The position numbers and the translations under genes were made by a program. A DNA stretch of 64,000 nucleotides, taken from positions 28,536,034 to 28,600,033 of the forward strand of contig NC_134829.1 of the NCBI RefSeq assembly GCF_004210375.1. Reading direction: 5' to 3'. Below, piece after piece: positions 1 to 64,000 of the stretch (its first letter is position 1; each line of letters starts with the position of its first letter). The stretch is from Tachypleus tridentatus. Taxonomy: Eukaryota > Arthropoda > Merostomata > Xiphosura > Limulidae. The notes beneath the pieces are model-generated. The model had not been told where the DNA came from and made no database searches. It saw nothing but the letters and a program-made list of their open reading frames with translations.

Positions 1-640
1 CATTATAAAAATGTTAAACGCCGCAGACTCTGGCTCAGTGCAGGTAAACTGACTAAAGCACAGCCCGAAATGGACCTCCACCCTAGGAAAGACTTGTTAA
101 GCATTTGGTGAGATATTGTTGGTGTGACCCACTTTGAGTTGCTGCCACGCAATGTAACGATTACATCAGACTTCTGTTGTCAACAGTTAGAGCGCTTGAA
201 TGTTGCACTGAAAGAAAAGAGGCCTGATTTGATCAATCATAAAGGTGTCGTGTTACACCAGGATAATGTACGGCCCATACAGCAAGGATCACATCTGCAA
301 AGATTGAAGAGCTAGAGTGGGAAAAACTTCCACATCCTCCTTATTCTTCAGACTTTGCCCCATCTGATTATCTTCTATTCTGAAGTTTGCAAAACTATCT
401 TGATGGAAAAGAACTTGGAACACATGAAGATGTCAAAACTACCCTCTCTACATTCTTTTCCTTCAAATCTCAAGAATTTTATAGAAGTAGCATTCAGAAG
501 CTTGTGAATTGTTGGCAGGAAGTAATTAATAATAATGGAATATACATTATTGATTAAATAAAATTAAAAGCGTTTGAAATCCTTTATCTTTTTCTGAACC
601 TAAAATTGGACATTACTTAAGGGATGACCTGATATTTATC
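1..640 (+). pseudogene. Decayed mariner-type transposase, 3' part, with 3' terminal repeat
   Basis: The first 560 bases encode the C-terminal part of a Tc1/mariner transposase, the DDE enzyme that cuts and pastes its own element. Seen: a conserved stretch (SDFCCQQLERLNVALKEKRP) near 165-225, the catalytic-region motif HQDN near 256, and PPYSSDFAPSDYLLF near 335-380, where the last catalytic Asp of the DD34D triad lies. Stop codons interrupt it near 106, 313 and 379 and one frame change is needed near 290, so it is dead. About 594-633 is the likely terminal repeat, which reads tatcaggtcatcccttaagt in reverse complement. The 5' half lies before the window. The wording resembles the Hsmar1-like branch of mariner. 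Confidence 0.88.
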
Positions 641-688
641 AAATCAGTTTAAGTGGTGTGAATATTGTTGGTGTTGTTCATATTTCGA

Positions 689-974
689 GGGCCCGGCATG
701 ACCAAGCGTGTTAAGGCGTGCGACTCGTAATTTGAAAGTAGCGGGTTCGCATCCTCATCGCGCCAAACATGCTCGCCCTTTCAGCCGTGGGGGGCGTAAT
801 AATGTGACGGTCAATTCCACTATTCGTTGGTAAAAGAGTAGCTCAAGAGTTGGCGGTGGGTGGTGATGATTAGCTGCCTTTCCTCTAGTCTTACACTGCT
901 AAATTAGGGACGGCTAGCACAGATAGCCCTCGAGTAGCTTTGTGCGAAATTCCAAAACAAACAAACAAACAAAC
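689..974 (+). repeat. SINE-A, near full length
   Basis: tRNA-derived SINE. The head contains a B-box-like gggttcgcatcc at about 743. The body has the family signature ggcggtgggtggtgatga at about 851. The tail is an aaac repeat ending at 974. It is mildly diverged from the youngest copies in the window. Confidence 0.88.
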
Positions 975-1300
975 GAGTCCGCTGAGGAGAATCTAACTCC
1001 TGGTTTTTGAAACAGGAAACGACGTCAATCTTTACCGTGAAACTTAAAAGAATAGATCAGAAAAAAGTATTTTCAAAATATGCTGAAAGAAATATTTTAT
1101 AAAGATAAGTCTAGTACTGGCAGAAGCTATTATATTAGTATGTGAAATAACTCGAAAACACTGAACAGTAAAACATTTTCACATTTACAGGATCTCGCGA
1201 AAGAAAGGTTTAATTTCAGTTGTGTTACACTTAAATATATACATACCTAAAGTGTTGTACTTATATAAATGATATCAAAACGTAAAGATCATCATTAGAG

Positions 1301-1397
1301 GGCCTGGCACAGCAGGTTACACTGTTAAATTAGGGGCGGCTAGGTCGGATAACCCTCGTGTAAATTTGCGCGAAATTCACAAAAAAAACAACAACAA
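1301..1397 (+). repeat. SINE-A, internally deleted
   Basis: The first bases of the head (ggcctggca) join directly to the last 80 bases of the body and tail (ttacactgttaaattagggg onward). About 190 bases of the middle are missing. Confidence 0.65.
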
Positions 1398-1521
1398 TCA
1401 TCATTAGAGAAACATAGATAAATTACTTAACTTATAACATCCTAAATATTAAGTAGTCCCACAATAGAGAAAGCCACTAGAAAATAATAACAAATAACAC
1501 ATATCACTTTATGACATTTTG

Positions 1522-1628
1522 CGTTTGTTTTCTTATAGCAAAGCCACATAGGGCTTTCTGCTCTGTCTACCGTAAAGCTGATTTTAGCATTGTAAATCCA
1601 TAGACTTACCGCAGTACCAGCGGGGGAC
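1522..1628 (-). repeat. SINE-C, reverse orientation
   Basis: Reading the minus strand, a tRNA-like head (accagcggtaag type) is followed by the tail atagcccgatgtggctttgctataag in diverged form. This family is distinct from SINE-A. Confidence 0.5.
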
Positions 1629-2084
1629 ATTGTGATAGTGATAATGGGAGCCAGAACAAATATTAGGACCAAAAAACAATGAAATTTTTATTTACAGATA
1701 CTAAATTTTCATTTTGAAATAAACAAGAAAAAACAAAGGAACGTGTTTTTGTATAGTTGTACTCGTTTGTCACTAATTGATTAAAAACGAGACTCTTTGT
1801 GCGTGAGTGATATCTAACAACTTTTAGTTCGTTACACGTCTCTCCCTTCCCTCTTGACAGAAAGAACTTCCTACGTCACTTATTTGTGATATTTTGTTAG
1901 TATCTGACATACGTCTGACAACATCTCTTGAAATCTGTCAGTAAAATTGTATCATCATACTTATTTTCTACACAAATAAACAGAAAACTAGCAGTTCTCA
2001 GAACGCCTGTCATTAATGACGGTGGATAAGATACAGTATTATATCAACCCATATTTGGTTTCTTTGATAATGCTATTAAGAAAT

Positions 2085-2302
2085 TGTTGTTTGTTTGTTG
2101 AATTTCGCGCAAATTTACGTGAGGGTTACCTGCGTTAGCTGTCCATAATTTTGAAGTAATTGGCTAGAAGGAAGCTAGCTACTTAACGCCACCTACCGTC
2201 AACTCTTGTGTTACTCTCATTGCATCAAACTGTGGGAGAGCGATTTCCGGAACCTCAGATTCACAGTACGGCACACTAACAAATGAGCCGCGCTCAGCCC
2301 TA
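2085..2302 (-). repeat. SINE-A, old copy, reverse orientation
   Basis: Starts with the gtttgtttgttgaatttcgc tail. The body shows ccacctaccgtcaactcttg near 2201, and the tRNA-like head ends near 2300. It is strongly diverged. Confidence 0.68.
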
Positions 2303-2916
2303 CTAGGGAAACAGACTTTATAATGGGTACTTTTCTGAATAGTATACAATTAATCACCTTTGATCTATTGATCTAATGTCTAATCTTGCACATCCGGATA
2401 CGTTCTTTGATAGATTAATAACAGTATCATACACCTTCATACGGACCGCTAAAACGTCATCAGTTTGGCTAGTGTTGAAAACATTAGAAAAACTCGTAGC
2501 CATTGAAGAGTGAAATTTACTTTAAAAGGAACAATTATTTACGAAGCACAGTTACTAGGAATATTGCATTACAACACCGTATATCATTGGTCATTCAGTA
2601 GTGGACTTAAAACTACTTTGAAATTTATATCTCGAAAATCTATAGCGAAAAGTAAATTCAGTGCTATATAAAACAATCTAAAAAACTAACACACAAAAGG
2701 CTCAAAACTAAGTGAATTTAAAACTGTTAGAGAAGATTGGGAATTGTTATTATTTATGTACAGGAACCAGTGATCTGTCGCCCCTCCCCAAAAACACGCA
2801 TACATCAAGCTAAGATATTAGGAAACTTCTTGAAAATTTATATCCATACGCCTGGATCTAAAGGAAGCCAAAGCTCAGTGAGCAACTATTTGCAAAAATT
2901 AAAAAGATTTGATATG

Positions 2917-3035
2917 TTTATTGTTTAGCACAAAGCTAAACAATTAACTAGCTGTATTCTGCCCACCGCGGGTATCGAAACCCAAATTTTAGCGCCATAA
3001 CTCTGCAGATTTACCATTAAGCTGCTGGAGCAGGG
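2917..3035 (-). repeat. SINE-B, reverse orientation
   Basis: Carries gcacaaagcta at the tail side, ctgcccaccgcgggtatcga in the middle and a tRNA-like head at the far end. Other copies are at 6281, 51770, 53546 and 57845. Confidence 0.6.
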
Positions 3036-3447
3036 CAAAAATTGAAAGGTTAAAAAGAACTACCGTTAGCATGCTCGAACTAAGAAACCGAGGTTTCTTA
3101 ATATGCGCCCGGTTGCTGCAAAAACATGCTCCGAAATTTGAAACCAAAAATTCCCTGCAAAAACAACAATTATATCCCAGTGAAAAGTAACACAGGGGTG
3201 TTTAGTTGAATCGTTTATTTTTTTATGTAAAAACGATCACGGTTGTATAGTAATAGCGCGGCTGCTATGGCATTTAATGTTTTCTATGCAGTCTACATTC
3301 CTCTGGTGAAGTTTTAGCATTTTTGGGCTTGAAATAGTTGCATGCCCCCAGACCCCTACAGAATAAGGATGCTTTGCATGTTTCGCACAACGTGTGTTGG
3401 CTTTTGGTTTCACAAATTAAAACCCCCACCCTTCGAACATTCTGCAT

Positions 3448-3580
3448 ACGAGTCTAAAAGTAGCCAAAGAGTTGATGGTGAATGTTATTGACCAACTACG
3501 TCTCCTCTAGTTTATTAGTTCAAATTAGGGACAGTTTTGCGAAGACATTGCCTTGCGTAGCTTTACGCATCAATTCTGAA
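3448..3580 (+). repeat. SINE-A body and tail, old fragment
   Basis: Degenerate match to the SINE-A body: agtagccaaagagttgatgg at 3459, then tctcctctag, then caaattagggacag and the tail. The head is not recognisable. Confidence 0.5.
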
Positions 3581-4167
3581 GAGAAACTTTGTCACACACC
3601 AATTTGATTACATATGAAGAAATAACTGTTCGAAATGTTAAATAGTCAGTGAAAAATAAGTAAATAAGTATTTATATTCATATATTATTCCAGAGTTTGA
3701 TGAAAAAGCATTAATAAAGTCAAGACTGCTAGATGAGTTTTTTTACAACTCAGTGATTATCTGTCTATGAGTCTGTGAATACTACACCACTTACACTTCT
3801 GTTTAGTATTACGCTAAGCAACCTATCTATACCTTTGAAAGTTTTTAAAACTCTGCAAAATTTACATAAATTTCTCCATGCCACAGCGCTTTGAAAATAG
3901 TAATTCATCTTACTTGACGTTTATTGTTTCTGATCATAGTTATTTTCATGCTCTTAAAGTGTTTGTTTCTTTGGTTTTTCTAAATGCTTCACTGAGAGTC
4001 TGACTGAACAGATAGAACATATAATAAAACAACTTAAAAATATTTCTCGTCAAAAGTTTTTCTAGTTTTTGGGCACCAGATGTCACTAAATGGAAAGTAA
4101 AATTACCTCTGTTTGCAGTACAAAACTTCGCCATGACTTTTGTTAATAATTTAAAAAAACAACACCT

Positions 4168-4437
4168 TGTTTTTGAATTTTGCGCAAAGCTACTCGAGGG
4201 CTATCTGCTCTAGCCATCCCTAATTTAGCAGTGTAAGACTAGAGGGAAGGCAGCAGCTAGTCATCACCACCCACCGCCAACTCTTGGGCTACTCTTTTAC
4301 CAACGAATAGTTGGAATGACCGCCACATTATAACGCCCCCACGGCTGAAAGGGCGAGCATGTTTGGTGCGACTGGGATTCGAACGCGTGACCCTCGGATT
4401 ACGAGTCGAACTCCTTAACACCATTGACCATGCCGAG
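4168..4437 (-). repeat. SINE-A, near full length, reverse orientation
   Basis: Runs from ttgcgcaaagctactcgagg through ccacccaccgccaactcttg to the tRNA-like head with gggattcgaac (B-box side) at about 4374. It is well preserved. Confidence 0.88.
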
Positions 4438-5286
4438 TTTAATAATAAAAAAAACACACTTTGTTTGGATTATAACTAAAACGTGCTCTGTTTGTGTTTT
4501 TCTAAATACGTTTGTGTCTATAAAAATTTCTCTGTGTAAAAATAGCTTTTTTAAAACGATTTTTAGTCTTTGGTATTTTCAACTCAACAGCATTATGTAA
4601 GACGTGGGCTTTTAAATGGCCTGGTCAGCAAAGGCTCCAGCAGTTGACCTTATTCATTCTTATGTAGAATTAGTAATCACAGAGAGCTACCAATGAGCAG
4701 GGAGAGCTGTCTATACATTTACCCTTATGTGACTAGAAAGGCTGAATATCTCAATATCCACACATGAAAGTGAAGAGTGTGTCCACAGTTTACATCGATT
4801 TTAACTTTGGACCTTTCCAACAGCAACCCATCACGCCTTATTAGTTTTTAAATAAAATAATAAATTTAATACTTGAAATATCTATATTTCAAAATCATCA
4901 AAAGATCAATGTTTTGAAAAGCTATTTTAATATGAAGATAGTCTTAGTAGAAAAGATGGTTTCCATTCATTACTCATTTTTGATCATTTTAATCGTGAAA
5001 AATAGTTCAATCTGCCAGCTAATTTAATCCATCTATGCTTATCAATGTTTAACATACATGATTTTGAATAGAATATAATCATATCGGCACTAATTAAAAT
5101 ACACAACAGCCTCGAAGACTGTTCATATGATAAAATATTATATGTATAATAGCTCTTATTCAAGTACATTACATTTTACTCTTTGTACTTTTTCTAAGTT
5201 GGTATTAATATGGTTCATTTTGAATTTAAATTAAAACTTTTTACTGTCATTAACCAATTCTTTTTGTTGTTGTAAGCTGCATCCTA

Positions 5287-5350
5287 GAGCAGTGCTGCTC
5301 AACTTTTTTTAATCTCTTGACGAATGCCTTCACAAACAAAGAAAACTCGC
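5287..5350 (+). repeat. Possible hAT-type MITE end
   Basis: The sequence agcagtgctgctcaactttt resembles the cagtggttctcaac terminal repeat typical of hAT MITEs and of the copy at 18840-19176. The other end was not found. Confidence 0.25.
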
Positions 5351-5439
5351 GAACCCCCATACTCATATAGGTCTGTATGTAAAATTTTCTTTGTTTTGTT
5401 TGATGTTAAGCGCATAGCTGCATAACGGGATCGCCATCT

Positions 5440-5612
5440 TTAATTATAAACTTACAGACGATAAGGAAAGCAGCTAGTCAACACCAACAGCCGCCAACTC
5501 TCGGGCTAATCTTTACCAATGAATAATGTGATTAAGCGTACATATGAATGCCCTCCACAGGTGAGCCCGCGACCTTCAGATTGTGAATCGAGTGCTATAA
5601 CCACCAGATATT
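5440..5612 (-). repeat. SINE-A fragment, old, reverse orientation
   Basis: Degenerate body (gcagctagtcaacaccaaca, then cgccaactctcgggctaatc) followed by a decayed tRNA-like head (agcccgcgaccttcagattg). The tail end is lost. Confidence 0.6.
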
Positions 5613-6280
5613 GATCTGATGATGTTATGCACTTTGCTATTTATATGTTCATTACCTTCCGCGTATTTTCCGTAATTATTATCTAAAGAAACAAAATATT
5701 TTACTTTTTTAGCCCTTGTTTTAAGAATACTGACCAGTCCTCATCAAGGGTTGGGAGATTCATTTCATAACTCCTTACTCTTAACAAAGAACTGTCCATC
5801 ACTTCCAAATCTGGAGGCTGGAAGAACGTTTATCCGTCTCTTATTTCATTTTAATAATATATTCTAAACTCGGTTACGAATCAAAACACCTTCATTGTTT
5901 CCTCCAAGAAACGTCTTCTGAGCGTCATAATAATTAAGCCTTCCATTTTTAGTATACATAAAAATACTTTTGTCTCACTGATGAGAAATCCTCCCTGATT
6001 TCTTCATGTAAAAGCTCTTATTTTTCATAATTTTATCTTTGTCCTGTCCATTAATTATTACGCAGTCAATAATTCATATAGCGAATAACCTTTGATATTT
6101 TATGATTTAAATTGCATGGATATCTGTGTAATCTATTTCATCAAACATAAATATCTACGTTATGAGTTATAAACAATCCTATGTAGTTTTAGTATTGTTT
6201 GATGTTATTTGTAAAGTTCACGTTCATGGTTTTATAAACTATGTCATATCATAACCATATGTATCCCCCACTAATTATAG
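5613..6280. other. AT-rich intergenic DNA, nothing recognised
   Basis: No open frame with protein-like composition and no repeat that I recognise. Confidence 0.5.
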
Positions 6281-6410
6281 CCCCCAGTAGCACATTGGTA
6301 TGTCTGCGGACTCATACGGCTAGAAACCGGGTTTCGATACCTGTGGTGGGCAGAGCACAGATAGCCGATTGTGTTGCGTTATGTTTAATTCTCAATAAAC
6401 CAAATCCCAA
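6281..6410 (+). repeat. SINE-B, forward orientation
   Basis: The tRNA-like head (cacattggtatgtctgcgga) leads into gggtttcgatacctgtggtg, gggcagagcacagatagccg and a tail with ttaattctcaataaac. This copy shows the family layout most clearly. Confidence 0.68.
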
Positions 6411-6700
6411 TCAATAATAAGTTACCATAAATTACAGAACACGCAGTGAGAGGCGATGCTTTATGCACAGTTTGCTTATTCTAATATAACACATTTTTAT
6501 CCACTATGGTAAATATTTAACTTTGTTTCAACTGTCTTGCGTTTGTCGAACTGGAATATTTTGATGTTTCTCAAGTCATTGAACTTTCTGACGAGAAAAA
6601 AGGTCAAAATCCTCAGCATCATTGACCGCTGAAACATGCTTCACCATTACGTAAACTGTACGAAATCACATACGTCAAACAAATAAAGAAAAAAACTTTT

Positions 6701-6956
6701 CCAAAAAGGGAAGGTAATTATAGGGATGACTGATATAAACCTGTCAAAAACAGGCAAGAATTAACATGTAACAACATATAACTATCCAATCACAGTTAAG
6801 TTTAATTTATCCTGTTTTTGTCTCTTAACATTCTACTACACTGTATGCCTGTGCTATTAGGTAGGAAAAATGCAAATACTTTCCCAAGTATCTTGTTTGC
6901 ATTGTTTTTGAAGAATACATATTAACCGTCCCTACTTTCACCTACCTTTTTGAAAA
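6701..6956. repeat. MITE of unknown superfamily, copy 1
   Basis: About 256 bp bounded by inverted repeats of roughly 38 bp (6701-6738 and 6918-6956). Both arms read aaaaaggNaggt...taggga(t/c)g...atat when read inward. A second copy at 41784-42056 shares internal text (ttaacattctactacactat type). It encodes no protein. Confidence 0.6.
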
Positions 6957-6967
6957 GTATTTTCAAA

Positions 6968-7236
6968 GCATGACCAGGTGAATTAAGGCGTTCGACTTAT
7001 AATCTGAGGGAAGCGGGTTCGCATCCCCGTCGCACCAAACATGCTCGTCCTTTCAGTCGTGGGGGCTTTATAATGTGACGATCAATCCCACTATCCATTG
7101 GTAAAAGAGTAGCCCAAGAGTTGGCGGTGGGTGGTGATGAGTAGCTATCTTCCTTTTAGTCTTATACTGCTAAATTAGGGACGGCTAGCGCAGATAGCCT
7201 TTAAATAGCTTTGCGCGAAATTCAAAACAAACACAC
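6968..7236 (+). repeat. SINE-A, near full length
   Basis: tRNA-like head from catgaccaggtg, B box gcgggttcgcatcccc near 7013, body ggcggtgggtggtgatgagt at 7122, tail caaaacaaacaca. Confidence 0.85.
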
Positions 7237-7880
7237 ATTTTTACTTGTTTGCTTGTATTTTAAGCGCAGTATTTTAATGACATAGGAAGGTTCAAGGTTG
7301 CATTTATAACCAAATTCAAAATACAGTGAGGCTCCAGCTGTAGCATTTATTGTTTATTTATTATTAGTTGCTAATTCCTTTTTCATCGTGTGCTTTAACG
7401 TTTTAGAGGAACACCGAATTTATTCAAGAAAGCTAACTTCAAGAGTAATGATAACGTCGTGCACACTACAATTATGATTTTGTTTTAATTAACACTAGTT
7501 ATTAATCTTATCTATACCAAAAGCCAGTGTATGTCACGTGACGCTTAATTTCTCGAAATAAGAGGAATAATAAACGTAAGAAGACAGGATCGAACTATTT
7601 TTCTGGATACATGCATTTTTACTAAAAGGGGAGCCATGAGGTGTGTGCCGTGAAACTTTACAAGTGTAGTGAGTGTCGATATAATAAGCCTACAATGGAG
7701 GAGCAGTATGGGTCACTTAGCCTAAAGCCAAGTGCACAAAATTCATCATGAAAGTGAAAATGTCGATTCAATTTTAAACTTAAATCTTTTCTGAATTAAG
7801 CTATTTTCTGTTATATAGCCATCATTTTAATATAAAAATTATTTAATAACGGAGACACTAAATTAAGAAATCAACAAATA

Positions 7881-8215
7881 CAGTAGAGTGCCATTAAGCC
7901 GCGGACCAGTAAATCGCGAAATCGCTTAAGCCGCTGTAGCAAGTCTTGTGAGCAATGTGAGCGAGGATTATCGCGGCTCACCGCTAATTTAAGAACGTGT
8001 AAAAACGCGGCTTACGAATTTAATCCTGGCTTTATAACTTCAAGGGGATATTTAAAAAGGATTTGCTTTAATTTGGGAAATAAATAAAATATATTACAAT
8101 ATAAATCGACCGTTAATCTACCTTATCCGCTCTCTTTGTCAGCTTTATAGAGGCCGCCATTGTTACCGAATCACACATCTCCATACATTAAAGTTAATCC
8201 GCGGTAAATCTGTGA
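7881..8215 (+). repeat. Tigger/pogo-like MITE, copy 1
   Basis: Starts directly after a TA with cagtagagtgccattaagcc. Internal sequence from about 7955 to 8094 (gtgagcgaggattatc, then cgctaatttaagaacgtgta, then ggctttataacttcaagggg) matches the reverse complement of the copy at 26556-27041. The right end is decayed, so the boundary is approximate. Confidence 0.68.
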
Positions 8216-8249
8216 AAAAAGTGATCAATAATTAAAGTATTATTTTTAA

Positions 8250-8325
8250 TTCGATAATCCGTTATTCTCGTCGGTGAACTCAGCAAATAACCCGATGTGG
8301 CTTTGCTATAAGAAAACACTCACAC
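8250..8325 (+). repeat. SINE-C 3' fragment
   Basis: tcggtgaactcagcaaataa followed by cccgatgtggctttgctata and agaaaacac. This is the tail half of the family seen in reverse at 1522. Confidence 0.5.
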
Positions 8326-8329
8326 ATTA

Positions 8330-10180
8330 AAAATTGCAGGTACTGATTACATATTTATTTCTATGTCTTAGCTGAGTACCTCCCGAGGTTCTTACTTTAT
8401 TCTCTGTGATTCGATAAATAAATGAATTTGGGTAAATAAGAGTGATATGAAACTGAACCAGCCTCATCATTCAACGTGTTAAAATATGTCACCTGTTGTT
8501 GTTTTTCAAATACGAAAACACAACACCCCTCTCATTGATGTCGTTTTAGCTTTAACTGTTGTAAGTTTGGGCAATATTGTCTAATTTAAGGTACACGCAT
8601 AACAACACTCAAATAAAAATAAACGATATATTAAAAAATTCAGTTATAAAAATATTCATCATTAATATTAGTTTGAAATACCACGTTTTACAAGTGACTA
8701 CTATGTATCTCAGAGTTTCATTAACATTTAGTTCACACTTTTAAAATAAATAAATAAGTAGTCCACTTAATATAGTTTGGTTTGTTTCAGGTATCCTACA
8801 AAATCTGCACAAGGGCTATTTATAACCAACAGTACCCACAACCAAAATTACTCTAACTGGATAGTTGGATATAACCCATTGTCCCTATGTATGGAGGATG
8901 TTTTTTTTTTTTTATTTATCCTTTGCAGAAACGAGATGTAACTCATGAACCTTCGGACCTATAGTCCAGCACGGCATCCATATATCACTCAATGAACAAT
9001 TCAATTTCTTTATATTATTTTAAATTTTAACATCTTGCTTTGGTCACTGGTATTAATGGAGGATCCAAGCTCTAGAAAGATTTTTTGAGGCTGTAGAATG
9101 TAATAAACTCGTGTAAAGTGCAAACAGCTGATGATATCTATGAGTTACCAATGAGATATTTCACTGGCATGCCCATTTCTTATGGCTGACACTGGTTCCT
9201 CCTTTGATAGTGTACTAAGATGAATAACGATTAGCTGCTGGATCACCCGGAACAGAAGGTTGCAACACCTTTTCATTCATTTATTTTCTAATCATATGGC
9301 AGTCCAAGCTTATGAAGTAAGTTGAGTAACATTCACAAAATGTAGTGTTTACACTACACTGATAAATACTACTTGCTAGCTCAGAAAGTAAGAGCACAAT
9401 GCCTCTTCAAACGAGTCTTTGAACTCCTTGCTACTATCTTCAGTTGTGAAAGTTGTTTGTGTATTAGAAATTACATCTACGAGCTCTGGCTGTCCCACCT
9501 TTCGTAATCAAGTGGCTATCGTCAAATATTTGAGCGATATCTCCTTCAGTTAAAATCTGTTTGATAGCTCAGAAATCAAAGATGGTTAAGTTCTTTTCGT
9601 CCTGTTAATCGATATTACATCTTTTTCCATGTTGTAATTTTATACTTAATTGTTAAAAATAATATTTTACATTATTTTAAAAATATAATGTTTATTGCAT
9701 TTATTGAAATTAGAAAAAACTTACAAAATGTAACTTCGTCTAAATTTTTATTTCTTCCTTCAGCATGAAATCTGTTAATTTGTGATCTGTAACATTAATT
9801 CAGTAACTCCTTGTACTCGTTATATTTAAAGCAACCAAAAACTGCTTGGCAAACTAAGTCGTATAGCCCTAAGTTATATTTTTAGTATATCACTAACTGT
9901 TCCAGATTGCATTAGATATTCCTTCATTTACTACAATTATGTTAGGGGGTAGTAATAATCTTAAGTCTAAATAAATGAATTTCTAAGACAAACTATCTCC
10001 AATTTCATATTATGCATAACGTATTTTTCAGGTTAAAGTATTTAAGTGTAATTATTAACGTTGGTCTTAATAATACCCAACGGATAGAGTTAGTTAAGCT
10101 GATTAATGGATCCAACATTGACTTGCAGTAAACTACACAACCAGTATGCATCTATCAAAAAAGTGGTAGTTCGTTATCCG
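8330..10180. other. AT-rich intergenic DNA, nothing recognised
   Basis: There is a poly-T run at about 8900 and long AT-rich stretches. No coding-like frame or known repeat was found. Confidence 0.5.
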
Positions 10181-10182
10181 TG

Positions 10183-10460
10183 GGCTCGGCATGGCCAAGC
10201 GCGTTATGGCATTCGACTCGTAATCCGAGGGTCGCGGGTTCGCATCCCAGTCGCGCCAAACATGCTCGCCCTCTCAGCCGTGGGAGCGTTATAATGTGAC
10301 GGTCAATCCCACTTTTCGTTGGTAAAAGAGTAGCCCAAGAGTTGGCGGTGGGTGGTGATGACTAGCTGCCTTTCCTCTAGTCTTACACTGCTAAATTAGG
10401 GACGGCTAGCACAGATAGCCCTCAAGTAGCTTTGCGCGAAATTCAAAAACAAAAACAAAT
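10183..10460 (+). repeat. SINE-A, young full-length copy
   Basis: Head ggctcggcatggccaagcgc, B box gcgggttcgcatcccagtcg, body ggcggtgggtggtgatgact, tail gcgcgaaattcaaaaacaaa. It is close to the consensus formed by the other copies. Confidence 0.9.
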
Positions 10461-10922
10461 TAAAGTTACAAGTGCAAGCTCACTAAAGTGACTGGACAAT
10501 TTAAGAACGTTTTAACCCTCTATACGTCTTTAGCACTTGATACTTTCTTATATAAAAATTAATAACCTCAAAGCAATGCATAAATTAGAAAAGAATAGTT
10601 CAAAATATTGCCAATATCTCAAATAATTAATTTTCATCAGCTTTATATTTGCCATTTAACCAAGTTTAAGACTAACGATGTCGCAGTTTCATTCTAACAG
10701 TCTAACTAAAAAATTATTTCACAAACAAGAAACGTTATTGGTTAAATCAAAGTCCTAATAGCGTCAATAGCGTGGACACAGTAAATTTGAAAGAGTTTAA
10801 ACGAATAATTGACCGCATTATAACTCTGTGAATGATAAGTCGCACGCCTTACGCGCTTGGCTTTGAAAGAGTTTCCTTTTAGTTTAGTAATTTAATAGCT
10901 TTAGCGGATAAATTTGTTTATT

Positions 10923-11183
10923 TTAGAATTTCGCGCAAAGCTAGACGAGGAATGTCTGCGCTAGCCGGCTCTAATTTAGCAGCGTAAGACTAGAGGGAAT
11001 GCAGATAGTCATCACCACTCGCTGCAAACTCTTGGGCTACTCTTTTACCAACGAATAGTGGGATTGATCATCACAGTATAATGTCTCCACGGCTGAAAGA
11101 GCGAGCATGTTTGGTTTGACAGGGATTCGAACCCGTGATCCTCAGAGTCGAGCGCCCTAACCACCTGGCTATGACGGGCCGAG
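10923..11183 (-). repeat. SINE-A, reverse orientation
   Basis: Tail at 10925 (gaatttcgcgcaaagctaga), body, then head with cagggattcgaacccgtgat near 11121 and gggccgag at 11176. Moderately diverged. Confidence 0.85.
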
Positions 11184-11189
11184 CGGATG

Positions 11190-12630
11190 GAACAACCAAT
11201 ATAGACCAATGAGTCCCTTGTTATCCCTAAAATTGGTTATGCTAATAATTTATTGCTTGCAACTTGCATTCAAACATTAACTTTTGATTAGATAAATCCA
11301 AGAAAATCCAATTGGTTCTACTAGCTGATTCCACATCTTGCCATAGGTTTTCTCAAAGCTTTTACGTTACAATACCGCTTCCAAAATCGTCTTTCTTCTT
11401 ACATAAATTAAGTTTGATTTTTAAGTTTAGGTTCAAAACAAACCTTTTCATAACTTTCAATAAATTGTATACGTAATAAAAAATTGAGATTGTTAGTGTC
11501 GATATTTTCCTTGGACTATATGTTGTTGCCGTCATAAAGGTTGAATTCCTTAAAACTAAACATTCTGATATTTTCTGTTAATGGGGTGATGGAATGTGTG
11601 AAATTTCTTCTTGATTGCTTAGGAGGTTTTGTCAAAAAGACCCTGCCAATGAAGAAAAATCTTGTCTGGACATGTTAGCAGTATGAGCACTTGAAGTAGA
11701 ACGCTGGGAATTCTCTGCTTAGGATAGTATTTCATATATACATTGCATTTGTAGTAAAGACTGTATTAATAATTTAAATCGCCAGTATCATAGGCCAGAT
11801 ACTGAACATTTTCAATCGTAAGTAAACTTGTTCAAAATATATTTTATTTAATTCCCTGACTCCGAATTCAAGCTTAAATTTAAAAGTATTGTAAATTAAA
11901 ATTAAAAAGTCGATAAATGAAAAGGACATCTACAGTAGATTTTGAATTGTGGGTAATACATGACTTAATACATTACTGATTAGGCCTACGTTTATTCAGA
12001 CGTTTGAATTTGGAAGTTATGTAAGTTATAAAGGTCAACTTAATCTTTCCCTAGCATAGTTTGTGATGACAATGGTAAACTAATAATTAATAATCTGGAA
12101 GTTTGTGAACTTTAAAAACACTAAATTGCACGAGAAAATGATGTATAAATACTTAGCACTCGCATGCTTTTTAGTTTCAAATTCAAGTTGGTGAATATTT
12201 TAATTTGTATATAGAAAGTTACTGAACTACATCTCCTAGTAGTTGTAATGTTACATTGTGCTACGTTTATTAGTATTAATAATTAAGATAGTACAATGTA
12301 AAATTACAACTAATAGTAGTTTTACTACTATTACTACCATGTTACTCGAGCTCTTTTCTTTTTGTTTTACGTACAAGTGCTTCTTAAATTCTTAGGTAGG
12401 TCTCGTTCAACGTAACACAGTTATTAATATTACTTAGTTATTACTGTTACTAGATCAAGCCTGGCCTAACATTTATTTAACTGAGGTTCCTTTCTGTGAA
12501 ACAACAATCAAAAGTAGTAATGTAAGCTTTTGCATTGTAACATGTAACCTTATTCCTGAATGTTCAGAAAGCCTTACAGTCTGATTCAGTTTGACATTAC
12601 AGAATTAGATACCATATGACTTCCCAAGAA
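11190..12630. other. AT-rich intergenic DNA, nothing recognised
   Basis: No protein-like open frame or recognised repeat. It precedes an old LINE fragment. Confidence 0.45.
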
Positions 12631-12635
12631 ACAAC

Positions 12636-13690
12636 AATGTGCTTAAGATATATATATCAGATTTTCTAAATGAAAGAACAGTAACAATAAAAGGCAAACA
12701 TCTTAATTTTTTTCTCCATTTACTGGAATACTTCAAGGATCAGTCAACATGCTCTACCTAAATGATAAATATTTACCTACCAAAGATGAAACTCAAAAGT
12801 CTTCCAGTTTGCTGATGGCATAACAGTATAGCCCTTGTGAACCTCAATATAAGGAGCAAAACACATGAAAAAATATCTTTACAGTTGTGATGCTCCAAAT
12901 GGAGAGTAGACCTAAACCTGGAAAAAGCAATGTTTGTTGATATCATATTTACAGGTAGTTTTGCAAAAGAATGAAAGAAATAAACCTATCTTACATATAT
13001 AATGCATAAATACAATCTACCAATGCAGCTCATGTTCTAGGTATTACACATGATACCAGACTAACCTGGAAACAGTATATCACAAGGATCAAATAGAAAG
13101 CCATATTAAGACTCAATATCCTTAAAGCTCTTAAACAGACTAAAAAATAAAAATAAAGCTAACACTATACACAGTGCTTGTGTTCCAAATCTTTAAATAT
13201 GGATGCCATACAATATGAAACATATCAGTTAACAATTAGCTAAAATTACAGAGTACAAAAGAAAGCAGTCAGAATAATAACCTAATTATGCTCAAAAAGA
13301 ACTCCACAAATGTAAGAAGCTATTCTGCATGAATGAAAGTTATATCTCACTTTGAGGGATTCTTTGCAAAAAGTAAAGCATGGAAACTGTATTCTCTGAA
13401 ATTTGATTATAGCAATCTGAGTTCAGTGGCTTTTAAAAGATAGAAAATACTTAGTCTAAAGGAAGTTACAACTGTAAGAGACTATTGCAGATAGGAATAT
13501 TGCCTATGTAGAGCATTACTTACGGTCTGTTTAGCTAGAATCATGAGGTTACACATCACAAATGGAAATATTTTACATTTAAGATATTCCAATCTGCTAA
13601 GAAGCTAGCATCAAAACAAAAGAGGACAGCAGCACTCCCCCAAGCTTTAAAAAAGGTCTCCTAATTAAGAAAGAGAAGAAAAAGAAGTCC
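12636..13690 (+). pseudogene. Decayed jockey-like LINE, reverse transcriptase end
   Basis: The frames contain scattered remains of the thumb end of a non-LTR reverse transcriptase. Near 12725-12750 is a TGILQGSV motif, equivalent to the usual G(V/I)PQGS before the catalytic palm. A run near 13036-13136 reads LGITHDTRLTWKQYITRIK and then LRLNILKAL, which is the typical jockey-clade text after the palm. Stops and frame changes are frequent and the metal-binding xxDD motif is not readable, so this is a very old, inactive insertion. Its 5' end is not visible. Confidence 0.68.
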
Positions 13691-14271
13691 AGAATTCATC
13701 ATTCATCCTCAATTCCCTCTCCTTCCTTATGTTTCTCTTATTTTTTGGCTTTATTCCTGCTCCTCACCTTTACCTTCCAGTATAAACTTTATCCTCCTAT
13801 CTACTCTAACTCTCACAGTTTTTCAGTTCTCCACCACGTCACCGTTAAAAACCCCTAGGACAGAAGAAGGATCTCAATCCCAGAACTTCTGTAAAGAAAA
13901 TCTTCACCTCAGAGTTTCTGATCATCATCATAAACATATACAGTTCAATCTTCATAATGCTTTCCTTTCTCAGATGTTATGATAACCTTCCTGTCATTTC
14001 TGGTTGACAGTTCTTCACTGTACTTGTAATCAAACAATTTTGTTTTTACTCCATCGAAATATATCTAATACCTGATATTTCTTTATAGTTCATATCTTTA
14101 AAAATTGTTATTACTTTGCATTCTCTTCCTTACAATATATAAGTTATTACAATATTCTTTTTACAAGGCAACTATATTCTAGTTGAGATCTGACCAGAGC
14201 CTTAAAATTTTGTTCATGCAAATAACCATGCAACCTGGTATGGCACTTGCAATCTGTTTGTTATGAGATTG

Positions 14272-14400
14272 AATTCTATTACCAAACACGCCTGCTTTTT
14301 AAGTCATGGGGACATTATGGTGTGGCAATCAATTCTACTATTCATTAGCGAAGATCACCCTATGAGTTGACAATGAGTGATGTTCACTTGGTGTTTCCTT
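14272..14400 (+). repeat. SINE-A, highly decayed
   Basis: Recognisable as taccaaacacgcctgctttt, then ttaagtcatggggac, then caatcaattctactattcat, then tatgagttgacaatgagtga. These follow the SINE-A order with about one third of bases changed. Confidence 0.5.
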
Positions 14401-14689
14401 TCTATGCTATCACTTAAAAATTACAGCTGGTTAATGCAATTAACTCTTGAGTATGTTTGTTCAAAATTCAATAAAACAAACCAAATAAGTTTAGGTTTGT
14501 CTTATCACTCTCATTCACGTATTCAAATAAATTCTCTCATATTTGTAATTCATTTTGATTTCATCTACATTCTTGACTAAGTATCAAATCATTTGTAATA
14601 TTGATACCTCTACACATTGTTCATGTTATATACAAACATGTAAAAAGTAGAATAACTATGCTTTAAGGACATACTTAAAAAATCACAAA

Positions 14690-15490
14690 CAATATTGATC
14701 CTAGCAGACTGCCTTGTTACCTCCTTTCATTCTGATGCAGTACTGTTTACCTAAATGTGTTGTCTTCTTCTGATAAGCAATTTTCTATACATCTGATAAT
14801 TTCAGTATGTGTTATAAATATTCATTATACTTATTAATCTCTTATTTGGTGCAGTATTGGGTGCTTTCACATAATCCATGTAAATTACATAAGGTTGTAT
14901 GCTGTTATGAGTGTTAGTCTGTTTATCTAAGTTTGGAGTTTAGAGAATACACAAGAAAAGAAAATAACAGTCAGTTAATATCAATCTTTTTTTTTTGTGA
15001 AGTATTTGTTACAGAAATTAAGGGTAAACTAGTAGTTGTTTAGTTACAACAAGTTATATATATTTATATAACAATTTGTTCATATTTAAAGGTCCTTAGT
15101 TGTTGATTCATAGGTTTTGAAAGTTATTTTGAGTACATCTGGTTCTCTACTTCTATTCATCTCCCCCATTGTCTCATAATTCTCTTTCCTTTCTTCTCGG
15201 GATCCCATTTTTCACCCATCAAGGCTTTATAAGCCTTGATAAGCTTTGTTATAATTCTCAATAGAAACTTTTCAATTGATTTGTACTTTTTGAAACCAAT
15301 TTGGGAATTACTTAAGACATTATTATTTTGTAAAAAAAAACAATAATTCTGTTATAAAGTATGTGTTCTAAAACACATGCAAATGCAGATAAAATAGATA
15401 TTGGTCAATAATTTTCCACAAAATCTGGATGACCACTCTTGTAAATGGAAATGGTTTTAGCAGTTTGAAGAATTTGGGGAAATTATTTCG
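14690..15490 (-). pseudogene. Decayed CR1-like LINE reverse transcriptase, minus strand
   Basis: Read on the minus strand, this holds remains of a CR1/L2-type reverse transcriptase. From about 15345 down to 15220 there is NNVLSNSQIGFKKYKS followed by FLLRIITKLIKAY. From about 14890 down to 14710 there is VIYMDYVKAPNTAPNKRL and then VNSTASE.KEVT. In intact CR1 proteins these correspond to the (L)xDxQ.GFR.. block, the VYLDFxKAFDxVPH block that carries the first catalytic Asp, and the NG..S.w..V..GVPQGS block. Many stops and frame changes show it is dead. Confidence 0.72.
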
Positions 15491-15499
15491 TAGTATGTT

Positions 15500-16326
15500 C
15501 TTTATATACATGTAAAGTTAAGGGTTTAATAATTGGTTTGTGAGCAGATTTAATCAAGTAAGGTAACTTAGACTTGCTTATTGATCCCTGTAACTTCTGC
15601 TGTGCAGCAAGTAAACAGATCATTTTCATCCTCTTTTATCACAAAAGTAACTTGAACATAAAAATTTTATATTTTTGTTCTCTGTTCTGTATATTCTCTC
15701 ACAACCTGCTTTTTCACTCTGCTCTTCTCTCTCTATAAGACTTTCATAATTTTTCCAATAAACAGGCTGCTAACAAATTCTTGTATTACACCCTTAATAT
15801 TTCTAATCAGACATCAAAAATTTAAAAACCCAATAAAAGAGAATGAGTTTGGTACTTGTACATTAGCATATGGCATTAGACATTCATGTTTTCAATATAA
15901 TAGCAAGTATTAATTCGTTACTTAATGTATGTTGCTGAATAAACTTTGGCCAAGTTCAACATGATATTAATAGTTAAATTCTGTTGGAATCTTACAGTAG
16001 TTCATGGGATAGGCAAAAAAAGAACACACAACTTTGAAGGTTATACACTGTTCGTAAAGTGATAAGCATTTTATATGATCAGACGTAAAGTAGGTTTATG
16101 TTTTCAGAAGTAGTGTTCTTTGTATAGTAGTAATAAGTAAAGAAAAATAATATCAGGATGATAGTGTTTAACATCAAAATTGATAATTCGTTGAGAAATT
16201 TGAAAAAAATTCATGATGCATTAAAAGACATAATTCTGTCCGTTAGGTTTTATTTTTTTCAAATGCTTACGTTATATAACTATTTAAAAAGTATTGTTTG
16301 TGACTGATACTTTTTGTCTTGAAAAG
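15500..16326. other. Upstream region of the ACD candidate, nothing specific
   Basis: AT-rich DNA before the first supported ACD exon. The stretch at 16300-16326 (a T-rich run ending in gaaaag) could be an acceptor preceding exon 1. In that case an untranslated first exon and the promoter lie further upstream and cannot be placed from sequence. Confidence 0.35.
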
Positions 16327-16512
16327 ATGAATAAAGAAAAGAACATTGCTGTTCCAAGTTTCTCTTATCTTCAACAAAATGGGAAACCAAAAAGATTTAC
16401 TAGTTATTTCTCAGATATGGCAACTTGGATCAGAAAAGATGTCTGTGAAGCCATTGATTCTGGACTTCTAAACATTCAAATGACTGGCCCGAGACACTGT
16501 GAAGTAGTAAAG
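16327..16512 (+). CDS. ACD: ACD candidate exon 1: start of OB fold
   Basis: Residues 1-62. The chosen start is ATG at 16327 (MNKEKNIAVPSF); the frame stays open upstream to 16294, so an earlier start or an upstream exon is possible. The segment FSDMATWIRKDVCEAI aligns with the P-W-I-R-E-L-I entry strand of the TPP1 OB fold, and RHCEVVK with its first long strand (L-L-E-V-L). The exon ends in phase 0 at the donor aag|gtaaagt (16513). A weaker donor lies 6 bases earlier. Confidence 0.62.
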
Positions 16513-16862
16513 GTAAAGTCTTTGTAACTGATCTTCTGACATGATAAATACAATTTTTTTTTTAATTACTGTTGAACAAACACACATTTATAAAATCAAA
16601 TTCTTCACTAGTGTATTGCCATAAAACTAGATTTGTTTTTAAATGTCTCTCTCACTTAATGAAACATTTCAAGAAAAACAAAAAAGATTTAGCTTGTATG
16701 GAAAAACAAATTTTTGTTGTGGTTTGTAAGGGATGTATCAGTGAAAGGGTTGGAAGCTTAAAATATGAATGTAAGATCAGACAAGAAACTGTATTGTTGG
16801 AAGTGTTGTTTATTTCCAAAACAGTGCCAATGTTTTTTTATTTGATTTAGAAAATATAATAA

Positions 16863-17047
16863 AAAGGAAGCAAAACCTACATCGCCATTGTTATTAACTT
16901 GGAAATTTGTTTTTTCTTCAATGGACATTTCTGTAGACCAGTAAAAAGTGGATCATTGGTTGAAAACCACTGATTTAAGGCATGTACAGCTTTTGGTCAT
17001 GAGATTTCTCTGGAGTTATAAAAATAACAAGTGAATAATGTGGGAAT
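16863..17047 (+). repeat. 185-bp exact direct duplication, copy 1
   Basis: Identical over 185 bases to 19065-19249. It contains the right end of the hAT-like MITE (ggttgaaaaccactg) plus more than 70 bases of the flank beyond it, so it was not made by transposition of the MITE. It lies in intron 1 of the ACD candidate. Confidence 0.9.
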
Positions 17048-18839
17048 TTTTGAGTGAAGCTGCAGGGTCATAAACAGAAATATCTGCAGAGTGTAAAAAC
17101 TACAGCAAATATGATTTCAAATGATTATTGTAGGCTGTATCAGAGGAAAGAACATAAAACCGTAAGGCATATTACAAGAAGACTATAAAATGATATATGT
17201 TTTAAGTCAAATTAAAAATTTATTTAGTGAATAAGTAAGCTAAGATAAAGTGAAATAATGTGTGACTGAAGATATATGTACATTATGTTACACAGGAATA
17301 TATGTTTTACAAAATATGAAACATTTTTTACTTCATAATGAAATTTTATGAAGTGCATAAACATGTAAGGTGGTAAGTAACTGCTTTATCATTATTCAAC
17401 TAGGTTATGGCTATTATACTTTAGTGTAATTCCTTCATAAGCAAAGGGTAAAAATAAAAAACTGTTCAAAGAAACGTATTATGTTGAGAGTACTGATTTG
17501 CCCAGTATAAATGAAATGACAAACACTTAAATTTCTGAACTGTTTAATGAAAGAGAAGAAAGAAAACAGTTTCCTTTAGTCTGGTCTTTTATCATGTTTA
17601 AAAACAGTTAGTTCTTTTTTTCTCATTTTTGACTCATCTGTTTAAAGGTTTTGTAGCTTGTTTTCATGCTGATAATAATATTCTAGAATATTAATTGCTT
17701 GTGCTCAGTTCTATTAACTAAATGGACATCAATGTCTACAATTTAGACAAGGAGAAAGTAGTTGAAACTAAGTTCAGTGTTATAGTTTTCAGTGGTAAAG
17801 AATATTAAATGAAGTAGTGTCAAACATATCAAAACTGCTTTTGGAAGGCTTATTATCATTCAGTCAAACCTAAATTTCATGGCTTGAAAGAAAATCAAAG
17901 GTCATCTGATGATTACCATGTGAGTTTAACAGGAAGTTGCAAAATGTAAGTAAAATAAATGTATATTTTAGTAACAGTGATGTATCAACTTCGTAGCTCA
18001 TCTAAACAGGTGTTACTCAAAATACATCACAACTAACAAAAAAATTATTATTAAATATAGAATATTTGGACAGAATAGATGAAAGTGACATATTTGTTGT
18101 ATATCTATTTTAACTAATGTAAATTTAAAATTACCTTCACAAAAAAATTACAATCTGAATATGATATAATCATAAATGAAAAAATAAACACAATGAGATA
18201 AATATATTATTTTCAGATCTTCAAATAGCATAATACATGTGTAATGACAGAATTTTGTAAGTTAATGTAGAAATAGATTATTTTGCTTATGTGCTATGGT
18301 ATATGACACCAAATTAAGATTTCATAATATATGGAAGACTCCAGCAAACTCTTCAGTGAACATTTTGTTCCAGTATATTGAGCTTGCATGTATTTATCAA
18401 TAAAATCTCAATATGATCCTTGCTTAATTATGTATTTGACCATATGTATTTTAAATGGGATATAAGGTTCACCATAAATTTGTGATGCCATTACTCATCA
18501 AACAAATATTTTGATATATAGATCATGTGTTTTTTCAGGTTATGTTTATGGATTTATTACATTTTAAACAACCTGCTAAGATATCTGGTATGATAAATAT
18601 TTTGCTCTTTCATATCTTCTTAATAAAGTAGTAACATCAAGAAGATAAGGCCAGAACTCAATGTTTATATTATGTTACAAATCATGTAACATACTTGTGT
18701 CATCATTGCCATACACAAAGTATTTATTTTTACTAATAGTATGTTATTGTAGCTGCATACTTCCATTACCTTGACCTATTTTTCAGTAGGGCTGAATTGC
18801 AGCACCAGTGATTTTTTCAACCTTTTTGTTACTTGAGGC
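17048..18839. other. ACD intron 1, nothing recognised
   Basis: AT-rich intron sequence. An acceptor-like cag at 18539 is followed by a short open frame, but including it would break the phase with the next exon (see rejected items). Confidence 0.45.
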
Positions 18840-19176
18840 AATGGTTCTCAACCCTTTTCACTTTATGTCTACCAAAACTTTTGTAAATATTGTACCGACT
18901 GTGAGAAGTATATATAGTATATGACATCTCAATATAAAGTATCTGGAATGTAGATAGTTATATTTAATAGCATCATTGATAATCTAATTTCTAAACTGTT
19001 ACTGTGTTTAGTCCTATTCATTGTCATAGCTAAGAACCCAATCTCAAAGAGATATATGGATTAGAAAGGAAGCAAAACCTACATCGCCATTGTTATTAAC
19101 TTGGAAATTTGTTTTTTCTTCAATGGACATTTCTGTAGACCAGTAAAAAGTGGATCATTGGTTGAAAACCACTGAT
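18840..19176. mobile_element. hAT-like MITE
   Basis: About 337 bp bounded by caatggttctcaaccc on the left and ggttgaaaaccactg on the right, the usual hAT MITE ends. The eight bases outside each end (acttgagg and atttaagg) agree at 6 of 8, fitting an old 8-bp target duplication. No coding capacity. Confidence 0.6.
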
Positions 19177-19249
19177 TTAAGGCATGTACAGCTTTTGGTC
19201 ATGAGATTTCTCTGGAGTTATAAAAATAACAAGTGAATAATGTGGGAAT
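19065..19249 (+). repeat. 185-bp exact direct duplication, copy 2
   Basis: Identical to 16863-17047. This copy keeps the whole MITE on its left, so it is the likely parent. It ends 32 bases before ACD candidate exon 2. Confidence 0.9.
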
Positions 19250-19281
19250 AAATTTTTTAAAAGCAGTACATATCTTTCTAG

Positions 19282-19404
19282 TGTGAAAAAAGAAAAATTG
19301 AAGACACTTCTGGCAGTTATATCAAACGCATTACTGATAATCAGACCAGCATCATAGCAGTGTTTCTCAAGGAAGCAGTTGATGAGATGCTCCAGAAGAG
19401 GCAT
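19282..19404 (+). CDS. ACD: ACD candidate exon 2: OB-fold strands
   Basis: Residues 63-103 in phase with exon 1. The acceptor is tctttctag ending at 19281. The segment YIKRITDNQTSIIAVFLKEA matches the TPP1 OB-fold pattern of a hydrophobic strand, a (S/T)-D-x-x-(T/S) turn, then a second strand and the start of a helix. The 3' end is uncertain: gcat|gtagac (19405) keeps phase 0 with exon 3, while other GTs further on (for example at 19435) are also possible. This is the least certain exon because the frame stays open beyond it and the region lies next to repeat DNA. Confidence 0.5.
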
Positions 19405-20327
19405 GTAGACCATAAGATCAGTTTGGAAAATGTGTTCTTTTTCTATGCTCTACCAGTTCAAGCTCATCGCATCTTTATATATTTTCTTATGTAGCAAATA
19501 AATAATAATTTCATCACTTCATTTAATAGTAGTAAGATTAATGTTTTTGTAATTAGTTTTGCTTAAGTACAGTGCATATGAATGAAACAGGGATGGGTAG
19601 ATTTCAGGTTTTATAAAACATTTGATCTAAGAAAATCTTGTGGCTACTGGGTAGTATACCTAGGTGATTGTTTTTAAAAACTGTGACTGTCATAATTAGG
19701 TTGGGGATCAAATTCCCAAACACAGCTGTTTCTTCCACTGAATATATTTATAAGTAATTTATACCTGTTAACAGAATAGTATATTCAATAACCAAATTTA
19801 AATCTCTATGTTTTTATAAATATGTATCAAACAAGACTAACCACTGGCTTTTGGCTGTGAAAGAGTGCTCTGTCCTACCAAAAAGGTTAGACAGGAAAAA
19901 TCTTGAGATGCAGTTTTTAATGGCTGAAGATTATAAAAATGATACACTTAGTGTAATAGAGTTACTACTAAAGCTGTCACATCTGACCTGGGAAAGACTT
20001 GATAACATACTCCATGCCTTTAGTTTTTAGATTAACCAAGCTATAAACTAAAGGCATGTGCTCATTTTTCACTGTTTTCATGGCATTTTAAGCATATTAA
20101 AACCAATTTTAATGTTATTTTTCTACCTCTTGACAAAGTTTCTACTTTTTTATAACTTATTTTAGTAATATTCAATTCATAAGTAATCTCTCAAAACAAA
20201 ACTTGTACTTAAAGGTAATGCTTACGATTAAAAATAATAATAATTAGTTTTAACATTCAGTTTCTGCTTTATACTACATAATGGACCATTCTTGTGATAT
20301 CTGTTTGTTTTTTTAATTACAATTCCT

Positions 20328-20440
20328 AGGGCCTAGCATGGCCTGGTGGTTATGGCATTTGACTTGCACTTTGAGGATCATGATTTGAATCCCTGTTACC
20401 AAACATACTCATCCTATATGGTTGCTATCTATGCAAGCCA
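20328..20440 (+). repeat. SINE-A head fragment, old
   Basis: gggcctagcatggcctggtg, then a diverged B box (gatttgaatccctgttacca) and aaacatactcatcc. The remainder of the body is lost. In ACD intron 2. Confidence 0.58.
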
Positions 20441-20803
20441 GATGGGTATAAAAATTCTTGGCTTACAACACTATTGATCCCAAACTGGTAGAGATTGTAA
20501 CTGTAAAATATATATACATATGTAGTTTGTAATGCTTTGTTTTTCTGTAGAAACAAATCTCAGGTTGTTACAGATGTATTAAGTGAAATTCCACTATAAT
20601 GCTTTACCTGTTACTACATATTAGCTTTCCTCAGTGTAGGAAAATTACAACTTTAGAGTGTTTGATTGTTAATTTAAAGTGCACATGCATGCTTGTGCAG
20701 GATTTCAAAGTGTTGAGAATTAGAATCAAGTTACCAATGTGTCATGATCCAAGCTATTAGTTTTTCAAAACAGAAAGAAAACTCTCAAAGAATGAAAAAT
20801 TTA

Positions 20804-20960
20804 TTAACTCTTTCAGTGTGAGCTCAGTCAATTTGACCTGTTTGTACTTTTTTTAAATCTTTATAAGCTCAATACTTCTAGTTTTTAATATAGTGTGCAT
20901 ATCTTCACAAAATTTGGATTTTTTACAGTTACATTATAAGTCTTTCATGTGCAGAAAATC
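20804..20960 (+). repeat. Possible piggyBac-like MITE end
   Basis: Begins at a TTAA with ttaactctttcagtg. It shares atcttcacaaaatttgg and neighbouring text with the reverse complement of the right end of the element at 56198-57784. The opposite end was not found. Confidence 0.3.
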
Positions 20961-22110
20961 ATATTTTTAATAAACTAAAATAAAAATTTGTCTATTAAAA
21001 TATTGAGTATTTGTTTTATACAGTATGTAAAAAGTAATTTTCATGTTAAGAGTAAAAATACTTTTTCTCATTTCCAAAATCTCAAATTTCCTTTGTGTAA
21101 TTTCTTAAAGCTTTGAAATACATTTCAAACATCTTTTCTTCAGTAAATCTTTATATTTTATCTGTTATTTTTCTACCCAAAATCAAAATGGCATTGGTCA
21201 ATTTGACCAACCTTGTAAACACAAAAAATCAAAATTTAGGTTACCCTTTTTTCTTTCTTGAGTGACTACAAATTGTTAAATGAAACTACATTCATTTAGC
21301 CTAAGTAGCTTTAAACTCATAAGAATGTGTATCTGTTTAAAATTAAATATTATTATTTTATTGCCCTTTGAACTGTGCTAACTACTATCCGTTGCAAATC
21401 ACTTGTGGCACATATGCAGCTCATGTTATGCTATTGAATTACATTACTCACATGCTGCTTGTGTGCTTCTCTCATGAAACATTTTTATGATATTATTATT
21501 ATTACTTATTTTACGTAATCTAATTTTAACTAACCTAAAACATCTCTATTTTATACAACAAAAACCTAGAATAATGATATGCAGAAAGTAGACAATTTTT
21601 CCCATCTCTCTCAGTTTTTGTGGCTTTGTAACTGTGCAACAAGAACCATTACAAATTCATGAAAGCTAGTTGTTAAGTTTTTAACTGGAGCATTGTTTGT
21701 ATTCTGAATGCAATTGAGTATTATCTTTACTGAACACGGTGTTATGCAGTATATCATTTAACAGATGGAAACCTTCACTTCCTAGCAGTTTTGTGTAATA
21801 TACAATTAACTAGTACTCAATCCTGGAAGAGAAGGTGTGTCAGAAAGGGTCTGATTTCTGATTGATAGCTCTGTAACTGAATAAAATAGAAAGCTATAAA
21901 AAAATGGTTTGTCCGAGCAATAATGATTCTATAGTGAGTTTAATTTCTTACTCCTTCAAGGAGTAGTGAAAAAATTAAAAAAGACAAGATGCCTAGGGAA
22001 AATATGAAATTTTTTTAAATAGATAATTTAATGATTTCAGTCAAACGTGATAATATTTCAGTTATCTAATTAACAAGTTTTCAAAAGTGAAGGCTTGCAA
22101 AATATATCTG
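20961..22110. other. ACD intron 2, nothing recognised
   Basis: AT-rich. The words gtcaatttgacc occur twice (about 20828 and 21197), which may be parts of one decayed MITE. Confidence 0.35.
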
Positions 22111-22123
22111 TGTATTGGATGTT

Positions 22124-22398
22124 GGCCCGGCATGGCCAAGCGTGTTAAGGCGTGTACTTCGTAATCCGAGGGTTGCGGGTTCGTGCCTGAGTCGCGCCAA
22201 ACATGCTCTCCCTCCCAGCCGTGGGGGCGTTATAATGTGATGGTCAATCCCACTATTCGTTGGTAAAAGAGTAGCCCAAGAGTTGGCGGTGGGTGGTGAT
22301 GACTAGCTGCCTTTCCTCTAGTCTTACACTGCTAAATTAGGGACGGCTAGCATAGATAGCCCTCGAGTAGCTTTGTGAGAAATTCAAAAACAAACAAA
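22124..22398 (+). repeat. SINE-A, young, with perfect target site duplication
   Basis: Full-length copy with head ggcccggcatggccaagcgt and a caaacaaa tail. It is flanked by the 13-bp direct repeat tgtattggatgtt at 22111-22123 and 22399-22411, which marks LINE-type insertion and fixes both ends of the family. In ACD intron 2. Confidence 0.95.
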
Positions 22399-23035
22399 TG
22401 TATTGGATGTTACATAAGCTAAGTGAATTGACTTTTTCATGAATAGTATGAGATAAGGCACTGAAGATCTGCATTTTGTTACCTTATCACATGTTCAGGT
22501 TTATGTAGGGAAGAAAATCATGGTATTTCTGTTAATTAGTTTTGCTGTTAAAAAATAACTAAAATTGAGCCATGGCCCTCTAGTTTTCTGATATAATACT
22601 CTTCTCTGTTTTATTTTAATTCAGTTTTTTGTCCAGTTGTGTGAGTTTTTTTATTACATGAACTTGTTTTGTTTTAATTATTCAGATTATTGTTATCTTT
22701 CCTAACTTAATGTATCCAAATATTACTATATATGAATTTATTTTGTTGTTTTTCTGCATGCACAAATTTTATAAAATTGTTTTTTATTTTTAATTGAAAT
22801 TAATTTTTTGAACAGTGTTTTCATCTTAGGATAAAAAATTATTAGCTAAAATAAAGAAGTATTAACTAAACATTTTAAATTATACCTGAATTTGAAGCAA
22901 ATTATAGTCCAAATCTGAAATAGAGTGAATCACACATTATAATGTTATGCAAAGCTTTCTTACTTTGAATCCTGAATAATATCTTAGAAAGTATTAGATT
23001 GATGGTAAATAATAGTATATTTCTGAAGGTTGGAG

Positions 23036-23122
23036 GAACCAGAAGATTCAGAAATCAATTGGGAAGAAGGGGTTGTTATTTTGGAAAAGTACAGAATTAT
23101 TTACTTAAGTTTACCAGAATCT
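23036..23122 (+). CDS. ACD: ACD candidate exon 3: OB-fold strands
   Basis: Residues 104-132. The frame reads EEPEDSEINWEEGVVILEKY and then RIIYLSLPES. This matches the D-W-E-E ... G-(R/V)-(L/V)-(L/I)-L-(Q/E)-x-(C/Y) strand pair of the TPP1 OB fold. The acceptor is either ttggag|gaa (start 23036, phase 0) or ctgaag|g (start 23029, phase 2); I chose the first because it joins exon 2 in phase. The donor tct|gtaagtat at 23123 is strong and leaves phase 0. Confidence 0.68.
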
Positions 23123-23934
23123 GTAAGTATATGCTTTATGCGGGTCTTCTATCTCTATTCTTTTATGTGTTTTTTAAGCTAACAGTAGGATATAATACTT
23201 TTCAATAACTTCTACTTAATTATAATTTTGACCAAGTTAAATTAGCAGTGAGATAAATATATTTTTAATTTTAATTTACAGAAGGATATTTACATTATTT
23301 TGTCTTTGTATTTCTCAAGTTAAGTCAATAAGATAGCATGTTCTACATTTCTTTTTCTTTCATTAAAATTTTGCATTGAGATTTTGTAATAATAACTGCT
23401 TTTAAACTTTATGTTATCCTCAAAATGTACAGCTGTTGATTATTTTCATAGTCTTTATTCATAATATATGTAGCAACATCAACTAACCAAATGTAGAGCT
23501 GGGTGATATAATGGATTAATTGATACCCATAAGCATTGATTACATCACTCGTTTTCTCATGAACTAATCACTTAATGAAATTATGATTAACTGATTAATG
23601 TCACAAGAGTAATCGAGTAATTAAAGTTTTTATTATTTCAACAGTTGATTAATTGGTCAATGATTCAATATATTGACTTTAAAATAAATGATAAAAATTA
23701 GTTATTTTGGTCACTACTGTTCTTTATTATTGCAACAGTTGATTACTTGAAAGTATGACTGATTTGGTTTTCATGAAAATGATCAACTAATTAAGATTAA
23801 GGTGTCTGATAAATTACTGTTTTTGATTATTCCAACTATTCAAATCCAAATATTACCATAATGTTAATTCATCTTCTGAACACGAAGCTGCATGGTAGGT
23901 GAGTGGCAAGGGGTACTATGAGATAAATTCGTTT

Positions 23935-24056
23935 ATCCTCTCTTTGTTATTGCAAAGCTACTAAGATTATCTGTTATTGGCACTAACTTGGAACTTCTGA
24001 CTAGAAGGAAGTCATCTAGCTGGCAGCACCCACTGCAAACTCTCTGACTATTTAAG
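23935..24056 (-). repeat. SINE-A fragment, old, reverse orientation
   Basis: gcaaagctactaagattatctg, then gactagaaggaagtcatcta, then gcagcacccactgcaaactc follow the reverse SINE-A order with heavy divergence. In ACD intron 3. Confidence 0.55.
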
Positions 24057-24890
24057 TGTAAATGTACTGTTGCTATTGTTATTGTGTTATGTTTCTAACT
24101 TATAACTGTGTGACCTTATTATTTAACTTTGTGTGAGTAGGTATAGATGTAGAGGAGAGGTTCAAGAGAGAAAACCCTTACCCATCATTTTCAGAAATAA
24201 TAAGTATTATTTATTTTCATGTAAGCTGGTGAAAATTGTATTGCCTTATTGTTTTAGTTTAGAATAAATTTACAAATTATCAGTTAATGAGCCCATCAGT
24301 TACTAACTAGTAAATACCACTAATTACCCAATTTTATCCACATGTTATTAACTAAACAATAAGTTGTGTTTCTTTACAAATACGTCTTAGCACAAAATTT
24401 GGGACTTTCTTCTAATATCAGATGTCACACCTCCTAAAAACAATAAAATTGCTTTTGGCTCAAATATTTGATTAAGACTTGTGGCAAGTATGCACTGTGC
24501 ATAGGTAGGAGCTGTAAATAATAATTTTAAGGGGTTGTTAGTTTTGTCTTTTGTTCAGCATTTCTGGATTATCTACTTTTAACATGTAGTAAATTTGTTA
24601 TATTTTATGTAACCATAAGAGAATATTTTCTACATTTTTGCAAGCTCTATATTTCCACTTTTTGTTTTGACTGTATAATTACTGTACTTAATCCACTACT
24701 TTTTTCTTTAATTCTGTGTTTGTATGTGTGTGTAGTCAAGATCTAAATGGGATATTTCAAATTCCTCTTCCATGATGTTAGGTGTTCAAGTTATTGTACT
24801 AACTCTTGTATTTTTTTTTATTTTGAATTAAATACTTGTACTTATTTCTGTTTCTTGTAAGTTCCACATAATATGTATGTATAATTACAG

Positions 24891-24976
24891 AAAACTGGAA
24901 CTTTTGCTATCCAAGTAGATAAATTTGACTATCTGGGTGAGCCACTCTCTTCTTTAATGAAAGATTACCCATTTGT
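24891..24976 (+). CDS. ACD: ACD candidate exon 4: last OB-fold strand
   Basis: Residues 133-161. It reads KTGTFAIQVDKFDYL and then GEPLSSLMKDYPFV. The core FAIQVDKFDYL is the best single match in the gene to vertebrate TPP1 (F-Y-L-Q-V-D-R-F-S-L-L). The acceptor is ataattacag ending at 24890 and the donor is ttgt|gtaagtat at 24977. The exon is 86 bp, ends in phase 2 and joins exon 5 to make Val. Confidence 0.78.
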
Positions 24977-25586
24977 GTAAGTATTTGTGTAAAAAACTAA
25001 ACAGTTTTTTTGAGTAATTGAAATTATTAAAAATTGTTTTGTAGCATGTGTTTGGTTTTTTTAGGTATTTTGTTATGTGACTTTAATTTGTTGTACTATT
25101 TACTGTAGGTAGTGACAGGGTCAAAAAATAGTTCTTACTTTCAGTAGTATCCATTGTTAAACCACAACAATGGAAAGATGGTTTGAAATAATGTGTAACA
25201 AGATGTTTAACATAACAATTTTAAAAATATATTGAATTTAACCTGCCACTACAATTTATAGTTTTACATTTAGAAATCTGTGATACATGATGTCTATTTA
25301 CCAGATATGAATTTAGCTTGTTCCAAGGAAATAATTAACTTTTTTTTTACCTTGGAATTTTTCATTGTGATTATTGTAAGAAATAGCTTAACAGTACTTA
25401 AGTCTATTTGTATAAAATGAAATATGCTAATTTGAGCTTCCCTGACATCTGCAGTGAGCATTTTTATAAATATTTGTATATGTGTAATATTGTTTTTTTC
25501 ATGGTTTGTTAATATTACTATATATACTTCTTTTGAGATACAACCAGGTGACATAAGTATATAAGTATGAAAAAAAGACTAAAACA

Positions 25587-26356
25587 TTAACTCTTTGGCT
25601 ACCGAATTATTATTTTTAACTAATGCTGATTGCCACATTCTTTTTGCCTGTTAGTACCAAATAGGGGTGCATTACATAAAAAGTTTATAAGTTCACTGCA
25701 AATGAATATATAAACATGACATTTTCAAAGTTTGTTTGGAACATACATAGTTGGTTAGCCAGTCCTGTTCAAACATTTCCATTTCTTCCAGAATTTCCCA
25801 CTGCCACCAGACATCCTGTTCTGAACTTGTCGATGGGGTGAAATTCCTGAACTGATTCCTTAGGTCTTTCCTCAAACTGTGGTCATTCTTCCCCATGATT
25901 TCACTGACCTTCCCCTAATAGTAGAATCATACCCCCTCAGGGTGTTAACTATGCCTATTCACTTGGTTGATTCTAACTTGCTCTGTCTTCTTTTTCTACT
26001 TTCTTCACCACTGCCTTCTGAGTCTTCTTCTGAGCTGTCATACTCAAAATATACACTCCGTGAGTCTAAATCATGATGAATGTCTGCACAAAGCCATCTT
26101 GGAAAAGGTGTTGACAAAATTCTTCCCTTTTTTCACATTCCTGAAACAATACTAATCACTTGATCAGGTTCATGAATATATAAATAGTATAAGATAAACG
26201 TCTAAGATTCATGAATATTAAGTGGGACCTTTGAATTTGCCTGTAAAATGCTGTTATCTATTGAATAAAGAGGGCACTATGAAAATTTGACTATAGTCAC
26301 AAATAGCACAAAGCCATAGAATTGAGTACAGTTAAATTTGGCAGCAAAAGAGTTAA
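25587..26356 (-). mobile_element. piggyBac-like nonautonomous element with transposase remnant
   Basis: Flanked by TTAA on both sides (25587-25590 and 26353-26356). The inverted ends of about 20 bp are ctctttggctaccgaatt on the left and, in reverse complement, ctcttttgctgccaaattt on the right. On the minus strand near 26060-25970 it encodes an acidic run (YDSSEEDSEGSGEESRKR), typical of piggyBac transposase N-termini. Near 25860-25790 there is NQFRNFTPSTSSEQDVW in another frame. It is an internally deleted derivative, inactive. In ACD intron 4. Confidence 0.72.
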
Positions 26357-26555
26357 TAAATAAGTAAGCTTTTCCTAATTTTTTTTCTCATTTCTCCAAA
26401 TTGTCATATGTTTATTTAGTAAGAAAATGATTTGCTACTAAAAAATTTATTGTTTAATCATCAACATAAATTTATTTTTGTTTAAAAGTTAAGCCATTAT
26501 TTGATAAATTAAGAGGCCACAGACCATAATGATAGTGTCATACTGCTGATAAGTA

Positions 26556-27041
26556 TAGTGGAACGCTGTTAAGCCGCGGTATTTGGGGGGTCAATCTGCT
26601 TAACCGTGACTTAAACCTTTGTGACTGAAAAGCCGAAGTCACCAACAGCTCCGCCGAGGAGCCTCATCCGGGCCATTGCGTCATCATTATACTATTAATG
26701 TATAGACTATTCAGATACAATTGACAAGTGCCATTTTAACACAAATGACCAAATTTTATTTATTTCCCAAATTAAAGCAAATCCTTTTTAAATATCCCCT
26801 TGAAGTTATAAAGCCAGGATTAAATTTGTAAGCCGCATTTTTACACGTTCTTAAATTAGCGGTGAGCTGTGATAATCCTCGCTCACATTTGTCATGTCAG
26901 TGTCAATGACAAGGAGAGTGTGAGAAACTTTAAAAAGCCAGGTAGTAGATTTAATACATCAAAAATTTTGGGACAAGACTTGATATACCGGCTTAAGCGA
27001 TTTCGTGGTTTACTGGCTCACAGCTTAATGGCGCTCCACTG
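26556..27041 (-). mobile_element. Tigger/pogo-like MITE, copy 2
   Basis: Flanked by TA on both sides. The terminal inverted repeats read tagtggaacgctgttaagcc on the left and cagtggagcgccattaagct on the right in reverse complement. Subterminal and central text matches copy 1 at 7881 in opposite orientation. In ACD intron 4. Confidence 0.75.
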
Positions 27042-27453
27042 TACATGGATCAACTCGGTGACATTTTATTAGTTAGTTAGAGGTCTTTAGTCATAGAAGA
27101 AACTAAGTATTTGTACTAATAACACAAACACCTTTCTCTGTTTTATTAATTATTATTTCCTGCAAGAAATGAACTGAAAAAAAATCATCACACCCCTCAT
27201 TTAATCTCAGCTAATTCTTTCTTTAATATTTGTGTAATTAATAAAATGACTACCATTGCACATTGTTTCAAACATATTTGACATGAGAACTGCACTTATA
27301 ACATGGGTTTGTCTCATAAAATTCTTCTTGAAGCATGCCAAAGCACATATTACATCTTACACGTACTAATTAAGATTAAATATTTGTTGCATCTTTGCTT
27401 TTATTGGAAACAATACTGAAGAAATAGTCTTTATATTAATGGGTTCTTTTTAG

Positions 27454-27516
27454 AATTCAAAGATCTGAAGATGATCCAGAACTTCAGAAAAAATGCCAAG
27501 ACTTTGAGCAAAAATT
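27454..27516 (+). CDS. ACD: ACD candidate exon 5: helix after OB fold
   Basis: Residues 161-182: IQRSEDDPELQKKCQDFEQKL. The DPELQKKCQDFEQKL part aligns with the D-L-D-V-Q-K-K-L-Y-D-C-L-E-E-H-L helix that closes the TPP1 OB fold in vertebrates. The acceptor tctttttag ends at 27453 and the donor aaatt|gtaagttt is at 27517. The exon is 63 bp, entered and left in phase 2. Confidence 0.75.
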
Positions 27517-28975
27517 GTAAGTTTGAAAATTGAAATTAGTGAATGTAAAATAATTTAGTAGAGGAAATCTAGAGTTGAAAACTCTTCAAAAACACTTGTT
27601 ACAAGTGTTTGCTGTAAACTATTTATTTTCAAATTTTCATTTGTCACCCCACTTCTTGATGTGAAGTATAGTTTTCATTACATCTGTAAGAAATGTTTCA
27701 GTTATTTCCATTACTTAGTTGTTATTCCAGCAGTTATAACAAGAATGACAGCACAAGTGTTGTTAACCCTTTGGTACCAAGCACAGTGTACCCATTGTTT
27801 GAGTGCAAAATTGCATCATTGTATTTTTAAAAATTTATTAGAAAGTAAAGCTGCATTTGTTATTCTATACATTCTTCAATACACCAAAGTTGAAATTTAT
27901 TCAACAAAAAAAAAAATTTTATTTCATTTTATACATGAAATTGTATTTTATCTCTAATTTTAATTTTGGGTTTATTTCAGCACACTCAGAATGAAAACAA
28001 TGTTTGAGAATCACCCGAGTTATTTTCTGAGCACTCATAGCTCCCTAGGAAGAAAAGTGAACTAGTTTTTATTCAGAGTAGAAGCAACTTTAACCTTATA
28101 ACTTTAGTAAAAGTGTTATTTTATCATTTCAGCTAGTCACTCTTTACCAGTCTTGGTTGTCATAGTTTTATACAAATTGCTTATATCTTGGCTATAAGCT
28201 AGTTCAATGATGTCTCTTTTTCTGTTTGTTTAAACTGTACAAGCCAATATGGTGAAAACATGTACAAATCAGACCGAAGTGATAAAATATTAGTTTTGTG
28301 ATATGTAACTAGAAGGAAAGATATTTCTGAACAACTTCTTAATTTTTTAATACCTTGTTGATGCTTGCTTTATCATCTTATGCTTTATTTGACTTAATGG
28401 TATGATAAATGCTTTTTTGCAGAACAAAGGCAGGTTGAGAACTGATAGACTTTTGCACTAAACCGTATGAAGTTTTGTTTCATCAAATTGATACATAAAA
28501 AAATATATGTATGTAAAATAATATAAAAAAAGATTTAAAACTTATTAGATGTGCTAAATAAAGCTGCCTTATTAACAGCAAAAAAATTGGCTTGCTTGTA
28601 ATTTTAGTGTGATAAAGCTATTTTTATTATACTTCAGTGATAATAAAAACAGTGTAATTGCATGTAGTGCTTTTTAAATGAAACCAAAGGCAAAATTTAT
28701 AGAATTATAAAAGAAAATCTTGAGTGTTAACCCTTACAAGAATTTAGGAAGTCACAAAAATTAGCAATTGAAATTTACAACAAAGATAAGCATTTTTAAT
28801 TGTTTCTTTAAAACAGTTTACAAAAAAGTCTTTTTTGAATTTCCAAAACTGAGAATTCATACAAGTATCAGATATAAGAATATTTTATGTTTTTAGAATC
28901 ATTATAATTATTTGAAAGATCATCTCAAGTTGAAAACTTTCATTCATTAATTTTTATTTATTTATTTGTTTCCAG

Positions 28976-29035
28976 TGCAGTAAAACAAACCAGCTTGGAT
29001 ACTTTAAGGTTAAAACAAGCACAAGCTCCAGATAG
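28976..29035 (+). CDS. ACD: ACD candidate exon 6: linker
   Basis: Residues 182-202, AVKQTSLDTLRLKQAQAPD after the split Phe. It is polar and probably a linker leading to the POT1-binding region. The acceptor tttgtttccag ends at 28975 and the donor gatag|gttagt is at 29036. The exon is 60 bp and keeps the phase chain. Confidence 0.65.
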   Translation, partial: CSKTNQLGYFKVKTSTSSR

Positions 29036-29036
29036 G

Positions 29037-30638
29037 TTAGTCTGATTAAATTTTTTGTGTCCTAGCATTTAGTTATTCACATTTATTGCAAATTGGTTTT
29101 AGTATAATTGAATGTTAAAATGAAAATATGTTTTTAAAAGATTAATCTGTAAATTCTAGATGCTACATTTAACATAATTTGGAACTTTTATTTGAATAAT
29201 GAACCAAGCATTGTGGTATTTACACCATTAATTACATACAGTGTATATGTAGCCTTTAGTTATGCAGAAGCACACTGTTAAAGAAACTTCTTTATCCTTC
29301 TGATAAAAAATTATATGAAATAGATACTTGTTTTATGTATAGAGTTTCTTACTTCCTTCAACATGCTCAATCAGTTAAAAATGATGCTTTAAAGACCTTG
29401 TAGTCTGAACTTTACAGCAGAACGTTCTGTTTTGTTGGAGTGTGTGTACAAACTAAATTGCATATATGTATGGTATAGAGCATTGTTTGCTCCATCTGAA
29501 GCTAATTTAGTGAAAGCACATGTGAAATTATCTGTTCAAAAGTTTATGTGACTTGTTTGATTTATTTTGCAAAGATTATTAACTGTATTAACAGTAATAA
29601 TATGTTTAACATCTGATTTACACAGTTTTACACATCAGAAGTTTTAACTTATTGCGAATATGTGTTTCAGTATTATCCGATTTTGAAAAAGATCAAAACT
29701 GGTTATATTGGGATCAGAATTCTAGGGATTGTGACAACGTTTTTGACAAAAGAATTTAAAGAATTTCTTTTGATTCAAACCAAATGCCTTTCCATTAACA
29801 AGTACGCTGCCTTACCCCTATATTATTATTATTATTTGTTGATTTATTTTAACATTTATTTTATGATCTGTGATTCTAACCCATTCAACAATGCTTTTAG
29901 TTTACTTCATCGTGCACCATTCCGTTTAAGATCAGTTTTGCAACTTGTGATGTTCGTAGACCCTTGAAAAGACATAAGCCATAAAGTCAGGTAGAATGAA
30001 TAAACATTTATCTGAAGTTGTTTGTCATTTTCATTGAAAATGTTAGGAAATTATCTTTTGTTACAATTAACCAAACAGCTAAGAGTTGTAGAGTGAAAGT
30101 GACCTTTGAGAGGAAGAAATTTAAGACTGTGATGCTCAGTGTTAAAAAACTGCTTTCAGTGCTATTTTGGAACATTGAAACAAGTATTACATTATCAGTG
30201 TTACCTTTTTCCTTCAAGTAAAGTGATGACATAATGTTTCTGATGAATGTAAATGAACATGATTCAAAAACTTATCTTTTTTTACATTTCTATAGCACCA
30301 TCACAAAATAAACAAAATGATGTAGTTTCTTATTGAACAACACAACCAATATTCATAATTCATATTTAATATAATCTAAAACTTCCAAAATTAAGTTAAA
30401 TTAAGAACAATTATGATTTAAATTTTTGAAGGTGATTTAAAAAGAAAAAAAGTTCATGGGTCTAATGCAAAATCATTTATAGAGAAATGTTCAAATGTCG
30501 TATTCAGTTTTTATACTTAACTGTATAAAATGTTATAATCGGTACTCTGGGTGTAATTAATTATTTTTAGGTATTCACTGTGCAGTATTTCCTAACAAGA
30601 ATAATAATTAATTTTGAATATGCTAATTTTTATTTCAG
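29037..30638. other. ACD intron 6, nothing recognised
   Basis: AT-rich intron. Short open frames on both strands near 29.66-30.23 kb have no recognisable content. Confidence 0.45.
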
Positions 30639-30808
30639 TCAAGAAACTTCAACAGAATTAGAAAGTCTTCTTATTGATGTTCTGGAGGAGATTGATCCAC
30701 TGGCAAAAATAAGTGGCAAGGAATCAGTGAAGTCTCTATGTGCTGGAAATAATGCAGCTGATTTTCTTTTAATAAGTTCTCAAAGCTCACAAGCGCGCTG
30801 GATAGTTA
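30639..30808 (+). CDS. ACD: ACD candidate exon 7: probable POT1-binding region
   Basis: Residues 202-259. It has the hydrophobic-acidic stretch TELESLLIDVLEEIDPLA, in the position of S-L-S-Q-L-L-D-E-M in human TPP1, just before the POT1-binding segment. It ends SSQSSQARWIV. The acceptor tatttcag ends at 30638. Two overlapping donors exist: ata|gttagt at 30805 looks stronger, but only gtta|gtattt at 30809 joins exon 8 in frame (making Lys), so I used the latter. Confidence 0.68.
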
Positions 30809-31049
30809 GTATTTATTAGATTAAATATTACATCACATTCTCTGTAATTATGACACTATGTGACAAAATTTTTCCTTTTTCTTGTTCCTGGGCAGAAAGT
30901 GTTATTTCCCAATGCTTATGCCTAAAGTAAATGGAAAAGACCTATTTTTCTCTTCAAAGTTTGCTTTTGTGACTATGACAATGAAGTTTTCAAATTTACT
31001 CATTTTTCAGAACATTCTAGGTAGATTCAGTGCTGAGTAACTGATAGAG

Positions 31050-32115
31050 AATTTTCTAGACTCAAGGAGTGGGGTGTGTTAGATGAAAGTGTGCAAGTTG
31101 AAGTAAGAAGAAGCATCACCGACATTTTTCAAGCTTTTTCACTCGTCAAGATAGGCTCTGCTTCTGCCACAGTGTATCTGGTCTGTGCGAGGCAATTGGC
31201 GTTGCCTGTAGCCCAAATGAGTGGTGCCTCTTCATTGATAGTTCATTCAGAAGCCTCAAAACTGTGCTGCTCCATAATGGGAATAAGTATTCGTCTCTTC
31301 CCCTGGCTCATTTGGTGTGCCTTAAAGAAGAATATAACAGTTTCAAGACCTTGCTAGAAGCCTTGAAGTATGATTAGTATGGCTGGGAGGTTATCAGAGA
31401 CTTCAAAATGGTGGCATTCCTGATGGGTCTCCAAGGAGGCTTTATCACGTTTCCCTGTTATCTTTGCCTTTGGGACAGCAGGGACAACACAGCACACTAC
31501 AACAGGAAGCACTGGCCACAATGGATCGAGGTCTCTGTGGGGAGGCATTATGTCAACTGTGAGCCACTAGTGGACCTCCAGGTATTGTTCCCACCATTGC
31601 ACATAAAATTGGGTCTTATGAAACAATTTATCACAGCTCTTGATAAAGAGTCTGCAGCCTTCAAATACCTTCGAAACTTCTTCCCTGAGCTGTCTGAGGC
31701 AAAGGTCAAAGCTGGTGTCTTCATTGGACCACAAATAACAAAAGATCTTGTAGTGCACAGAATTCCCCAAGAATCTCAGTAGGAAGGAAAAAAAAGCTTG
31801 GGGCAGCTTTGTTGCAGTGGTTTGGGTCTTGGGTAATCACAAGGCTGAAAATTATGTGGAACTGGTTGAGGCTCTGGTGAAGAACTATGGCAAAATGGGC
31901 TGCAGGATGTCCCTGAAAGACCATATCCTTGATGCTCATCTTAATAAATTCAAAAAGAACATGAGAGCATACTCAGAGGAGCTAGGCAAGCACTTTCACT
32001 GAGATATACTGGACTTTGAATGCTGCTACCAAGGAGTGTATAATGAAAACATGATGGAAGACTGTATTTGGGGGCTGATACATGAAAGTGATTTAGATTA
32101 CAGTTGCAAATCTCA
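31050..32115 (+). pseudogene. Decayed element ORF of an uncharacterised repetitive family
   Basis: Runs in two or three frames with stops. About 31205-31370 reads NEWCLFIDSSFRSLKTVLLH and onward. About 31408-31780 includes FPCYLCLWDSRD, then PPLHIKLGLMKQFITALDK and KVKAGVFIGPQI. About 31832-32090 reads LGNHKAENY, CRMSLKDHILDAHLNKF, HFHxDI and YQGVYNENMMEDC. I recall this family as a recurrent repeat-borne ORF in cnidarian and arthropod assemblies with no assigned function. The conserved His, Cys and Asp residues suggest an enzyme fold, but I do not name one. It lies in ACD intron 7 and is disabled. Confidence 0.7.
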
Positions 32116-32589
32116 AAAAACTACTCATTTCTGAACATTTTTGTATAACTTTAGTGTAAATACTTGTAAATCTTGATTCATATGTAGTTTTATACAGACC
32201 TTAGGTAAATGAAAATGTACAAGTTTGTCCATTTTTACATAGAAAATAGGTTAATTTTTAAATTTCGTTATCCAGGTCACAGAAGCAAAGTTTGAAGGGA
32301 ATAATGGCCATTTTCTTTACTTTCACAACATAAGCAATTAAGAAAACATGCACTATCTAGGAACAAAATTTGTGTTACATAGTGTTATTATTGTTTCAAA
32401 ACATGATAAAAATTTTAAATAATTAAATTAGTAATAGATGTATTGAAACTGAAAATATTACATATTTTATTTGTGAGCAAGGTTGTGGATCCAGAGTCCT
32501 GAACTTTAGCCTTTGATAAAGTACTAACATGTTGCATTTTCAGCTGTGCACTTCATCCAAAGGTGACAGTCAATTCTGCTATTCACTTA

Positions 32590-33080
32590 AGAGTAGCTAT
32601 ATAGGCAATGTATGCTGTAGCAGTTCTAAGTTACATGTGGCTGTTTCTTTGACCTATGGCCTAACTTTTTGGTCATTGTGTAACATAAGATGCTGTTCTA
32701 AGTTAGAGATGACTATGCCTAGTCTTTTAACACTTGGCTTGGCTGTTCGGATATCTTGTTGCATGAGATGCCATTCTAAGTTACAAATGGGTTTGCCTCC
32801 TCTCATCTTTCACCTGTCCATTTGGACATTTTGTTGCACGAGATGCTGTTACAAGTTGCAAATGGCTCTGCTTTCTTTGATTTCAGACATGAATATTTAA
32901 CCATTATGTTACATGGAGTGCCATTCTGACTTAAATAATGCTATGCCTATTTCTTTTATCTCTGACCTGACTATTTGATCATTGTATCGCATGAGGTGCC
33001 TTTCTAACTAGCAGATAGCTACATATGTTCCCTTGACCTCTGGCCTAGGCATTTGGACGTTGTGTTGCATAAGATATCAA
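32590..33080 (+). repeat. Minisatellite, about six units of 75-78 bp
   Basis: Units are anchored on t(t/c)ggNcattNtgttgcatgagatgc-like text at 32671, 32749, 32824, 32899, 32977 and 33055. Spacings are 78, 75, 75, 78 and 78. An earlier partial unit starts near 32590. Units are about 70-80% alike. In ACD intron 7. Confidence 0.82.
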
Positions 33081-33744
33081 GATATTAGCAAGCTTTACAA
33101 TTGAATATATGAAACTTGACAAATTGTTGTGTTTTACTTAAACATAAGAACAAATGAAAAATTAGTAACTAATTAATAATCATGGTTATGGTGTAGATGG
33201 ACAATAATTATTAAAGCATTTAGTACATTCATTTTAACAAAGATAAGATATGCATGTATGAATGTAATATATTTTACACTGTAATATAAACAGATGTTAG
33301 TTTTTGTGAGGATAATATTGAAATCAGAATTTTTTGTAATATTTTATTTTCCTCTATAAGAAATTATAATTCATTGTTTAATTTCTTTTAATGTCTCAAA
33401 ATGATGATATCTTTTTAACAATAACAAACTTAGATATTAAATTATATTAGTACACCATTTTTCTTATTGTGTACATTTATATATATCTATATGGTTGTGT
33501 TTTTCCATAATAATGCTATTAAAACTTGTTGATTCTGAAATACTCAAGAGGCCCTTCTATGTTAAATTTACTAACACCGTTAGTGGAGTGATTTATACAA
33601 AACAAAAAGTATACAGTTATAGCTAATCTTAGTGCCTTTTTTTAAAAATAAAAAAGATGAAAATGTTTGTTGGGGGTTATGTTTGTTTTGTCTTTCAAGA
33701 GCTTTGATACAGATGTTAAATGTCTACATAAATGATAACTTCCA

Positions 33745-33985
33745 ATAACTTCTTTCCTAAGTAGCTATTCTCAATTAGTGCTGCTCTCTATAAACATTTA
33801 TTTTGCATGCCACAAGTCTTGAGTTCCCATGTACCTTACAATCAAATGGTTGAACTGCATCTCACATGTAAATCATCATGTGACAGCCACTACCAGTAAG
33901 AGTATGATATACTCTTCTGACATATGAGACTCTATTCGATTCTACTGAACAATCACTTCTCCTTTGGATGTACACAAGTCAAGAT
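33745..33985 (+). repeat. DIRS left inverted terminal repeat
   Basis: Pairs with 37545-37785 read in reverse complement at roughly 75-80% identity. The clearest shared block is around gcatgcca(c/t)aag and ctcacatgtaaatcat (33815-33880). Confidence 0.78.
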
Positions 33986-36900
33986 GTTTTTGATGTACTC
34001 TTCTATCATGTTTTTTGTTCAACTTAGTGAGTTTTTTTTGTTATTCTGAAGTGGTTGTTTTTTTAAAAGTTAATGACTTTTCAGATAACTTATTTTTCCA
34101 TTTTATCTTTTTTCTTTCCACATCAGACATTTGTTTTTGATTTTATATTGTTACACAACGAATTACAAAGCTCAAGTTACCACTTCAGAGATAATACGTT
34201 CTACTAGCACACTTATACAAGTTACAGATGGAGGTGATTCCTCTTTGGACTTATTGGTTATCATTCACCAGGGGATTGATCATTACATGAGTCAACCTGC
34301 CTCTTCTGATCTTTCTCCTATTCCTCATGAACATGCAGAACCTGTTCAGATCAAGAAGTATTTTGCAGTCTGTTTCCCTGCTCATGCCCCTACTGTGGAA
34401 TCAGCTAGGCCTAATATGGTTTTCTTAGACATGATATCTCATGTAGGTTCTGCTTTATCCATTTTCCCGATTTTATATAACCCCCTTTTTTTTTGTTACA
34501 TTTGATAATATTTGATATTAGAATTTATTCTGAGCATTTTGTTTCTCAGATGATTGATGGTGCCAGCATTTCTCACCCTCTATGAGCTTTAGATAACTTC
34601 ACCATAACTTACCATCAGGCTGAATGTCTATTTCTCAATTCTCAACAGTTAGGATCAATTTTACTCGTGGAGAGTGAACCCTGATCTTTTATTTGTTTAT
34701 CCCAATTGTATCACCTTCAGTTTACTCTATTGATTCTCCAATGAAACTTATGTGACACCCGCCTCCTTCCAAAACAATCCACAGAGATCCTGAGGGCATT
34801 TTTTAGGGATAACCTCTTTATTATTATCTTCACATTGGTACATTTGTCTCCTTTAGCTCTATCCTTATGCATGTGGTTCTGCTGTTGTTGGGATCTCTTT
34901 GGGAAGGACACTGTTTTGTTCTAGATTTTCTTGCCACCTACTTATCTCTGGAACTTACATATGGTCCTTTTTTTACAATACAGTGTGTTTTTGGTACTAT
35001 TCCTGAAAATATGGAATCTTGTGTGGAGCCAGTGAGACAATAAACTACTTTTTCTTTTTGGTGGATCGTTTGTCTCATTCAGATCTTTCAGTCCTCCACA
35101 CCTTTATTGCTCCCTTTTGGAGATGTAGTCTGCTGTGGAAGCTTCTGTCTCCTTGAGTCAAGCATGTGCAAGGTCTCTTCAGTGGGCTCTGTAGGACCAG
35201 TGGAATCTTGTGCAAAATTTAATAGAAGCTCCCTTACCCCTTCTCTTGATGATGATCTGCATTGGTGGTTGTACATGGTTCATAAGTTGGTAGGTATTCC
35301 ACTTCCACCTGCTCATTTGGATGTGCATACCTTTGTGGACACTTCCCTCCAGGGCTAGGACACATGGGACAATAAACAAGAAGCTTGAGGTCTATTGTCT
35401 CCAGCCAAGTGATATAACCATATGAATATCCTGGAGCTTCTAGTCATACTTAGTGCTTTGGATCATTTTCTTCAACTTGCCAGGAATCCATTCCAACAGT
35501 TCTACAGTAGTGTCTGTCTTATATCAGTATCCAGGATGGTACCCATTCTCATTCCTTTTCTGATCAAATCTTGGATCTTTCATTTTTGGGTCCACATGCT
35601 TGGCATTTGTCTCCTTGTGTGCTATGTTCCAAATGTATTCAGTCCAGTCACATTTAGTCATTCCCATCCTGACAAAGTTTATCTGATGGAGTGATCTCTC
35701 GATCCTCTTGTTTTACAGTGGTCATGCCTTCACTGGGGTACTCCTCACCTTGATGCATTTACTACATTCTTCAATAACAAGTCACCTATGTTTTGATCAC
35801 TGGTTCCTCATCCCCTTGCTCTGACTGTCGATGCATTCAGTCAAGATTTGACCAACAAACACCTTTATGTGTATCCTCCCTTTCATCTTCTTCTTAGGGT
35901 GATTTTTATCATCCAGATCAATCCTTGTCAGGTCCTTCTGGTTGTTCTTTACTAGCCAGTACAACTCTGAATACCACAACTGCTCCACCATTACCTCTTT
36001 CTATTACTCCATCCCTTTTACATCAGTCTTGCTCACTGGTGTTTCATCCAGCTCTTCATAACCTCCATCTTCATGCCTGTTTTTTATCCAGTCTTTGGAA
36101 ATGAGATCTGATTTTTTCCCAATGGTTCACTTCCTTTTTCAACTTGTTCCATTTGTCCTTCTTTTAGGGATGTTCATCAGTGTAAGTGGAATGTTTTCTG
36201 CCATTGGACTTCAGGTCAGTCAACCCATTGTTTATCATGTTAGGGATTTCATCACATGGCTATCTCCTTGATCTAAGTTCTGTACAGTTCCAAACCACTG
36301 GAGTGGTGGACTATAGAAAATCCCTTCTTAATATGATACTTATATATGGTTCAAATAATGTTACAACCATTCAGTTGAGAGTAGGGTGATAGTGTTCTGT
36401 TAGTGTAGATGATGAAATGCCCTACTACATTTCTGTACAAGTTTATCCAAGGAAATGTGAAATGTTGTATCTTTAAAGTGAGTCATTGAAATAGTTTAAC
36501 CCTTCATTTGGGATCCCTCATACTACCCCCACATGGATGTCATTTCTCAGTGACTGGGTTTTTTTATTCAGAGCTGAATCAATCAACATAAACTCTCACA
36601 CATGTCTTATAAGTATCTCTGTGCCTTTCTCAATTATTCTTTTATTCCCTCCAGATATGTTGTGGTTCATGGTGGTTGATCCTACAGATTAATCCACTTC
36701 TTTATCTTATGCTGTCCTTTAGTGATTTTCTTATTTGAAGGATGTTATTGCAGTGGGTGTGGTTACTGTTGGATTGGTTTTTAGTATGATAGCTTACATT
36801 GCAGAGACATCTTTACTACATTGTGTGGATGTCAGGTTTCCAGATCAGTTAAACATTTTACACATTACTATTGCACATCCTATTCAAAGAGCAGTTGTTT

Positions 36901-37544
36901 TGAAATTCTCTCTGTTCTGTTGAACTTGAGGTGAAGACAGTATGACCCTTTTTCCTACTTCCACGAGATGGATAAGATTTAATTTTAGTTGACTGCTACT
37001 GGTATGATCCTCCTTCCTATCTCCACATGAATGTTGTTCCTGGCAGCTGGGTTTTGGATATAATTGACTTGTGTACAATCCATCATGCCCCAACCACTAC
37101 TATATCTAGGGGCATGTCATTTTACTTTTACCCTACATTCCAGTAATTTGTGGGATTGAGATTTGTGATATATATATATGGTGGTTCAGATCTCTATCCC
37201 ACCATTATTTCCTTCCATAAGGATGTACTATTCCCTTTTTGTCTCTCTCATGTCTACAGCACCTAATTTCACACAGTTGTGGTGTAGTCACCTACATACA
37301 ATCTTCTACTGTGAGGATCTACTCTTTTTAAGGTGTTCTTCAGATGCTTTCGAGGAATGCTTCTTTGTTTTTCCTTTGCACCTGTTCCTCCAAGTATTTA
37401 ATATGGAATTCTAGCTAATTATGTGAATGGAGGTAAAGTACTGTATTGGAAGATGTAATTTTCCTATACTAAGAATATATTTCTGATACACACTTTCACC
37501 ATCTCACACTTCCCACTCTTCCTCCCCACTGAAAACTGGTGTTT

Positions 37545-37785
37545 CATTTTCTAACAAATCTCAAAGTGATAGTTCAGTAGAGTCAAATAGAGGGAGTCAC
37601 ATCCTTCAGGAGAATGTGTCACACCCTTATTGGTAAAGAGTTGTTGCATAATGATTTACATGTGAGACACATTTCAACCAGTTGATTGTAAGTTATGTGG
37701 GAGATCAAGGCTTATGGCATGCTGTAAATTTTTTCCATATACAGGGAAGCACTGAACAAGAATAGTTACTTATGTGAGTAGAGGT
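37545..37785 (-). repeat. DIRS right inverted terminal repeat
   Basis: Mirror of 33745-33985. It holds atgatttacatgtgagacac at about 37658 and ggcttatggcatgc at about 37709. Confidence 0.78.
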
Positions 37786-37929
37786 AAGTATACATTGAAA
37801 TTATTTTCAGTATAGAAAAATTATAATATTTGTATTTATTCATTTCCCATCAAGTGTATTAATATTAGAAATTTGTTTCAGTTTCATACTTATCTCAATT
37901 CTTTCATAAGGTACTTTTCTTCTTTTCAG

Positions 37930-40117
37930 AATTGGAATCTTCTTCTGAATATATAATCAGTGACAATGGAGTTATTGAAAATAATTTTTCTAATTTAGAT
38001 CATAATAGTAGATTCGAAAAAGAAAGACTTCATTCTAATGGAAGTAATCAGATTTCTTCCAAACATATTTCAGATCCAGGTGCAGATACAGTCAGCAAAG
38101 CATGTGATATGAATTCTGAGATTACCGTTACACACAGTACTCCAGCAGTCCCAAGTATCAATAATGGAAAAGAGTATAAAGTCTTGAGAAGTGGCAGACT
38201 TATTCACGGTGTGAACCAAAAACAAACATCTGACACAAAATGTTCCATCAGTGAACAAAAGACTAGCTCACTGAATGACAGTTCTCTGTTATTTGCCAAC
38301 TCAGTGCTGTCTGAAGATTGTAATACTAGAAGTAAGCATAAAAGAACTTTGAAAAATTATGAAAATGAACAAAATACCACAGAGAAATCTGTATTAGCAA
38401 GCAGATCACCTTCTAAAAGGAAAAGTGTTGATTCTGGTGGTTCAAGTGCACTGAAGAATAGAAAATACATAAGGAAAGAATCTAGTGTGACAAGTATTGT
38501 AAACATGGAGGGAAAAAGACGTTTTAACAATACTTTATTAAAAGACTGTGATAATGTGACTTGCAGTGCATCAACAGATGAACCTGATTCTATAATTCAT
38601 GATGATTTTGTTACTTTAGAAGACTTTGACAACAGAGTAGTCGGTGGTGTTGACAAGAATATGTCTGAAGAATTATACAGTAATTCTGGCTATGATTTAA
38701 TTAAAGAAAAATATACAGTTAGTGAAAGTAATTCTTACTGTGAGGAAACTAGAGTTGTGAATGCTGTGTTGCAAGGTTTACAGCCTTGTAAGTATATCCA
38801 ATCTAAAAGTAATACACAAGAAGAAGAAATGAATTGCTATCAGAAAACTACTTTGTTGTCCTCTGAGGAGTATGCCACCACTCCAGATTTAAATATTCTG
38901 GAAGTATCAGAAGGACCTTTTAGGTGTTCGTCCCAGATCCCGAGGTCTAATACAAAAGACCACCTAAAAAACAATGGACAAAAAACTGCTGCTTACAATA
39001 TGTTTTTCATCCTCAAGAATCTTTAGATGAACCTTTGATGATTTCACCAACTCCAGTAAAAGAAGATAGAAAAAATGATTCTAAAAATAATTTTAAAAGA
39101 TTCGAGTACAGTAGGTTGGAAGCACAGAAGGAAATTATCAGTGATAACTTCTGTCCTAAACAGGAAATGCAAATTAGCAGCTTTTGCACCCCACCTCATT
39201 GTCTAATTGATCTTACACATTCATCTTCATCAGACGAAAATGAATCTTATGTTTCAGAATCTAAAACGGCACTTTCACAGAATAAAATGAACACTGAGTC
39301 TTCATGTTATGCAGATAATAATGTTGAAAGCCAGGTTGACAGTTTGGTATTTGATGGGTTTGGCATGACCTACACGTTTAGAGATTCTCATCCAGATATT
39401 GTTGAGAAACCATCTAATAATTACAGTGACCACTTAAACCGGGTAACTCCTTTACCTTTTGATAAGGATACTTGTAAGAGAAATTTAAATTTCCAACCTA
39501 AAGGTTGTCATGATATTTCAGTTAAAGAAATGGAAAGTAAAAGGTTTGAATCTTGGTGTAATGTATGTGAGAGAAGTCTCATTTCATGTACGTGCTCTTT
39601 AATAAGAGCAAACTTAAACACTCTGACAGACTCTGAAATCTCTCCTATTCTTAGTAAATCAAAATCTAAACCAGGGTCATATTTCACACCAGATAAAGAA
39701 AAACCTAAATCAGGTCCTGATGTAGCAAAAATTGAAGGCACACATGAATCAGGACTCGATATAACAGCATATGAAAGAAAATATAAATCTAGACCTGATG
39801 TTATAGGAAATGAAGGAAAACATGAATTAGAAATTGATGTAGCAACAGTTGAAGGAAAACATGATGTAGGAGCAAACAAAGGAACAAGTTATTCTCTTCA
39901 AGCAGAGGGAGGTGAATTACTCAAATTTTCAGGTATTTTAACCTCTGCTGAAGTGATACTACCTAAAACAAATGCTGATTTGACTGGTCACCATAATAGG
40001 AGCTCATGTGCTTCTGTTTCCTCTACAGGATACGTATCTTTTGACTTTACAGACTCTCAGATTGAAAGGATGATGCATCTTCTTCTTAGAATGCTGGATA
40101 TTAAACAAGATACTTAG
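37930..40117 (+). CDS. ACD: ACD candidate exon 8: long C-terminal region, frameshifted
   Basis: About 728 codons after the acceptor cttcttttcag (ending 37929), to the TAG at 40115. The first frame (37932-39023) is Ser/Asn/Lys-rich with nuclear-localisation-like SPSKRK. It stops at 39024. The -1 frame is open from 38951 to the end and looks coding throughout, starting RPPKKQWTKNCCLQY. One -1 shift between 38951 and 39023 therefore joins them. Further on there is a Cys cluster (WCNVCERSLISCTC, about 39555-39597), six 13-residue repeats (39662-39895), and a final amphipathic segment FDFTDSQIERMMHLLLRMLD at 40039-40098. That segment sits where vertebrate TPP1 has its TIN2-binding helix (L-P-P-Q-L-M-A-W-A-L-H-F-L). 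Without the shift the helix is lost. Confidence 0.68.
39662..39895 (+). repeat. In-frame 39-bp tandem repeat inside ACD exon 8
   Basis: Six 13-codon units start at 39662, 39701, 39740, 39779, 39818 and 39857. They read K-S-K-P-G-S..., KPKSGPDVAKIEG, THESGLDITAYER, KYKSRPDVIGNEG, KHELEIDVATVEG and KHDVGANKG. Units two to five are clearest. Confidence 0.82.
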
Positions 40118-41572
40118 TTTGTTTGTTTTTCTTTTTATTTGTCAGTGTAAATACTTTATGAGAAGCCCATACTTACAGTGTACCAGTTTTAAATGCTTAA
40201 AACTCCTGCTACCTTACTTACATAGATATTCTTACATTTTGTTTTTCATATTGAGAACTATGAATGTAAAATAACTGTAAATATTTTTTTAAATATGAGA
40301 TCATTTTTAAATACAAATTTGTGAATATCTTAAAGTTGTATGTGTGTATCAAGCTGTCTATGTGGACATACCTTCTAATGTGGTAGAATTTTTTTTTATG
40401 TGATTGATCTGTACATCTACCATTGTATATTCAGTCACTGAGTGAACAGACAGTTTCAGTTTATCTAAATTAATAACATTTCTAGTTATGAGATAATGAG
40501 CACTGCCTATTGGTGAACATGTATAAATATTCAGTCAAAAGGGAATTGGTTTTAGTTTCAATTACCCACATTAGTAGTAGTACTTATAAGGAAATCAGTA
40601 TTGATGTACTGTGTTTTTATGGTGTGCTTTTATGTAGATGTGCATTCACTTAAACTATTGGCTTTAGTTTTACCCTTTGTAGTAGTAGCTAAATAGTAAG
40701 GTGATATGTACACTTTATCTGTATTGGTTTACAAATATTTGGATTTATTATGTGTTTGTAAATATGTGTATGTATGTATTGTCACTAAATGAATTGATGA
40801 TTTTGGTATTAGTTAACCAAACTAATAGTTTCTGCCATATAAAGATGATCAGTTCTATGAATGTATCTCTGTTTACTGGTATACATTTACAAATACACTC
40901 AGTTACAAAGTGAGGTATCTTGAATAACACGAGAAAGATAATTCCGACTGTCTCTTTTAGCATAACGGTATGTACACAACTCAAAATCACTAAAGTACAA
41001 AGCCAATGAATAAGATACAAGATTAACAAGTTAATACTAGAAGTAAATTATATAACTAGCTAATAGGGCATTTTCACAGTAATTGGAGCTTACTTAAGAG
41101 GAAAACTTGATAAAAGTGTTTTATTGGGAGTGGTAGTATTACTGTTTATACAGCAGAATTAAGTGCCTTCTACTTGTATCATCTTTGTATAATTGTTTAA
41201 TTCTCTGAATACAGGAAAGTAGATTTCAGTTTTGCTTTTATCCCTCAGTTGAAAGGAAATGAATGGATTGGAGAGAAAAAATATTTAAAATTTACATTAA
41301 ATATTTATTTTAACATATATTATGATAAGTAAATGAAAAATGGGAAATAAGCTCATTTGTACAGAAGTTAAATTTTTGCACAAAACAAAAGTACTGGTAT
41401 TTGTAAAATATTTTAACTAATTTACTATTCAATGTTTTATTTAGAAAATTTTGGTAAAACATTTAAATTTTATTATAATGTTTTTAAACAAATGTTTATA
41501 ATAATTGCATTTGTAGAATTGTAGGGGAAATGCAGATTAAAAATAGTGTTGTATACTTTGGTAAGATTGAAT

Positions 41573-41578
41573 AATAAA
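41573..41578 (+). terminator. Candidate polyadenylation signal for the ACD candidate
   Basis: An AATAAA with a T-rich stretch downstream, about 1.46 kb after the stop codon. No transcript evidence supports its use, and the 3' UTR length is unknown. Confidence 0.25.
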
Positions 41579-41783
41579 GATGTTTACAAAATTTGAGAAA
41601 TTTTTTCATAAATGTGCTCCATTTTCTGCACCCCAAATTTCATAATCTGAATAGATGTGTAACAAAAAAGGGGATAATTATTCTTATCTCAAGTTTTTTA
41701 AAGAGTTATGAAAACTGAATGTACCTAAGGTTAGGCTTAAACCATTTAAGGTGACATTGAATAAGATGTAAAGAAAATAATTT

Positions 41784-42056
41784 TGATAAAAGTGAATGTA
41801 GAGATGACTAATATCAACTCGTTAAAAATAATGCAAACAAGATAACAGAGATGGCATTTGTATCATCCATATATAATAACACAGGCAAGAGTTAACATAT
41901 AGCAATATATCTAACTATTTAATCACAATTGAGTTTATCTTAACTTTGACTGTTAACATTCTACTACACTATGTGTGTTTGCAAATGCCATCCATGCTAT
42001 TTTGTTTGCATAGTTTTTGAAGAGTTTAGATTAGCCATCCTTACTTTTACTTCCTT
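41784..42056. repeat. MITE of unknown superfamily, copy 2
   Basis: About 273 bp with inverted arms of roughly 55 bp (41784-41838 and 42000-42056). The left arm reads gtagagatgactaatatcaa. The right arm in reverse complement reads gtaaggatggctaatctaaa, and both continue with aatgcaaaca-type text. Same family as 6701-6956. Confidence 0.65.
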
Positions 42057-42059
42057 TGG

Positions 42060-43100
42060 TTATGCACTGTTACCTACCAGTAAATGATCCATCATAACAT
42101 CCTTTTGTGAAGCATGATGAACTTTGAAGATATTTTGTAGATCTTCCACTATATGTGTGTGTCAGCCTTAGAACCCAAGTTTTATCAAATCAAAAGCACA
42201 AAATTTGTTCAAGCTATTTCATAAATTTGACAAGCATGGATTGAGTTGGCTTACTGTGATTCAAGTTTTTTGACATTTTTCTCATGAAAAAAATTGTTTG
42301 AAAATTTGCAAATTATTGGCCTTTATGGGTTCATCAACTTCAAATCTTTCTTTGTCAAGTTGATAATAGTATCATCACATTAATTTTCATTGTATGGATG
42401 AAGTTGTTAGTCTGAATTACATTTGTATGTGGTTTCAGAGCTTTTGTTGTTCTGAATGCCTTGCTGTATTTTTTTTCATTTCAATTAGAAACATTGAAGA
42501 TTTTCTTTGACGTATCTTTTGGATGGACATAGTTTAAAAACTTATGAATATTTCTACTTTTGAAATGTTTTTATATATTCTTCAACCTCAAGTCTGTAGG
42601 GTAATATTGCACTGTCAAACCTACAAATATTTGTGTGTGTTTTCACATACTGTGTGATCACAGTGTACTTACTTATATCACATTTGAACCAGACACACAC
42701 ACCAAATGAGTGTTCTACAACTGAAACTCTTTCTAGTAAGGTAGTTTTTAACAACTCAAACTACTAACTTTCTCTTCTCACAAGCAGTGCCTGTCTCAGA
42801 TCTAATTTCAGGGTCATAAGATGGCCACTAGGAGAGTGGTAGTGTATTTTTCATGATATATAAATACTCACCTTGAATCTGACCTTGATATTTGTCATAT
42901 ACCAAATGAGTGCTGTACCAATTGAGATAATAAGGTGGTTCTTAGCTACATAAGGCAAAATATTTTTAATTGTTTTACTCCTTTAATTTTTGTAATTGAT
43001 GTAAAACTTCTGCATGTGAAATATTTTTTTGAATACATCAAGTTTTAAGGGTTGCACAGTGACTAAAGTTTTGATAAATATCATGATTTAGGATACTTTC
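42060..43100. other. Intergenic DNA, nothing recognised
   Basis: AT-rich. Two similar words (accaaatgagtgttctacaa at 42701 and accaaatgagtgctgtacca at 42901) suggest a short duplicated repeat of about 200 bp period. No gene. Confidence 0.4.
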
Positions 43101-43109
43101 ATAATAATA

Positions 43110-44290
43110 AACAGGAGAGCTTCCGGTGGCCTAAAAACACAAGCACTCGGGTCCCCTCCCTAAAAAGGGAGTATTAGCCACTCAGGCAGTATTATGGTGC
43201 CAGCCTCTCATTGTTGCCTAATAAGCATTGATTTCCTGGAATTGGGACACCTCCTTCAATCTTGTGTCATAACTTGAAGCAGATACTGGGTTTGCTGTTC
43301 ATCCCTTGTCAGGAGATGATTGTACTCTTCAATGAGAGCAACTCCATCCTATTCGTGATCATTTGTGACAGTGAAGCTGTTGAGAGCCTTCTTTTAATCT
43401 GCTCTAACTGGCCAAGTGTCTGGATCCTGGTTTAGGAAGTCAGTGTCCAGATGAAACATTTCAAAGAAGAATAGAGACCCACTAGTCACAAGATCAGATA
43501 CCTGAAGCTGCCAGTGTGACTGTCTGTCACTTAGGAGCATCTTCTCTTCCTTGTTGTCCATAAGTTTCTTTATAGAAGAGGGCACAGGTGGATCATAAAA
43601 AGGAAGGACCAACAGCTTCTCTGACAGGTACCAGAGGTGTGATGAGAACTTGTCTAGAACAGCTTTTGATACAGCATTGTTGACAGTGGCATAGGCATTG
43701 AGAGCATTCAGAAGATTTAGGTCATTGTTTGGTGCTGATGCAGACAGAGGAGCTTCAGTCCATGCCTTGAGGTAGATTTTAACTGGAAAGACACACATCT
43801 GCTGAATACCATTCTTTTCCCTGTCTGTCAGTTTAAACTGGTCATGAAAAAGCCAGATCTTGAGCAAGTATATTACCTTGGATATCCATCTAGTATAGTG
43901 CATGGAACCAGGTGCCATGAAGTGGATGCCCCGTGAGGAATGACTTCCATGAAGATCAATATGAGTTCTTTGAATTCCCAGTAGTCATCACAGAGGTCCT
44001 TTTGCTCTGTCAATGACTTTTCAGCCCAAGTCGCTAGCTCTGGGTCTTTGACGAGATCAGTTATTTCCTTGCCATCAGCTGCAGTTGCATGTGAATTTCT
44101 GTCAATAAACTCCTACTGATTTTGAAACTTCTTCAAAATCAAAACACCTGATTCTTTGGTAGTATTCATGAGTGTGGTAAGTAAAAGCTCTCTCAGCAAG
44201 AAGCTTTAAGATATGATGGCAGCATGCCAGATACAAAAGATCCTTCTGCAGTTTCTGTTCTATGAGAACACATGCATCTAAATATCACCC
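43110..44290 (-). pseudogene. Decayed element ORF, second uncharacterised repetitive family
   Basis: On the minus strand a 174-codon open frame (43918-43394) reads MHYTRWISKVIYLLKIWLFH, then DREKNGI, AWTEAPLSASAPNNDLNLL and SSHLWYLSEKLLVLPFYD. Upstream on that strand (to about 44270) frames with stops read LLYLACHHHI-like text, then SHATAADGKEITDLV and LCDDYWEFKELI. I recall this as another repeat-borne ORF family of cnidarians and arthropods without an assigned function. Intact members are much longer. Here the 5' part is broken, so it is a pseudogene. Confidence 0.7.
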
Positions 44291-45090
44291 AATATTAGCA
44301 ACTACATTAAGGTAAAGTGTTAACCTACTAATTTTTGCCAGTAAGTCACTTTTTAACAACTCAAATTACTACAGTGCTAAACATGTCACCTATGTTGCCC
44401 TTGCTTGCAGTGGTTGTGACTGTCACTGCATTTTGCATTGGGAAATTATGATTTCAAAGTGTGGTTAACATCCTATACTTTCCAAAATATATAATTTGGA
44501 ACTGAGGAAAAAAAAAAGAAAGACAATTGTTTGTTTAACAAAATTTTTACTTATTAATGACAGTGGTTTTGCCAGTAAAGGGATCATCAGATAATTTATT
44601 GCAATTTATTATTTGCTGTTTACTTAGTTTATTTGAAAATACAAGTAGAGATATAAAAATTATTTAATAGTTTATAGATTATTATAGTGTGTGGAATTTA
44701 ATGGTAAATGTAGAAGAAAACAAAGTTAAAAATTCAGATATAAATTTGCAAAACTATACATTAGATGTAAGATAGGAAAGCAATTTCTTGCTATAAACAT
44801 TTCACACTTGTGTTTCAAAAAAGTAGACTATACAGCTAAGGTGCTGCAAGTTAAGACAAAAGGAATGTTTTGGAATTAAAATAGAATTGCTGATCCAGAA
44901 ATATTTATAAAAGCTTTTGAAACATAAATTATGTTTGCATTGTCTATTACTAGTAGAGTTCTAGGGTTGACATCAAGCACATAGAAAAGGTCCATTAAAG
45001 TTTCTGTAGCTGTTATTTTATAACCACAGATTACCATTTGATATGGTACTGTTAAAGGTTAATTAGGTTGAAAGGCAATTATATAGATAA
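44291..45090. other. AT-rich intergenic DNA, nothing recognised
   Basis: No open frame or repeat that I can name. Confidence 0.45.
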
Positions 45091-45099
45091 TTCTTAACA

Positions 45100-45570
45100 A
45101 AATTGTAAAATATTAGCTTAGAAGTAAATAAAATATTTTGATGGTTGGTATCTCAGCAACTTTGTTTTCTTTATCCCTGCAACTTCCAAGCTCAATGAAA
45201 ACACCTCTTAGTTTGAACTAGTGGCTTTTGGTCTGGTTTCTTTAAATTATGAACTTCTTATCACATTTGCAATAGATGGACTTTTCCCTTTACTGTCAGT
45301 TCCCGACTTTTTATGTCTTAGCTCTTTGTAATTTCATCTGTTTGGGCTTTGAGACATATTCTCAGTATTTTGTTTCCTTGGCTTAATACCAGCTGCTGAT
45401 TCTCATAGTCTCAGAAGTGTGGCCAGGTTTCCCAAAGCCTTAACAGTTCCCTCTTTCTGGTATCTTCTGGGGAGATCTCTTATTCCCTACAAACATTTGG
45501 TTGTAGTCCCTAACAATATGTCCTTTATGAAGTTACACCTATTATTTTATGATTCTTTTCCTTCATACAC
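45100..45570 (+). other. GC-richer patch, possible retroelement remnant
   Basis: Compositionally unlike its neighbours. One frame near 45380-45450 reads LIPAADSHSLRSVARFPKAL, which faintly resembles the (S/P)H-x-L-R block of DIRS tyrosine recombinases. Stops surround it. Weak support. Confidence 0.25.
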
Positions 45571-46550
45571 TCTCTAAAAAAAGTCTAATTTATAATTCAG
45601 CTTACAAGAATAACCTGAGAAAGAAAAGTTGAAAATTATCTCACTAATAAATCCAAAGTCACATTCATACAGCCAACAACAAAATTATAATACAATAAGT
45701 AAAAGTAATTAACATTGATGTACAACTCTTCTGTTCAGAAAAACTTGAATTAATTCAGGTGGTAATACTGCAATATTTTAGAATAGTTCAATTCTATAAA
45801 TCAAACTAATTTCTTTATAAAAAAAACCCAGAAACTGCCAGATATTTCATCGTAAGTGGACAAAAATCACTATATAACTTAATAAAGACAAAATTGATGA
45901 GTCTATCACTATTCCACTTCCTAAGATTCAAAGTATTATTTCACTAATGCAAATAAAATCTAATTCACCATGTTTTTCTTTCAGTGTGAGTAGCATAATG
46001 TGTTCTAGTCATTCCCAGCTTTTTTCCAACTGAGGAGCAGATAGTTCCAATTCCAAAATTTCATGAACCACTTCAAACATAATTAACTTTTTGAAATGCT
46101 TTTATATTGTTACTGTAGTAACTAAATTTTAAAACATGAATTTTTACTAATGTTGCAGAAATTTTGCTGTGGCATGACAAATGGACGTCACTGATGTAGG
46201 CCATTCTAGCAACCTTTTATCTTTTACTTATTGAAAACTAAACGTTTAACAGTATTTGAGCTAGAACTGAATTACTTTCATCTGAACTCAATCTTCGGAC
46301 TTGAGCTTATATTCTATAGTTGTTCTGTCATAACAACTCGTGTACAGCCATACTATCCATCTTCTTATTGACAGATCTATATGTGGATTACTGAAGAATA
46401 TAGCCACTAATATAAATTATTACAGACATTGCAGTACTTCTTTTATATGTGGAGAGTCATACATTGGATTCTCTGAAAGCCGAACTTGTGTTAATGTCAT
46501 ATTTGGTGGATAAATAGCTTATTTTTGCTAATTTTTATAATATAATTGTA
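45571..46550. other. AT-rich intergenic DNA, nothing recognised
   Basis: No feature recognised. Confidence 0.45.
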
Positions 46551-46567
46551 TCAAGGTATCTATCACA

Positions 46568-46830
46568 TGGCCTAGCGCGTAAGGCGTGCGACTCGTAATC
46601 CGAGGGTCGCGGGTTCGCGCCCGCGTCGCGCTAAACATGCTCGCCCTCCCAGCCGTGGGGGTGTATAATGTGACGGTCAATCCCACTATTCGTTGGTAAA
46701 GAGTAGCCCAAGAGTTGGCGGTGGGTGGTGATGACTAGCTGCCTTCCCTCTAGTCTTACACCGCTAAATTAGGGACGGCTAGCACAGATAGCCCTCGAGT
46801 AGCTTTGTGCGAAATTTCCAAACAAACAAA
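46568..46830 (+). repeat. SINE-A dimer, unit 1
   Basis: Head ggcctagcgcgtaaggcgtg, B box gcgggttcgcgcccgcgtcg, full body and tail aaacaaacaaa. The 15-bp target duplication aaggtatctatcaca (46553-46567 and 47067-47081) encloses units 1 and 2 together. Confidence 0.95.
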
Positions 46831-47066
46831 CCGAGGGTCGCGGGTTCGCGCCCGAGTCGCGCTAAATATGCTCGCCCTCCCAGCCGTGGGGGTGTATAAT
46901 GTGACGGTCAATCCCACTATTCGTTGGTAAAAGAGTAGCCCAAGAGTTGGCGGTGGGTGGTGATGACTAGCTGCCTTCCCTCTAGTCTTACACTGCTAAA
47001 TTAGGGACGGCTAGCACAGATAGCCCTCGAGTAGCTTTGTGCGAAATTCCCAAACAAACAAACCAA
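46831..47066 (+). repeat. SINE-A dimer, unit 2 lacking the first part of the head
   Basis: Begins inside the tRNA-like head at ccgagggtcgcgggttcg directly after the tail of unit 1. Otherwise it is almost identical to unit 1 and ends in the shared target duplication. Confidence 0.95.
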
Positions 47067-47081
47067 AAGGTATCTATCACA

Positions 47082-48470
47082 GTCAGTTTGTTTAGCATTA
47101 AGAAATATAAGAAGAATTCGTTTGAAAATTTGCATTAGCCATTTGGCTAAACCATTAGATTTAATTAAATATAGTAAAATATACATTTTAACACATCAGT
47201 GATTGATACAATCCTGTAAATGATTATTTAAATTAGCCAGTTTTAGGTGTTCTACATTATGTCAATCACTGATGTTTCTAAACATCGTGAATGAAACACA
47301 CTTAATAAAGTATCAAATGATTGATGGATAAGCCTTAGTCAGTTTGGTGAAGAACTTGATGCTGACAAGCATATACCGATCAATTTTTCAGTTCTGGACA
47401 GAAGACTAGCTATATCGAGAGTGATTTTATGAAAGAGGGAACCAACAACACTCTGCTAGAGATTTTATTTCCCCAGTTTTTCTCTCTTGCCAACATTCTC
47501 GTGTCAGGTATCATACTCTATTTGCTCGTCAAAATTACCCAAAACACTTTATTTTACTCATAACTAACTATATAAAAGATGTCGCTGCACCAAAAAAGCC
47601 ACCATGGCAAATGTACGTCATTAATGCAAGTTATGTATCAGGTTTTTATATATGGATGAATAAGATTTTTTAAAGTAGGTGTCTGTGACTTAATAATAAA
47701 TTTCAATGATAAAGAAACAGGACAAATGTATATATAAATGTTCGTTACACAGTTAATTACCACAGTTGTATCTTTAGCTTTAAATAATCGTCTTTATTCC
47801 TCAAAATCCACACAGGTTGTTCCGGTTGCGTTATAACACTATTAATAAGACAAATTATTTTCACTGATGTTACACTTTTGGTTACCAGTGTTATGTCAAA
47901 ATCTTTAAATAATTGTCTCTTTTCGTCAAAAGTTCACACAGGTTTGTTAAATTACCTTATAATAGGATCTATAATTTCAATTCATAGAATACCACTCTGT
48001 GCTCTTTACGACTAAACCACCAACCTAGATCTTGCTACTTAACTAACTGTCTATCCTTGTATTACTAACTTGAACTATATTTTGTTCACTTATTTATAGC
48101 CTTTCTACACACAACGAGATATTGTGATGTAATAATACTTGATCAAAACAATTTAACTCTTGCATTAAACAGTCGTATATATCTAATGTTATGACGTGCG
48201 ACTACTATCTTCTACAAACCTCCACCTGCTCTTAGAAACATCAACGTACTCCATAAAACAAGTAATTGGGCTCTTTCTCTGCCTTGAATTCATATTGCTA
48301 GCACAATATTTAACTAGCACTCCCAAATACTCCGTATCCATGCATTTCTCTTTGTATGTCATACAACAGCAGTAACATTAGATACAGGTATACCTGTTGT
48401 ACAGTATCGCTTCTATTTCTGTTACTCATCCACATAAATTATAAATTAGCTTTAGCCAATGTAAACATTA
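47082..48470. other. Intergenic DNA with one short tandem duplication
   Basis: No gene found. See 47772-47970 for a duplicated segment. Confidence 0.45.
47772..47970 (+). repeat. Diverged tandem duplication, about 125-130 bp period
   Basis: ctttaaataatcgtctttat, then caaaatccacacaggttgtt recurs as ctttaaataattgtctcttt, then caaaagttcacacaggtttg. Two units are visible. Confidence 0.5.
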
Positions 48471-48473
48471 ATG

Positions 48474-48629
48474 TGGTTGCGGGTTCGGATCCCTGTCACA
48501 CCAAACATGCTCACCATTTCAGCCGTAGGGGGGGTTATAATGTGATGATAAATCCCACTATTATTTGGTAAAACAATAGCCTAAGAGTTAGCAGTGGATG
48601 GTGATGACTATCTGCTTTTCCTCTAGTGT
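48474..48629 (+). repeat. SINE-A, 5'- and 3'-truncated
   Basis: Starts at the B box (ttgcgggttcggatccctgt) and stops at ttcctctagtg, where the next SINE begins. The missing 3' end suggests the downstream copy inserted here or that the two recombined. Confidence 0.78.
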
Positions 48630-48905
48630 TATGACCAGGTGGTTAAAGCACTTGACTCATAATCTGAGGGTTGCAGGTTCAAACCCCGTCGCAACAAACA
48701 TGCTCGTCCTTTCAGCTGTGGAAGCGTTGTAATGTGACCTTCAATCCCACTATTTATTGGTAAAAGAGTAGCCAAAGAGTCGGCGGTGGGTGCTGATGAT
48801 TAGCTGCTTTCCTTCTAGTCTTCACTGCTAAATTAGGGACGACTAGCGCAGATAGACCTCATGTAGCTTTGCCAAAAATATTCAGAAACAAACAAACAAA
48901 CAAAC
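48630..48905 (+). repeat. SINE-A, near full length
   Basis: Head tatgaccaggtggttaaagc, B box gcaggttcaaaccccgtcgc, body gtcggcggtgggtgctgatg, tail aaacaaacaaacaaac. It abuts the truncated copy on its left. Confidence 0.85.
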
Positions 48906-49297
48906 ATTAGTGTATATACTTCATTAAAAGTGGCCACAAATCATAGGTAATAAAACTTGAAATATAAAAAAGTTATTGACTGTTAATTCGGTATTTGACT
49001 AAGGCCAGTGATTTACCAACATTTTTGTACTATTCATCGACCTAAACCACTGCACTCAGTCTCAGAAAATCTTCAGTATGTCTTGTTAGCTTGTAAGTTT
49101 ATTGATTGCCAAGGATCATAGAAAAATGCTAGTTCTTCTTGGTGATATCACAGTTAGGTATTACCAATGCACCAAGTATATTTTGTTCCCTTTTATTGGT
49201 TATGGGTAACTAACAAGTGCAGCACAATGTTTAAGATAATCAACAACAGCTCAGGAATTGCACAACACATAGACCGTTGCAGTTATTTCTGGAGTAG

Positions 49298-49850
49298 ACC
49301 CGGTATGACCAGTTGGGTAGGGCTTTGTTTTGGAATTTCGCACAAAGCTACTCGAGGGCTATCTGTGCTAGCCGTCCCTAATTTAGCAGTGTAAGACTAG
49401 AGGGAAGGCAGCTAGTCATCACCACCCACCGCCAACTCTTGGGCTACTCTTTTACCAACGAATAGTGGGATTGATTGTAACATTATAACGCCCACACGGC
49501 TGGGAGGGCGAGCATGTTTAGCGCGACGCGGGCGCGAACCCGCGACCCTCGGATTACGAGTCGCACGCCTTACGCGCTAGACCATGCCGGGCCCTGGGTA
49601 GGGCACTCGACTCTTAATTTGAGGGTCGCTGGTTCGAATCCCTGTCACACCAAATGCGCTCGCCCTTTAAGCCGTGGAGGCATTACAATGTTATGATCAA
49701 TCCCACTATTCGTTAGTAAAAGAGTAGCCCAAGAGTTAGTGGTGAGTAGTGATAACTAGCTGCCTTCCCTTAGTTTTACACTGCTAAATTAGGGGCAGCT
49801 AGCGCAGATAGCACTAGTGTAACTGCGCGAACTTCGAAACAAACAAACAA
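49298..49850 (+). repeat. SINE-A, older copy interrupted by a younger one
   Basis: The head begins acccggtatgaccagttggg and resumes after the nested insert at 49595 with tgggtagggcactcgactct. Body and aaacaaacaaac tail run to 49850. Confidence 0.88.
49324..49594 (-). repeat. SINE-A, young, nested and in reverse orientation
   Basis: Complete reverse copy from ggaatttcgcacaaagctac to the head catgccgggcc. The 10-bp target duplication tgggtagggc lies at 49314-49323 and 49595-49604, so it inserted into the tRNA-like head of the older SINE. Confidence 0.92.
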
Positions 49851-50499
49851 GATATTTCTAGAGCATCCAGTTTGACTGTCACCACCAAGAACCATTTTTA
49901 TCATCATATATTATTTTATGTAGAAGATAACCAGTACAGTTCGAATCATAGGAATCGGGATTTTCCTAGTCACTCGTCACATTTCTTAGCCCTGAGGGCA
50001 ATTTAGAATGCAGATATTTTGGTTTGAAAGATGCCATATTCTAGTCCTTGTATGAATCAGATTATGTTCGCACCTCAACTGAACTTTCTTCTCTTTCATA
50101 AAGTAAATGTATATCATCTCAGAAAATCTACTTTTATTATCGCGGCTTACAAAATTGTCATTAACCATAGTAAATTGAGGATCAGGAAGCACGAGTAAAA
50201 TAAATTCTTCACAAATATTTTTTCCGTGATGATAAGAAAACCCACTTGCAGATAAAAACGTGATGTATAAACGGCTGATATAGGTTGAGAATTTTTTTTA
50301 TGTAGAGGAGCGAACAACATTTCGTTGTACTTATCTATGTAACCATTATGTCTAAACTATCAAACATTACACCACTATTAACAGTACACTTTCATACGAT
50401 TGTAAAGAAACTTAAACCAAAGAATTATAAATAAAAGAAATGACATCTATTTCATTCAACAATGTAGAAAGGAACAACTAACCCCTAACTTTGTAAAGG

Positions 50500-50915
50500 T
50501 AAAACTATCAAAAAATTTTAATCAATGCACAAACATTATCCAAAATTTACAGAAAAACTACTTAAAGCCATGTTGAACACGAAATACAAAGAACTACATG
50601 ACTTACAGAAACAAAACATGAACCTAAACCATCAACTGGCATGTTGTATTAAACCAGAGATTTACAGACTTATACAACAAAACATCAACCAAATCAACAC
50701 CAGGAACAACAGGGACAAAAAGATCTTCCACAACAAAAAACTAGAAAAAACTAAAATGTAAACAAAAGAAAAGACACCAACACGACAAACCACTGGCTAA
50801 CATCATAATTAACAGATCCGACCTGCAATTAAACACAGACGAGATACATCTACAAGTTGAACAAATTCTGCAGCTAAGTATCAAACTGAAACACACCATG
50901 AAACAAAGAATCTGA
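50500..50915 (+). pseudogene. Possible Penelope-like element, N-terminal fragment
   Basis: One frame (50525-50758) reads HDLQKQNMNLNHQL, then CCIKPEIYRLIQQNINQINT and FHNKKLEKTKM. After one frame change near 50770, RHQHDKPLANIIINRSDLQL and then NTDEIHL follow. The Lys-rich stretch followed by a (V/I)-x-N-x-S-x-x-L...(E/Q)-x-x-L-L pattern resembles the region before the reverse transcriptase of Penelope-like elements. The catalytic part is absent. Confidence 0.4.
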
Positions 50916-50934
50916 TCATCTTTATTTGATAAAA

Positions 50935-51400
50935 AAAAAAAAGATTTGGGCTTTATTTTATTGTGTTGATCGGCTTTTATTTTTATTTAGACTGACCAGC
51001 TTCTAGAGCAGAAAAGAATCAACTGCTTGACTCGAAAGTATTCTTTCGTATTTTATGGAGTTTCGTGTCTGTACTGTGCTTTGAAAGCCAATCAACAGTC
51101 CTTGTATGTTATCCAAAACTCCTCTATAAAAGATGTCAGTGACATTTCCATTATACGTTTTCAAGGAGAGATCAACCATTTTGTTGAAATTCTACATACA
51201 AGTCCTCTAACTGGGTATAATAAACACCTCAAAAGAGCACTGAAATTGAAGCATGGTTAAGTAAGTATAAGCTATAAAACAATCGCTGTGGTATTTAACC
51301 TTAGCAAAAGTCTATTCACATACTGTTCACAAACAGTATATTTAAATGTAGAACTCTGTAAAGAAACTCTATTCAAAAACAATAAAATATAAACCTCAGG
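50935..51400. other. Intergenic DNA with an unexplained 77-codon open frame
   Basis: The frame 51027-51260 (CALKANQQSLYVIQNSSIKD and onward) has balanced composition but no match I know. It may be more of the neighbouring retroelement or chance. Confidence 0.25.
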
Positions 51401-51540
51401 AAAAATATATATTCCTTGTTTTGATAGGGTAATAAGTGGCTGTTTTTGTCAGTCTTCACAGGATTAAGTTAAAGTAAGGAAGTAATTTATATGAAATTAC
51501 TATCCAGCAGAATTTATTTTAAGAGCACATTTTTCTTTGT

Positions 51541-51708
51541 TGTTTTGGAATTTCGCACAAAGCTACTCGAGGGATATTTGTGCTAGGCGTCTCTAATTCA
51601 GCAGTGTAAGACTAGAGGGAAGGCAGTTAGTCCTCATAGACTCGGGCGCGAACCCGCGACCCTCAGATTACGAAGCGCACGCCTTAACGCGCTAGGCCAT
51701 GCCGAGCC
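51541..51708 (-). repeat. SINE-A, internally deleted, reverse orientation
   Basis: Tail and distal body (gaatttcgcacaaagctact to aaggcagttagtcctcatag) join directly to the head (gggcgcgaacccgcgaccct to catgccgagcc). About 105 bases of the middle are missing. Confidence 0.85.
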
Positions 51709-51769
51709 TTTTCTTTGTTGTCAAAATATGATTAAGTCTTATTATACATGGAACTAAAATTAACAATGG

Positions 51770-51893
51770 TTGTTGTTTTAAATTTATCACAAAGCTACAC
51801 AATGGGCTACCTGTGCTTTGCCCAGTACGGGTATCGAAACCTGGTTTTTAGTGTTGTAAGTCCGCAGACATACCGCTTAGCCATTGGGGGGCG
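51770..51893 (-). repeat. SINE-B, well preserved, reverse orientation
   Basis: tcacaaagctacacaatggg, ctacctgtgctttgcccagt, acgggtatcgaaacctggtt, tccgcagacataccgcttag. It lies about 200 bases upstream of the CNOT1 leader. Confidence 0.78.
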
Positions 51894-52129
51894 TTAACAA
51901 TATAAGTTTAATACAATTGCCAACGAGAATATTATTCACTGATCTAGCTCTTTAATTTAGCGTAATGTTTAGAAAAAAATCTCATAGTATTTACAAATTT
52001 TAGAATTCTCAACTGAGATTTTAGGCCATATATCAATAAGTATAAAAAGAGAATAAATTATTGTGATCTCTTATCATGTGGTGTAAAAGTTATTGTGTGA
52101 TGCTTGAAAACATTAAAACCTGCTATTTA

Positions 52130-52350
52130 AGGATAGCGACCTCTACAAAAGTGTAGTGAAATTTGGACTTTATCGGGGTTGATCCGCCATGATGTTAAAG
52201 TAATGTTGGGAGTCACTTTCCCGATGTTGGTTACGGGTGCTCCCGTGTCTAGAAAGCATTATTTCAACAATATAATTTTATCGGGGTTTTGTATGCGCTG
52301 TAGAAAGCTTCAAAAGCGTTTGAAGCTTTCGTAGTTGTATTCATGGAACT
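52130..52350 (+). promoter_or_regulatory. CNOT1: CNOT1 promoter-proximal region and 5' leader
   Basis: GC-richer than its surroundings, as expected at an arthropod promoter and 5' UTR. The word tttatcgggg occurs twice (about 52171 and 52278), possibly a core promoter or factor site. No TATA box is evident. The transcription start cannot be placed. Confidence 0.45.
52303..52330 (+). promoter_or_regulatory. Perfect 12-bp hairpin in the CNOT1 leader
   Basis: Arms 52303-52314 (gaaagcttcaaa) and 52319-52330 are exact reverse complements around an AGCG loop. The structure ends 20 nt before the start codon. If transcribed it would sit just upstream of the initiation site; as DNA it is a 28-bp interrupted palindrome. 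Confidence 0.7.
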
Positions 52351-52354
52351 ATGA
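52343..52354 (+). promoter_or_regulatory. Three-codon upstream ORF overlapping the CNOT1 start
   Basis: ATG GAA CTA TGA. The TGA (52352-52354) overlaps the CNOT1 ATG (52351-52353) in the ATGA arrangement that can allow termination and reinitiation. The upstream ATG has T at -3 and G at +4; the main ATG has A at -3. Confidence 0.5.
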
Positions 52355-52452
52355 ACCTAGACTCTTTGTCTTTTGCTTTGTCTCAAATCAGTTATTCGGT
52401 ATCAAATTTAACCAAGAAAAATTTCAAGTCTGGTGTTCAGGAGATATCAAGA
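52351..52452 (+). CDS. CNOT1: CNOT1 first coding exon
   Basis: Encodes 34 residues, [17 protein letters not shown], then [21 protein letters not shown]1 is the large cytoplasmic scaffold of the CCR4-NOT complex, on which the deadenylases and the NOT module assemble for mRNA decay. The sequence matches the highly conserved N-terminus of animal CNOT1 (human: M-N-L-D-S-L-S-L-A-L-S-Q-I-S-Y, then N-L-T-K-K-N) almost position by position. The next human residues would be encoded by exon 2. The exon ends in phase 0 at the strong donor aga|gtaagtga (52453). No further CNOT1 exon was seen before 64000. The start is fixed by homology and a good initiation context. Confidence 0.93.
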
Positions 52453-53545
52453 GTAAGTGATCATAACTGAGTAACAAGTGAAAATAAGAAACGTTGTTTA
52501 TATAACGAAAATTAGTTAAGTATGAATATTTAAAAATATATATATAAATTGAGAATAGGTGTTAGTAGTATAATTATCGTCAGGCTTAACAGCGATTTAC
52601 GTATGTGGTCATTAGTTTGTATTTTGTTAACCCTAGCTGGACAGTGCTTGTGGCAGTAATGTTACAAGAACAAGTAGTACAGGCTCCACTTGTGGACTTA
52701 GTGTTATACAAATAGATTAATTGTCGTTAGACATATTGTTGTGACTTGGCTAAAACTTATTAAGTTAGTAACCTTAATCTAGTTAACATCACTATATTTT
52801 ACATTACGATGTGAATTAATTACTTATTTGGGAAACACTTGATTCTTTTTGCGATAATATTAATAATGCCAGTGGTAAATAGTTACTGTAAATAATAGTA
52901 ACAGCAAAGCATTATAACAAGAAAAAAGGAACACCAGTTTTTACAATATAGTCAAAATGTGAGATTGAAGTATACTACAGTCATTTTATAAAAGTTCTTT
53001 AAATGTGTTGAATTTAAATTCATAGACTGAAAATTATAAAAGTACTTTAAAATAAATAATATATGAAACACAATGGAAACAATTACTGTCATCCCTTCTG
53101 TGTTTCAGGATAAAGTATCCAAAGAAATGGAAGAGTACATAATTTTAGATTATTATGTAATTTGTTTATGTATGTAATTCATATGTAGCTAATGTGAAAC
53201 GGGAGGTGCACAGGAAATTTTGCTTGTTTACATATTTAAAAATATTGATACTGTAATTAACAGGCAGATTTATAGCACTACTGTTTGCAACAAAAATTGG
53301 GGTAATTCATAGATAAAACACTGAGAGTACAACTGTTGTAGAAAAATTATATATATATATAAGGTTAAGAAAAGTGGTGAAGCTAACATATAATAAATAT
53401 GTCAACATATCTCACTATGGTAGATTTAAAACATCATGTGAAAATGTGTAATCTAAACAATATTATTGGAGTTTAACTTTGGGAATTTATGATACAGCAT
53501 TAAAGTTTTAGAAATAATTAATTGTAGGGAGGAGTATTGTGTTGT

Positions 53546-53660
53546 TGTTTTTTTATTAAAACTAAAGCTACACAATGTGTTATCTTTTCTCTGCCCACCT
53601 TGGTTATTGAAATTGACTTTTAGTGTAAGAATCCCCCAGACTCTGCCAAGCCATTAAGAT
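53546..53660 (-). repeat. SINE-B, old, reverse orientation
   Basis: aaagctacacaatgtgttat, then tctgcccaccttggttattg, then agactctgccaagccattaa. The family order is kept with considerable divergence. Confidence 0.55.
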
Positions 53661-56197
53661 ATTTCTGTATCAGACAAATTGTATAGTAATTTTTTGGCAT
53701 TAATTTGTGGTTTTACTTTTTGTATTCTATTGATATTAACATTTCTTTTAAAATAATGTACTTTTGATGCTGTTTTGTGCACTTAACCAAAATAGTTTTA
53801 TCCATCTTTTATGTTTTATATATATATATATATTTTTAGTATTTTGATGCCTGTTAGGTAGTGATATATTTTAAAATGGACTGAAATTTTTCTTAAGGAT
53901 ATATATCAGTATTTTTATATTAATAATGATGGATGTAAAGTTCAAAGTTGGATTTTTTTGTGTGTGTGAAATACAGGATCTTGAAGCTCAAAATTGGTTA
54001 TTTGATTGTGATTGAAAAAACAACAGATTCTTTACTTATATTTACATAAATTCATAAGAAGAGTGATGCATTTCATTTGTATAAAAATCCTGTGAATGTG
54101 TCTTAATATGATATTTAGGTTAAAATTCTTGATAAATATATACTGGTATAGAGGAAATGATAGTTTTCTAAGGAAATACAATATTTCATCATGCTGTATA
54201 TACAAACATGAAACAAGTTACAGTAAATACATCTGGAGGTTTTTCAGTATCATTAATTGTGACTTCCCACATTCTAAATGTAGGGTTTATGTTCACAATA
54301 CATGAGGTTAAATTAATACAGCTGTGGAGAGACCTAAGAATTCAAAGAATATTATTTAGATACTTGATTTTCTAGAAGTAATTTCAGGGTGATTGGCCTA
54401 GATTGTTGTTTATAATTCTTGCTTAATACCATTAATTAACTAGTTTTTTGTTGTTTTTGTGATTGTTATTCTACTTTTATGATGTAGATGGAGTTGTAAG
54501 ACTTGCTATGAAATGAGGGACACTTGGTGTCAAAGTCTGAGCAAGCTAGAAAAGTTTAATGTTGAAAGTCCCACTTGTGTGTTTAAATTGGTCATTGTAT
54601 TCTTACTGACCAAAGGTTATATCAAAAATAAACTGGTATAACCAGGAGAGTGCTGAACATTGTAAGACAGCTATTCAGTTTCTTAGATACTTAGATTACA
54701 TTTATGCAAATTATTTTAACAAGTGAATATTTTAATTTTGTACTTTTAATTGTTTGAATGGGTTTTAAAAAAAAATTAAATAAGACATTCATGTCATTGT
54801 TTTAATAATGCTTGTAAGTCTGTGCTGTCAGATTTTATACAGAATAGACCAGTAAGTTAATAATATTTATACTTTTAAGCTTTTAAAAGTATTTAACTAA
54901 ATAAAACCAAAGAATAAAATGTGAATAAACTTGTTATTAAGGCTAAACCAGTAAAACAACTAGGTCTTTACAATGTGTTTAGAGTAGAATGATGTACAAA
55001 CAAACAGGAAGAAAACAACTACCAGTTAAATTTGAAAAAATATTCCTGTATTTTACCATGTTATATTTTGTACATAATATTTAATATCATAGTTAACAGG
55101 TTCCCTGTGTATTTTGCAAGAAATGCTGTTATATATTTTAGAAATCTAAGCCTAAAAATGAGGCTTGTCAATTTTGTATTTAAGAAAGTGGTCACTGTCC
55201 CACATTTGTTTTTATGAAACATAAAAATCAAGTTTTATCCATCAAACCTGGTAATGTTTCTTATCAGGAAATTACTGTTAACAAACATTGAGTATACAAT
55301 AATATAAAGACATTTAAATTCACTTGATCATGTGCAGGTGAATACATCTTAACTTAAAACCAAAATTGTACCATTTATTTAAATATATATATGGAAAGTG
55401 AGAGTTAGGTTTTTAAGAAATTTTTTAATTTCACTTTATTTCAAAGGATACACCCTTTGTTGGTCTCCATTTGTGTATTTAAAAAAACACATTTTTTAGT
55501 TTAAAACTATTTTACCAGTAATTTTATGGACATTTCTTACTTTACAAATGAATTGTTAATGTTAGTTAAATGACACCATGTGGTTGTCATTCTTTATTTT
55601 TCCACTAATTTTAATGATGTTTTTATTTAAAACATGTCACAATTGCAATTTTAAAATTAAGTAGTCAGTTAACCAAGTTACTTTTTTGAATGGGATACAA
55701 ATATTTAATTAAGCAGTTGTCTGCCATGCTGATTAACTAGTTGATTTATTTAATTTGATGACAATTTTATTTAGTGAATATAAAAAAAACAACAACCAAG
55801 GTTTACAAATTTTGCTACTCGGAAAGCAATAGCCTATTTGTTAAAAATTTAACACAGTAACAAATGTACAAATAGTTTATCTAGATGTGGTATAAAGCAA
55901 AGAAGTCATAACGTGAGATTGTTTAAGGCTTAATGAAAGTGCCTTATTGGTATTTGTTTTTCTGTTTAAAATTGTGTAGTAGTTTTACTTTTTAATAAAA
56001 TTTTATTTGTTACTTATTCAACCAATGTTTAAACTATATAAACCTAGCTACCATTGTATGAAGTTGTCTTTCCATTGGAAACAATTTCTGTAGTTGTCAA
56101 CCAGATATATATATTATGTATTTTACAATTCAAAATGAAAGGAATTTGAAATGTTTACAGAAGTGATACAAAATAGCAAACTTTTGCATTTACTCTG

Positions 56198-57784
56198 TTA
56201 ACTCTTTTGCTCTGGGTCAAAGGCCATGTCATCTTGTTTCTTGACTTGTGTTTTTAAAATTTTTACTGCATTAATTTTTTATGAATTTATGTCTGTAAGT
56301 TTGGAATCAAATTCTAGATTATAGTTCAAACTTTAATATTATAGATGAGTTATTTTTTAATTTAAAAGTAAATATTAAAAGAACATCTAAATGTATATTT
56401 TATTGTGTGGTATGCTAAATGACACACTCTTTAAAATTAGATGATAGTGATGTTAAAATATTTAGTCTATAATTTTCCACGAATTAGGAACTTAAATTAT
56501 TGTTATTATCAAGCTTGAATATAAACTAAGAACCTCATATCTTGTTATTTTGCTGAGATATGGCTTATGTACTGAATCAAACAGTGGCTACATTCACCTC
56601 CTTTCATTTTTAAAAATACCTTATATACACTTACTTCAATATATGACATGAATAACCAGTCAGCAGCTTAAAATGTCCCCAGAGTAGTTTTCATCAGTCA
56701 TTTTAATCTGTAAAAATGCTATCATGTTCTTAATCCAGGATTTCAAGGAGGTAGGTTGTCTCTATAGTATGCTCGAAGTTTGATATTTTAAAAATTTAAA
56801 TATATCTTAGTTACTGAGTTTAATAAATTATAGTGGAATTCTGTGGTATCAGTGTAGTTATTTGATTTTTTGGTTATTCAACTATATATATATAAATCTA
56901 AAAAAAAATTATCCTCCAGTTGCAAAATTTTAAAAGGCTTAGCAACCTATGTCTAGCACCAACTTGAGTACAAATGTCACAGTGAAGAGATAATTGTTTG
57001 CTTTAGTTCTTTATTTATTGTTCTATATTTTAAGAAAAATAAATTTAATTTATTTTTAAATAATAATAATCTGTATGTATAATATATAATAATTGAAATG
57101 TGACTATATTCCAAAACACTGTAGTCCACTAAAACACAGCCAAGACAGGGAAGACTAAAGGTCAGTTTTATATTACTGGATACATAACATGGGTGCATGT
57201 GCACCACATCAATGCAAGTTATGTTAGATAGGCATGACTGGAAAGTCAATACAGTATGTACTTGTATGTATGTATGTGTGTGTGTGTATATATATGAATC
57301 TTTGAGCCTTAGGCTACTTAGACTAAACATGTGTATTTTCATATTATAATATGTAGTCATCATAGAATGAAAAAAAGCATAATTTATATCCCATATTTCT
57401 TCATGATGGTTGCTGGGTTGGTCAAGTGACAGACCCCACATAAATTATAGAAAACATAAAATATAGTCTTACTGAAAACAAGTTTGAGATGTATTTAGGA
57501 AGTTTCAGAGATTGCACAAATAATATTAGATTTTTGGGATGAATAATAGTTTTTTAATCATAACGTGAAATAATTCTGCACTTTAACTAAACAAAATGCT
57601 ATTTTCACAAACAGATCTTTAGTAAAACTATTTCATTAAAAAAAATCTGTTTTGTATGTAAAATACTTGTAACCTTTACTAAAAGTCTACCAAATTTTGT
57701 GAAGATACACATGCTGTATCAAAAGTTATATTGTGCAAATGTGTAAACAAACTTGTGTATATTATACCAAGCCTATAGAGTTAA
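56198..57784. mobile_element. Possible piggyBac-like element, about 1.6 kb
   Basis: TTAA at both borders, followed inward by ctcttttgctctggg on the left and ctataggcttggt on the right in reverse complement. The right subterminal region shares atcttcacaaaatttgg with 20804-20960. No transposase text was found, and the terminal match is short. Confidence 0.35.
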
Positions 57785-57844
57785 TATGTGATTCTATCCA
57801 ATCATATTTTAAACTTTCATTATAGCTGTTTTTGAAGTTGTATT

Positions 57845-57965
57845 GCCCCTAAAGGCTTAGTAGTAAATCAGTGTTTAAACTACCGAAAACTGAGTTTTGA
57901 TACTGGAGGGCACGGCACATTTTGAAGTTTTGTGCTTATCGGCAAAGCTGTGTTTCATTAGTTGA
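57845..57965 (+). repeat. SINE-B, old copy
   Basis: cctaaaggcttagtagtaaa, gagttttgatactggagggc and ttttgtgctt follow the SINE-B order in diverged form. Confidence 0.45.
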
Positions 57966-59475
57966 TGTGTAACCATATTAAGGTGTGAACCAAGACCTGA
58001 ATAAAAACTAAAGAAGATGCTTGAAAATAATAATAATATAATCTGTTCTCAATTAAAACTAGTTACTCTTTTAGGTAGACAATAAAATTGTAAAAAGAAA
58101 TTTGTTTTTAGGAAAAAACGTTTTGCAGCTCTGAAGAAATTAAAATATTCATTTCTTTATTGTGACTTACACTGTATAATATCCAGAATGGACAAGATAT
58201 TGGTACTAAAATTTTTTTAGTTAAAATTAAAGGAAATGCTGTCTTTGGTACAATAACTTAAGAATAAATTACTCTATATATCCTAAACTCTTGTACATGA
58301 AAATGAATCATACACACAAAGTGGTACAAAACCTGTAATTACCTGAAAATACAATTAATTTCAGTGGGTTTTTCTATAAAAATTTCCACAAGAAAACAAA
58401 AATAATATATAATTAACTAAATTATAAAAGAGAAACTTTTAGAAAAAAAAAAATTAAAATGATTTCTTAATGTTCTTGTAGATTTCAGTTACTGGTTTTG
58501 ATGTTTTTGTACATTTCTAATGAAATATTTCTGTAGAGACCTACTATCAGCATTTGTAAATACTTTTGTTCTTTTGTTAAAATGTTAACATTGCTTCTTT
58601 CTCAGTCTGTAACTTCTATTTTTCAAAATTGCATATTTAGCAATATCTCCATGAGTTTTCAGTGTTCCACAGAAGTAATAAAAATTTAATTAATGTAACA
58701 ACTATTCAGTGACTAGATGTTTGGCTGTAAAATTTGAGAATATATTCATTACATGTCCAAAACATTATTTTCCGTACTTCTGGCTTTTTAAGACCCATGT
58801 AGAGCATTTTACAAAATTTCTATTGATGATAAAAATATTCAATGTTTGTTAAACTATGTTAAAGTTATATATGTAAATAAGCTAATATGATTGTTTTGGA
58901 ACAATAATTTCATTTCCTTGTTTACTATTTTTGGCATTGGGTATTTGAGTCTTTTTTTTTTCCCTAATTTTCTTCTAAAACATTGAGTTTTTCATTAGTT
59001 TTTCTATTTTTCCTTTTTCATGATGGCATTATGCTCCCCTCGGTGTGGATTCCTGTACGTGGTGAGGGGACCTCCCAGGGAAGGTTCTGTTCTATCTGGT
59101 TACCTTCTCTGGGATCTAAACATCCACCCATGTGTTTGCCATGCGTGGCGACCCGTGAAGGGGAGGAGAGAATCCTGGTGGTTGAGGGGTCCAACCCTAA
59201 CACACCACTTTGGCCTCAATTCCTGTAGGCGGGCGGCCTTTGGGTGGCCCCCCTTGGGTCAATCGGCTGGTTTACTTGGGCTAGAGTCAACCAAGTACCA
59301 GTGTTGGAAGTTCTCAATGGGTGTTGTGGACATTGTGTCTGATGCTGGTGTTTGGGTATAGTGCTCACGAAACCCTGGCGTTGCTGCATTGTCTTTGCGT
59401 GACTTTGTAGTGCATCCCCTTGTAGGGCTCCATGGTGGGTGGGGTCAGTGGGTACCGAAATTTTTTCTTTTTCCT

Positions 59476-60550
59476 ATGGATCCTCTAAAAAATTTAAATA
59501 AAATTGTAAAAACACAGTCAATGGGTAAGCAACCACGTCTTGAACACTCAGAACAGCAATCTTCAACATCAGTAACACACGTACCTCATTTTATTATATT
59601 ACATTCTCTTTCGGAAAAACCTTTAGGGCAAATGTCCCCTTTTTTATTCAAAAGGGACTAGAGGGACTTGCTGGCTCTCCAAAGTCAGTAAAGAAACTTC
59701 GATCTGGTGACATATTGGTTGATGGATTTACGCAAAGATGGATTTACACTGCCAACAGATACCCTCGTTTTAACGTTTACTTCACCACGTGCACCTGCCA
59801 CCATCAAGGCAGGTTATCTCATTTGCAGGGTTCGGCCATACATACCAAACCCTCTTTGATGTTTCCAATGTCAGAGATTCGGCCACTCAAAGACATCTTG
59901 TCGTGGTTCCCTGACACGTGCTCGTTGTGGAGGCAAGGACCACGATGCCTATGACTGTGACATGAACCCACATTGCGTAAACTGCAATGGTTCTCACCCC
60001 TCTTACTTTCGTTCTTGCCCAAAATGGTTAGAGGAAAAAGAGGTGCAGCGTTTGAAAACGACACATAACATTAGTTATCCTGAGACTCGGAAATTGCTGC
60101 CCACAACTCCATCTCGGACGTATGCTGCTGCACTTCATTCCACAACTACAGTGGGAGTGCAGACAGATCTCTCTGTGCCTCTAAGAGAATCGTTTTCAAA
60201 ACAAATGAAAAGCCTTTTGACCTCCGTGGTTAAAAAGGTTGATGAATCGACTTCCACACCCATCTCTGTTCCTCCCATACCTTCCAACAAACCTCAAGAT
60301 CCACGTCCTTCAGTTTCAAATACAGGCATTTCTTCTGATACATCTTTTTCTCCCACCACAAGAGACAAAACAATTATTCGTTCGCGTCCTCAGTCACTGG
60401 ATTCCCCTTCCAATAACAAAAACCTGCCCACCCGACCCAGAGCAGGATCCATGGAGGTTGATAGACCTCCTCCGACTAAAGACAGTAAAGAAAAAAAGAC
60501 GTGGTCGTAAACCGAAGGGTTCTCCAGCCACTTCACCTACCCGTTCTTAA
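59476..60550 (+). pseudogene. LINE ORF1 (nucleic-acid-binding protein), broken
   Basis: ORF1 proteins of I-type LINEs coat the element RNA. Seen: a start region MDPLKNLNKIVKTQ; ILHSLSEKPLGQMSPFLF then, after a frame change near 59655, GLAGSPKSVKKLRSGDILVD; and three CCHC-type knuckles at about 59859-60023 (CFQCQRFGHSKTSC, then CGGKDHDAYDC, then CVNCNGSHPSYFRSC). A Ser/Pro-rich tail ends RGRKPKGSPATSPTRS at 60547 after another frame change near 60490. An in-frame TGA precedes the first knuckle. ORF2 starts 3-6 bases after the ORF1 stop, a common spacing in this class. Confidence 0.85.
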
Positions 60551-60552
60551 AA

Positions 60553-63500
60553 ATGGCCACCTTGATACAATGGAACTGTCGAGGTTTACGTTCTAATCTA
60601 GATGATATCAAAATGCTGATTGCTTCCTACCATCCTGTTTGTCTTTCTTTACAAGAAACACATCTCAAAACTCCTGATACTGTCTCCATTCGGCAGTTTT
60701 CTCTGTACAGAAATGACAGGTTGTGTGATGGTCGAGTACATGGAGGGGTGGCACTGTTGGTTGATCAACACGTGCCAATCCTGTCTTTGTCACTCAACAC
60801 ACCCTTGGAGGCTGTAGCCATCCGTGTTTCCTTGGGTCATACCATCACTGTTTGTTCTCTGTACCTGTCCCCTGGAGAGACATATGATCAATCAGATCTT
60901 GATGCTCTCGTTGAACAATTGCCATCTCCATTTCTAATCCTAGGGGATTTTAATGGACATCATCCCCTCTGGGGAAGTGCTATTATTGATGGGAGGGGCT
61001 GATCTGTAGAGCGGATGCTCTCTGATCACAATCTTTCTCTTTTCAATACTGGTTCTTTCACTTACTTTCATGCACCTAGTCAGTCCCTTACCGCTATTGA
61101 TCTCTCAGTTTGCTCCCCTTCATTATTCTCCCATTTTTCATGGAGGGTTGACAGTAATCCACTAGGCAGTGATCATTTTCCTATCCTTTTGAGAGAGACT
61201 GGCCGTGGTCGATGCCACCCTACCCGCGTGCCCCGGTGGAAGCTGGATCAGGCAGACTGGTCCACTTTCACTGCTCTCGCAGAACTTGCTCCTGCCATCA
61301 TACATCAGCCATCAATAGACAACTGTGTAGCAGCGGTAACTGACTGTATTACACATGCAGCTGCTCAGTGTATTCCTAAAACCTCAACACGTTTTCCACG
61401 ATATCCTCGTCCGTGGTGGAATCCTGCTTGCCACTTAGCACGGAAGGCTCAAAAGCGGGCCTGGGATACTTTTCGTAGATATCCCACACTTTCAAACCGG
61501 GTTGCTTTCCAATGGGCCCATGCACATGCTAGGTGGGTAAGACATCAAAGCCAGAAGGAATCTTGGATTAAGTTCACAACCAGCATACCTTCTACCACCA
61601 GTTCCAAGATCATATGGGACAGGATTCGAAAGGTTAATGGGCACTACAATTCTGTTCCCCTCTCGATCTTACTCTCTGATGGTCAGGAGGAGACTGATGT
61701 TCGGAACATCGCTAACACTCTAGGTGAAAGCTTTTGCCGGGTACCTAGCACTTCTGCTTGTTCCTCCACCTTCCTGGCCATCAAGACTCGGGCAGAGCGA
61801 TCATCTCTTTCCTTTCGAACTGACTGTTTCTTTGACTATAATTGTCCCTTTACCCTGGTGGAACTAAAAATGGCCCTTCATCGGTCTGCCAGTACGTCTG
61901 TTGGACCTGATGATATTCATTATGACATGCTACACCATCTATCTCCTGCTTCTCTTGATGTCCTTCTGATTGTTTTCAACTGGATCTGGCAGGAGAATGT
62001 TTTTCCTGATGCCTGGCGCCAGGCTATTATTTTACCTTTCTCTAAGCCAGGGAAAGATCCCAAGATTCCTTCAAACTACCGTCCAATTGCTTTGACGAGC
62101 TGTCTCTGTAAGACATTAGAAAGGATGGTCAATGCTCGTTTGGTTTGGTTCCTTGAATCAAACAACCTCCTCTCGCCCACCCAGTGTGGGTTCCGTCAAC
62201 AGCACTCCACCACAGACCACCTAATTCATCTTGAAACATTTATCAGAGAAGCCTTTCTCAACTGCCAACATCTTGTATCAGTATTCTTTGACATAGAGAA
62301 GGCTTACGACACAACATGGAGGTATGGCGTTTTGCGAGACCTCCATACATATGGGTACGTGGCCATCTACCCATGTTTATTAAAAAATTTTTAATGGACA
62401 GGAGATTCCAAGTTCGTGTGGATTCGACACTTTCCCATTCTTTTGTACAGGAACTTGGAGTCCCTCAAGGCTGTGTATTGAGTGTTACACTCTTCAGTAT
62501 AAAGATAAATGCCATCACTGAACAACTCCCTCTCACTGTTGCGAATGGGCTGTATGTCGACGACTTTCACATCTCATGTCAGTCGTCAAACATGAGATAT
62601 ATTGAGCAGCAACTACAAACCGCCCTCAATTGTGTACGGAAGTGGACTCTGGCGAACGGCTTTAATTTCTCTCTCTCCAAAACTGTATGCATGCACTTTT
62701 GCTGTCGACGGGGGTATTCACCCTGATCCTGAACTTCATATCGGTGAAGTTTTGCTGCCAGTGGTCCCGGAGACCAAGTTCTTGGGGCTTATTTTTATCG
62801 TAAACTGACCTTTATACCACACTTAAAGCAGCTTCAGGTCAAATGCACAAGAGCACTGAATATCCTCTGTGTTCTCTCTTCTACCAGTTGGGGGGCAGAT
62901 CGCTGTTCAATGATAAAGGTATATCGTGCTCTTATTAGATCGAAACTCGATTATGGATCAGTGGTCTATGGCTCTGCCAGACCCTCGGCCTTAAAGATGC
63001 TGGACCCCATTCATCACCAAGTACTTCGACTCTGCACTGGGGCTTTCTGTACCTCTCCAGTTCAAAGTATATACATTGAATCTCATGAACCTTCTCTACG
63101 CCTTTGCCGTTTGCAACTATCTTTACAATATACTTCGAAACTTCATTCCTTACCAAAGCATCCCACCTGGAAATGTGTTTTCCTTCCTCGGTGGGCAGTA
63201 CTTTTCAGAACAGGCGATCTGTCATTGCTCCGTTTGGCCTTAGCATCCGGCTAATTGGATGAATTGGGTCTGTCCTTGGATAACATTGCAGATTCCACAG
63301 GTTGGCCCATCCCACCATGGCTTATTACAGCTCCCAAATGTGACCTTTCTTTCAGTCACCTAAAAAAGGCAGATACTCCAGATTGGAAGTACCGTCTTTT
63401 ATTCAATGAATATCTTTCAAACAATCATTCAATTTCCATTTATACAGATGGTTCCAAATCAGGTAATTTAGTGGGCTCTGCTATGGTTTGCTATGGGTCA

Positions 63501-64000
63501 GTAGTTGCGTGCAGAATCCCTTCTACAGCTTCTGTGTTCACTGCTGAACTGTATGCCATATCTCTTGCCCTGGATCATATTGCAGCTGAGCAGTACTCCA
63601 ACTGCACTATTTATACTGATTCGCTTAGTTCTACACTTGCCTTGAAATCGCTACACGTTAGCTCACATTCTATTCTCGCTGATATTCGAAACCGACTGGC
63701 CCATTTCTCATTAGCAGCTACTTCAATCCAGTTTTTCTGGATACCAGGCCATGTTGGTATTCGTGGGAACGAGCTTGCAGACATGGCAGCTAAATATGTC
63801 TGCTTCAGCACCATCACTCCTATGCCTATTCCGTACATGGACTATGGTGTTGTCTTCAAGGCTCGGCTCCGTGCCAGTTGGCAGTCCACTTGGAGTGAGC
63901 AATGTAACAACAAACTTTTTCAAATCAAACCCAAAATTGGACTTTGGCCATCTAGTTTCCGTAAAGTTCGGAAGGAGGAAGTTGTTCTCACTAGGCTACG
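60553..64000 (+). pseudogene. LINE ORF2: endonuclease, reverse transcriptase, RNase H; broken
   Basis: AP-type endonuclease at about 60553-61200: IQWNCRGLRSN, QETHLK, GGVALLVD, LILGDFNGHHPLWGS and SDHFPIL. An in-frame TGA at 61000-61002 interrupts it. Reverse transcriptase at about 61840-62720: PDDIHYDML, NYRPIALTS, QCGFRQQHST and FFDIEKAYDT. A frame change near 62350 follows, then VPQGCVLS and the catalytic YVDDF. Further frame changes lie near 62705 and 62800, and there is an in-frame TAA at 63252. RNase H at about 63430-63800 keeps all four acidic positions: YTDGSKSG, FTAELYA, YTDSLSS and HVGIRGNELADMAA. The open frame then runs off the window. It encoded the enzymes for target-primed reverse transcription; this copy cannot make them. 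Confidence 0.92.

Follow-up and report, generated by a model that had tools for sequence, protein, structure and literature searches.

A probable orthologue of the shelterin subunit TPP1 in a horseshoe crab genome

Analysis of a 64,000-nucleotide stretch of genomic DNA (the window) revealed a locus that is very probably the TPP1 orthologue (gene ACD) of a horseshoe crab; TPP1 is the shelterin subunit that connects telomerase with the chromosome-end cap in vertebrates. We favor this identity because an OB core split over exons 2 to 4 passes the curated TPP1 profile, no second copy of the locus was found, and the genome contains TTAGG arrays and likely a telomerase gene. Eight plus-strand exons between positions 16327 and 40117 together form a plausible single gene. 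The exon chain, rebuilt from the sequence, is as follows (working labels in parentheses):

Exon 1 (E1), 16327..16512, plus strand: start codon and 62 codons containing W-I-R-K, ending in phase 0 at the donor AAAG/gtaaag; placed by open frame and phase.
Exon 2 (M), 19282..19400, plus strand: CEKRKIEDTSGSYIKRITDNQTSIIAVFLKEAVDEMLQKR, at OB strands beta2-beta3; alternative end at 19404 with a GT donor.
Exon 3 (E2), 23029..23122, plus strand: LEEPEDSEINWEEGVVILEKYRIIYLSLPES, covering the acidic loop and an OB strand; may instead start at 23036.
Exon 4 (E3), 24891..24976, plus strand: KTGTFAIQVDKFDYLGEPLSSLMKDYPF, last OB strand (human counterpart EFYLQVDRFSLL).
Exon 5 (E4), 27454..27516, plus strand: IQRSEDDPELQKKCQDFEQK, proposed to form the OB domain's C-terminal helix; consistent in phase and codon frame.
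Exon 6 (E5), 28976..29035, plus strand: phase and codon frame fit, with a good acceptor.
Exon 7 (E6), 30639..30808, plus strand: hydrophobic-acidic stretch where the POT1-binding domain is expected; donor at 30804 or 30808; placed by phase and codon frame.
Exon 8 (E7), 37930..40117, plus strand: long last exon up to the stop codon, with two open reading frames, 37869-39026 and 38951-40117.
C-terminal segment, 40046..40114, plus strand: FTDSQIERMMHLLLRMLDIKQDT, assigned by position to the place of the human TPP1 TIN2-binding helix.

The incoming and outgoing phases of exons 1 to 7 (0/0, 0/2, 2/0, 0/2, 2/2, 2/2, and 2/1) are consistent throughout, an agreement that is not fully independent because phase was also used in choosing the exons. 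The assigned frame had the highest codon score of the three in all seven short exons; this score penalizes stop codons and therefore favors an open frame. When the product of exons 1 to 7 was compared with the genome, all 7 matches fell at this locus, on the same strand and in exon order, and no second copy of these exons was found. Splice sites were scored with rough generic weights, under which several accepted acceptors score below 0. Two junctions are weak. Exons 2 and 3 are joined either by a GC donor (AAGAG/gcatgt) and the acceptor at 23029 or by the GT donor at 19404 and an atypical acceptor at 23036 (the latter judged by eye). Between exons 7 and 8, the in-phase donor at 30808 scores -6.6, whereas the donor at 30804 scores -2.3 but requires an acceptor that, by eye, is less typical. 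The preliminary description spoke of eight open segments with proper splice borders and phases that all agree; the segments are indeed open (the last one with a frame change) and the phases of exons 1 to 7 fit, but "proper borders" was too strong for these two junctions. A search of the window against Rfam gave no result.

The spliced OB core passed the curated cut-off of the Pfam TPP1 profile (PF10341, 26.5 bits) with 29.4 or 26.7 bits, depending on the splice variant (E = 8.1e-7 or 5.5e-6), although these E-values flatter the match, since exon 2 was selected with the same profile and exons 3 to 5 had been chosen when TPP1 was already under consideration. A significant profile match to the TPP1/Est3 OB fold, whose absence was one of two conditions set beforehand for refuting the preliminary description, was found with two splice variants, while none of four controls (three shuffles and one reversal of the spliced core) matched. 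The match spans profile positions 58 to 129 of 158; a full-length match including the N-terminal strand and the C-terminal helix was not reached, with exons 1 and 5 adding 0 to 2 bits. A longer product of 259 amino acids scored 24.8 bits (E = 2.2e-5), slightly under the cut-off. Exon 2 was picked from 93 candidates, those within known repeats having been excluded, by a TPP1-profile scan of 10 concatenated proteins and was, among the matches listed, the sole candidate with a TPP1 alignment extending upstream of exon 3. The scanned proteins carried 9 to 10 copies of exons 3 and 4, and because of this repetition the absolute scores of the scan (more than 100 bits for Vps36, among others) are artefacts; only the position of the top-scoring TPP1 alignment was taken from it, the candidates having been scored in concatenation. 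Searching the genome exon by exon with PF10341 gave three weak places elsewhere, one of which contains a transposon piece, and none at this locus. A phmmer search of PDB with the final model returned no TPP1 at E ≤ 10, and the same applied to earlier incomplete models.

The contribution of single exons was assessed in chimeras with human TPP1. Exons 3 to 5 raised the PF10341 score from 40.3 to 62.2 bits (+21.9), compared with 39.1 to 39.9 bits for eight shuffles and 37.8 to 41.8 bits for eight real or reversed tails, so that the 16 control tails gained at most 1.5 bits. With GG in place of the first eight crab residues of the tail, the gain fell from 21.9 to 7.9 bits. Exon 2 added 19.8 bits to the C-terminal half of human TPP1, exon 3 added 10.8 bits (control tails, -2.5 to +1.5), and replacement of the human end by exons 4 and 5 added 10.3 bits, with the alignment reaching only through exon 4. 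Two further segments were considered as exons and rejected. Segment 21750-21834 (YHLTDGNLHFLAVL...) resembled human beta2-beta3, fitted in phase after 18539-18587, and raised the pairwise z score but was rejected because it is part of an interspersed repeat (20883-21986) that has 65-72% copies on C1 and C6. The splice scores of segment 18539-18587 were the best in its phase, yet it gained only about 4 bits in a chimera (99.5 versus 95.3) and became unneeded once exon 2 joined exon 1 in phase. The gain of the repeat segment was similar (77.6 versus 73.7); chance segments therefore attain about 4 bits, compared with 10 to 20 bits for exons 2, 3, and 4.

In direct pairwise comparison with human TPP1, the final model reached z scores of 4.6 or 3.7 (22 and 97 of 20000 shuffles reach the score), but such shuffle tests proved misleading here because a false model with the repeat-derived exon scored as well or better (local z 4.6-5.2). 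The false two-exon model gave no TPP1 profile match, whereas the final model does. The score of exons 3 to 5 alone was reached by 228 to 325 of 10000 shuffles, and exon 1 alone was not significant. The OB-core strands occur in the same order as in human TPP1/ACD (PDB 2I46, 7QXA, 5UN7, and 5XYF): the crab beta2-beta3 strands (IKRITDN..SIIAVFLKEAVD) match the human stretch, human EGRLLLL corresponds to crab EGVVILE, and human FYLQVDRFSLL corresponds to crab FAIQVDKFDYL. The human TEL patch, at which telomerase docks, we take to comprise D166-E171, R180, L183, L212, and E215. In a by-eye alignment, with numbering checked for the human protein only, the crab acidic loop EEPEDSE falls at this patch and L183 and L212 are kept, whereas R180 is replaced by V and E215 by P.

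Outside the OB core, the two proteins share the order of a middle region followed by a short C-terminal hydrophobic segment, but the POT1- and TIN2-binding parts, unlike those of human TPP1, are unrecognizable by sequence. Exons 1, 5, and 7 and the C terminus showed no statistical likeness to TPP1. The scores against human TPP1 were reached by 5816 and 8099 of 10000 shuffles for the region at the position of the POT1-binding domain and by 1585 to 3505 of 10000 for the C-terminal hydrophobic segment against the TIN2-binding helix. Four proposed TPP1 features were not supported: the hydrophobic-acidic stretch as POT1-binding region and the short C-terminal helix, neither above shuffles; the W-I-R entry strand, whose exon 1 gains only 1-2 bits; and the DPELQKKCQDFEQKL helix (QKK helix), for which the gain of exon 5 is nil. 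Given its small profile gain, exon 1 is placed by phase, start codon, and order. It is conceivable, though unlikely, that the OB core is TPP1 while exon 1 and/or the last exon come from another gene or are joined via missed exons, so that the ends of the product differ. The small gain of exon 1, the C terminus without significant likeness, and the intron between exons 7 and 8, which is 7 kb long with transposon pieces and weak borders, point in this direction; an additional exon between these two was looked for and not found. The fitting phases, the agreement in strand and order, the correct codon frame of the short exons, and the short segment closing the last exon, which by eye looks helical and lies where it is expected, argue for a single gene instead.

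The two open reading frames of the last exon comprise 385 and 388 codons, much longer than chance would produce; at 0.078 stops per codon the chance of an open run is 1.4e-13 for 364 codons and 1.9e-14 for 388. According to the codon score, the frame shifts between about 38950 and 39026; a search for an intron explaining the change found no strong one. The last exon matched no Pfam family at E ≤ 1. If it is read as one, the crab product is about twice as long as human TPP1, with the excess mostly in this exon. The long last exon of the preliminary description is real, but that description lacked the internal frame change. This frame switch without a strong intron to account for it could indicate a decaying TPP1 pseudogene in which the change is real and fixed, but we consider this improbable: apart from the switch the reading stays open, with 388 codons downstream of it; the genome search turned up no other copy that could replace the gene; and the change would also be accounted for by an indel, either allelic or from the assembly, or by an unusual short intron.

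Relatives of the TPP1 OB fold include ciliate TEBP beta (PF07404), which belongs to the same lineage, and yeast Est3 and fission yeast Tpz1, which share the OB-fold class and a telomerase role. A longer human TPP1 stretch scored 11.6 bits against TEBP beta and the human N-terminal half plus crab exon 3 scored 15.3 bits, both below the cut-off of 26.6 and the latter owed largely to the human half; the crab product alone gave no TEBP beta match. A different small beta domain (GLUE/GRAM or other PH-like, as in Vps36) with a chance likeness to TPP1 is very improbable. Exons 3 to 5 alone do score best against the Vps36 GLUE domain (PF11605, E = 0.011, below its cut-off) and do not match TPP1, but crab pieces without human parts reach just 13.7-16.4 bits against its cut-off of 24.1, addition of exon 2 gives E = 8.1e-7 or 5.5e-6 for TPP1 while Vps36 remains at 0.034, a Vps36 segment placed in the chimera used for the crab exons does not raise the TPP1 score, and a true Vps36 is expected to match its profile strongly.

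The TPP1 reading also agrees with the genomic setting. The genome, described beforehand as chelicerate-like, could be narrowed to a horseshoe crab by coagulogen. It contains TTAGG arrays, with 132 overlapping matches to (TTAGG)8 and 0 to the reversed pattern, and two neighboring places matching the telomerase profile, likely a telomerase gene. POT1, TIN2, and TRF, in contrast, were not convincingly found, which counts against this reading, although the genome search had little power. By analogy with human TPP1, the crab OB fold would dock telomerase via its acidic patch (D166, E168, E169, and E171 in human; EEPEDSE in the crab), the middle region would bind POT1 at the single-stranded overhang, and TIN2 would be bound by the C-terminal helix. 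The protein may thereby act as a telomere bridge that connects both telomerase and the overhang with the double-stranded telomere. The linker separating its POT1 and TIN2 sites would be unusually long.

A 2014 BLAST survey of six insects and two mites reports shelterin genes in none of them and proposes that arthropods lost shelterin as a result of the change to TTAGG (PMC4296714). The presence of TPP1 in a horseshoe crab whose genome has TTAGG arrays argues against such loss as a general rule. The chances are about even that horseshoe crabs retained TPP1 as a shelterin-type bridge at their TTAGG telomeres, in which case the change from TTAGGG to TTAGG alone did not cost arthropods shelterin, together with a single-exon linker of several hundred residues that alters the spacing of the POT1 and TIN2 sites. 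The work of Myler et al. 2021 on metazoan shelterin evolution probably includes invertebrate TPP1s already, which makes the present one less surprising. The crab TPP1 makes testable which arthropods retained TPP1 and when it was lost.

The candidate TPP1 (ACD) gene was rebuilt exon by exon to obtain coordinates, with phase also among the selection criteria. The chain comprises eight segments, in which exon 2 is called M and exons 3 to 8 are called E2 to E7:

16327-16512, plus strand, E1
19282-19400, plus strand, M
23029-23122, plus strand, E2
24891-24976, plus strand, E3
27454-27516, plus strand, E4
28976-29035, plus strand, E5
30639-30808, plus strand, E6
37930-40117, plus strand, E7

Phases agreed from E1 through E6, having also helped to pick these exons, and a codon score trained on 614 E7 codons, with stops penalised, ranked the assigned frame as the best of three in all seven short exons. 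The open frames of E7 (385 and 388 codons) are far above chance expectation. The M/E2 junction is weak: M ends either at 19400 in a GC donor (AAGAG/gcatgt) spliced to the acceptor at 23029, or at 19404 in a GT donor spliced to an acceptor at 23036 that is atypical. For the likewise weak E6/E7 junction, the strong acceptor at 37930 has no good donor of matching phase. E7 also changes frame at about 38950 to 39026. No strong intron was found to account for this change and the codon signal flips between frames there, which points to an indel (allelic or from assembly), an unusual short intron or a genuine break. Of the eight segments with proper borders and agreeing phases proposed in the preliminary description, the phases of E1 through E6 stood, but two borders are weak and E7 changes frame.

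Chains lacking M gave no TPP1 match in hmmscan. A segment at 21750-21834 looked right as the missing exon and fitted in phase, but was rejected, since it lies inside an interspersed repeat with copies on two other contigs. This repeat (20883-21986), which contains the TPP1-exon mimic, recurs with 65-72% identity at C1:45985331 (L013) and at C6:32886084 (L016); a third copy, at 57299-57724 of the window, is partial and 66% identical. The search that yielded M covered 93 candidates lying between E1 and E2 outside known repeats; they were joined to E2-E3 and scanned in 10 concatenated proteins. A TPP1 signal appeared in three of the ten, and in only one did the best stretch reach upstream into the candidate, namely M. 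This exon (SYIKRITDNQTSIIAVFLKEAVDEM) aligned with a 24-residue stretch of human TPP1. The first intron also carries a 188-base stretch twice (16860-17047 and 19062-19249; 99.5% identity), resembling a recent duplication.

The spliced OB core that includes M matched the Pfam TPP1 profile PF10341 above its curated cut-off of 26.5 bits, with 29.4 bits (E = 8.1e-7) for the GT variant (157 amino acids) and 26.7 bits (E = 5.5e-6) for the GC variant (162 amino acids), bearing out the TPP1 identity that had been staked on a significant OB-fold profile match. After a 93-fold penalty for choosing M, the E-values were 8e-5 and 5e-4. The match spans profile positions 58-129 of 158; the 259-amino-acid product scored 24.8 bits (E = 2.2e-5), and three shuffles and one reversal of the spliced OB matched no family. 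In alignments with human TPP1 alone, the model fared less well, its score being reached by 22 of 20,000 shuffles with BLOSUM62 (z = 4.6) and by 97 of 20,000 with BLOSUM45 (z = 3.7). Such pairwise scores do not discriminate here, because a comparable test of the false model, which contains the repeat segment, gave local z values of 4.6-5.2. The profile does discriminate, as it returned no TPP1 match for that model. A phmmer search of the PDB with the model returned no TPP1 at E ≤ 10.

Chimeras with human TPP1 were also scored against PF10341. The N-terminal half of the human OB fold alone gave 40.3 bits and rose to 62.2 with the crab E2-E4 tail, compared with 39.1-39.9 for eight shuffled E2-E4 tails and 37.8-41.8 for eight real or reversed tails; replacing the first eight tail residues by GG lowered the score to 48.2. 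E2 by itself added 10.8 bits, E3 10.3 and E1 about 1. M joined to the human C-terminal half scored 78.7 versus 58.9 bits (+19.8). E4 added nothing, and the helix proposed there was not supported as a TPP1 feature. The same holds for the C-terminal helix and the POT1-binding region after the OB fold, whose likeness to human TPP1 was no better than that of shuffles; both appear to resemble it only in order and kind. Judged by sequence, the OB core is a member of the TPP1 family, and M, E2 and E3 form the supported part of the predicted gene.

Horseshoe crab genomes underwent duplications. The corrected E1-E6 product gave seven matches at E ≤ 10 in the genome (best seven candidates scored), every one of them within the present gene, collinear and on the same strand. 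A query that also contained the false segment and the last exon gave 18 matches, of which 9 fell here; the others (E = 0.15-9.6) were to the repeat segment (three) or a short stretch near residue 850-900 (six). No duplicate from the genome duplications was thus found.

Other repeats in the window include a SINE-like interspersed element of about 270 bases in many copies that share about 72-97% identity, some of them arranged as tandem or inverted pairs (window comparison: 673-969, 4167-4437, 6968-7239, 10182-10453, 22121-22399, 46566-47064, 49324-49850 and others). The intron before the last exon holds a repeat remnant (30846-32390) with 88% (32005-32390) and 70% (30846-31006) identity to parts of locus L002 on contig C3. 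Non-LTR retrotransposon pieces occupy 59860-63254, with endonuclease and reverse transcriptase domains in 60511-62394 (PF03372, PF14529, PF00078).

The window (G000:C5:28536034-28600033; 33.6% G+C) belongs to a 2.17-Gb assembly of 205 contigs, earlier called chelicerate-like. Contig C11 holds a coagulogen gene (4 of 19 matching pieces), two joined exons of which were identical to PDB 1AOC, the Tachypleus tridentatus coagulogen, at 95 of 98 aligned residues, all three differences lying within the first six. To our knowledge, coagulogen is restricted to horseshoe crabs. Two of the 18 hemocyanin pieces were compared and scored 158-188 bits to chelicerate hemocyanins (3IXV, 1OXY and kin), versus 78-92 to other chains. 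Both markers uphold the chelicerate assignment and sharpen it to horseshoe crab, probably Tachypleus.

On contig C13 near 133.29 Mb, two Telomerase_RBD places lie 4 kb apart and in order (L034 and L032; G000:C13:133291800-133295868), one passing the cut-off alone (26.9 bits), the other only with in-frame neighbours (23.9 bits alone, 25.3 with them); the other 9 of 11 places were below it. By eye, the C13 translations resemble telomerase motifs, and the pair is likely a telomerase (TERT) gene. Exact (TTAGG)8 had 132 overlapping matches in the genome, versus none for the reversed control. Arrays of (TTAGG)n lie at C1:96743525, C1:178837084, C6:77569425, C19:2633418-2726089 and other places, those of C1 (187 Mb) and C6 (170 Mb) well interior to the contigs. 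An exon-by-exon profile search gave no convincing POT1, TIN2 or TRF. This is not evidence of absence, because the search proceeded by single exons, the TPP1 profile missed the present locus and the POT1 and TRF controls were silent.

A 2014 article that searched six insects and two mites found no shelterin genes in them and attributed this to a shift to TTAGG (PMC4296714); another article reports meiotic telomere proteins in Limulus (PMC7227075). Among the papers listed on shelterin/TPP1, horseshoe crabs, chelicerates, metazoans or other invertebrates and TTAGG in a full-text collection with few subscription papers, no title or abstract opening announced a horseshoe crab TPP1.

Provided that the last exon is read as a single unit, the crab product would have about 1,000 residues, versus 458 in human chain 7QXA_O, the extra length lying mostly in that exon. 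In a by-eye alignment with checked human numbering, human L183 and L212 are retained, whereas R180 and E215 are changed. By analogy with human TPP1, the acidic loop EEPEDSE of exon 3 (DWEEKE in human) may serve as the telomerase patch, and the binding sites for POT1 and TIN2 would lie in the middle part and at the C-terminal end, respectively.
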